Below are positions 1 to 36,788 of a stretch of DNA of 36,788 nucleotides, piece by piece (within the stretch, counting starts at the first letter, position 1; every line of letters starts with the position of its first letter). The translations under genes and the position numbers were made by a program. Below the pieces are notes generated by a model. It saw nothing but the letters and a program-made list of their open reading frames with translations. It had not been told where the DNA came from and did no database searches. The stretch is taken from assembly GCA_011772865.1 (NCBI GenBank), contig WVYQ01000009.1:1-36788 (forward strand), in the 5' to 3' direction. Source of the DNA: Woeseiaceae bacterium. Lineage in GTDB: Bacteria; Pseudomonadota; Gammaproteobacteria; Steroidobacterales; Woeseiaceae.

Positions 1-34
1 GGAGATCGTGAAGTTTTTTACGCGCTAACGGGAA

Positions 35-367
35 CTACAGTGACTCCGCCAGCTCCCAGATTTTCGTCGAGCGTGCGCCCGATCGGCAAAAGATCAGGAG
101 CGGCCGCTCGAGACCGTCGCACGCTTTGGCGTATACCTCGACGTCTTGCTGAGTGATCGACCTGGGATCGACCGGGTGATACACGTAGTTCATCCCGAGC
201 TCTTCCGCGATCCTGCCAAGGTCCGCCGACAAGGGCTGCCCGGGCGCCTCACCGTCAGGCCGGTTGTTCATGATGGTGCGAACCCCCTGTTTGGCTGCCA
301 GCCGAATGTCATGCTCGTAGAGCTGCCCGGACACGTAGACCTGCGGCGCGAGTTCGAGCACCTTCAT
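35..367 (-). CDS. DUF442 / TIGR01244-type rhodanese- or phosphatase-like protein
   Basis: A 110-residue cytosolic protein. Near the C-terminus it has the loop FCRSGARST, a Cys-x4-Arg rhodanese-like active-site loop. The N-terminal LAPQVYVSGQL pattern is typical of the TIGR01244/DUF442 family, which is linked to sulfur transfer and occurs fused to ETHE1-like hydrolases. The frame is open further upstream to a TTG at 388, but the ATG at 367 matches the usual family start, so I chose it; no strong ribosome site precedes either. The substrate cannot be told from the sequence. The protein stands alone here, with no persulfide dioxygenase partner in view. Confidence 0.75.
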   Translation of the reverse strand: MKVLELAPQVYVSGQLYEHDIRLAAKQGVRTIMNNRPDGEAPGQPLSADLGRIAEELGMNYVYHPVDPRSITQQDVEVYAKACDGLERPLLIFCRSGARSTKIWELAESL

Positions 368-475
368 CTGCAAATAATCTTGCTTCAAGGTATCGGCTTC
401 ATAGTTTTGCGGCGCGGTTCGTGCCAGTATATCGATGCGTATGCCGGTATTGAACCGTGTTTCTCAGGAAATGAC

Positions 476-667
476 ATGAGACGTCTCGCATTACTCACAT
501 CACTTACGTTGCTGTCGCTGTGCCTCGCAGCCTGTGCGCCGAAGGTTGGTACCGAGCGATGGTGCGAAAAGATGGACGACACGCCGAACGGCGACTGGTC
601 GGTCAATGACGCCAAGGCTTACGCAGAGTATTGCCTGTTCGGCAATTACATCGACAAGGACGAGTAG
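476..667 (+). CDS. DUF3012-type small lipoprotein
   Basis: A 63-residue protein with a lipoprotein signal peptide; the lipobox LAAC places the lipidated Cys near residue 20. The mature part contains VGTERWCEKMDD and a second Cys in EYCLF, matching the short DUF3012 family of gammaproteobacterial lipoproteins of unknown function. Two conserved Cys could form a disulfide in the periplasm (inference). The start is the ATG at 476, preceded by CAGGAA. The frame is open upstream to 146, but that part is antisense to the DUF442 gene and is not believed. Confidence 0.75.
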   Translation: MRRLALLTSLTLLSLCLAACAPKVGTERWCEKMDDTPNGDWSVNDAKAYAEYCLFGNYIDKDE

Positions 668-673
668 CGCCGC

Positions 674-1870
674 CTAGCCGGAAGGCAGGATAAAGCGGGC
701 GATAAGGCCGAACACCTGGTTATCAGCACCCGGGTTATCGTCGTAGTCGTTGCAGTTGATAGCGATCACCAGGTCCAGTTCCGGAATCACCATCACCGTC
801 TGCTGGCCCCAGCCGAGCGCGACAAACGTGTCCAGGCGCCGGCCTTGATGCTCGAAGTAACCCGTCCACCACTGGTACCCGTAGCCATCGACCTGCCAGT
901 CCCTTGATTCGGGATCGGACCAGCGAAGCTCGGTATAAGCCTGAATGGATGCAGCAACCCAGTCGGCGCTTACAACCTGCTGTCCGTTCCAGTTTCCGTC
1001 GTCGAGGTACAGCTGCCCGAACTTCGCGACGTCGCGGGTCCGCAGGAAGAGACCGCCACCGAGATCGGGTAAGCCGCTCGGCGTGTCGACCCATCCTGCG
1101 GTCGTGATGTTCAGCGGATCGAGCAGGTGAGTCGCCAGGAAGTCGACGAGCGCCAGCGGGTTGCGGTTCTGGATCGCCTGGCCCAGCGAGATCGACGCAA
1201 TCGTGTTGTAGGCAAATGCGCTGCCCGGGTCCGCCGCCAACGGCAGGTCCAGGAGACCCTTGCTGAAGTCATGCTGCTCGCGGAAAAATCGTGTGACCGG
1301 GTTGTCGGGCGTGCCGTAGGGCGTGCTCCATTCGTCCCACTCGAGTCCCAGGCGCATTGCGAGGACATGGTGCAACGTTATCTGGTTCTTGCGCTCGTCC
1401 CAGTTGTCGTAGCTGGCGTAATCGAACAGCCCGAGGTACGGCACGTCGACGCCACCGAAGTAGCCTTGGTCGACGGCAATGCCAACAAGGATGGATACGA
1501 TGCTCTTCGACACCGATAACTGGGCATGTCTCGACAGGTCGTTGTTTGCCACCCAGCCGTCCTTCTCATCGAGCTGCGTGCGGATCGTCTCTTCGAACAC
1601 CAATGAGCCGCGACTCGCGATGGCGATTGAATCGATGATCGGATATTCCCCGCGCCCGATCGCCTCCATCATGTCCTCGAGCCGTTGCACCGACAGTCCC
1701 TGGCTGTCGGCATTGGAGGTTGTCCAGCCGTCGCCGAGGCTGGCGGGGACCTGGTAAGAATACGAAGGGATCGGTGGCGGCGACGTACGGTCGTTCGAAC
1801 CCGAACCGCCGCCACATGCGGCGAGAAGTACGACGATCGCCGAGACTACAAAGAGGCGATAGCCTCGCAT
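674..1870 (-). CDS. Serine beta-lactamase-fold hydrolase, lipoprotein
   Basis: A 398-residue exported protein. The signal peptide ends in the lipobox LLAAC (Cys19), followed by a Gly/Ser-rich linker. The class C beta-lactamase / 6-aminohexanoate hydrolase fold is shown by SVSK at residues 119-122 (SxxK, nucleophile Ser119) and YNT at 221-223 (YxN). The usual third motif (KTG/HGG type) appears as GWGQQ near residue 355, common in esterase-like members. Membrane anchored, probably an esterase, amidase or peptidase rather than an antibiotic-resistance enzyme (inference). It converges with the DUF3012 gene, whose stop lies 6 bases away. Confidence 0.85.
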   Translation of the reverse strand: MRGYRLFVVSAIVVLLAACGGGSGSNDRTSPPPIPSYSYQVPASLGDGWTTSNADSQGLSVQRLEDMMEAIGRGEYPIIDSIAIASRGSLVFEETIRTQLDEKDGWVANNDLSRHAQLSVSKSIVSILVGIAVDQGYFGGVDVPYLGLFDYASYDNWDERKNQITLHHVLAMRLGLEWDEWSTPYGTPDNPVTRFFREQHDFSKGLLDLPLAADPGSAFAYNTIASISLGQAIQNRNPLALVDFLATHLLDPLNITTAGWVDTPSGLPDLGGGLFLRTRDVAKFGQLYLDDGNWNGQQVVSADWVAASIQAYTELRWSDPESRDWQVDGYGYQWWTGYFEHQGRRLDTFVALGWGQQTVMVIPELDLVIAINCNDYDDNPGADNQVFGLIARFILPSG

Positions 1871-1934
1871 GCAGGGTTTGATCGCGTAACGGCCGATTCG
1901 TTCCGCGGTCGCGGAAGAGTCAGCGTTTCCCTGG

Positions 1935-3779
1935 TCAGTACTTCAGCGACTTCTTCGTAAACTGCTTGCCCGGCGTCTTGCCCAGTATCCGCCGTAACAC
2001 CGAGTTCATCGTTTTCGGGTCGTTGTCGAATCCGTCATGCGATTCGCTCTTGGTGTACCGCGCACTGCGCACGCGGCCCTTGCTGAAGTGGATAGTGAGG
2101 TTCGAGACGCTGTTCGCCAGGTTCTTGCTGTACTTGTGCATGCCGAGGAGCCCGGCCGGCAAGGGGGTCTCTTCGAACGATCGGCTCACGAGGTACAGCA
2201 GCGACTTCCGGTAGACCCCGGCCACGTCATCGTCGAGTTCGAGCTTGCCCGAGAGGTTGTAGATGTCCATGCGGTCGATACCGGACTCGGACTTCCTGGC
2301 CTTGAGCAGGGGCCGATAGTGCGTGCGATACAGGTCGGTCGTCGCCGCAGGCGCGAGCAGGCTCACACTCGAAATCCGGATGCCGGGCTGCAGCGCCGCC
2401 AGCGCAACGGCGAGGTAGGCGTGGAGGATGCCGCCGGTACTGTGCCCGGCCAGGTGAATCTTCTTCGGCTTGCCCGATGCGGCCAGTGCCCGGAGGAATT
2501 CCTGCAACACCGACTCGCCGGCACGTCCCGCGTTGAAGGGCCGTCGCGCACCTTTTTTCATCTGCCGCCAGACGGCACGGCCCGCGGGTCGCGCGGTGTC
2601 TTCGATGAGCCGGTCCGACCAGTCGAAAAGACCGCCTGCGCGGTCTTCAACCTGCTTGCTCGAGCCGAAGATCACGTCCTTGATCTCTTCGAGCAGGCCC
2701 GTGTCGTACATGAAGTGGTAGGGATAGATCCTGTTCGACTGGAACGTGTCTTTCATCGCGGCGATGCGCCGTGCCGATCCCTTGACGTTGTTGAGGCCGC
2801 CGTGCGCCCAGAACAGCAGGTGTTCGTAGTAGTCGCTGTCGGCGACGAGATGAGCGGTTTCCCGGACGTCCTCGACCGCGCTCCAGTAGCGGCCGTTCGT
2901 GTGGTAATTGCCGTCGTCGATGTGCACGAAGTGGCCCGCGATCTCCGCGCGCGACGGCGACTTCTTGAACAGCCCCTCGGTCCGGCCGGCATCCGAGCTG
3001 CCTTCGGTGGGCAGGTGCCAGATCTGCGGCGTGGACAGGGCTAGCCTGAGCACCCACGCGTCGGAAATGTTCTTCTGCCAATCCTCGTACAGCCACAGCG
3101 CGGTGCCGTTGTCGCCCCAGCGCTCGCCCCAGCTGTTCTGCACCCAGAATCCCTTGTCGTTGTAACCGACGATGGCAAACGCGTGCCCGCCCTCGATCTC
3201 GTCATGCGGCTTGATGTAACGCAGGTCGCCTTTCTTCGCCGGCCGCTGCCATCCTTTGTGCACGCCGGCGGAGCAATAGATGGCGCCCACCTCGTTCAGG
3301 GCAGCATGAAAGTCAGAGATACGGGTCCCGAGCCGGTAATAAGCACCCAGCGTGTTCTTGCGGGCCTTCTTCGCCCGGTCGACTGTCAGGTGGCCGGCAT
3401 TTTTGACGTCGTATTCCCACGAGCCATCGAGGCACACGCCCATGTTGTACCAGCCCTGGATCGCGCCGCGGCAGCTCGAGCCCTCGTACTCGTAGCCGGG
3501 CCACTCGTCGTGCCGTTTCGCCATCTCGTAGAGCATGCGCGAGCTGACGTGCCCGGGCCGGTCGCTTCGGTCGCGGAGCAGGTTGATCACGGCCGCGAGC
3601 CCGAAACCCGTGCAAGAGCCCTCGGTTTTCTGGTCGAGGATGTCGAGGTTGCCGGGCCGTTCGATTTCACTGGCCAGCCTGATGAGCGCCGGCTCGTAGA
3701 CGTAATCGCGGAAGTCGGGCGTGTCGGGGATGGCCGTGAGCTGGTGCTTGCCGAGACTGCGGAATTTCGCTGAGGGCAT
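1935..3779 (-). CDS. Papain-family (C1) protease fused to an alpha/beta hydrolase
   Basis: A 614-residue two-domain protein. Residues about 40-245 are a papain-like domain: Gln50 and Cys56 in DQKTEGSCTGFG, His199 in GGHAFAIVGYND, Asn215 in QNSWGERWG. Residues about 310-560 look like an alpha/beta hydrolase: HGGLN at 326-330 (possible oxyanion region) and the nucleophile elbow GHSTGG with Ser447. All visible catalytic residues are intact in both parts. No signal peptide is seen at the chosen start, the ATG at 3779, which has GGGGAAA upstream; an upstream extension is open but implausible. The fusion suggests cleavage of a peptide and an ester or lipid bond on one target, but the substrate is unknown. 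Confidence 0.82.
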   Translation of the reverse strand: MPSAKFRSLGKHQLTAIPDTPDFRDYVYEPALIRLASEIERPGNLDILDQKTEGSCTGFGLAAVINLLRDRSDRPGHVSSRMLYEMAKRHDEWPGYEYEGSSCRGAIQGWYNMGVCLDGSWEYDVKNAGHLTVDRAKKARKNTLGAYYRLGTRISDFHAALNEVGAIYCSAGVHKGWQRPAKKGDLRYIKPHDEIEGGHAFAIVGYNDKGFWVQNSWGERWGDNGTALWLYEDWQKNISDAWVLRLALSTPQIWHLPTEGSSDAGRTEGLFKKSPSRAEIAGHFVHIDDGNYHTNGRYWSAVEDVRETAHLVADSDYYEHLLFWAHGGLNNVKGSARRIAAMKDTFQSNRIYPYHFMYDTGLLEEIKDVIFGSSKQVEDRAGGLFDWSDRLIEDTARPAGRAVWRQMKKGARRPFNAGRAGESVLQEFLRALAASGKPKKIHLAGHSTGGILHAYLAVALAALQPGIRISSVSLLAPAATTDLYRTHYRPLLKARKSESGIDRMDIYNLSGKLELDDDVAGVYRKSLLYLVSRSFEETPLPAGLLGMHKYSKNLANSVSNLTIHFSKGRVRSARYTKSESHDGFDNDPKTMNSVLRRILGKTPGKQFTKKSLKY

Positions 3780-3882
3780 GAGGTTTTCCCCATTTTTTTG
3801 CTTATTAAGGGAAGAATAGACCATATTTCGCAAAAATGACGTGCGCCTGGGGCGCCGCTCGAGTCTCGTTTATCGTGCGCGT

Positions 3883-4416
3883 ATGAATGACGAGCATACG
3901 GCCAGACGAATCGCTGATGCGCTGACATGGTCCCGCGTCATCCTTGTCATTCCGATAACGCTTCTCGCATGGTTCGGGTTCAGGTGGTGGGTGTTCGGCC
4001 TCTACATCGCGGGTGCGTTGACCGATTACTTTGACGGCGTATTCGCGCGCAGAGCCGCGCCGCCAAAATCCGACATCGATTTCGACGGCATCGCCGATAT
4101 CGTGTACCGCGTCATGACCGTCGTGTGGATCTGGCTGCTCATTCCCGGCTTCATCGAGAAGTACTGGCTGCCCTATGTGCCGATACTCGTCGTGCTCGAG
4201 CTGTACATGATCGTGCTGCGCACTCGCAATCCGCAGCTCGTCGTGCCGCACTTTCAGTTCGGCCGCTTTGCGATGGCGCTGTTCTTCTTCCTGCTGCCGG
4301 TGCTGATCCTGTGGGGCGATATCACGTGGTTCGTGCACGCCGTGCTGATCATCGGCACGCTATCCAATGCCCAGCTTGCCTGGGCGATGACGCGTCTTAT
4401 TCGGGCGCCGGCTTGA
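3883..4416 (+). CDS. CDP-alcohol phosphatidyltransferase-like membrane protein
   Basis: A 177-residue protein with about five or six hydrophobic segments. The family signature is DG-x2-AR-x8-G-x3-D-x3-D. Here it reads D51-G52-x2-A55-R56, then D64, D68 and D72, so the spacer is one residue short and the Gly is replaced by Asp. The metal-binding Asp set is otherwise kept. Members transfer a phosphoalcohol onto CDP-diacylglycerol or a similar donor in the inner membrane; the acceptor here is unknown. The start is the ATG at 3883; the ribosome site is weak. The end overlaps the convergent gene at 4397-4693 by 20 bases. Confidence 0.72.
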   Translation: MNDEHTARRIADALTWSRVILVIPITLLAWFGFRWWVFGLYIAGALTDYFDGVFARRAAPPKSDIDFDGIADIVYRVMTVVWIWLLIPGFIEKYWLPYVPILVVLELYMIVLRTRNPQLVVPHFQFGRFAMALFFFLLPVLILWGDITWFVHAVLIIGTLSNAQLAWAMTRLIRAPA

Positions 4417-4693
4417 GCAACGTCGAGTCGAACTCGTATTTCGAACCGTTTAATGCCACGAGATTGACTTCCCAAAGCTCCTCGTCAGGTATCTGCGTCC
4501 GCTCGAGCCCGGGCAGTTCGCGCTCGTCGTCGACCTGCACGCCCCAGACCCGGACCTTGCGGACACCCGCGACGGGAATGCGTTCGCTGTCGAATCGTGC
4601 CCGCACCTCGGGGTCCACGCTGTCCGAGGCCCAGGTTGCATAACCGCATTCGACGATTGCCGCCAGTTCCGCAGGCATCGCTTTTTCAGTCAT
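4397..4693 (-). CDS. Hypothetical 98-residue protein
   Basis: I do not recognise the family. The protein is soluble, acidic and without signal peptide or membrane segment. The start at 4693 is well supported by GGAGAT a few bases upstream. Its 3' end overlaps the convergent phosphatidyltransferase-like gene by 20 bases. Confidence 0.65.
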   Translation of the reverse strand: MTEKAMPAELAAIVECGYATWASDSVDPEVRARFDSERIPVAGVRKVRVWGVQVDDERELPGLERTQIPDEELWEVNLVALNGSKYEFDSTLLKPAPE

Positions 4694-4861
4694 TGGTCAT
4701 CTCCGGGCGAGTTATTTCCGATCTATTGAAGCACTTGCCGGGCGCCGGCGGCATTGCGAAAAATACGCACAGCGAAACGATCGATCGTAAACGGCATTTC
4801 TTCAAGGGGTTACGGGCCGCCGCGACAGGATTTCTGTCCGATAGCCGAACTCAAGCGATGC

Positions 4862-5692
4862 TCAGTTGAGCCGGATTGCGATGACCGTGTTGTCGAACCC
4901 GGTCGGAATCAGCGCGAGCCCCAGTTTTTCGGCGTAACCGTGGTTGGCGCTGCTGACGCCCTCGCCACCATGCACTTCAATGTCATCGAGGAGACGAATG
5001 AGCGGTCCGGCAACGGGCGTGACCTGCAAGGTGCCGTCAGCCTCCTGCTCGATGCCGTCGATGCCACCGACCCAGTCCGGGCCCACGGTGGTTACGGACA
5101 GGTCGCGCAGGTCGACATGCCACAGGCGTCCGCCGCCCACCCAGAGATCGTCATTATTGATATGAATGCCGTTGGCGCCCGGGAACCGGGGTTCGCCGGT
5201 CAGCACCGAATGCTCGAGGTCGGGGCTGACGACGACGACCTCACCGCGCGCGGAGTCGGTGACATAGACCGTGTCATCGGCGCCCACGGCAATGTCATTC
5301 GCAACTTCCGTTTCGAGTGCGATCGTTTTTATTGCCTCGAAACCCGGCCAGCGGAATACCTTGACCTGGTTATTGTCGACGACATGCAGCTGGCCGTTAT
5401 GCAGGGTCATGCCGAGAGGAGCGTCGAGACCCTCGAGGATGCGCCAGTCAATGGCATTGCCGTCACGATCGAGCAGGGTCAGGTAGCCGTTGCCCGTTTG
5501 CGCGTAGTCGCACACGTTCGAGACGAGCAGAGTGTCATCAGGCAATGGCAGGACGGTTTCGGGCTCGCAGAACCCGCCCTCGGCGATCCAGGCAATATCG
5601 ACTGTTTCCTCACCGGAAGTCTCGCCGTCCAGCGGGGCGCCGAGAAGAATCAGGAACAGCGTCAGCATGTCGCGAAGAAGCCTCGTATTCAT
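4862..5692 (-). CDS. Secreted beta-propeller (SMP-30/NHL-like) protein
   Basis: A 276-residue protein with an N-terminal hydrophobic signal sequence (about residues 5-20). It then has repeated blade-like strands with patterns such as [36 protein letters not shown] and [13 protein letters not shown]. These are typical of SMP-30/gluconolactonase-like or NHL-type propellers, which bind a metal or a sugar lactone, or act as scaffolds. No specific catalytic set could be assigned, so the activity is open. Likely periplasmic. The downstream neighbour 5737-6123 lies on the same strand just upstream in transcription and could be co-transcribed (gap 44 bases). Confidence 0.65.
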
Positions 5693-5736
5693 TCAGCGAT
5701 AGGCAACACGCAGCCGTCAGCGACGTCTCAGCCTGG

Positions 5737-6123
5737 CTATTTCGTCTCGACCAGCAGGACCATCGTATCGAGTTTGACGCCGTCGGCAATCGCGGCAGCC
5801 TGGCCTTCCTCCGACTCGAGCATGGCCATGAACTTGTCCATGTCGGCAACGGCAACCACGAGGCCGGTCAGGTTCGGGTTATCGGCGCTCTGCAAGGTAT
5901 GCACGTGCATGGCGCCGTTGTCCTCGAACAGCTCGTGACGGCTGTCCTCGCCGCGCCAGGCAGCGAGCCAGTGCTCGGGGTCCTCGACCTCGTGAGTAAT
6001 CGTGACATGGACCATCGACATGCCCTGCATGCCTTCATGTTCGTCATGGTGCTGTCCGAAGCCAGGCTGGCTGAACGCCAGTCCGGTTATCGTCACGGCG
6101 AGAAGGTACCTGAACGATTTCAT
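5737..6123 (-). CDS. Small secreted His-rich protein, possible dimeric alpha-beta barrel
   Basis: A 128-residue protein with a signal peptide (cleavage likely after a site near FGQ). A His/Met-rich segment ([14 protein letters not shown]) is followed by one domain starting [15 protein letters not shown]. The beta-rich start and the [10 protein letters not shown] helix recall small ferredoxin-like alpha-beta barrel proteins, but no named family was recognised. The His/Met-rich stretch could bind copper or another metal (inference). The start is the ATG at 6123, with AGAGGA upstream. Confidence 0.6.
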
Positions 6124-6172
6124 TCGCGTGTTGTCCTCTTGGCCTATACTCAGGAGGATAATAAAGGAGAGC

Positions 6173-6280
6173 ATGGTGGGAAGCACCTTCCACGAAATCG
6201 AAATGGAAAAAATTTATGCTTCTTGCCATCGCAATTGTATGGCGCTACCCGAAGACATGAAGCCGAGAATGGAAGGATGA
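6173..6280 (+). CDS. Candidate 35-residue small protein coupled to the YbjQ gene
   Basis: A short [13 protein letters not shown]... ending in KPRMEG. A very good ribosome site, AAGGAGA, lies just before the ATG at 6173. Its TGA overlaps the next gene's ATG by 4 bases (ATGA at 6277-6280), the usual sign of translational coupling. It contains CHRNC and no signal peptide. It could be a real small protein or a leader that feeds ribosomes to the YbjQ start, whose own site is poorly spaced. No homology is recognised. Confidence 0.45.
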
Positions 6281-6597
6281 TTCACGCGACGACACCCAAT
6301 ATCGAGGGCAGGACAATCACTGACTATCACGGCGTCGTTACCGGCGAAGCCATTGTCGGCGCGAACATTTTCCGGGACTTTTTTGCCGGTATTCGCGACA
6401 TCGTCGGTGGGCGCTCGGCCGCCTACGAAAAGGAACTGGCCCGCGCGAGGCAGCTCGCTTTCTCCGAGATGGACCAGCAGGCGCGTGACATGGGCGGCAA
6501 CGCGATCATCGGTATCGATATCGACTACGAGACCGTCGGTGAGCGGGGCGCCATGCTCATGGTGAGCGTGTCGGGCACGGCCGTCACGGTTCGCTAG
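6277..6597 (+). CDS. YbjQ / UPF0145 (DUF74) family protein
   Basis: A 106-residue cytosolic protein. The pattern [17 protein letters not shown] and the C-terminal [13 protein letters not shown] are the hallmarks of the YbjQ/UPF0145 family, small pentameric proteins sometimes called heavy-metal-binding domains; their role is not settled. The length is normal for the family. The start is the ATG at 6277, directly after GGAAGG and overlapping the stop of the 35-residue ORF. The deaminase gene starts one base after this gene's stop, so the two are probably translated together. Confidence 0.85.
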
Positions 6598-6598
6598 C

Positions 6599-7036
6599 TT
6601 GGACGCTTACCTGGCCGCGGCGATCGAGGAGGCTCGTAAAGGCCAGGCCGCGGGCGGCATCCCGATCGGGTCGGTGCTCGTCATCGACGGTGAGATCGTT
6701 GCGCGCGGGCACAACCAGCGCGTGCAAAAAGGCAGTACCGTGCTGCATGCCGAGATGGACTGCCTCGAGAATGCCGGCCGCATGAGTGCTGCCGCCTACC
6801 GCGAGGCTACGCTATATTCGACCCTGTCGCCGTGCGCCATGTGCAGCGGAGCGGTGCTGTTGTACGGCATCCGCAGGGTCGTCGTCGGAGAAAACCGGAC
6901 GTTCCAGGGGCCCGAGGAGTACCTGCGGGAACAGGGCGTCGAGGTTACGGTTGTCAACGATGCCGACTGCGTTCGAATGATGAGAGACTTTATTCTGAAG
7001 CATCCGGAACTCTGGAACGAGGACATCGGGGAATAG
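6599..7036 (+). CDS. Cytosine deaminase, yeast FCY1-like zinc fold
   Basis: A 145-residue zinc deaminase. Zinc ligands and the proton shuttle are H50-A-E52 and C79-x2-C82 in LSPCAMCSGAVL. The spacing and several stretches (HNQRVQKGS, ENAGR, YGIRRVVVGEN and the terminal EDIGE) match yeast-type cytosine deaminase rather than tRNA-specific TadA. Predicted reaction: cytosine to uracil plus ammonia in pyrimidine salvage. No ATG is available; the frame has a stop at 6563-6565, and the best start is TTG at 6599, which gives the expected N-terminus and follows the YbjQ stop by one base. Confidence 0.85.
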   Translation: MDAYLAAAIEEARKGQAAGGIPIGSVLVIDGEIVARGHNQRVQKGSTVLHAEMDCLENAGRMSAAAYREATLYSTLSPCAMCSGAVLLYGIRRVVVGENRTFQGPEEYLREQGVEVTVVNDADCVRMMRDFILKHPELWNEDIGE

Positions 7037-7051
7037 GAAAGGTCAGGGAAA

Positions 7052-7648
7052 ATGGCTACCAACTACGTATTGATCGATTACGAAAACGTCCACCCGAAAA
7101 ACCTCGAGTTGCTGGTCGAACACCCGTTCAAGGTGTTCGTGTTCGTCGGCCAGAACCAGGCGAAGGTCCCGTTCGACCTCGCCGATTCCATGCAGCTGCT
7201 TGGCAAGGACGCGAAGTACATAAAGATCGCCGGCACTGGTCAAAACGCGCTCGATTTTCACATCGCCTATTACGTCGGCCAGCTGGCGGCGAAAGAGCCC
7301 GATGCGCATTTTCATATCATCAGCAAGGACAAGGGCTTCGACCCGCTGATACGACACCTTAAAGAACGCAAGATCCGCGTGCGACGCGAAAAAGACCTCG
7401 GCGAAATTCCGTTGCTGCAGTTGCCAACCAAAGCGAGTCTCGACGAGAAAATCTCCGCGATCGTCAAGAACCTCGGCGGCCGCGGGCAGTCCAGGCCCCG
7501 CAAGGTCCGGACGCTCCAGAACACGATCAATTCGTTGTTTACGAAAAAGCTCGATCAGAGCGAGCTCAACGAGCTCGTCGACGAAATGAAGAAGCGAAAG
7601 CTGATTGTCGTCAGGCAGAACAACGTCAGCTACAAGTTACCGCACTGA
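7052..7648 (+). CDS. NYN/PIN-like domain protein
   Basis: A 198-residue protein. The N-terminal 125 residues have a PIN-like nuclease layout: LIDYENVHP with Asp9 and Glu11-Asn12, and SKDKGFDPLI carrying the second acidic cluster. The C-terminal part (about 140-198) is basic and may be a helical nucleic-acid-binding unit. It may act as a metal-dependent ribonuclease, but the target is unknown and no antitoxin-like neighbour is present. The start at 7052 follows AGGGAA. It ends one base from the convergent Cys-rich gene. Confidence 0.75.
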   Translation: MATNYVLIDYENVHPKNLELLVEHPFKVFVFVGQNQAKVPFDLADSMQLLGKDAKYIKIAGTGQNALDFHIAYYVGQLAAKEPDAHFHIISKDKGFDPLIRHLKERKIRVRREKDLGEIPLLQLPTKASLDEKISAIVKNLGGRGQSRPRKVRTLQNTINSLFTKKLDQSELNELVDEMKKRKLIVVRQNNVSYKLPH

Positions 7649-7649
7649 A

Positions 7650-8021
7650 TCAGTACGCCGGCCGGTACGGATTCGGTAGCAGATTTTCTTCGAATTCCTC
7701 GATCAGCCGCTGGGCATCGCGAACCCAGCTGCAAGCCTCGCAAGTACACAGCGTTTCGTCGTGGTGAAGTTCGCTGTGCAGCGATTCAACCAGTCTGACT
7801 CCATAACGCAGCGATGCGTTGATCGTATGCTCCGGCTTATCGGCAAAGCCAGAGAACTCATCCAGGCAGTTGACCCAGTGACACTCGCTGTTCACGTTGC
7901 ATTGGCGACAATGCGCGCTGGTAGCCTGGAACAGGCTATCGTGGGGACACTCCCTGCCGTCGATGATTCTTTGCACAAGCAACCGCGGATAGGTCAGTGC
8001 TCCAATCAGTCGCTGTCGCAT
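7650..8021 (-). CDS. Cys-rich protein, paralogue of 23954-24331
   Basis: A 123-residue protein of unrecognised family. It starts MRQRLIGALTYPRLL and has Cys at 25, 38, 41, 47, 52 and a C-terminal C92-x-C94-x2-C97 in HDETLCTCEACSW. These resemble metal or Fe-S ligands. The first 20 residues, the central CxxC...C...C and the CTCE-C motif are shared with the protein at 23954-24331. The start at 8021 is fixed by the strong site AGGAGGAG. It lies just downstream of the large oxidoreductase-Rnf operon, on the same strand and 74 bases after its last ORF. An ORF extension to 8051 exists but lacks a ribosome site. Confidence 0.75.
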   Translation of the reverse strand: MRQRLIGALTYPRLLVQRIIDGRECPHDSLFQATSAHCRQCNVNSECHWVNCLDEFSGFADKPEHTINASLRYGVRLVESLHSELHHDETLCTCEACSWVRDAQRLIEEFEENLLPNPYRPAY

Positions 8022-8048
8022 CGTCGTCTCCTCCTGCTGTTTGCGCAC

Positions 8049-8083
8049 CACGATAGGGAGCGCGCGAACGCGTGTCTATCGTG
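8049..8083. repeat. 8-bp inverted repeat between the operon end and the Cys-rich gene
   Basis: CACGATAG at 8049-8056 and CTATCGTG at 8076-8083 are perfect inverted arms around a 19-base GC-rich spacer. The repeat lies after the stop of the last operon gene and upstream of the ribosome site of the Cys-rich gene. There is no T-run on the minus strand, so it is not a standard terminator. It could be an operator or an RNA hairpin. Confidence 0.4.
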
Positions 8084-8095
8084 ACAATCGCGTAC

Positions 8096-8242
8096 TTACT
8101 TCTCGCACTCCCCGTTACAGCCCCCACATTTGTTGGAGCGTTCAGCGGTATCAGGATCGTGTTTTCTCAACCAGAGCTGGAACGCGGCCCAGAAAACGCA
8201 TAGCGTTACGAGGCCAAGCAATGCGTAGATATAGCTCGTCAT
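8096..8242 (-). CDS. Small membrane protein with CGGC-x3-C tail, last gene of the Rnf operon
   Basis: A 48-residue ORF. One membrane segment spans about residues 4-25 (YIYALLGLVTLCVFWAAFQL), then a short charged stretch and the C-terminal tail KCGGCNGECEK. The ATG at 8242 lies 18 bases after the rnfA stop, with GGAG 12 bases upstream, so it is probably translated as the last gene of the operon. The layout recalls small Cys-tailed membrane proteins such as FeoB-associated Cys-rich proteins and NqrM, but it matches neither closely. A role in metal-centre assembly for the Rnf membrane subunits is an inference from position. Confidence 0.65.
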   Translation of the reverse strand: MTSYIYALLGLVTLCVFWAAFQLWLRKHDPDTAERSNKCGGCNGECEK

Positions 8243-8260
8243 TGCAATCAAGGCTCCATC

Positions 8261-8839
8261 TCAGGTCGTACTGAACAGTCCGGCAAATCCCATGAACGCC
8301 ATCGACAGGATGCCCGCAATGATCAGGTTCATTGCCGTGCCCTTGATGAGTTTCGGGACGTCAGAAAGTTCCGACTCTTCGCGCAGGCCGGCCAGCAGCA
8401 CCAGCGCCAGGGTAAAACCGATGCCGGCGCCAAGCGCATAAACGATACCTTGCCAGAATCCGTAACCGCGGTTCGTGGCGAAAATTGCCAGACCCAGAAT
8501 CGCGCAGTTTGTCGTGATCAGCGGCAGGAAGATCCCCATCGCGCGGAACAACGCCGGACTCAGTTTCTTGATCAGCATCTCGATGAACTGCACGGTACTG
8601 GCGATCACGACAATGAAGCAGATCAGCCTGAGATAAGGCGCATGCACGAGAATATAGGTGTTGAGTAGCCAGGCGCAGACTGCGGTCACGAGCATCACGA
8701 ACGTCGTTGCGAGTCCGAGCCGCGCCGACGTCTCGAGTGAATTGGATACGCCGAGGAACGGGCACAGCCCCAGGAAATACGTCAGCACGAAGTTGTTGAC
8801 GAGCAATGCGCTGACGAAGATCCAGAGGAAGTTATCCAT
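8261..8839 (-). CDS. rnfA: Rnf complex membrane subunit RnfA
   Basis: A 192-residue protein with about six membrane segments. It starts MDNFLWIFVSALLVNNFVL and carries YFLGLCPFLGVS, both characteristic of RnfA. Cys26 and Cys112 (ITTNCAILG) correspond to the pair that, together with the RnfE pair, holds the intramembrane Fe-S centre of Rnf/Nqr complexes. RnfA belongs to the RnfADE membrane core that carries electrons and translocates Na+ or H+. Its ATG overlaps the rnfE stop by one base. It ends the rnfCDGEA block. Confidence 0.95.
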   Translation of the reverse strand: MDNFLWIFVSALLVNNFVLTYFLGLCPFLGVSNSLETSARLGLATTFVMLVTAVCAWLLNTYILVHAPYLRLICFIVVIASTVQFIEMLIKKLSPALFRAMGIFLPLITTNCAILGLAIFATNRGYGFWQGIVYALGAGIGFTLALVLLAGLREESELSDVPKLIKGTAMNLIIAGILSMAFMGFAGLFSTT

Positions 8840-9483
8840 CAGCTCTCGCTCCTCTGCGCGGCGGCAACCTCTTCCAGGAACTCGTCCTTTTTGGACTTGA
8901 ACCAGTTGAAGAACAGCAATATGACGCCAAGCGTCAGGAAACCGCCCGGCGGCAGGATCATGATCACCCAGGGCTCGAAATTCTCACCAAACAGCTTGAT
9001 TCCGAACAACGCGCCGTCACCGAGGATCTCCCTGACCGAACCGAGCGAAAGCAGTGCGAGCACGAAACCGCTTGCCATGCCGATTGCATCCATTACGGCC
9101 AGTTTCGTCGGATACCGCGAGGCGAAGGCTTCCTGCCGGCCCAGGATCAGGCAATTCGCCACGATGAGCGGAATGAACGCACCCAGCTCCTTGTGCACGC
9201 CGGGCACGAGCGCAAGCAGCGTGTAGTCGGCGATCGTAACGAAGGTGGCGATGATGATGATGAAACACGAGATGCGTACCTGCTTCGGAATCAGGTGGCG
9301 GAACGTCGACACCAGGAAGCTGGATCCTACGAGCACGAAGAACGTCGCCATACCCATTGCAACCGCGTTGATTGCCGAATTGGTGACCGCGAGCATCGGG
9401 CACATCCCCAGGACCTGCACGAACACGGGGTTATCGCGCCAGATTCCCTTGAGCAGTTCTTCGCGCGATGGGTTCTTCTTCAT
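8839..9483 (-). CDS. rnfE: Rnf complex membrane subunit RnfE
   Basis: A 214-residue membrane protein starting MKKNPSREELLKGIWRDNP, with the RnfE pattern VQVLGMCPMLAVTNS. Cys28 and Cys111 (IVANCLILGRQEA) are the counterparts of the RnfA pair for the shared Fe-S centre. The chosen ATG at 9483 overlaps the rnfG stop by 4 bases (ATGA); a longer frame to 9561 is only the rnfG shadow. It is homologous to RnfA with inverted topology, as known for this pair. Confidence 0.95.
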   Translation of the reverse strand: MKKNPSREELLKGIWRDNPVFVQVLGMCPMLAVTNSAINAVAMGMATFFVLVGSSFLVSTFRHLIPKQVRISCFIIIIATFVTIADYTLLALVPGVHKELGAFIPLIVANCLILGRQEAFASRYPTKLAVMDAIGMASGFVLALLSLGSVREILGDGALFGIKLFGENFEPWVIMILPPGGFLTLGVILLFFNWFKSKKDEFLEEVAAAQRSES

Positions 9484-10157
9484 TGCCCCGACTCGGTGGG
9501 CGCCTGGCCGGCTGCCTCGAACTGCGGTTCGGAACCCGGCGCCGGCAACAACGCCGACCACTGGGCATGCGCTTCATTGATGATTCTTACAACGGCCTTG
9601 GACGAGATCGTCGCTCCGGTTATCGCGTCGATCTCGTTCGGCTGACTCCTGGTGCCTTTTTTGACGGCGAAAATTTCCGGTTCGATGGATAACGCTCCGA
9701 ATCCGGCGACCCACTCGGCATCCTTGTATATTTTGTCGCCGAGGCCGGGTGTCTCGCGGCTTTCCAGCACCTCCATGCCGACGACCAGTTTCTCGCTTGG
9801 CTTGTAGCCGTAGAGAATCGCAATCGTGTCCTGGAACCCGGGGCCCGCCGCAGGCACGGCGTAACCCACGAATTGTCCCTGTTCGTCATGGCCGCCGTAG
9901 ATGACAGGCTCGTCTTTGTCGGGGCTCGTTACGACGACCAGCTCGCCATCGCGGTGCACGAGTGCCTGCATCTGGCTGACGCCAGGCAGAACTTTGAACA
10001 CGGCCTCGCGCAGCTCGCGGGCCTTGTTCAGCGTGATCGTGGGCAGTGTCGACTCGTAGATACCGATGATCGCAATGCCCGACAACAGCCCGGCTATGGC
10101 CAGCGTCGATACAAGCCGCAGTGAGCCGGGGCTGCCCGTGTTCGCTGGCGCGTTCAT
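9480..10157 (-). CDS. rnfG: Rnf complex flavoprotein subunit RnfG
   Basis: A 225-residue protein with one N-terminal membrane segment (about 16-34) and an exposed FMN-binding domain. The motif D-A-I-T-G-A-T-I-S-S at 177-186 carries Thr183, expected to bind FMN covalently through a phosphoester. The ApbE flavin transferase needed for that is not encoded in this window. ETPGLGDKI at 135-143 is also typical of RnfG. The start at 10157 overlaps the rnfD stop (ATGA). RnfG passes electrons between RnfD and the membrane Fe-S centre. Confidence 0.95.
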   Translation of the reverse strand: MNAPANTGSPGSLRLVSTLAIAGLLSGIAIIGIYESTLPTITLNKARELREAVFKVLPGVSQMQALVHRDGELVVVTSPDKDEPVIYGGHDEQGQFVGYAVPAAGPGFQDTIAILYGYKPSEKLVVGMEVLESRETPGLGDKIYKDAEWVAGFGALSIEPEIFAVKKGTRSQPNEIDAITGATISSKAVVRIINEAHAQWSALLPAPGSEPQFEAAGQAPTESGQ

Positions 10158-11170
10158 TGCGACTCGACCCCGCGTCCGAAGACCCTGGGTTGCGTGTAAC
10201 GATCGATCAGCGGTGTCGCCGCGTTCATCAAAAGAATCGCGTACATGACCCCTTCGGGCAGGCCGCCGAATACCCGAATCAGGATGACGAGAACGCCGAC
10301 GCCGATACCGAAGATCCAGGCGCCCCGCGGCGTAACCGGGGACGTGACCGGGTCGGTTGCCATGTAGATGGCGCCGAGTAACAGGCCGCCCGAAAACACC
10401 GAGAACAGCGGCGTCGGGAAGCGCTCGGCATCGAAGAGACCGAGGCAGGCCGAGAACACGATGACCGTCAGAAGGATGCTCACGGGTATCCGCCAATCGA
10501 GGTCCCGCCGCAGCCACAGGTAAATACCGCCGAGCAGCAGCAACAGGCCGCTGGTTTCACCGAGCGAACCGCTGGTCTTGCCGAACGCGAGGTCCGAAAG
10601 CGGCGTAACTACCTGTTCGAACTTCAACAGTCCCAGCGGTGTCGCTGCCGACATCCCGTCGAGTTGCGCCTGCATGAAGGGCAGCGCGAGATTGCCCGGG
10701 TAGATGGCAAAGAACTCGCCGCCCGTGGACGGCACCCAGGTTGTCATCGCGATCGGGAACGTCGCGAGCAGGAATGCCCGGCCGAGCAGGGCGGGGTTGA
10801 ACAGGTTGTGGCCGAGACCGCCCCAGATGACCTTGCCCAGGGCAATACCGACGAAGCCGCCCAGGAACGCCATCCACAAGGGCAGCCCGGGCGGCAAAGT
10901 GAGGCCGAGCAGAAGGCCGGTCAGGACGCCGCTGGCGTCACGCAGGGATTCGCCCCGCGTCTCTTTATTCGCGAACAGCCACTCGGCCAGAACCGCACCG
11001 GCGATACATGAGCCCAGGACCAGCGCAGCGCTGATGCCGAAGAACCAGAGCGACGCCCCCGTGGCCGGCGCCAGGGCATACAGCACGTCGCGCATCGCGC
11101 TCGGCGTGGTCATTCCCTGGCGCAGCAATGGCGCGTGAAACAGCAGCAGATCCGGATCGCGCTTCTTCAC
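10154..11170 (-). CDS. rnfD: Rnf complex membrane flavoprotein RnfD
   Basis: A 338-residue polytopic protein of the NqrB/RnfD family. The FMN attachment motif is D171-G-M-S-A-A-T177-P-L, with SAAT where SGAT is more usual; Thr177 is the expected ligand. GKVIWGGLGHNLFNPALLGRAF and the C-terminal YMATDPVTSP also match the family. The start is GTG at 11170, overlapping the rnfC stop (GTGA) and giving the normal N-terminus KKRDPDLLL. It is the ion-channel-bearing partner in the complex. The longer open frame to 11278 is a shadow of rnfC. Confidence 0.93.
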   Translation of the reverse strand: MKKRDPDLLLFHAPLLRQGMTTPSAMRDVLYALAPATGASLWFFGISAALVLGSCIAGAVLAEWLFANKETRGESLRDASGVLTGLLLGLTLPPGLPLWMAFLGGFVGIALGKVIWGGLGHNLFNPALLGRAFLLATFPIAMTTWVPSTGGEFFAIYPGNLALPFMQAQLDGMSAATPLGLLKFEQVVTPLSDLAFGKTSGSLGETSGLLLLLGGIYLWLRRDLDWRIPVSILLTVIVFSACLGLFDAERFPTPLFSVFSGGLLLGAIYMATDPVTSPVTPRGAWIFGIGVGVLVILIRVFGGLPEGVMYAILLMNAATPLIDRYTQPRVFGRGVESQ

Positions 11171-12507
11171 GCGTCGACTTCCTTGCGATGAGTAAGGTCG
11201 TCTTTTGCCGTGCGAATGAGTTGCACGATCGGGATGTTCGAGGGGCAGGCGAACGTGCAGCAGCCACACTCGACACAATCGAAAACGTTATAGGCCTTCA
11301 TTTCGTCGAACATGCGCGACTTGGCCAGGCGCGCCAGCCGGGACGGGTTCAGGAAATACGGGCAGGCCTCGAGGCAGCGGCCGCAGGAAATGCAGGGATA
11401 CTCCTTGCGCCTGGCCGTCTGCTTCTCGGTGAACACGAGCACCCCGGAGCAGCCTTTCAGGACCGGCACATCGAGGCTGGCAATGGGACGGCCCATCATC
11501 GGCCCGCCCATGATGATTTCGCGGGTCCCGGGCTTGAGGCCGCCGCAGAATTTCACGACGTCGCGCACCGGTGTTCCCAGCGGGACGATCAGGTTGGCGG
11601 GATACGTCACGCCCGGTCCTGCGACCGTCACGACCCGTTCGATCAGCGGTACGCCGCGCGAGAAGTAGTCGGCGACTGCGACAATCGTGCCGACGTTGTT
11701 GACGTTGACCTCGACATCGCGCGGCAGCTGCCCGGCAGGCACTTCCTTGCCGAAGACGCTCTTGATCATCATCTTTTCCGCGCCTTGCGGATACTTGACC
11801 TTGAGCGCTACGACGCGCACCGGTTGTTCCGGTTGAATGTGCTTGCGCAGGACATCGATCGCGTCGGGTTTGTTGGTTTCGACGCCGATGACTGTCTCTT
11901 CGGCGCCGAGCTTCTGCCGCATGATCTCTGCGCCTTCGAGCAGCGCGTCGGGCCGCTCCAGCATGAGTCGGTGGTCTGTCGTCAGGTAGGGCTCGCACTC
12001 GGCGCCGTTGATCAGGAGGTGCCGGATCCTGACGCCGTCGGGAACTGACAGTTTCACGTGCGCGGGAAATGCGGCGCCGCCCATGCCGACGATGCCCGCC
12101 ATCTGCACCGCTCCGATGAATTCATCGAGCGTCAGCGACTGCCAGTCTATGGGCGTTCCGGCGTCGAGCTGCTGGGTTGCGAACGGATCCGCCTCGATCG
12201 CGATCGCCGGCGCAAAGCGTCCGTCGACACCGCGAAAGTTGCCAATCTCCTTGACTGTGCCTGTGACCGGGCTGTGCAGGGCCGTGGATACGAAACCTCC
12301 CGGTTCGGCAATCATCTGACCGCGATCGACCCGTTCCCCGGCCGCAACCACCGGCCTGGCCGGCACGCCCGTGTGCTGGCCCAGCGGCATGATGTAGTGC
12401 TTGCCGAACGGCACGCGCTGAATCGGCAAATCCGCGGTTTGCTGCTTGTGGTGGGCCGGATGGACTCCGTGCTCGAAGCCGTGGCGCAGGTACCCGAGAG
12501 CTTTCAC
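11167..12507 (-). CDS. rnfC: Rnf complex NADH-binding Fe-S subunit RnfC
   Basis: A 446-residue cytosolic-face subunit, of the short type without the long C-terminal extension of E. coli RsxC. It has an N-terminal barrel-like part and a flavin/NAD region with GMGGAAFPAHVK at 141-152 (Nqo1/RnfC family). Two 4Fe-4S motifs follow, C372-x2-C-x2-C-x3-C382 and C411-x2-C-x2-C-x3-C421. The start is GTG at 12507, with GGAG 9 bases upstream, 5 bases after the stop of the 1382-residue gene. RnfC exchanges electrons with NAD(H). The frame is open upstream to 12747, but that part is antisense-like shadow. Confidence 0.94.
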   Translation of the reverse strand: MKALGYLRHGFEHGVHPAHHKQQTADLPIQRVPFGKHYIMPLGQHTGVPARPVVAAGERVDRGQMIAEPGGFVSTALHSPVTGTVKEIGNFRGVDGRFAPAIAIEADPFATQQLDAGTPIDWQSLTLDEFIGAVQMAGIVGMGGAAFPAHVKLSVPDGVRIRHLLINGAECEPYLTTDHRLMLERPDALLEGAEIMRQKLGAEETVIGVETNKPDAIDVLRKHIQPEQPVRVVALKVKYPQGAEKMMIKSVFGKEVPAGQLPRDVEVNVNNVGTIVAVADYFSRGVPLIERVVTVAGPGVTYPANLIVPLGTPVRDVVKFCGGLKPGTREIIMGGPMMGRPIASLDVPVLKGCSGVLVFTEKQTARRKEYPCISCGRCLEACPYFLNPSRLARLAKSRMFDEMKAYNVFDCVECGCCTFACPSNIPIVQLIRTAKDDLTHRKEVDA

Positions 12508-12512
12508 CGCCG

Positions 12513-15500
12513 TCAGCTCCGCTTCCGGCTCGCCAATTGCATCAGGCGGCTGCGAATATTTTGTGCGATCTCGGCCTGGGTCTGCTCCTTGATCTCGCGA
12601 ATCTCGGTGGCCGAGGCCTGCTTCTGGGCGGCGAGGGCGGCCTCGTGCTCGGCGGCCAGTTCCGCGCGGATCTCCTGCTCGAGTCGCTCGGTAAACGGCG
12701 TGACGATGCCGGCAAGTTCCTGCAGCGTTTGCCAGTTCGCCACGCACTCTTGCCCGGCATCGGCAAGCGCCTGTGATACTTCGACCGCCTGATCGTCATC
12801 GCCGGTCGGCGGCTTGAAGTGCGCGGCAAAACGCGTTTGTCCGCGCGCCCAGTCCGCGAAGGTCACGTCGCCGAGCAATTGATCCGGCGCCGGATTGCCC
12901 TCCAGGCTGATGCGCGATCCGAACACGCCCTCGGACCGCGGATCGTAACGGAACAGTGGCAGGGCGCGGCTCGCGACGGCGAGCTGGGCCTGCACAACGG
13001 ATTGGCTGCTCGGATAACCATCTCTCGCCGGGCTGGGCGCATAGACCTGGAGCAGTGCGGGGCCGTCGTGGCCGAGCGCCCGGAGCATGCTGTCGCCCAG
13101 GTGATCCGGATAGGCGATCGAGGTCTGTGCGACAAATGCGTTGCGCTGTGCGAGGGCCAGCAGCCCGAGACGGCTGCGAGGTCCGAGGTCCAGCGAGCTG
13201 AGCACGAGCACTTTGACCGGCAGGCCCGAATTGAGCAGCCAGATCAGCTGGTTGAGGCCCTGGCCGGCGAGTATCTCGTCGCTGCCGATCAGCAAGAGCG
13301 GCGGACAAACGGCCAGCTCGTCCGCGCTCAGTTCCTGCCAGCGCAGGTTCGCGAGCGCTTCACGCTGCCAGTCGGCGCCATCGGGCTGGTCGACTTCGAG
13401 GCGCGCAAGGTGCAGCAGCCGAACAAGCTCGGTGGTTTCGTCCAGTTGGCCTTCGACGAGGCCCGCCGCGAGCTGGGCCGCATCACCGGTCATGTCGATA
13501 ACGACGGGCGCCTGGAACGGGTTGTGCGGAAATGCGCCAGCCCAGGCTGCCGTGCTGTCGCCTGCAACGGCGAGCCCGTAACGCGCGCGTCCCAGGCCGT
13601 GGCCGCCCTCGACGACCCGATGCCGGGCCGAATCGAGCCGCTTGTTGAGGTCGATCAGGCGCAGCAAGTAATCGGTACTGATCGAGTGATCGGCGGAAGC
13701 GTCACCGATGCCGGCTGCAAGGTCCTTGAGATCCACGCGCGGGCTTGCCGTGTTCTGCAGTTTCTCGGTGACGGCGTCGAGGTCTTCGACGGCAAACGTG
13801 CTCGAGAGCGTCTTGTTAATCAGCTCGGAGACGGACTCGCCGGCCTCGGCCAGTGTTTCTGCGAAGCGCTGCACGATCGGCTGCTGGTAGTACTCGGTTG
13901 CCGCGAGCGCCAGCCTTACTGCCATTTTCTCGCCCGAACCGGCCTCGGCCGGGTCGCCACCGGCGAGCGCAAACTGGCAATAGCGCGACAGCAGGATTGC
14001 AGCCATCCTGCCGATCTCCGGGTCCTTCGCGGCACGTTCCAGGGTCTCTGACGGCGTGTCGGGCGTGGCTGCAAACACCGACCAGACCTCGCGCGCCTGC
14101 TCGAGCGTGGCCGCGTCCTGCTCGATCTCCCGCAGGGCCCCGGGTTCGCAAACGCCGACGCAAATACCGCACGCCTTGCAGGCCTCGGGGTTGACGGCGA
14201 TCGACAGCAGTTCGGCGCCGTCTTTCCTGGCCGCCTCGGCATCCAGGAAGAAAGGCTTCGTTACGGCGACAGGCAGCGAACCGAGGGCCTGGCATATCGC
14301 GTCGACACCGTCCTGTATCGCCTGCTTGCGATCATCCGGAAGCGGCATCTTTTCGCCCAGCCAGGCATGAGCGTCGTTCAGGAGTTCGCCGAACGTCGGC
14401 GCCACGGTCTCGGCTTTCTTGTTGCTCGAGATGATGCGTGATGCAAGTTTTGATGCGACCTGGCGCACGGCATCGGCGCCGGTCCGGCTTATTCCCGCGT
14501 CGATGAGCGCGGCCGGCGTCGCCGCGACGACACCGATCGCGCTGTCGGGACAATGCGTCCAGCACTTGCCGCACCCCGTGCAAAGCGACGGGTCGAACGC
14601 CGGTATCGTGCTTCGGCCGCTGCTCGTGTCGTTGAACGTCGAGCTCAGCGGCGGCATGGTGCCGGTCGCGAGAAACGGGTCGGCGGTCAGGCGATCCGCC
14701 TGGCCATCGCGGTAGAGCACGCCCGCCTGGTCCCAGAAGCGGGGCAGGCTCGCGAAGTTGTCGTCGTCTCGTCCGAGGTGGCGCACCGCGGCCGGTGCTT
14801 CGCCTCGCCAGCGACCGGGGACGTCGACGGCGCTGGCGCCGCCGTCTTCAACCGGCGTCACCTGTTTGAGTCCAGCCTGGAATGCCGCAGCGAGATCCTC
14901 CTTCTGGCGCCGTTCCGCGTCCTCGAGCAGGCTCTTGTGTGCCGCTATGACCCGCCGCGACTTGTGATCCAGCAGACCGGCCCTGATCAGGGCGCCGAAC
15001 AATCCGCCGAGCAGTTTTTCGGCGGCATTCGATGCGCCATCGTCGACCGGCACCCGAAACGCCGCACCCGATTCAGCGATCGACACGGTAGCGCCGGACA
15101 CGTCCAGCGTGACGTCAGCAACGAGATCGTCGCCCGGGTCGTTGAGCGCCTCGTCACCATGGGTCAGCCAGTCGACGACGGTCGCGGACCAATGGCGCCA
15201 CTCGACCGCAGGACGCGTGCGAACCCGGCCACCTTCGAGACCGTGCAATAAAGCGGCGGCCGCACCGAGCAAATCCCCGCCATCGTGACCACGCTGTATG
15301 GCTATCGTCAGCGACTTCTTTTGAGTTGCTCCCGATTCACCGGCTGTTGCGCGAATGGCAGGGCGGGCAACATCGGGATAGGCGCGCCGCAGTGCGTCGA
15401 GCAATACCTCGCGTTTCGGCTGTTCGCCCGACGTGTCGTCGAATGCGAGCCCGAGGTACAGCAGGCCTGGCGGGAGTTCATTGCCGGCAGAGCAGAGTTC

Positions 15501-16661
15501 AACGAGGTCGGCGACTCTGAGCGGTAGTCCGCCGAGACCGTATACGACCGACTTGCAGCGCGGTCGGCGCTTGCTATCGAGGTGATGGATGCTGTTGTGT
15601 ATGTCCCGTGTCATCGGCGGTTCGCCGGAGATCGGGGCGGCAGTGCGCTCGAGTACGAAAACCGCCTCTCGCCCTTCGAGCGCATCGGCGATAGCGGTAG
15701 ACGGGAACGGCCTCAGCGCATGTACGCCAAGTACCCCGGCCTTGACCTTGTGATGTGTGCGCAGGTGATCGGCCGCTGCCCGCGCCGTTTCGATGGCGGA
15801 GCCCTGCGCGACCAATACGGTCTTCGCGTCGTCGAGCCGATAGCTCGACAGTGACGCGTACTGGCGGCCCGTCTTCGCCGCGAATCGCGCAAACGACGCG
15901 TCCAGCGATTCTGCAACGAAGGCATCGAAGAACGGTTGGCGTGCGAAGGCGCCCAGCGCGAAGCTTTCCTTTTCGAACAGCGCACCGGTCAGTACGGGCT
16001 CGTCGAGGTCGTGCCAGGCAGGAACGCGCCGCCTCGTTTCGCCGAACAGCAGCTTTTGCGCGGCTGCCGGTGCAGCGATGCGCTCGCGCGGGTCGCCCGT
16101 GAACTCACCGGCCTGGGGCGGTGACAGCAGCCGCACGTCCTGTGCTGCGAGCGCGGTCTGCTCACTGTCCATGACGACCATGCCCGGCACCAGGGATTCT
16201 TCTGCAACGCGCCGAGCGATGTAGGTGAAGTCGACCGCCTGCTGCACGTTGGCGGCGAAAAGCACAAAGAAACCCGTGTCCGCGCTCAGGTGGACGGTCT
16301 CGTGACCGCTGCCGAGCGTTGCGCCATGCGCTGCAGCGGCACGCGTGCTCACGTGCAATACGAGTGGAACATGCTTGCCGGCCGCCGAGATCAGCAGATC
16401 CTGCGCAGCTGCGATATCCGTGCCGGAAAGAAACGCGGTGACGCGCCGTCCGGCGAGCGCGAGGCCCGTAGCGGTCGCGATGATGCCGCGCGGCCCCTCG
16501 GCGGATTCCACGACGCGGGTCGCGATGCCGGCCTCCGACAGTGCGACCGCACTATTACCGTCGAGCACGCAATCGAGCCCTTCGTCGCGAATGTCCGAAC
16601 CGGCCGGCGCGCCGAACACGTTGCGATACCAGCGGATAGCAATGTTACGCAGCGCGGACAT
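12513..16661 (-). CDS. 1382-residue degenerate PFOR-like Fe-S protein between rnfB and rnfC
   Basis: Collinear with single-chain pyruvate:ferredoxin oxidoreductase (NifJ/PFOR) but apparently not catalytic. Residues 30-180 match domain I (VPLVLHVSTRAAAAHG, ADTGFFVLFAANVQQAVDF), yet the YPITP substrate motif is replaced by LDGNS. Residues 278-350 match domain II. Two 4Fe-4S motifs follow: C694/697/700/704 and C828/831/834/838. Residues 1120-1280 match the TPP domain (AFVAQTSIAYPDHL, LPLFRYDP), but the GDGW...N TPP/Mg motif reads GSDE with no Asn, and the CaGCGETPY cluster motif is missing. A charged coiled coil ends the protein (1320-1380). The gene is intact, overlaps the rnfB stop by one base and is followed closely by rnfC. 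Likely an electron-transfer adaptor or scaffold docking the oxidoreductase on Rnf (inference). Confidence 0.85.
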   Translation of the reverse strand: MSALRNIAIRWYRNVFGAPAGSDIRDEGLDCVLDGNSAVALSEAGIATRVVESAEGPRGIIATATGLALAGRRVTAFLSGTDIAAAQDLLISAAGKHVPLVLHVSTRAAAAHGATLGSGHETVHLSADTGFFVLFAANVQQAVDFTYIARRVAEESLVPGMVVMDSEQTALAAQDVRLLSPPQAGEFTGDPRERIAAPAAAQKLLFGETRRRVPAWHDLDEPVLTGALFEKESFALGAFARQPFFDAFVAESLDASFARFAAKTGRQYASLSSYRLDDAKTVLVAQGSAIETARAAADHLRTHHKVKAGVLGVHALRPFPSTAIADALEGREAVFVLERTAAPISGEPPMTRDIHNSIHHLDSKRRPRCKSVVYGLGGLPLRVADLVELCSAGNELPPGLLYLGLAFDDTSGEQPKREVLLDALRRAYPDVARPAIRATAGESGATQKKSLTIAIQRGHDGGDLLGAAAALLHGLEGGRVRTRPAVEWRHWSATVVDWLTHGDEALNDPGDDLVADVTLDVSGATVSIAESGAAFRVPVDDGASNAAEKLLGGLFGALIRAGLLDHKSRRVIAAHKSLLEDAERRQKEDLAAAFQAGLKQVTPVEDGGASAVDVPGRWRGEAPAAVRHLGRDDDNFASLPRFWDQAGVLYRDGQADRLTADPFLATGTMPPLSSTFNDTSSGRSTIPAFDPSLCTGCGKCWTHCPDSAIGVVAATPAALIDAGISRTGADAVRQVASKLASRIISSNKKAETVAPTFGELLNDAHAWLGEKMPLPDDRKQAIQDGVDAICQALGSLPVAVTKPFFLDAEAARKDGAELLSIAVNPEACKACGICVGVCEPGALREIEQDAATLEQAREVWSVFAATPDTPSETLERAAKDPEIGRMAAILLSRYCQFALAGGDPAEAGSGEKMAVRLALAATEYYQQPIVQRFAETLAEAGESVSELINKTLSSTFAVEDLDAVTEKLQNTASPRVDLKDLAAGIGDASADHSISTDYLLRLIDLNKRLDSARHRVVEGGHGLGRARYGLAVAGDSTAAWAGAFPHNPFQAPVVIDMTGDAAQLAAGLVEGQLDETTELVRLLHLARLEVDQPDGADWQREALANLRWQELSADELAVCPPLLLIGSDEILAGQGLNQLIWLLNSGLPVKVLVLSSLDLGPRSRLGLLALAQRNAFVAQTSIAYPDHLGDSMLRALGHDGPALLQVYAPSPARDGYPSSQSVVQAQLAVASRALPLFRYDPRSEGVFGSRISLEGNPAPDQLLGDVTFADWARGQTRFAAHFKPPTGDDDQAVEVSQALADAGQECVANWQTLQELAGIVTPFTERLEQEIRAELAAEHEAALAAQKQASATEIREIKEQTQAEIAQNIRSRLMQLASRKRS

Positions 16662-17503
16662 CAGACAGCTCCTGCTTTCCGGGATTCCTGATCCTGGAAC
16701 TGTTCGCGCTCGAGCCAGACGATCGATCGGGTGGGGCAGCGAAAGATGGCGTCGGGTCTTGCTTCACCGCCCGATGAGTAGTCGATGATGGGCAGGTTGT
16801 CGCGCATCGTGATCAGGCCGGGCGCGGCGTCGGCGGCGCACTTGCCGCAGGCGTCGCACGCCGCCTTGCAGAGCTGCGTTGCAGCTTCGCCGGCCAGTGG
16901 AATATTGCATTGGACGTACAGGTTCTGGCTAAGCGGCACGAGTTCGAAAAGGTCCCGCGGGCACGCGGCGACGCAATCGGGGCAAGCGCGGCACTTGTCG
17001 ATATCGACCTGTGGCAGCCCGTTGCTGTTCATATGGATGGCGTCGAACGTACAGGCGGCCTCACAGTCCGCCAGGCCGAGGCAGCCCCAGGCGCAACCTT
17101 TGCCGCCGCCGGACACGACGGCTGCGGCGCGGCAGCCTTCGAAACCACGGTACTCGGCTATCTGGCTGGCCTGCAGGTGACCGCCGTTGCAGCGCAGGCG
17201 CGCAACCAGTTTCTCGGCCCGGTCCGCGTCGACCTCGAGAAACTCGGCGATCTGCTCAATGGCCTCGTCGGTGCTGACCGTGCACTGTCCAGGCTCGACC
17301 TCACCGGCGACCAGTTTTTCAGCGAACGGCAGGCAGCCCGGCTGGCCACAAGCGCCACAGTTGGTGCCCGGTAGCAATTCGTTTGTCGCTTCGATACGAG
17401 GGTCTTCGTCGACTTTCAAAAAGCGCTGCGCGATAGCAAGAACCGTACCGAAGAACAGTCCGATTCCTACCATGATGGCCGGTGCTATGAGCAGCGTATT
17501 CAT
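16661..17503 (-). CDS. rnfB: Rnf complex ferredoxin-like subunit RnfB, long acetogen-type
   Basis: A 280-residue protein with one N-terminal membrane segment (3-24). The N-terminal cluster motif is C49-x2-C52-x4-C57...C74. C105 and C124 follow, then ferredoxin-like motifs C137/141/147/151 and C171/174/177/181, and a further Cys set at 199, 212, 216, 219, 222 and 256. This multi-cluster form with GCLGLADCEAAC is like the RnfB of acetogens and Bacteroidota and is much longer than the roughly 190-residue RsxB of enteric bacteria. RnfB is the entry point for ferredoxin electrons. Its start overlaps the stop of the 819-residue gene and its stop overlaps the 1382-residue gene. Confidence 0.93.
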   Translation of the reverse strand: MNTLLIAPAIMVGIGLFFGTVLAIAQRFLKVDEDPRIEATNELLPGTNCGACGQPGCLPFAEKLVAGEVEPGQCTVSTDEAIEQIAEFLEVDADRAEKLVARLRCNGGHLQASQIAEYRGFEGCRAAAVVSGGGKGCAWGCLGLADCEAACTFDAIHMNSNGLPQVDIDKCRACPDCVAACPRDLFELVPLSQNLYVQCNIPLAGEAATQLCKAACDACGKCAADAAPGLITMRDNLPIIDYSSGGEARPDAIFRCPTRSIVWLEREQFQDQESRKAGAV

Positions 17504-19962
17504 CAGTTAAACGGCTCGGCGCGAGCGATCAGTTCGTCAAGGCCCGGTTCGTTCGGATCCAGGGGTTTGCCCGGATGGATGCACTTCGCGGGACAAATCT
17601 CGGCAGCCGCAACGAGATCGGCATACGGCCCGGCCCTCGGGTCCGTGATGATCGCCTGCTTGTCGTCGTTGTACGCAAACATCATCTTGTTAATGCCCAT
17701 GCAGTCGTCGCAGGTCGTGCACATCGCGGTGTCGAGCCAGGGTTCGTCGAAACTCAGTTCTTCTTCGGGCTCCTCCTCCGCAACCGGCTCCGGTTCTGCC
17801 TCGACCTCCTCGGGCGGTGATTCGATTTCGGCGGGCGCTGCAGCCGGCATCGTTGCCAGCGGCGCGCCGCCGGCGATCATGCCTGACAGATCGGCGCCCA
17901 TCAGGACGTCGACGAGCTGTCCCATGGCCTCACCGGCCGCCTCCGAACGAACGGTTTCCAGTTGCTCTTCGTGTTCTTTCTTGAGTTGCTCGCGCTCGGC
18001 TTCGATCGCGGCGCGCTGTTCTTCGACGATTCGCTCGATCGCCTCCTCGACATAGAAGTTCTGAATGCCAGCCAGCTCCTGCAGCGAGCGCCAGTAGTTG
18101 AGCCGGTCGCGGCAGGCGAATACGAGCGCGCGGGACACGACAAGTCGCATGAGCACGCCCTGATCGTCGATCGCCCAGATGAATGGCACGGCACGATCGG
18201 CGAGTTCGTCGTCGACGTCCAGGTATCGATCGACCGGAATCAGGTCATCGGACTCGACGCCAACAGGCACTACGCGGAAATGTTCGTGCAGTGCAGGCAT
18301 CAGCAATGCATAGTCGGCAAACGTAAACGCGAGATCCATCTCGGTCACTTCGCCGTCGGCAGCCTGGTACTCGAGTTTCTCGACCGGCCAGTCCGCCTCG
18401 GCCTGCGGGTTGCCGCCGAAGCTGACTCGCTCCGCTGCACGGTCTCCGGCGTCAGGGTTCACGAGGACAAACGGATGGGCACGGCTTTCCAGCGCCGCGC
18501 TCGCGACAAACCACGCCTCGAGCAGCGGTTTTTTCGTCTTGGTCTGGGTGCCGCGATTGATCAGGTGCAGGCTCGTTCGATTGCTATCCAACGCGCAGAG
18601 GAATCCCGACAGGAGGTCGTGGTAACGGGCAGCGGACGTCTGCGCGACGACGACCTGGCGGTGGCCTATGCCGAGGTAGCCGAGTTCGAAGCGGTACGAA
18701 TCGAACGGGTCCTCGCCCGGTTTTGCGGCGGGATTGTCGTAAGCGCGGATCCAGCTCAGCACGTGCACGGGAAGACGCGATCCCAACAGTTGCGAAAACG
18801 AGGGCAAACCGTCGCCGGCAAGGTAGTCCGCGGATACCAGCGCGACGACGCGGGTAACGAGCTGCAACTCGTCGTTCGTGAAGGCCTGCCAGTCGAAACC
18901 GGCAAACCACGAATCGTGGACAGCCGGGTCGTAATTGCCCTCGATCTCGAGAGCCGCAATCCTGAGCGCAGCAAACAGGCCCGCGAACTCCGCGGCGTCG
19001 CTCGCAAATACCCGGGCCGCCTCGGTGCACGGGTCGTCGCTCGCAACCAGTTGCAGGTCCGGCACTTCGGCAAACCAGGGGTCGTCGACTCGCCCGACAA
19101 ACCGCACCAGCACCGCGTCATCGGACCAGTTCTGCAGCGCCTGCAGCGCGCGTTCGATCCTGGCCCGGCGTTCTTCCGGCATCTCGACCGAACCGTGCGA
19201 ACGATGCTCGAGCATGCCGGACAGGGCGCCGCTGTCGATGTAACGGGATCCGAGTCCGACGCTGGTCTTTATGCTTGCGGGTTCGTTGGCGTCGGTCGAC
19301 TTCGCTTTCTCGACATCGAGCAGCGCCTGTAATCCGTTTATTCGCGTGTCGATCTCTTTGTGAAGCAGCTCTCGCTGCCGACCCTGCCGATGCCGAATCG
19401 CATGCAGCATCAAGTGCAACGAGACGCTCGGTCCGTAGCCCAGGAATTGGCCACCCGCGGCTATCGCGCCCTGGAGTTTGCCGAGATCGGCATCCAGTTT
19501 TTCCCGATTCTGCGAGCCCAGGTCGAGATGCTCCTGCATGGCCGCAGCCGCTTCCGCAAACATTGCGACGGCATCGACGGGATCGGATCCGTCGAGTTTC
19601 TGGCGCAGGTAGCGCTCGATCCAGGGCAGATTGTCCTTCAGGATCCTGGCGTCTTCCGCGGCGGGCGCAAATGTCTCGAGCGATTCCATGAAATGCTCGC
19701 TGGCAGGCTTCGCCAGGACAGAGTGGGCCTCGTCGCCGATGGGAACCAGGTACAGCGGGTACTGGTAACGAATGGCTGACGCATCGCGATAAGCGTTGAG
19801 CAGGGCGGGCAGTACCGTGTCTGCAGGGCGGTCCAGGCTCGCTGCCGCTGCAGGCTCGCCGAAGTGGAAACGCCGCAACCGGCTGATCGTGCCGGCGCTC
19901 ACATCGCGCTCGTTGCCGCTGGCTTCGGGTGCTTCGCGTTTGCTTTCCAGTGCGAAATTCAT
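17503..19962 (-). CDS. 819-residue degenerate PFOR-like protein with a tethered ferredoxin domain
   Basis: I recognise no named family. Residues about 360-570 resemble the TPP domain of PFOR and align with 1120-1280 of the 1382-residue protein: DELQL, ADYLAGDGL, LPVHVLSWI, RQVVVAQTSAA, FGGNPQAE. TPP-binding residues are absent. Residues 622-680 share WRSLQELAGI followed by a charged coiled coil. An Ala/Pro/Glu-rich acidic linker (about 705-740) leads to a C-terminal ferredoxin-like unit, C748-x2-C751-x2-C754 and C790-P-x2-C794. Residues 50-350 are helical and unassigned. The start at 19962 follows GGAG; the gap to the beta-subunit gene is 12 bases. Likely an electron carrier or scaffold between the oxidoreductase and RnfB (inference). 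Confidence 0.8.
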   Translation of the reverse strand: MNFALESKREAPEASGNERDVSAGTISRLRRFHFGEPAAAASLDRPADTVLPALLNAYRDASAIRYQYPLYLVPIGDEAHSVLAKPASEHFMESLETFAPAAEDARILKDNLPWIERYLRQKLDGSDPVDAVAMFAEAAAAMQEHLDLGSQNREKLDADLGKLQGAIAAGGQFLGYGPSVSLHLMLHAIRHRQGRQRELLHKEIDTRINGLQALLDVEKAKSTDANEPASIKTSVGLGSRYIDSGALSGMLEHRSHGSVEMPEERRARIERALQALQNWSDDAVLVRFVGRVDDPWFAEVPDLQLVASDDPCTEAARVFASDAAEFAGLFAALRIAALEIEGNYDPAVHDSWFAGFDWQAFTNDELQLVTRVVALVSADYLAGDGLPSFSQLLGSRLPVHVLSWIRAYDNPAAKPGEDPFDSYRFELGYLGIGHRQVVVAQTSAARYHDLLSGFLCALDSNRTSLHLINRGTQTKTKKPLLEAWFVASAALESRAHPFVLVNPDAGDRAAERVSFGGNPQAEADWPVEKLEYQAADGEVTEMDLAFTFADYALLMPALHEHFRVVPVGVESDDLIPVDRYLDVDDELADRAVPFIWAIDDQGVLMRLVVSRALVFACRDRLNYWRSLQELAGIQNFYVEEAIERIVEEQRAAIEAEREQLKKEHEEQLETVRSEAAGEAMGQLVDVLMGADLSGMIAGGAPLATMPAAAPAEIESPPEEVEAEPEPVAEEEPEEELSFDEPWLDTAMCTTCDDCMGINKMMFAYNDDKQAIITDPRAGPYADLVAAAEICPAKCIHPGKPLDPNEPGLDELIARAEPFN

Positions 19963-19974
19963 TTTTGCTCCGGG

Positions 19975-20931
19975 CTAAATGGCGAAACCGTCCAAAGCCT
20001 TGTTGATACCGGCAAGTTTCTCGTCGACGCTCATGTCCAGTCCGACGGATGACATCAGGTCGTACCGCGGCGCATCCGGGTTGTGATAGAGAATGCCCAG
20101 CGGCAGGACGGACTCGTCGGCCGCAATCGCGAGCGCCGCGGGGAGGTCCGACGGGTCATGCTCGCCGTGGTTCGGAAACAGCCGCTTGACGTTGTCGTCG
20201 ACCTGCACACCTTTTTCGTGCGTTAGCAGCCGCATTTTTGCCGGTTCGTCCTGCAGTGCCTTGCCGATTGCTTCCACATAGACCGGGCAACGCTGGATGA
20301 TGCGAACGAAGCTGGTTCCCTTGTGCTCGTGCGCCTTCTTGATCACTTCGTGCCGCAGCGGCGCGTTCCAGTCGACGATTTGCGCGACAAAGGAAATATT
20401 GGTGACGCCGAGCGTTACCGTCAGCGGGTTCAATGGCGGCAATAATGCGCCTGAGGGATGCGTGTTGGTGGGCACGTCGATCGGAGTGGTCGGCGAAGTC
20501 TGTTTCTTGGTCAGGCCGTAGATGCCGTTGTCGAAGACAAGCAGCGTCATATCCATGTTGTAACGCATGGCATGAACCCAGTGGGCCGCCCCGATCGAGA
20601 AACAGTCGCCGTCACCGGTCGCGACCCAGACGTCCAGGTCGGGGCGCCGGGACTTGATACCGCAGGCAACGGGCAGGGCACGCCCGTGGAGGCCATGAAA
20701 CCCGTAGGTGTTCATGTAATGCGGCAGGCGGCTGGAGCAGCCGATGCCGGACACGGCCACGGTTTTTTCCGGCTTCACCTGCGCATCGCGGCAAACCCTG
20801 TGTACGGCCGCCAGGATGCCGTGGTCGCCGCAACCGGTGCACCAGCGGGGCTCGGCGCCGCAGTAGTCTTCCAGCGTGAAATAGCGATCCTTGACCTCGA
20901 GAGACCAGTCACCTTTCAAGCCGAACATCAT
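19975..20931 (-). CDS. korB: 2-oxoacid:ferredoxin oxidoreductase, beta (TPP) subunit
   Basis: A 318-residue catalytic subunit. Cluster ligands are C31-x2-C34, C65 in SGIGCSSR and C214 in QRCPVY. The TPP/Mg motif is GDGD at 106-109 with N135 in FDNGIYGLTKKQ, all intact. This is the KorB/PorB layout of multi-subunit enzymes that oxidise 2-oxoacids (2-oxoglutarate or pyruvate class) with CoA to acyl-CoA, CO2 and reduced ferredoxin, or run in reverse. The exact substrate cannot be fixed from the sequence. The start at 20931 follows AAGGAGC and overlaps the alpha-subunit stop (ATGA). Confidence 0.93.
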   Translation of the reverse strand: MMFGLKGDWSLEVKDRYFTLEDYCGAEPRWCTGCGDHGILAAVHRVCRDAQVKPEKTVAVSGIGCSSRLPHYMNTYGFHGLHGRALPVACGIKSRRPDLDVWVATGDGDCFSIGAAHWVHAMRYNMDMTLLVFDNGIYGLTKKQTSPTTPIDVPTNTHPSGALLPPLNPLTVTLGVTNISFVAQIVDWNAPLRHEVIKKAHEHKGTSFVRIIQRCPVYVEAIGKALQDEPAKMRLLTHEKGVQVDDNVKRLFPNHGEHDPSDLPAALAIAADESVLPLGILYHNPDAPRYDLMSSVGLDMSVDEKLAGINKALDGFAI

Positions 20932-23030
20932 TTTGCTCCTTCGATTTCTGCGAGCCGCGAGTCAATGACTTTGCCGATTGCGCCGGGTTGCAGCGGATGG
21001 CCGGGGACTTTTGACCAGCAGTCGATGTCCATTAGCGTGTGGGCGCGCAGTACATTCGCGAGCTGCGAGTAACGGCGATTGTCCCCGTTCGTCAATGGGG
21101 AGCCGGGATCGTCGCTGTAGTTGATCTCGATCGTCATGACCTTCTTGAAGCCCGAGAAGATTTCTTTGAGGCCGGGCTCCATCGGCGACAGGAAGCGCAA
21201 ATGGACTGACGACACGTTCTTGCCCTGTTCTCTCGCCAGGTCGACCGCTTCTTCGATCGCACCGAGCGTCGAACCCCAACCGACGATCAGGAGGTCTCCG
21301 GTTGCGTCGCCATGGATCTCTGGCGGTTTCAGCGTCCCGGACAGCGTTGCCAGCTTGCGACTGCGCATGTTCATGCCTTCCTGGTTCGATGCGGAGTCGT
21401 AGGCAATCTTGCTGTTCTGATTGTGCGCGAGACCCGTCAGGATGTACTCGCCATCGCGCATTCCCGGGATCGGCCGTGGCGATAATCCGGTGGTCTCGTC
21501 CCAGTTGTAAGGTGCTATGTCCCGGTCCCAGGCCGACTGGTCGATCGGGGGTGCGAACCACTCATCGGTGACTTCGGGCCGTTCGATCGGTTGCACACCG
21601 GTCGCGAGATTCGCATCGGTCAGCAGGATCACAGGCGTGCGGAACGACTCCGCTAATTTGCGCGCCATGACGACAAAGTGAAAGCACTCGGAAATCGTTG
21701 TCGCCGCGATGACGATCTTGGGGGAGTCGCCCGGCGAGCCGTACAGGCTTGCGAGCAGATCACCCTGCTCGATCTTGGTCGGAAGGCCCGTAGCCGGGCC
21801 GCCGCGTTGTACGTCGACGATCACCAACGGGATCTCGGCCATGACCGCAAGGCCGATCATTTCGGTTTTCAGGGCCATGCCGGGGCCGGAGGTGATCGTG
21901 CATGCCGTCTTCCCGGCATAAGAAGCACCGATAGCAAAGCCGATCGCGGCAATCTCGTCCTCGGCCTGGTGGACAAACCCACCCGTCAGGTGAAAGTCGT
22001 CTGCCAGGTAATGCGATGCCGACGTCGCCGGCGTGATCGGATACATCGCGACCATTTCGATGCCGGCAGCCATAACACCGAGTCCAACCGCGGTATTACC
22101 ATTGATGACCACGGCCGACTCCAGGCGATCTTCGGGGTCTGCGGGCAATTCGAACTCGTAATCGAGGTGCTCGCGCGCGAAAGCGTAGCCGGCATCGAAC
22201 AACTCGTGATTGACGCTGATGACCTTGTCGCTCTTTCTCCTGAAGGTCTTGGCAATTTCGCCTTTGGCCGTGTCGACATCGCGATGATAAATGGCGCACA
22301 ACATCCCGAGCACGAACATGTTCTTGCCCTTGCGCGGATCCGGAACGACCTTGAGACACTCTTCCTGTATCGGCAGTTCATGAACGACCAGTCCCTGTGC
22401 GCGAAAGTCGGCGACTGCTTCCCGATACTGTTTGCGGATTCTTTCCTCGGGATCCTCAGCCCACATGTTCTCCAGCAGGACGACCGTGCCTTGCTTGTAG
22501 GCGCGGTTATCGATGCGGGAATAGAGCACCTGCTCGTTGAACGCGACGACCATATCGGCCTCATTGCCCATGTTGGTCACTTTCTTCGACCCCATGCGGA
22601 CGCGAATGCCGCTCGCACCCTGGCGCTCTCGCGCAGGCGGCTGAATTTCGGCCGGAATGATCTCAACGGTCCAGACACCGTTGCCCATCTTGCCGCTGAC
22701 CAGCCCCAGGATCTGGCCGCATTTCTGCGCGCCCTCGCCGGAGTCGCTGACGATTTCGACGATATGCTGGTCTACCAGCTGGGCGCCGCGCTTCGCATTG
22801 GCCACATCTTCCGAACCATTGGCGCGAACCTCATCAATCTTGCTGCGGAGCGCCTCGACGGCAGCCCAGCGCGCTTCGCGCGCGGCTTCGATGTCGTGGG
22901 TATGCAATGAGCGGCGCAGGTCGTAGCCCAGGGCCTTGCGCAAGGACCGCGGCACTGCAACTTTGACCCACCAGGTGTTGTTTCTCTTGAACAGGTATTT
23001 CGTATCGACTGCGGATGCGGATTTTTGCAT
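20928..23030 (-). CDS. korA: 2-oxoacid:ferredoxin oxidoreductase, fused gamma-alpha subunit with integrase-type N-terminal domain
   Basis: A 700-residue protein in three parts. Residues 10-65 (YLFKRNNTWWVKVAVPRSL, then RRSLHTHDIEAARE) resemble the DUF6538-type domain normally found at the N-terminus of tyrosine recombinases. Residues about 88-290 are the gamma domain (SGEGAQKCGQILG, IIPAEIQPPAR). Residues 305-700 are the alpha domain with MYPITPATSAS (329-) and RGGPATGLPTKIEQGD (409-). The catalytic parts look complete. The ATG at 23030 follows AGGAAG at good spacing, so the N-terminal domain appears to be translated. This is the first gene of the operon; it pairs with the beta subunit. The longer open frame to 23165 is less likely. 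Confidence 0.9.
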   Translation of the reverse strand: MQKSASAVDTKYLFKRNNTWWVKVAVPRSLRKALGYDLRRSLHTHDIEAAREARWAAVEALRSKIDEVRANGSEDVANAKRGAQLVDQHIVEIVSDSGEGAQKCGQILGLVSGKMGNGVWTVEIIPAEIQPPARERQGASGIRVRMGSKKVTNMGNEADMVVAFNEQVLYSRIDNRAYKQGTVVLLENMWAEDPEERIRKQYREAVADFRAQGLVVHELPIQEECLKVVPDPRKGKNMFVLGMLCAIYHRDVDTAKGEIAKTFRRKSDKVISVNHELFDAGYAFAREHLDYEFELPADPEDRLESAVVINGNTAVGLGVMAAGIEMVAMYPITPATSASHYLADDFHLTGGFVHQAEDEIAAIGFAIGASYAGKTACTITSGPGMALKTEMIGLAVMAEIPLVIVDVQRGGPATGLPTKIEQGDLLASLYGSPGDSPKIVIAATTISECFHFVVMARKLAESFRTPVILLTDANLATGVQPIERPEVTDEWFAPPIDQSAWDRDIAPYNWDETTGLSPRPIPGMRDGEYILTGLAHNQNSKIAYDSASNQEGMNMRSRKLATLSGTLKPPEIHGDATGDLLIVGWGSTLGAIEEAVDLAREQGKNVSSVHLRFLSPMEPGLKEIFSGFKKVMTIEINYSDDPGSPLTNGDNRRYSQLANVLRAHTLMDIDCWSKVPGHPLQPGAIGKVIDSRLAEIEGAK

Positions 23031-23058
23031 TGGTCTTCCTGTGTACCTTACGGCGCGT

Positions 23059-23075
23059 AGTAATCTGAAATTACT
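23059..23075. promoter_or_regulatory. 17-bp dyad close to the start of the operon
   Basis: AGTAAT (23059-23064), CTGAA, ATTACT (23070-23075): a perfect 6-bp dyad with a 5-base centre, 28 bases upstream of the alpha-subunit ATG. The position near the expected promoter or leader fits a repressor operator (inference). No clear -10/-35 pair could be assigned. Confidence 0.4.
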
Positions 23076-23114
23076 GGCTTTTTTCCTAAAATGAACGATG
23101 CGCGAGCAAGTCCG

Positions 23115-23144
23115 GGTACAGGCATTTGGATTTGTACCTGTACC
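23115..23144. promoter_or_regulatory. Inverted repeat GGTACAGG-N14-CCTGTACC upstream of the operon
   Basis: Perfect 8-bp arms at 23115-23122 and 23137-23144, with centres 22 bases apart, about two helical turns. Two more GGTACA hexamers (as TGTACC) lie at 23133-23138 (as TTGTACC) and 23042-23047, making four copies in about 100 bases. This is a candidate activator or repressor site for the minus-strand operon or the divergent small genes. Confidence 0.45.
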
Positions 23145-23224
23145 TTTGAAATGTGAACCCAACACCGCCTTTTGGAAATAGGCATAAGCCGAAGTCGGGT
23201 AACGGGTTTTATCGCCGCCGAACG

Positions 23225-23248
23225 GGTAGACTGAGGCCCGTGTCTACC
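23225..23248 (+). promoter_or_regulatory. Inverted repeat just before the ribosome site of the 17-residue ORF
   Basis: GGTAGAC (23225-23231), 10 bases, GTCTACC (23242-23248). The second arm abuts the GGGAGAA ribosome site, so an RNA hairpin here could affect translation, or the DNA could be an operator. There is no T-run, so it is not a terminator. Confidence 0.35.
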
Positions 23249-23260
23249 GGGAGAAAACCA

Positions 23261-23314
23261 ATGAAAACACCGGTCTTTTATGACTTGCCGGCCCCGTCGG
23301 ATATGCTGAATTAA
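23261..23314 (+). CDS. Candidate 17-residue micro-ORF
   Basis: ATG at 23261 to TAA at 23314, encoding MKTPVFYDLPAPSDMLN. A good GGGAGAA site lies 6 bases upstream, and the next gene starts 9 bases after the stop. It may be a leader peptide or a very small protein. It has no run of one amino acid as attenuator leaders do. No homology is recognised. Confidence 0.35.
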   Translation: MKTPVFYDLPAPSDMLN

Positions 23315-23323
23315 GGATTCGGG

Positions 23324-23521
23324 ATGAAAAAGATTGCGGTTATTTGTGCGTTGTTGATCGTCATCATGGCGGCGATCCTGGGTGTGTTAACGATCTTCGG
23401 CATGATGAGCTTCGACAGCGCGCTGTCGAACCTGGTCAAGGCGGGTGGCGCTATCGTCGTACTCGGTATAGCGTCGGCGCTGATTTCTCTGATGATGGGC
23501 AATAAGGAGGGAGGCGAATGA
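23324..23521 (+). CDS. Small two-segment membrane protein
   Basis: A 65-residue hydrophobic protein starting MKKIAVICALLIVIMAA, with two likely membrane segments (about 4-28 and 40-58) and the tail GNKEGGE. No family is recognised. Its stop overlaps the ATG of the next gene by 4 bases, so the two are co-translated. It is divergent from the large operon. Confidence 0.65.
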   Translation: MKKIAVICALLIVIMAAILGVLTIFGMMSFDSALSNLVKAGGAIVVLGIASALISLMMGNKEGGE

Positions 23522-23910
23522 ACACGAAACACATCACTGTTGCACTTGTACTCCTGTTACCGGGTATCGCTGCAACGCAGGATTCCGGCAACTACCAGTG
23601 CACGCACGGCGACCTCGTACGCCGCGTCGAAATTTTCACTGATCCGGGGGTTTCCGTACCCTGCGAGGTGCACTACTTCAAAGACACCGAGGCGCCGGGT
23701 GAGTCACAGGTACTCTGGAAGGCGCAGGCCGAGGAGGGTTATTGCGAGGCGCAGGCTGCGGAGTTCATCGCCAAACTCGAGGGCTGGGGATGGAGCTGCG
23801 GTGCCGGCGATGCGCCTGCGACGGAACCCGCCGCCGAGTCCGAGGAAGCGCCCGAGCCTGAAGTACAGGATGACACCGACGTGCTGAGCCCCGGCGAACC
23901 GGAGAACTAG
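23518..23910 (+). CDS. Secreted Cys-containing protein with acidic tail
   Basis: A 130-residue protein with a signal peptide (cleavage near IAATQ). The core begins with GNYQCTHGDLVRRVEI and has four Cys (CTHGD, PCEVHY, YCEAQ, WSCGAG), which could form two disulfides. The C-terminal 35 residues are rich in Glu, Pro and Ala. No named family is recognised. It overlaps the membrane-protein gene before it, and a strong terminator follows. Confidence 0.65.
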   Translation: MNTKHITVALVLLLPGIAATQDSGNYQCTHGDLVRRVEIFTDPGVSVPCEVHYFKDTEAPGESQVLWKAQAEEGYCEAQAAEFIAKLEGWGWSCGAGDAPATEPAAESEEAPEPEVQDDTDVLSPGEPEN

Positions 23911-23921
23911 AAAAACCCAAC

Positions 23922-23951
23922 AAAAAACCCCGCGAGTGCGGGGTTTTTTTT
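23922..23951. terminator. Bidirectional intrinsic terminator
   Basis: Stem AAAAAACCCCGC / GCGGGGTTTTTT with loop GAGT and a T-run on both strands. It sits between two convergent genes (ending at 23910 and 23954) and can serve both. Confidence 0.9.
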
Positions 23952-23953
23952 AA

Positions 23954-24331
23954 TCAGTGCTCGGGGTGCACCGCCGCAGCATCGACGTGCGGGAGATGAT
24001 GTTCCACCTCCTCGGTCAGGTGTTCGGCGTTGCGAATCCAGTTGCAGGTCTCGCAGGTGCAGGTCGTTTCGTCATGGCGCAGATGCTTGTGCAGCGCCTC
24101 GACAAACTTGATGCCTTCACGCAAAGAAACGCTCAGTACTTCGTTGGTCATCTCATCGAAGTGCCTGAAGTCCTGCATGCAGGTCTCCCAACCACATTCC
24201 TCACCTGTACAGTGATTGCACCGTTCACCGGTGGCTTCAAACATGTTCTTGTGGTGGTAGTTGTGGTCGTCGATCAGTTGCTGGAGCAGCAGGCGGGGGT
24301 ACATGAGCGCTTCTATGAGTTGTTGTCGCAT
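23954..24331 (-). CDS. Cys-rich protein, paralogue of 7650-8021
   Basis: A 125-residue protein of unrecognised family. It has MRQQLIEALMYPRLLL at the start, Cys at 38, 41, 46 and 51, C91-x-C93-x2-C96 in HDETTCTCETCNW, and a His-rich C-terminus. The ligand spacing nearly equals that of its paralogue on the other side of the operon, suggesting a shared metal site. The start at 24331 follows AGAGGAG. It shares an 80-base divergent region with the aldo/keto reductase gene, which holds a GAGTAC-N14-GTACTC inverted repeat at 24359-24384. Confidence 0.75.
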   Translation of the reverse strand: MRQQLIEALMYPRLLLQQLIDDHNYHHKNMFEATGERCNHCTGEECGWETCMQDFRHFDEMTNEVLSVSLREGIKFVEALHKHLRHDETTCTCETCNWIRNAEHLTEEVEHHLPHVDAAAVHPEH

Positions 24332-24411
24332 CGCGTTCTCCTCTCATCGATGCGTTCAGAGTACGCTGATTGGCCGGTGTACTCAACCGCAATAAATGGC
24401 ATGCTTGCTGC

Positions 24412-25377
24412 ATGAAATACAGGCACTTGGGTAAGGCTGGTATCCAGACCAGCGAGCTGTCGCTGGGCTCCTGGATTACTTTTCAGACACGATTCGGCGT
24501 GGATACGGCTGTAGAGCTCATGGGGGCAGCGTTCGATGCCGGCGTAAATTTCTTTGACAACGCGGAAGCTTACGCGCACGGGCAGTCGGAAGAGGTCATG
24601 GGGGCGGCGCTCAAGCGGCTCGGCTGGCGGCGCGGCAGCTATCTTGTAGCGACCAAGCTGTTCTGGGGCCTCAACGACGGTCCGAACGAGTCCAATACGC
24701 TCAATCGCAAGTACCTTATAGAGGGCATCGACGGCTCGTTGCAGCGTCTCGGCATGGATTATGTCGACTTGCTGTACTGCCATCGCTCCGATCCGACGAC
24801 ACCCATCGAGGAAACCGTCTGGGCGATGCACAACATCATCGAGCGCGGCAAGGCGCTGTACTGGGGCACGTCCGAGTGGTCGGCTGCCGAAATCCTCGAG
24901 GCGATCCAGGTTGCGGAAAGCCACCACTTGCATAAGCCGATTGTCGAGCAACCAATCTACAACCTGTTCGACCGTCATCGCTTCGCGCCGGAGTACGACG
25001 CCGTCTACGAAGACTACGGCTATGGTTCTACGACATGGAGCCCGCTGGCATCGGGACTGCTTACCGGCAAGTACAACGACGGTATTCCCGAGGGCAGCCG
25101 TGGCGACAAGTCGAGGTACGACTGGCTCGAGGAGCTGCTGACGGACCAGAGCCGGATTGCGAAGGTCAGAGCGCTCGAGCCATTGGCGCAATCGATGGGT
25201 GCAACGCTCGCCCAGTTTTCAATTGCCTGGTGCCTGCAGAATCCTTACGTCAGCTCGGTCATAACCGGGGCGACACGTCTCGAGCAAGTCGAGGAAAACA
25301 TGAAGGCGCTCGACTTTGTCGACGCATTCACGCCCGAGGTGATGGCGGAAATCGACAAAATCTTCGGTGTGGACTAG
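24412..25377 (+). CDS. Aldo/keto reductase, Shaker beta-subunit type
   Basis: A 321-residue TIM-barrel NADPH-dependent oxidoreductase. The catalytic tetrad is complete: Asp49 and Tyr54 in [13 protein letters not shown], Lys82 in TKLFWG, His124 in YCHRSD. The N-terminal [19 protein letters not shown] matches the AKR6/voltage-gated-channel beta-like group. The substrate is probably small aldehydes or ketones. The ATG at 24412 begins the standard N-terminus; an upstream extension to 24370 is not family-like. The end overlaps the convergent membrane-protein gene by 4 bases. Confidence 0.9.
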
Positions 25378-25592
25378 AAAATTGCCCGCACGACGAGCAG
25401 GAAACCGATCGCGGCAATCGGAATTCCAATCGGCGCCGCCAGGACAGTGATTGCGATGGCGGTGCCCGCCGCCATCAGCGCAATACCGATGATCGCGCAC
25501 AGCAGGCGCCCGACCAGCTCGAGGACGAAAGTCAACAGCCGCCAGATCGCATAAAACGGCCATAACAGGATGGGAACATCGCGGTCGCTCAT
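25374..25592 (-). CDS. Small hydrophobic membrane protein
   Basis: A 72-residue protein, [20 protein letters not shown], with two or three membrane segments covering nearly the whole chain. No family is identified. Its 3' end overlaps the aldo/keto reductase gene by 4 bases on the opposite strand. Confidence 0.6.
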
Positions 25593-25655
25593 GTGTCCAT
25601 GATACTCACTCTCGCGTTACCATGCGTGCCTAACTGAATCGACAAGGAAAAGAAG

Positions 25656-27482
25656 ATGATTCGCAAGCCTGTTATCCAATTTCATCTCATGGCTGCTTTG
25701 CTGGTTATGGCTGCTTGCGAAAAAACGCCGGAGCCTGAGGCAGCGCTCGAAGAGTCCTCTGCCGAAATCGTGACCGAACTCGAAGCGCTGTATCACGAGT
25801 ATGACGAGGAGCTGCTCGCCCTGAACCCGATTTACGCAACGTTCCGCGGCGATCATCGCTTCAACGACCAGTGGGGGCCATACGATTTCCTTTCGGACGA
25901 GTATGCCGAGGCGATGTACGATCTCAACAAGCGTTATCTTGCCCGCCTGGTTGGATACGACCCGGAGACGCTCGAGGGACAGGATCGGCTCAACTACGAC
26001 ATCTTCAGATTCGATCGCGAGAATGCGATAGAGCGCGAAGAGCAGGGCTACAACGACTACGAGAGCCTGACGCCGGTCAGCCAGTTCTTCAGCGTGCCGA
26101 ATTTCATGGTGATTCTCGGATCGGGTGGGACGGCCCAACCGTTCGAGACGCCACAGCATTACGACGACTGGATCAAGCGTTCGGGTAATTTCGCGCGGCA
26201 TGTCGACTTGTCGATCACGAAGATGCGAGAGGGTGTAGAACTCGGCGTCGTGCAGCCGCGCGTGTTGATGGAAAAAACGTTGCCGCAGCTTGCGGCACAG
26301 GTCGTCGAGAGCGCGGAAAAGAGTGCTTTTTACGGGCCGGTCATGCGGATGCCCGAATCGTTCTCGGCCGAGGACCGCGAACGCATCACAGCGGCCTACG
26401 ACGATCACATCATGAACGTGCTCGTGCCCGCCTATGCGAAGCTGCACGACTACATCAATGACGAATACATGCAGCATACGCGTGACACGGTCGGGCAGGT
26501 CGACAGTCCGGGTGGCAAGGAATACTACGCGTTCGTGGTGCGAGAGACGACAACCACGGACTACACGCCCGAGGAGATCCATGACATCGGCAAACGCGAA
26601 GCGGAGCGCATCTTCGCAGAGATGGAGCGGATCAGGGACGTCGTCGGGTTCGAGGGCACGATGCCCGAGTTTTTCGAGCACCTGCGAACCGATCCGCAAT
26701 ATTTCTTCGAGACCGAGGAGGAGATCCTGCAGGCCTACGACGAGGTTCGCAACGACATCGATCCGAAGCTCGACAAGGCATTCAATGTCAAGGCGAAGGC
26801 TCCGTATGTGATCAGGGCCGTCGAGCCGTTTCGTGCCCGGTCGATGGCGGCCGCCCAGTATTTCCCGGGCACGCCGGACGGATCGCGGCCCGGCATTTTC
26901 TATGTGAATACCTACGACCTGCCGGCTCGGCCGAACTGGGTCATAGAGGCGCTGTCACTGCATGAGGCCAATCCTGGCCACCATTTCCAGATTTCGATAT
27001 CCCAGGAGATGGAGGCCCTGCCTGCTTTTCGCCGCTTCGGCGGCTACACGGCTTTCGTCGAAGGCTGGGGTCTGTACGCGGAGTCGGTAGGCGAAGAGCT
27101 GGGCCTGTACACGGATCCGCTGCAGTACTTCGGCTCTCTCCACTTCGATATCTGGCGCGCGAATCGCCTGGTCGTCGACACCGGGATGCATGCCCTCGGC
27201 TGGACGCGCGAGGATGCCATCGAATGGATGTCGAATAACTCGCCGATTACGGATACGGACGTCGTGGCCGAGGTGGAGCGTTACATCGCGATTCCGTCCC
27301 AGGCGCTGGCCTACAAGATTGGCCAGCTCAAAATCCGCGAATTGAGGAACCGGGCCGAGGAAGCACTGGGCGACAAATTCGATGTACGGGCGTACCATGA
27401 CCTGGTGTTGACCAGCGGCTCGTTGCCCTTGTTTGTACTCGAGGCCGAAGTTGACCGCTGGATCGAGAAGCAGAAAGGCTAA
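25656..27482 (+). CDS. DUF885-family metallopeptidase-like lipoprotein
   Basis: A 608-residue exported lipoprotein (lipobox VMAAC). It has the full DUF885 length and the zinc-binding motif H436-E-A-N-P-G-H442-H in LSLHEANPGHHF, followed by EGWGLYAE, characteristic of this family. Distantly related to carboxypeptidase-type gluzincins; a periplasmic peptidase is likely. The start at 25656 follows AAGGAAAAG. No partner gene is nearby. Confidence 0.9.
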   Translation: MIRKPVIQFHLMAALLVMAACEKTPEPEAALEESSAEIVTELEALYHEYDEELLALNPIYATFRGDHRFNDQWGPYDFLSDEYAEAMYDLNKRYLARLVGYDPETLEGQDRLNYDIFRFDRENAIEREEQGYNDYESLTPVSQFFSVPNFMVILGSGGTAQPFETPQHYDDWIKRSGNFARHVDLSITKMREGVELGVVQPRVLMEKTLPQLAAQVVESAEKSAFYGPVMRMPESFSAEDRERITAAYDDHIMNVLVPAYAKLHDYINDEYMQHTRDTVGQVDSPGGKEYYAFVVRETTTTDYTPEEIHDIGKREAERIFAEMERIRDVVGFEGTMPEFFEHLRTDPQYFFETEEEILQAYDEVRNDIDPKLDKAFNVKAKAPYVIRAVEPFRARSMAAAQYFPGTPDGSRPGIFYVNTYDLPARPNWVIEALSLHEANPGHHFQISISQEMEALPAFRRFGGYTAFVEGWGLYAESVGEELGLYTDPLQYFGSLHFDIWRANRLVVDTGMHALGWTREDAIEWMSNNSPITDTDVVAEVERYIAIPSQALAYKIGQLKIRELRNRAEEALGDKFDVRAYHDLVLTSGSLPLFVLEAEVDRWIEKQKG

Positions 27483-27589
27483 ACGTTTCGCCGCCAATTT
27501 GGCTCGTCTCATCGGATTGAGAGGCACCTCTCGCCGCAATTCTGGTCCTATTGGCATCGGATCAATTGCATGGGGAGGGGCTGACTACC

Positions 27590-28060
27590 ATGGTGTCGTT
27601 CAAGATCAATTCCGAGGATGTTTCTTTTGAGGGTGATAACAGCACGCCGCTGCTGTGGGTCATTCGCGATCACCTGCGGTTGACCGGCACCAAGTTCGGC
27701 TGCGGGATCGGCCAGTGCGGCGCATGCACCGTCCATGTCGACGGCGTCGCGCAGCGTTCGTGCATTACGCCGGTTTCGGCAATATCGGGTCGCGATATAA
27801 CGACCATCGAGGGGCTGGCGCCCTCCGATGACGAGCTTGACCCGGTGCAGCAGGCCTGGCTCGAGCACGATGTGCCGCAATGCGGTTTCTGTCAGGCCGG
27901 GCAGATCATGGCAGTCGCCGATTTCCTGAAGCGCTTCCCGAACCCGACTGACGCCGATATCGATGCCAATGTCACCAACCTCTGCCGCTGCGGCACCTAT
28001 GTGCGCATTCGCAAAGCCATTCATCGAGCGGCCGAGCTGATAACGGGAGAGGCATCATGA
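27590..28060 (+). CDS. Molybdenum hydroxylase 2Fe-2S subunit, isoquinoline 1-oxidoreductase alpha type
   Basis: A 156-residue subunit with two 2Fe-2S sites: plant-type C38-x4-C43-x2-C46...C58, and C98-x2-C101...C132-x-C134. This is the small subunit of the xanthine oxidase family, IorA/CoxS type. It relays electrons from the molybdopterin subunit encoded next, whose gene overlaps by 4 bases. The ATG at 27590 follows GGGGAGGGG, a purine-rich ribosome site; an open extension to 27551 is not needed. Confidence 0.93.
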
Positions 28061-30285
28061 GTGCCGTCCTCGAGAGATATCAAGTAACCCGTCGTGAGTT
28101 CCTGGTCGTTGGAGCCGGGGTCGCCGGCAGCCTGGTCATCGGCCTGCCTGCATTCGCCGACGAGACTGACGACGCACGGACGATAGGCTGGTTCGTGCAA
28201 ATCAATCCGGATGGTTCGGTCGTCATCGGCGCCAAGGAGCCCGAGATCGGCCAGGGCCTCAGGACGGCCCTGCCGATGATGGTGGCCGAGGAACTCGACG
28301 TCGATTGGGACAAAGTCAGCATCCGCCAGATGCCGCTCGGCATCGTCAAAACGGCCGACGGCTTTACATGGAAATACGGCGGCGGCCAGGGTGTCGGCGG
28401 CAGTACGGGTTTGACGAGCAACTGGCAGCTCATGCGCCAGGCCGGCGCCGATGCGCGACGGCAGCTGATGCGTGCCGCTGCGGCGCGATTGGGCGTCGAT
28501 GAGTCGCAGTGCGACACGCGTCCGGGCGTGGTCGTCTGCACGTCGCTGCAGTCGGAGATTGCCTATGCCGACCTCGTCGTCGACGCTGCGGCGCTGGCTA
28601 TGCCCGAGGACACGACGCCGCTCAAACCGATCGAGGAACACGAGATCATCGGCACACACCGCAACACGATCGATGGCCTGGACATCGTCACGGGCAAGGC
28701 CAAATACGGCATCGATACCGAGCAACCCGATATGCGCTACGCGGTTATCGCCCGTGCTCCGGTGCTCAATGCCAGGGTTGCATCTTTCGATGATACGAAG
28801 GCCCGCGAGGTGCCCGGCGTTCTCGACGTCTTCACGATTGACGGCCCCAGTCCAGGTGAGCCGTACGTCATTCTGGCGAGCGGCGTCGCCGTGGTTGCTA
28901 CGTCGACCTGGGCTGCGATAAAAGGCCGCCAGGCGCTCGAGATCGAGTGGGAGAAAAGCCCGAACGCGAACGACAGTAGCGTGCGCTTCTGGCGTGAAAA
29001 CGAGGAGATGCTCAAGGACACCGGGCAGATCGTGCTCGACGACGGGGATTTCGATGCGGCCATGGCCGCTGCCGAGACCACGCTGGTTCGCCAATACCGC
29101 GTGCCGTTCGTCAATCATGCGCCGCTCGAGCCGCAGAACTGTTATGCCTACGTTCAGGCTGACTCGTGTCACATTATTGCACCGACACAGATGCCGAGCG
29201 GGGCGTCGCGGGCCGCGAACGCGGTGACCGGGATTCCGCGCGAAAACATCCATGTCGAGATGACGCGGGTCGGTGGCGGCTTCGGTCGCCGCCTGACCAA
29301 CGACTATGTCGCCGAAGCGGCCATGATTTCGAAGAAGACGGGTTGGCCGATCAAGTTGCAGTGGACGCGCGAGGACGACGTCAAGAACGACTTCTACAGG
29401 CCCGGCGGGCTGCACGAGATGCGTGCAGGCGTCGACGCGGACGGCAATGTGACCGCGTGGGCCCAGCGCCTGGCGAGCGGCAGCAAGTACTACCGTCGCC
29501 CGAACATGCCTGACGAAAATCTTTTTGGCGCCGAGCTTTACCTTGATGACTTCCCGCGACGCATTGTCGACAACATTCGCATGGAATATTTCCACAACGC
29601 GATCGGCTTGCCACGGGGGTCATGGCGCGCGCCTGCACATACCGTCAACGCGTTCGTGATCCAGAGTTTCATCGACGAAATCGCGCATGAGACCGGCCAG
29701 GATCCCTTGCAGCTGCGACTCGACCTGCTGGGCGAATCCCGTGAGCTCGAGTATTCGGGTCACGGTGGTCCTACGTTCAACCCGGGCAGGCTGGCCCGGC
29801 TGACCAGTTTCGTGGCCGAGAAGATTGGCTACGGCAAAGAGCTTCCGGCAGGCAGGGGCATCGGCCTCGCCACGCACTTCACGTTTGGTGGCTACTCTGC
29901 CCATGCGATGGAGGTCACGGTGGTCGATGGCACGCTCACGATCGAGCGCATCGTGGCCGCGATCGACTGCGGCTACGCGGTGCACCCGAATGCCGTTCAC
30001 GCCCAGCTCGAAGGCGGCACGATCGACGGGTTGAGCACCGCGCTCGGCCTCGAGATCACGGTCAGGGACGGGCAGGTGGAGCAGAGCAACTTCCATGACT
30101 ACCCGCTGGCGCGCATGGCGGCGTTCCCGAGCCGTTTCGAGACGCACATACTGCCCTACGATGATGTGCCGACGGGCGTCGGCGAGGTCACAATTCCGAC
30201 CGCGGCGCCGGCCCTGACGAACGCCATTTTTGCGGCGACGGGGAAGCGAATTCGCAACCTGCCGATCGGGGACCAACTGGCGTAA
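28057..30285 (+). CDS. Molybdenum hydroxylase large subunit, Tat-exported isoquinoline 1-oxidoreductase beta type
   Basis: A 742-residue molybdopterin subunit. The Tat signal is [19 protein letters not shown] (about 11-29), so the enzyme works in the periplasm. Typical molybdenum-site features are GGGFGRR (about 407-413) and the C-terminal [12 protein letters not shown] with the catalytic Glu near residue 710. IorB-type enzymes hydroxylate N-heterocycles or oxidise aldehydes and pass electrons to a cytochrome. No cytochrome or Moco-chaperone gene follows here. The real substrate is unknown. Confidence 0.93.
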
Positions 30286-30336
30286 TCTGGGCGATTTTGG
30301 CCATATGGACCAGTTCGCTGTTCTGGCAGCGACTTG

Positions 30337-30352
30337 GGACACAGAATTGTCC
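30337..30352. promoter_or_regulatory. GGACA-N6-TGTCC dyad upstream of the binding-lipoprotein gene
   Basis: A 5-bp dyad in the 148-base gap between the molybdenum hydroxylase and the 30434 gene. Outer bases TTGGG and CCCAA partly extend the symmetry. It is a weak operator candidate. Confidence 0.3.
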
Positions 30353-30433
30353 GCCCAAATGCGGTAAATAAGGACGTAACTGGCAGCTTGGGCTGCGCGC
30401 CGCTGCGCGCGATGTGACATAAGGGATAACGCG

Positions 30434-31426
30434 ATGCCAAGGACTGGCTCACGTCTATCAAAATCAACAAGTTACGCGACACTCTTCGCGGTACTTCTGC
30501 TGTCCGGCTGTGCGACCTGGCAGGCCGACCCACGTCCCGTTGTTCGGGACGATCCGGTTGATGTCGCAGTCATCGATTCGACGCCGCTCGACGGCGTCAC
30601 GGTCACGCCCCTGAGCCGCCAACCCTGGGACTTTGAGCTGCCCGGTGTCGCCATAGTCCTGACCAACAGCCAGCCCGCCTATGCTGACGTTGCGGTCGAG
30701 CTTGCACAGCGGCTCGAAAACTACGAGGTGTACGACCTCGGCGACGAGAGCAGCCCGCCCGTCAGGGTGCTGCGCAGAGTCAACGACTCCAATTCCGACA
30801 TCGTAGTCGCCATCGGTTTGCGCGCCGCGCAGTCGTCGGTCGCAATGTCGCAGAAACCGGTCATCTTCAGCCAGGTGTTCAATCACCAGGATCACGACCT
30901 GCTCACCGACACGAGCCGCGGCATCGCGGCGATCGCGCCGCTCGACGCACAACTGGCGGCCTGGAAAAAGATCGATCCCACGATTGTCCGCGTCGGGGTC
31001 ATTATCGGCGAAGGGCACGAGGAACTCATCGAGGAGGCGCTGCAGGCCGCCGAGAAACACGAGATCGAATTGCGCGTGCAGGTCACACAATCCGACCAGG
31101 AAACGCTGTATTTCTTCCGCCGCATGATTCGAGACATTGACGGTTTCTGGCTGTTCCCGGACAACCGTGTACTGAGCGCGCGTGTGCTGCAGGAAATGCT
31201 GTCCGACGCCAACCAGCAACAGGTTCCTGTAACGGTGCCGAGCAACGCAATGCTCGAGCTCGGCGCAACCATGAGTATCACGACTGTAGCTGCCGATATC
31301 GCCCGCACGATCGTCAAGGTCATCCGCGAAATCAAGGCTGGCAATCTCGACAGTCTTCCGTCGATAACGCAGCTCTCGGAAATTCGCGTCGAAACCAATG
31401 GCGCAATCCAGGTAGTCGAACGATGA
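30434..31426 (+). CDS. TrpX-type ABC substrate-binding lipoprotein
   Basis: A 330-residue lipoprotein with lipobox LLSGC in its signal peptide. The body is two alternating alpha/beta lobes of the ABC_sub_bind (TrpX/PF04392) type: SDIVVAIGLRAAQS, KPVIFSQVFN, VRVGVIIGEGHEELIEEAL, DGFWLFPDNRVLS. No permease or ATPase gene lies nearby. Instead the gene overlaps the GGDEF/EAL gene by 4 bases, so it probably senses a periplasmic ligand for that protein (inference). The start at 30434 follows AAGGGAT. Confidence 0.85.
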   Translation: MPRTGSRLSKSTSYATLFAVLLLSGCATWQADPRPVVRDDPVDVAVIDSTPLDGVTVTPLSRQPWDFELPGVAIVLTNSQPAYADVAVELAQRLENYEVYDLGDESSPPVRVLRRVNDSNSDIVVAIGLRAAQSSVAMSQKPVIFSQVFNHQDHDLLTDTSRGIAAIAPLDAQLAAWKKIDPTIVRVGVIIGEGHEELIEEALQAAEKHEIELRVQVTQSDQETLYFFRRMIRDIDGFWLFPDNRVLSARVLQEMLSDANQQQVPVTVPSNAMLELGATMSITTVAADIARTIVKVIREIKAGNLDSLPSITQLSEIRVETNGAIQVVER

Positions 31427-33654
31427 AGCAAACGATTGCCATTGCGCAAGAGTGGTGTATCGATCGCCTCGGCTGGCTGCGCGATCGAATCTATAAACGA
31501 TTCAATCGTGACACGACCAATGGCGCCAAGCGCGTCCTCGTTCACGAAATCCTCTCAATCCAGGTCCTGAGCGCCGCACTGTTCGGCGGTCTTGCGATTG
31601 CAAGCCTCTACTGGGGCGGCCAGTGGGTACTGCAGGACAACTACGGCCGTTGGGCCTTGCAGTGGACCGAGGAACTGAACGAACTCGGCGCACCATTGTA
31701 TCTGAGCGATGACGGTGAGGCGTTGATACGGCTCGAAAGTTTCGTTGAGCGCTATCCCGAAATCGACCGGGTCTCCTACTACTCGCAGGATGGAACGACG
31801 CTGTTTGCGGTTCACAATCACGATGGGGGTGAGGCGGTTCCGGACCTGACCGAAGATCAGTTATACGACGCAATCGAGGTTATCGGCGGGAAGAAGCCGT
31901 ATGTTATGAGCAGCGATTTGCTGAATCCGCGGCAGTTCGAGATTGTTGCACCGGTCTGGACCGAATCGCTGGTTGACGATGGCCTGTTTGACTTCAACGC
32001 GATCGACCTGGACGGGGAGACGCGCACAGAGCTGCTCGGCTTTGTCGGCATTAATCTCGACTTCGTCATCTTCCACGATCGGCTGCTTGCCAATATCAAG
32101 GGCGCGATCCTTATCTTGCTGGTGTTGCTTATCGCATTCGCAGCGTACGGGCGGCGTGCACTGCAGCGTGCGCTGGCATCGATCTCCGACTTGCAGGAGC
32201 CAATCAAGGAATTGGCCAAGGGGAACCTCGGTGTGAAGTTCAACCCGGCCGAACATCGTGAGATATCGGACATCGTGGAGGCGCTCGAGACGACGGCGTC
32301 GGCGCTGAGTGAGCGCGATGCAAAACTGCTCGAGATGGCCAACCACGACAGCCTGACCGGGCTCTTCAATCGGCGCCGATTCACCGAAGAACTCAAGAAA
32401 GAGATCATTAGCGTAATGCGCAAGGGGCACACGAGTGCCCTGTTGTTCGTTGATCTCGATCAGTTCAAGTACATCAACGATGCCTGCGGACACCCGGCTG
32501 GTGACCGCTTGATCCGTAAAGTCGCCGATGAACTCAGCCGCAGTGTTCGACGTGACGATGTCGTCGCGCGCTTTGGCGGTGATGAGTTCGCAGTGCTGGT
32601 GCGCCGCACCGATATCCACGGCGCCACGTCATCGGCAGAGACGATATTGTCCAATATGCGACGCATGGCGCACATCGAGGAAGACCAGGTCTTCCACGTT
32701 CACTGCAGCATCGGCATGGCGATGATCACGGGCAACAACCTGCACTATGATGAGCTGATCAACCAGGCCGACATCGCGTGCCGCGAGGCCAAGTCCGCTG
32801 GCCGGAACCGCTTGTCGATCTATGAGGTGTCGAACGGTGACAAGCGCAAGGACGACGCCGATGTGGGCTGGATGAACCGCCTGAGGCGTGCTGTCGATAA
32901 CGACGGTTTCGAACTTCGCTTCCAGCCCATCAACCGGATTCATACGGGCGAGACCACGCACCACGAAGTATTGCTGCGTTTGCGCAGCGAGGACGACAGT
33001 ATCGTATTGCCCGACGCATTCCTGCCATCGGCCATGCGCTTTGGCCTGATGAGCGAGATCGATTTCTGGATGATCGAAAACGCCTCGAAAGCGTACTCGG
33101 TCTACTCCGTTCCGGGCCGCAGCCTGCATTTCTCGATCAACCTGTCCGCCAATGCGTTCGAAAACGACGACCTCGTCGAGCACATCGAGGCGTGTTTCGA
33201 GAAATATCATGTGAATCCGAAAGACATCATTTTCGAAATCACGGAAAGCCTGGCCGTGCGTCACCCGATACACGTGGAGCAACAAATCGGGGCACTTCGG
33301 GATATGGGCTGCAGCCTCGCATTGGACGACTTCGGTACCGGGTACAGTTCATTCAGCTACCTGCAGAAGCTGCAATTCGATTACATCAAGATCGACGGCA
33401 CATTCGTCGAAGACCTGCTCAATAATCCGGTCGACCAGAAAATGATTCGCCTCATCGCGGAGATCGGCGCCGAGGCGGGCATGGAAGTCATCGCCGAGTA
33501 TGTGCAGGATGCCGAGAGCATGGCGCTGCTTGGCGAACTGGGCGTTGATCTCGCACAGGGTTTCTTTGTCGGGCGTCCGACCGAGAAGCCGGAACACAAG
33601 TCGACGCCGATCTCTCTCGACTCCCGACGGGGGCGCAGCACTTTCAAGATTTGA
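31423..33654 (+). CDS. Membrane GGDEF/EAL cyclic-di-GMP protein with HAMP
   Basis: A 743-residue protein. It has a membrane segment at about 46-64, a periplasmic part of about 160 residues, a second membrane segment at about 227-243 and a HAMP-like segment at 250-295. The GGDEF domain has the intact motif at 385-389 and a candidate inhibitory I-site R376-x2-D379. The EAL domain carries EVL (E515) instead of EAL, DDFGTG at 635-640 and QGFFVGRP, so it may hydrolyse cyclic-di-GMP. Coupled by overlap to the binding lipoprotein, it looks like a ligand-sensing output module. Confidence 0.92.
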   Translation: MKQTIAIAQEWCIDRLGWLRDRIYKRFNRDTTNGAKRVLVHEILSIQVLSAALFGGLAIASLYWGGQWVLQDNYGRWALQWTEELNELGAPLYLSDDGEALIRLESFVERYPEIDRVSYYSQDGTTLFAVHNHDGGEAVPDLTEDQLYDAIEVIGGKKPYVMSSDLLNPRQFEIVAPVWTESLVDDGLFDFNAIDLDGETRTELLGFVGINLDFVIFHDRLLANIKGAILILLVLLIAFAAYGRRALQRALASISDLQEPIKELAKGNLGVKFNPAEHREISDIVEALETTASALSERDAKLLEMANHDSLTGLFNRRRFTEELKKEIISVMRKGHTSALLFVDLDQFKYINDACGHPAGDRLIRKVADELSRSVRRDDVVARFGGDEFAVLVRRTDIHGATSSAETILSNMRRMAHIEEDQVFHVHCSIGMAMITGNNLHYDELINQADIACREAKSAGRNRLSIYEVSNGDKRKDDADVGWMNRLRRAVDNDGFELRFQPINRIHTGETTHHEVLLRLRSEDDSIVLPDAFLPSAMRFGLMSEIDFWMIENASKAYSVYSVPGRSLHFSINLSANAFENDDLVEHIEACFEKYHVNPKDIIFEITESLAVRHPIHVEQQIGALRDMGCSLALDDFGTGYSSFSYLQKLQFDYIKIDGTFVEDLLNNPVDQKMIRLIAEIGAEAGMEVIAEYVQDAESMALLGELGVDLAQGFFVGRPTEKPEHKSTPISLDSRRGRSTFKI

Positions 33655-33723
33655 GTTTCGCCCGAAACCGACTATGCTGTTGCCTCCCGCAACACCAACA
33701 ACAATGAAACAGGGGGTTACACG

Positions 33724-34194
33724 ATGAAATCACGCAAGTGGGGTATTCCCGCGGCGCTGACGGCTGCGGTTCTGATGTTCTCCGGCTCTGCATTGGCGCA
33801 AGAAGACGAGGGCGGGCCGATGACGCAGGGCGAGGATGCCGTCTATATCAGCATTGCGCACGTCAAGTTCGCGCCCGGCGGTCGTGAGCGCGCGTTCGAA
33901 ATCATCAACGAGTATTTCGCCCCGGCCGGCGAGGCGGCAGGAACGGCTCCGCCGATGCTCGCCATTCATTACCAGACTGGCGAGTGGGATGCGGCCTGGG
34001 TCTGGGTCATGGAAGGCGGTATGGCAGACCTCGAGTGGTATCGCTCGGCTGATGACATCGCGTGGTACGCAGCATTGACGGAACTGATGGGTGGCGAGGA
34101 AGAAACCGAAGCACTCATGGAAGAGTGGACTAGTCTGATTGCAGACGGTGTTACCGAAGTCGGCCATTACCACACGGGTGAAGATGCCGAGTAA
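33724..34194 (+). CDS. Small secreted protein, possible dimeric alpha-beta barrel
   Basis: A 156-residue protein with a clear signal peptide (cleavage after SALAQ). The mature part starts with an acidic segment, then AVYISIAHVKFAPGGRERAFEII, reminiscent of monooxygenase-like (ABM) alpha-beta barrel proteins, with a Trp-rich middle. The family is unidentified. A terminator follows. Confidence 0.6.
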   Translation: MKSRKWGIPAALTAAVLMFSGSALAQEDEGGPMTQGEDAVYISIAHVKFAPGGRERAFEIINEYFAPAGEAAGTAPPMLAIHYQTGEWDAAWVWVMEGGMADLEWYRSADDIAWYAALTELMGGEEETEALMEEWTSLIADGVTEVGHYHTGEDAE

Positions 34195-34214
34195 TTCAAT
34201 ACTCGCAATTCGGG

Positions 34215-34241
34215 AAAGGGCAGCCAGGGCTGCCCTTTTTT
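34215..34241 (+). terminator. Intrinsic terminator after the 33724-34194 gene
   Basis: Stem AAAGGGCAGC / GCTGCCCTTT with loop CAGG and a T-run at 34236-34241. Located between convergent genes, 20 bases after the plus-strand stop. Confidence 0.88.
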
Positions 34242-34244
34242 GTG

Positions 34245-34967
34245 TCAATACGGCTTGTACGGCCGTTTGAAGTGTACGAACAGTCCGGCCATTAGTAGCG
34301 CCAGCGACGTCCACATCGAGATGCGCCAGTAGCTCGTCGCCGGCTCGACGATGCTGAACGATTCGACGAAGACCGTCTCGCAGGCGCCGTCTCCCGTGTC
34401 GGTGCGTGTCGTACTCGTCCCGCGCTTGCCGCCCCCTTCGTTGGAGTAGGAGGCCAGGTAGCCGCGCACACGGACCTGGTCGCCGATCTGCACTTTGCGA
34501 ACCTGCCTGCGGATGAACTCGTCGTCCGAGATCAGGTGATTGTTCGACAGCTGGTTCATGTCGAACGAATTCCACGCATCCATGTCGCGTGTAAACACGT
34601 TGCACGTAAAAATACCGTTCCAGAAATCGATCGCGTGCAGGTCGCTTTTCGTGTTGTCGCCCCAGACGACACAGACGTCCAGCATGTTGAGATGATCATT
34701 CGCCCGCAGGTGCATTCGGCTATTGCCCTCGTGGTGACGGTAGGAAACGATCATCCCGGTGAGGTCGTAGGCGTATTCGGGTTCTATCAGGTAATCGATG
34801 TCGTTCACCGTGGCGTGGAACGGGCGAGCCTCTGTTGGCGTTTGCAACGGTTCGTTCGCAATTTCCGCAACGAAGTCGATATTTCCGGGCAGGTCGTTGC
34901 GGTTCCAAAACGACACCAGCAACCATGCGAAACTCGCTGCGATGAGTATGTTGTTGGGGCGCATCAT
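34245..34967 (-). CDS. Hypothetical membrane protein, two terminal membrane segments
   Basis: A 240-residue protein of unrecognised family. It has an N-terminal membrane segment (about 5-21), a roughly 190-residue exposed domain with many Asp/Asn/Trp residues, and a C-terminal membrane segment (about 214-232) ending in a short basic tail. The domain contains two or three Cys, among them [10 protein letters not shown] and IFTCNVF. A second ATG lies at 34964. The pattern of the exposed domain ([16 protein letters not shown]) suggests an OB-like barrel (weak). Confidence 0.65.
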
Positions 34968-35063
34968 CCGTTCAGGGTCCGTTCACAAAAATTTCAGTCT
35001 CGGTTAAGTGTCCCGGTACTACTCTGGCTGCGAGTGACAAAGGAATGCCATGAGGAGATTGCC

Positions 35064-35267
35064 ATGGACATCATTTATGCCGCTGAAAAACCGAGTATTG
35101 CCAGGCTCTTGAGTGATCATACGAAGTGCAGGGTCGACCCTGACGAGATCAATGTCACAGAAAACCCGGACGAAACGGGCAGTTTCTGCATCGGGTGGCA
35201 GTTTGAGAAGTACGTCCTGTCGCCAGATGGCCGTATCGAGTGCGATTCGCTCGAGTTACTGGACTAA
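35064..35267 (+). CDS. 67-residue protein with a topoisomerase III-like start
   Basis: [20 protein letters not shown] at the N-terminus matches the first Toprim motif of TopB-type topoisomerase III (AEKPSxAR). The protein then ends after 67 residues, with no further Toprim motif. It may be a standalone small protein or a remnant. The start at 35064 has a GAGGAGA ribosome site nearby, which argues for translation. The frame is open upstream but antisense to the membrane-protein gene. Confidence 0.6.
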
Positions 35268-35349
35268 ATCGCCACAGCTGTCGAACATCGTCGATCCTTT
35301 CCGTAAACTGGTGCTCTCTTAGCGCAGCCGGTTACGAGAAGGGAAGCCG

Positions 35350-35802
35350 ATGAAACAAGCGATCCAGTTGTGCGCATTGTCGCTCGTGTTCGCATCCGCC
35401 GGCGTTGCGGCGGGCGACGCGGACGAGATCCTCGAACTCCTGGACGATTTCCTCGCGCACGCCGGTGAGCGGCAGGCGCACGAGCGGTTCTGGGACGACG
35501 ACCTCGTGTACACCTCGTCGGCCGGGACACGCACCGACAAGGCGAGCATCCTGGCCTCATTCGAAGCCGCTGAAGACGGAGGCGAGAACGAGCAAGGTCC
35601 CGTCTACACGGCCGAAGACGTGGAGTTGAAGTGGCTGGGTGATACAGCTGTCGTTGCATTCAAGCTCGTGGCGAGCCCGCCGGACGATTTACCACGTATG
35701 TATTACTACAACACAGGCACCTTTGTGAAACGCGATGGCGAATGGCGTGTCATAGCCTGGCAGGCGACAAAGATTCCGCCGCCCGGCGAGCAGGCTAACT
35801 GA
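35350..35802 (+). CDS. Secreted SnoaL/DUF4440-like protein
   Basis: A 150-residue protein with a signal peptide (cleavage near VAAGDA). It has an NTF2-like cone: a helical start (DEILELLDDFLAHAGERQ), FWDDDLVYTSSAG, and the C-terminal strand pattern GTFVKRDGEWRVIAWQAT. Members are enzymes or ligand binders; the function here is unknown. The downstream exported aldo/keto-reductase-like gene starts 20 bases after its stop, so co-transcription is likely. Confidence 0.75.
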   Translation: MKQAIQLCALSLVFASAGVAAGDADEILELLDDFLAHAGERQAHERFWDDDLVYTSSAGTRTDKASILASFEAAEDGGENEQGPVYTAEDVELKWLGDTAVVAFKLVASPPDDLPRMYYYNTGTFVKRDGEWRVIAWQATKIPPPGEQAN

Positions 35803-35822
35803 CTTGAATGTCCGGGGGCTTG

Positions 35823-36710
35823 ATGACCAGCAGGCGCGATTTTCTGAAATACACTGGGGCTGTCACCCTGGCAGCGACCCAGCCACAGTTGTCCTGGGCG
35901 CAGCAGACACTGCCTGCGCGCCCGATTCCCGGAACCGATGAACAGCTCGCAGTCATCGGTCTCGGCAACTCGCAGGCATTTCGCTCGGGCGATCGCGACT
36001 CGGCCGGCCAGTTGCTGGAAATTTTCCTGTCGCGGGGCGGCAATTACGTCGACGTTGGTGGTTCGAGCGCGCTCGTCGTTGGTGAGCTGGGCCACTCAAT
36101 GGGCAAGACCGACCAGCTATTTCTTGGAAATTATCTCGATCCTCGAGACGACATGCAGGACGTCGCAAGATCGCTCGCCGGGGCGCAGCATAAGTCCGCG
36201 CTCGACCTGGTGCACACGCGCAGCCTGGAAGGATTTCGATCGAGCCACGACAGCTATCGCGCGCTCAAGGAAGAAGGCCTCGTTCGATACATCGGTGTTG
36301 CGAGGACAGGCGCAAGTGGTTTCGAGGCGATGGCCGGTCTCGTCGATGACGGTCTCGTCGATTTCATCCAGGTCAATTACTCGATGATGGAACCGCAGGC
36401 GGGAGAGCGACTCCTGCCGCTGGCAATGGATAGGGGCGTTGGCGTGGCGATCTCGCGGCCGTTCATTAACGGCGACTATTTTTCGATTATCCGGGGGCAC
36501 GCACTGCCCGAGTGGGCCGCCGAGTTCGATTGTGCAACCTGGGCGCAGTTTTCGTTGAAGTTCATCCTGTCGCATCCGGCCGTTACTTGCGTCCTGACCG
36601 AGACCGCAAACCCGGAGCATGCAGTCGACAACATTGGCGCAGGCTTCGGCCGGCTGCCGGACGATGCGACGCGCCAGCGCATGCTGGCGCACATGCGCGG
36701 ACTCGCATAG
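35823..36710 (+). CDS. Tat-exported aldo/keto reductase-like protein lacking catalytic residues
   Basis: A 295-residue protein with Tat signal TSRRDFLKYTG. The barrel is aldo/keto reductase-like (VIGLGNSQAF, RYIGVARTGAS, VDFIQVNYSMME). The catalytic tetrad is broken: Asp77 and a His at 131 (LVHTR) remain, but the Tyr position is Ser82 and the Lys position is Asn103. It is therefore probably not an NADPH reductase, and cofactor use in the periplasm is doubtful. The start is chosen at the ATG 35823 (GGGGG upstream); an ATG at 35808 would add five residues. Confidence 0.8.
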   Translation: MTSRRDFLKYTGAVTLAATQPQLSWAQQTLPARPIPGTDEQLAVIGLGNSQAFRSGDRDSAGQLLEIFLSRGGNYVDVGGSSALVVGELGHSMGKTDQLFLGNYLDPRDDMQDVARSLAGAQHKSALDLVHTRSLEGFRSSHDSYRALKEEGLVRYIGVARTGASGFEAMAGLVDDGLVDFIQVNYSMMEPQAGERLLPLAMDRGVGVAISRPFINGDYFSIIRGHALPEWAAEFDCATWAQFSLKFILSHPAVTCVLTETANPEHAVDNIGAGFGRLPDDATRQRMLAHMRGLA

Positions 36711-36788
36711 CTAGTCCGCGAGGTAGGTCAGTATCTCGGGTTCAAGAGCCTGAGGGGAGCGTCCGATCAGCTGCTCGAGTTCTTTGGG
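36711..36788 (-). CDS. C-terminal end of an unidentified gene (partial)
   Basis: An open frame of 25 codons running off the window edge and ending in TAG at 36713-36711. The tail reads ...ALEPEILTYLAD. It converges directly with the gene ending at 36710. Too short to identify. Confidence 0.4.
   Translation of the reverse strand, partial: PKELEQLIGRSPQALEPEILTYLAD

Follow-up and report, generated by a model that had tools for sequence, protein, structure and literature searches.

The DNA analysed here (the window) is a stretch of 36,788 nucleotides from a marine-sediment Woeseiaceae bacterium (assembly GCA_011772865.1, contig WVYQ01000009.1, positions 1 to 36,788 of the forward strand), and at positions 8096-23030 it carries eleven abutting open reading frames, all on the minus strand, in the order KorA-KorB-p819-RnfB-p1382-RnfC-D-G-E-A followed by a small CGGC peptide (Table 1). 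They are spaced as follows: KorA and KorB overlap by 4 nt, p819 starts 12 nt beyond KorB, RnfB and p1382 each overlap the preceding gene by 1 nt, RnfC (for which the GTG at 12507 was chosen as the start) begins 5 nt after p1382, the RnfC/D, D/G and G/E overlaps are 4 nt each and that of E/A is 1 nt, and the ATG of the CGGC peptide lies 18 nt after RnfA. The coordinates, the family matches and the recovery of this order in other species bear out the first-pass annotation, which had described eleven closely packed same-strand genes. Because the same operon order is found in other species, both gammaproteobacterial ones and one genome that is titled Deltaproteobacteria but placed in Myxococcota, the arrangement is not a product of chance adjacency. 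The window's operon has no NfnAB genes beside it and no sucCD genes inside it.

Table 1. Genes of the window's operon and their family matches (- is the minus strand).
Feature	Position	Strand	Matches and remarks
KorA, gamma-alpha fusion of a two-subunit 2-oxoacid:acceptor oxidoreductase, N-terminal DUF6538	20928..23030	-	TIGR03710, POR_N, POR, PFOR_II, DUF6538
KorB, thiamine-pyrophosphate (TPP) beta subunit, one [4Fe-4S]	19975..20931	-	TPP_enzyme_C 89.2 bits
p819, PFOR C-terminal half, dead by motif, with a C-terminal single [4Fe-4S] ferredoxin domain; proposed KorAB-docking relay	17503..19962	-	Fer4_13
RnfB, 280 aa	16661..17503	-	TIGR01944 80.3 bits (cut-off 68.7); PRK07118.1-3 211.8 bits; FeS domain
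p1382, PFOR/NifJ, dead by motif, with two distal [4Fe-4S] motifs; proposed p819-RnfB relay	12513..16661	-	POR_N, PFOR_II, Fer4
RnfC, NADH/FMN-binding, two [4Fe-4S] motifs	11167..12507	-	RnfC_N, Complex1_51K, SLBB, Fer4_8
RnfD	10154..11170	-	TIGR01946 329.6 bits, over cut-off
RnfG	9480..10157	-	TIGR01947 91 bits, slightly under cut-off 102 but clear
RnfE	8839..9483	-	TIGR01948 226.4 bits, over cut-off
RnfA	8261..8839	-	TIGR01943 242.6 bits, over cut-off
CGGC peptide, 48 aa, hydrophobic N-terminal half then KCGGCxxxC	8096..8242	-	similar peptide after RnfA in relatives

As in known Rnf complexes, all six subunits (rnfA, B, C, D, G and E) are present with their family domains in one operon, which differs from those complexes in having a PFOR-derived protein between rnfB and rnfC and KorAB and p819 in front. 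RnfB has 20 cysteines that are conserved in 25/25 sequences, RnfC passes with Pfam, the one collection used for it, and the RnfG translation contains an ITGATISS stretch that we take to be its flavin motif. Of 19 non-redundant loci examined, 16 have a CGGC-like peptide after RnfA (20/23 including duplicates). The window's own peptide has no Pfam match and its L090 homologue has a weak match to FeoB_associated (E 8e-4); it may help with Fe-S or flavin maturation of Rnf. The same genome also has a separate, standard rnfA-B-C-D-G-E operon that lacks the two large proteins.

KorA scores 508.8 bits with TIGR03710 (NCBIfam cut-off 482.75), and its YPITP and QAED columns are invariant in an alignment of 20 sequences (A3). 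The NCBIfam score of KorB, 226.2, is under the cut-off of 261.9, yet clear; its four cysteines are kept in 27/27 sequences and its GDGD in 40/40 KorB-type proteins scanned, a few of them from outside such operons. KorAB thus combines a gamma-alpha fusion and a beta subunit with intact TPP motifs and one [4Fe-4S]; judged by these motifs its active site is intact, and KorB is the predicted live catalytic site of the operon. The available parts of the accounts of the two-subunit 2-oxoglutarate:ferredoxin oxidoreductases of Mycobacterium tuberculosis, Thauera and Magnetococcus give the same features; the difference from the enzymes as described there is that here p819 comes next and gene order ties the pair to Rnf or NfnAB. 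The substrate is likely 2-oxoglutarate, since SucC-SucD (succinyl-CoA synthetase) lies between p1382 and rnfC in four related genomes, a basis that lies in those operons and not in the KorAB protein. The window's own genome has a 2-oxoglutarate dehydrogenase E1, so KorAB is not its sole 2-oxoglutarate route, and replacement of a missing dehydrogenase is ruled out there; it is possible only for the 4 of the 11 genomes examined with operons of the window's type that have no E1 over the cut-off (G160, G277, G376 and G393).

What are the two large proteins? p1382, at 1382 aa on the short side of its nearest relatives (1360-1475 aa), passes the Pfam cut-offs for PFOR domains I and II, and the AF2 model of residues 640-1382 aligns with PFOR at Z 42.4 (rmsd 3.7, 429 residues aligned). 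p819 matches p1382 in a profile comparison (E 2e-60), and its AF2 model gives Z 22.2 against PFOR; its Foldseek TM-scores are low, so the claim of a shared fold is based on the Z-scores. The TPP motifs (YPITPS, GDG and the NTGGQ loop) and the proximal [4Fe-4S] cysteines are found in none of 27 p1382-type proteins, all of which keep both distal cluster motifs, and the two motifs scanned in p819, YPITP and SNTGGQ, are both absent in 37/37, while its cluster cysteines are kept in 36/37 (the exception, L098, is frame-broken). Compared with ordinary PFOR/NifJ (TIGR02176), these proteins match domains I, II, V and VI and share its fold over domains V-VI in the C-terminal half, but both lack the TPP motifs and p1382 lacks the proximal-cluster cysteines. 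By motif and model, p1382 and p819 are relatives of PFOR/NifJ by descent and not members by function, and both are predicted to be catalytically dead; the motif table and the tree (both below) rule out p1382 as an ordinary NifJ. Their dN/dS values (L032/L050) are about 0.13 for p819 and about 0.17 for p1382.

Do these proteins commonly occur without Rnf or KorAB, as the first-pass annotation asked? Loci were fetched by the large proteins themselves, not by KorB or Rnf, and they do not: KorB adjoins 36 of 37 non-redundant p819 genes (the exception, L091, is cut by a contig end), and 44/44 long p1382/p1650 proteins lie beside rnfB and/or rnfC. So do 17 of the big proteins at 19 further loci; at the other two, L136 lies wholly within the gene and the 10 kb examined downstream in L142 contain no rnf gene. 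The first-pass interpretation is supported in part: of the two proteins that it took for extra Rnf subunits, p819 is a partner of KorAB more than a subunit of Rnf, since 9/37 of its loci show no Rnf in the stretch examined. Eight of these nine (L061, L062, L064-L067, L099 and L107) have NfnAB-KorAB-p819, and the ninth contig begins inside KorA. In these counts the duplicate loci L052, L053, L055, L057 and L088, p819 proteins under 700 aa (fragments L047, L059 and L068) and big proteins under 1100 aa (L048 and L091) were dropped, and L098 was retained though its KorA and p819 are broken into several frames.

The relatives show exchanged modules in four combinations: class A, the window's type with dead PFORs; class B, Rnf operons in which an intact PFOR precedes rnfC; the NfnAB-KorAB-p819 loci above; and L109, described below. 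In a motif table of 44 non-redundant proteins, 27/27 with p819 beside them have lost the catalytic motifs and kept both distal cluster motifs, and 16/16 with neither a close KorB (>45% identity, within 9 kb, same strand) nor p819 retain GDG, SNTGGQ and the cysteines of the proximal cluster. Of these 16 intact PFORs, 15 have AYPITPS (L044 lacks its N-terminus); L039 was counted as without KorB, the KorAB-like pair in its stretch being a distant one (25-37%). At the 19 further loci, class B proteins of full length agree with the table, except that GDGAM as an exact string is missing from L145; L137 and L150 are each divided between two frames. One intact 1650-aa relative, L041, scores 395.9 bits with TIGR02176 (cut-off 911.35) and has an extra C-terminal ferredoxin domain. 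On a Gemmatirosa plasmid (L109) KorAB adjoins an intact PFOR-Rnf with no p819, which shows that p819 is not indispensable everywhere. In a phylum-level draw of 398 genomes, full p819 occurs in at least one (the window's own) and 1650-1700-aa relatives in at least ten others, lower bounds because at most two candidates were scored per genome.

With six ordinary NifJ as outgroup, the dead p1382 proteins form one clade (100/100), as do the p819 proteins (100/99), and the live PFOR group is weakly supported in the same tree (90/57). Because the 27 dead proteins form one clade, the association of motif loss with p819 may be a single event and not 27 independent tests. The KorB and p819 trees have their main split in common. 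In a quick, midpoint-rooted Rnf tree, L109, with its intact PFOR, groups with the main body of class A, from which two loci of that class, L038 and L097, stand apart. This fits a single loss of PFOR activity poorly and may reflect gene exchange, long-branch error or repeated loss.

We think it probable that the product of these genes is an ion-translocating 2-oxoglutarate:NAD+ oxidoreductase bound to the membrane, its dead PFOR subunits passing electrons between KorAB and Rnf. The cluster motifs and the order of the genes suggest the following path: electrons would leave the KorB [4Fe-4S] for the ferredoxin domain at the p819 C-terminus, move on to the two p1382 [4Fe-4S] clusters, and from there go to RnfB and through Rnf to NAD+ at RnfC. 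The potentials of the 2-oxoacid step and of NADH are about -0.5 V and -0.32 V, and this drop would be saved as an ion gradient, whereas in 2-oxoglutarate dehydrogenase it is lost; run in reverse, the gradient would drive NADH electrons up for carboxylation of succinyl-CoA. As to origin, the ancestral operon would have held a live PFOR at the site between rnfB and rnfC. In the window's lineage this PFOR would then have lost catalysis and been duplicated or split, leaving p819 and p1382 with the original fold and with outlet clusters that would serve KorAB as dock and wire.

Rnf works with soluble ferredoxin, and the KorAB-p819-p1382-Rnf complex is a prediction, so the genes might simply be co-expressed, with KorAB reducing soluble ferredoxin, Rnf re-oxidising it, and p819 and p1382 serving as accessory scaffolds or maturation factors. 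The two do diverge faster than their partners (between the window and L029 and L049, 76-78% identity for p819 and 73-75% for p1382, vs 86-94% for KorB and RnfA-D and 83-84% for KorA), but a scaffold would not need the cluster cysteines that both families keep, and class B has a live PFOR at the same place before rnfC; we consider this explanation unlikely. It is still less probable that p1382 or p819 keeps an enzymatic or ligand-binding role of its own (for CoA or another 2-oxoacid, for example) hidden by motif loss: p1382 matches PFOR domains I and II beyond the needs of a wire, but the TPP motifs of both halves are gone from every p1382-type protein and the two scanned from every p819.

A more serious possibility, which we nevertheless hold to be less than even, differs from the proposed oxidoreductase in direction only: the system may be mainly a reductive carboxylase in which the ion gradient drives NADH electrons via p1382 and p819 to KorAB, making 2-oxoglutarate from succinyl-CoA and CO2. 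Six related genomes have, on the KorA side, a small diaphorase-kind Fe-S protein, a fumarate-reductase-like flavoprotein and a NuoF-like subunit; four of them have SucCD inside the cluster and one has malate dehydrogenase beyond it, together a reductive branch from malate to 2-oxoglutarate, and three small genomes of the set show no E1 over the cut-off. However, these genes are missing from the window's operon, the window's own genome has E1, the same neighbours would also serve an oxidative cycle, and G092 has a divergent LysR-like gene between them and KorA.

Other 2-oxoacid oxidoreductases are joined to a partner that reduces pyridine nucleotides, namely Azoarcus evansii KorABC, a 2-oxoglutarate:NADP+ oxidoreductase, and PadEFGHI, an NADH-linked phenylglyoxylate dehydrogenase. 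In these enzymes, which are soluble, a flavoprotein takes the place that an ion pump with PFOR-derived relays would have in the operon described here. The rTCA clusters of tubeworm symbionts, in the portions of the two papers available (PMC6315080, PMC11636981), likewise have 2-oxoglutarate oxidoreductase (korABCD) and rnf genes in one cluster; they differ in that the four-subunit KorABCD is interspersed with Flx-Hdr, for which direct electron delivery to the oxidoreductase is suggested, and those portions describe no PFOR-derived protein between rnfB and rnfC. They also mention a dimeric korAB near other TCA genes, and in Endoriftia a 'PFOR-like' gene that falls together with korAB and may, from these portions, be a p1382 or p819 relative. 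Our literature search, which did not extend to supplements (including the korAB cluster of PMC6315080 Fig. S4), found no description of the KorAB-p819-p1382-Rnf arrangement. We tentatively propose, at a little under even confidence, a new family of respiratory complexes, 'ion-pumping 2-oxoacid dehydrogenases', that would comprise Rnf with a built-in live PFOR and its descendant, in which a dead PFOR adaptor plugs a 2-oxoglutarate oxidoreductase into Rnf, the same KorAB-p819 head plugging into Nfn elsewhere.

In aerobic 2-oxoacid dehydrogenases the energy of the step from about -0.5 V to NADH is lost. If our proposal is true, KorAB-Rnf or PFOR-Rnf saves that energy as an ion gradient, or spends a gradient on fixing CO2 at succinyl-CoA, low-potential ferredoxin is not exposed to oxygen, and a decarboxylation of the citric acid cycle becomes a direct, reversible membrane coupling site. 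The operon also offers a clear example of an enzyme whose catalytic motifs are lost and whose outlet clusters are kept, apparently as a wire, with live, intermediate and dead PFOR forms on hand for comparison, and it would bear on the way in which a low-potential enzyme operates alongside respiration in abundant sediment bacteria (Woeseiaceae and others).

Eleven genes on the minus strand, which the first-pass annotation had read as one fused KorAB-Rnf operon with two giant subunits, hold up as a run of real genes whose neighbours abut or overlap, in the order KorA, KorB (the gamma-alpha and beta subunits of a 2-oxoacid:acceptor oxidoreductase), an 819-residue protein (p819), RnfB, a 1382-residue protein (p1382), RnfC, D, G, E, A and a small CGGC peptide. 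KorA and RnfA, B, D and E score over curated NCBIfam cut-offs and RnfC over its Pfam cut-off; KorB (226.2 bits, cut-off 261.9) and RnfG (91 bits, cut-off 102) are clear NCBIfam matches though under theirs. p819 occurs once in the genome (46 contigs, 84.6% complete), which also has a separate, second Rnf locus of the standard rnfA-B-C-D-G-E kind without giant genes, whose RnfC is 37% identical to the operon's and which is followed by a gene that we take to be nth. Of 19 non-redundant loci of the window type (class A) examined, 16 have a peptide like the CGGC one after RnfA; it could be an Rnf maturation helper. DUF6538, known from tyrosine integrases, also begins KorA in loci L029, L036 and L058 and is absent in L060; it is unusual for a metabolic enzyme to carry a domain of DNA-binding type.

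Coordinates of features in the window and in two other loci
Feature	Location	Positions	Strand	Remarks
KorAB-Rnf operon	window	23030-8096	-	eleven genes
DUF6538 domain	window	~22824-22997	-	KorA N-terminus
CGGC peptide	window	8096-8242	-	48-51 aa; single hydrophobic stretch and KCGGCxxxC
Cysteine-rich protein	window	7650-8051	-	133 aa, just past operon; no Pfam match; relatives adjoin L047, L056, L107
Second copy of cysteine-rich protein	window	23957-24343	-	47% identical; operon's other side
[2Fe-2S] and molybdopterin-binding subunits	window	27551-30285	+	xanthine-dehydrogenase/aldehyde-oxidase type enzyme
KorAB-RnfB-live PFOR (1650-aa kind)-RnfC	L109, Gemmatirosa kalamazoonensis plasmid	4125-19507		p819 absent
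p819 of 977 aa	L099 (genome G271)	8136-11066		C-terminal ferredoxin domain three times in tandem; NfnAB-KorAB operon

Both giants resemble pyruvate:ferredoxin oxidoreductase (PFOR, NifJ). Domain hits in p1382 are to PFOR domains I and II and to Fer4 motifs. The only domain hit in p819 is a C-terminal Fer4_13, but a p819 profile matches the C-terminal half of p1382 at E 2e-60. The predicted structure of p1382 residues 640-1382 (mean pLDDT 85.8, pTM 0.81) superimposes on PFOR with Z 42.4 and rmsd 3.7 over 429 residues, and that of p819 (pLDDT 78.1, pTM 0.70) with Z 22.2 and rmsd 5.5 over 300; for p819, Foldseek alone put PFOR first, but at low TM-scores. In both models a long helix follows the PFOR-like part.

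Our alignment and table of 44 p1382-like and ~1650-residue proteins divide these relatives into two sorts. The 16 "live" proteins (~1630-1720 aa; L044 is a fragment), which adjoin neither p819 nor a close KorB, all keep the TPP motifs GDG and SNTGGQ and the proximal-cluster cysteines, and also carry, besides two distal [4Fe-4S] motifs, a ferredoxin domain at the C-terminus; AYPITPS is present in 15, L044 beginning downstream of it. The 27 "dead" proteins, the window's p1382 included, adjoin p819 and have lost the TPP motifs and proximal-cluster cysteines, and all 27 keep the two distal [4Fe-4S] motifs. YPITP and SNTGGQ are both absent from all 37 p819 proteins, of which 36 have the C-terminal cluster, the miss being the frame-broken L098; GDGD is kept in 40/40 KorB-type proteins and their four cluster cysteines in 27/27. 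By their motifs, p1382 and p819 look like dead enzymes. In L098 (G092, a one-contig genome) both KorA and p819 are broken over several frames, by sequencing error or real decay.

In a PFOR-family tree whose outgroup is six ordinary NifJ proteins, dead p1382 (100/100) and p819 (100/99) each form one clade on a long stem (0.76 and 0.79), and the live proteins, on shorter branches, fall into a single group with weak support (90/57). Because the dead proteins are one clade, the complete agreement of motif loss with gene neighbourhood may reflect one inherited event and not 27 tests. A one-event origin does not, however, fit simply with a quick, midpoint-rooted Rnf tree, in which L109, with its intact PFOR, joins the main class A set and L038 and L097 lie apart from it. 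Ratios computed from dN and dS for L032 versus L050 (about 0.13 for p819, 0.17 for p1382, 0.08 for KorB and 0.02 for RnfB) indicate that purifying selection is still acting on the dead proteins.

The association of the giants with korAB and Rnf proposed in the first-pass annotation found support: among loci retrieved by p819 or p1382/1650-residue profiles, not by KorB or Rnf, KorB adjoins p819 in 36 of 37, RnfB or Nfn does so in 36 of 37, and the big protein has rnfB and/or rnfC beside it in all 44 loci of the table and in 17 of 19 others (L136 lies wholly inside the gene, and L142 has no rnf gene within the 10 kb seen downstream). Class A, KorA-KorB-p819-RnfB-p1382-RnfC-D-G-E-A, occurs in the window's genus and order, in further genomes of its class and in L060 (titled Deltaproteobacteria, placed in Myxococcota). 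Several of the nearest named loci belong to metagenome-derived Woeseiaceae genomes, which points to Gammaproteobacteria as the window's class. Class B has a live PFOR ahead of rnfC-D-G-E-A and no close KorAB, with rnfB mostly before the PFOR and beyond rnfA in L104 and the Persicobacter plasmid L108. Class C is NfnA-NfnB-KorA-KorB-p819 (8 of 9 loci, the ninth contig beginning within KorA), from loci whose titles name Acidobacteria, Alphaproteobacteria, Betaproteobacteria or other groups, and from two genomes of the window's class. The KorAB-p819 module is therefore found next to either of two ferredoxin/NAD(P) transducers, Rnf or Nfn. L109 looks like a step between classes B and A, and G023 holds both on separate contigs. 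The main split common to the p819 tree and a quick, partly open KorB tree sets a Woeseiaceae-type set against class C plus L037, L038 and L097. Genome G039 has L037, a divergent class A locus, and also a contig end (L138, C70) with rnfD and rnfC 84-85% and p1382 61% like the window's, either a second copy or a stray contig.

At E 0.001, p819 matches 25 of 60 genomes (the window's and 59 relatives): class A p819 in 16 (own included, two partial), class C in one and 1650-residue relatives or pieces in 11, some genomes having two sorts. With two candidates scored per genome, at least 36 of 369 genomes drawn from the class match (sorted by hand: at least 13 with p819, among them the window's own, 20 with a 1650-residue relative, four with both and seven weakly); among 398 drawn from the phylum, p819 was found only in the window's own genome, at least 10 have 1650-1700-residue relatives and at least 38 match weakly.

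Because sucC and sucD (succinyl-CoA synthetase) lie inside the cluster, between p1382 and rnfC, in G160 (named by family) and in G277, G276 and G092 (by N-termini), and because of neighbouring genes in related genomes, 2-oxoglutarate/succinyl-CoA is most likely the KorAB couple. Ahead of KorA, six genomes (L118-L122 and L093) have a small diaphorase-like [2Fe-2S]/[4Fe-4S] protein, a fumarate-reductase-like flavoprotein and a NuoF-like subunit (families run on G160 and G156 proteins, N-termini for the others), perhaps a soluble NADH:fumarate reductase; an opposite-strand LysR-like gene separates this trio from KorA in G092, and a malate dehydrogenase lies beyond it in G156. No 2-oxoglutarate dehydrogenase E1 scored over cut-off in 4 of 11 class A genomes examined (G160, G277, G376, G393); the window's genome has one.

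No published account of a subunit derived from PFOR and placed between rnfB and rnfC, or of the NfnAB-KorAB-p819 arrangement, was found in a library with few subscription papers. According to the accessible text of a Woeseiales study, which contains neither "oxoglutarate" nor "ferredoxin", transcripts of RnfE and RsxB came from a single site (PMC7451513). In the accessible parts of other papers, tubeworm symbionts' rTCA clusters hold korABCD with Flx-Hdr and rnf genes, while dimeric korAB is said to be the commoner form among autotrophic Gammaproteobacteria, and that of one symbiont sits among other TCA genes (PMC6315080); korAB and a "PFOR-like" gene decrease together under sulfide limitation in Endoriftia (PMC11636981); there is evidence for an Nfn homologue in anaerobic aromatic degradation in Rhodopseudomonas strains without korAB (PMC9973337); korAB, porABCD and two rnf sets are listed in Thiomargarita with no link drawn (PMC4853749); and korAB is paired with sucCD in Azoamicaceae (PMC11549363).

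PFOR monomers pair. By analogy, p819 and p1382 may do the same. Beyond what gene order, domains, motif loss, predicted fold, clades and purifying selection show directly, we infer a path in which electrons would pass from the KorB cluster to the p819 ferredoxin domain, the p1382 clusters, RnfB, RnfC and NAD+, with ion translocation presumably done by Rnf. If the path runs in the oxidative direction, energy would be conserved; if in the reductive direction, CO2 would be fixed. The gene neighbours in six genomes fit the reductive branch, and the window itself favours neither direction.
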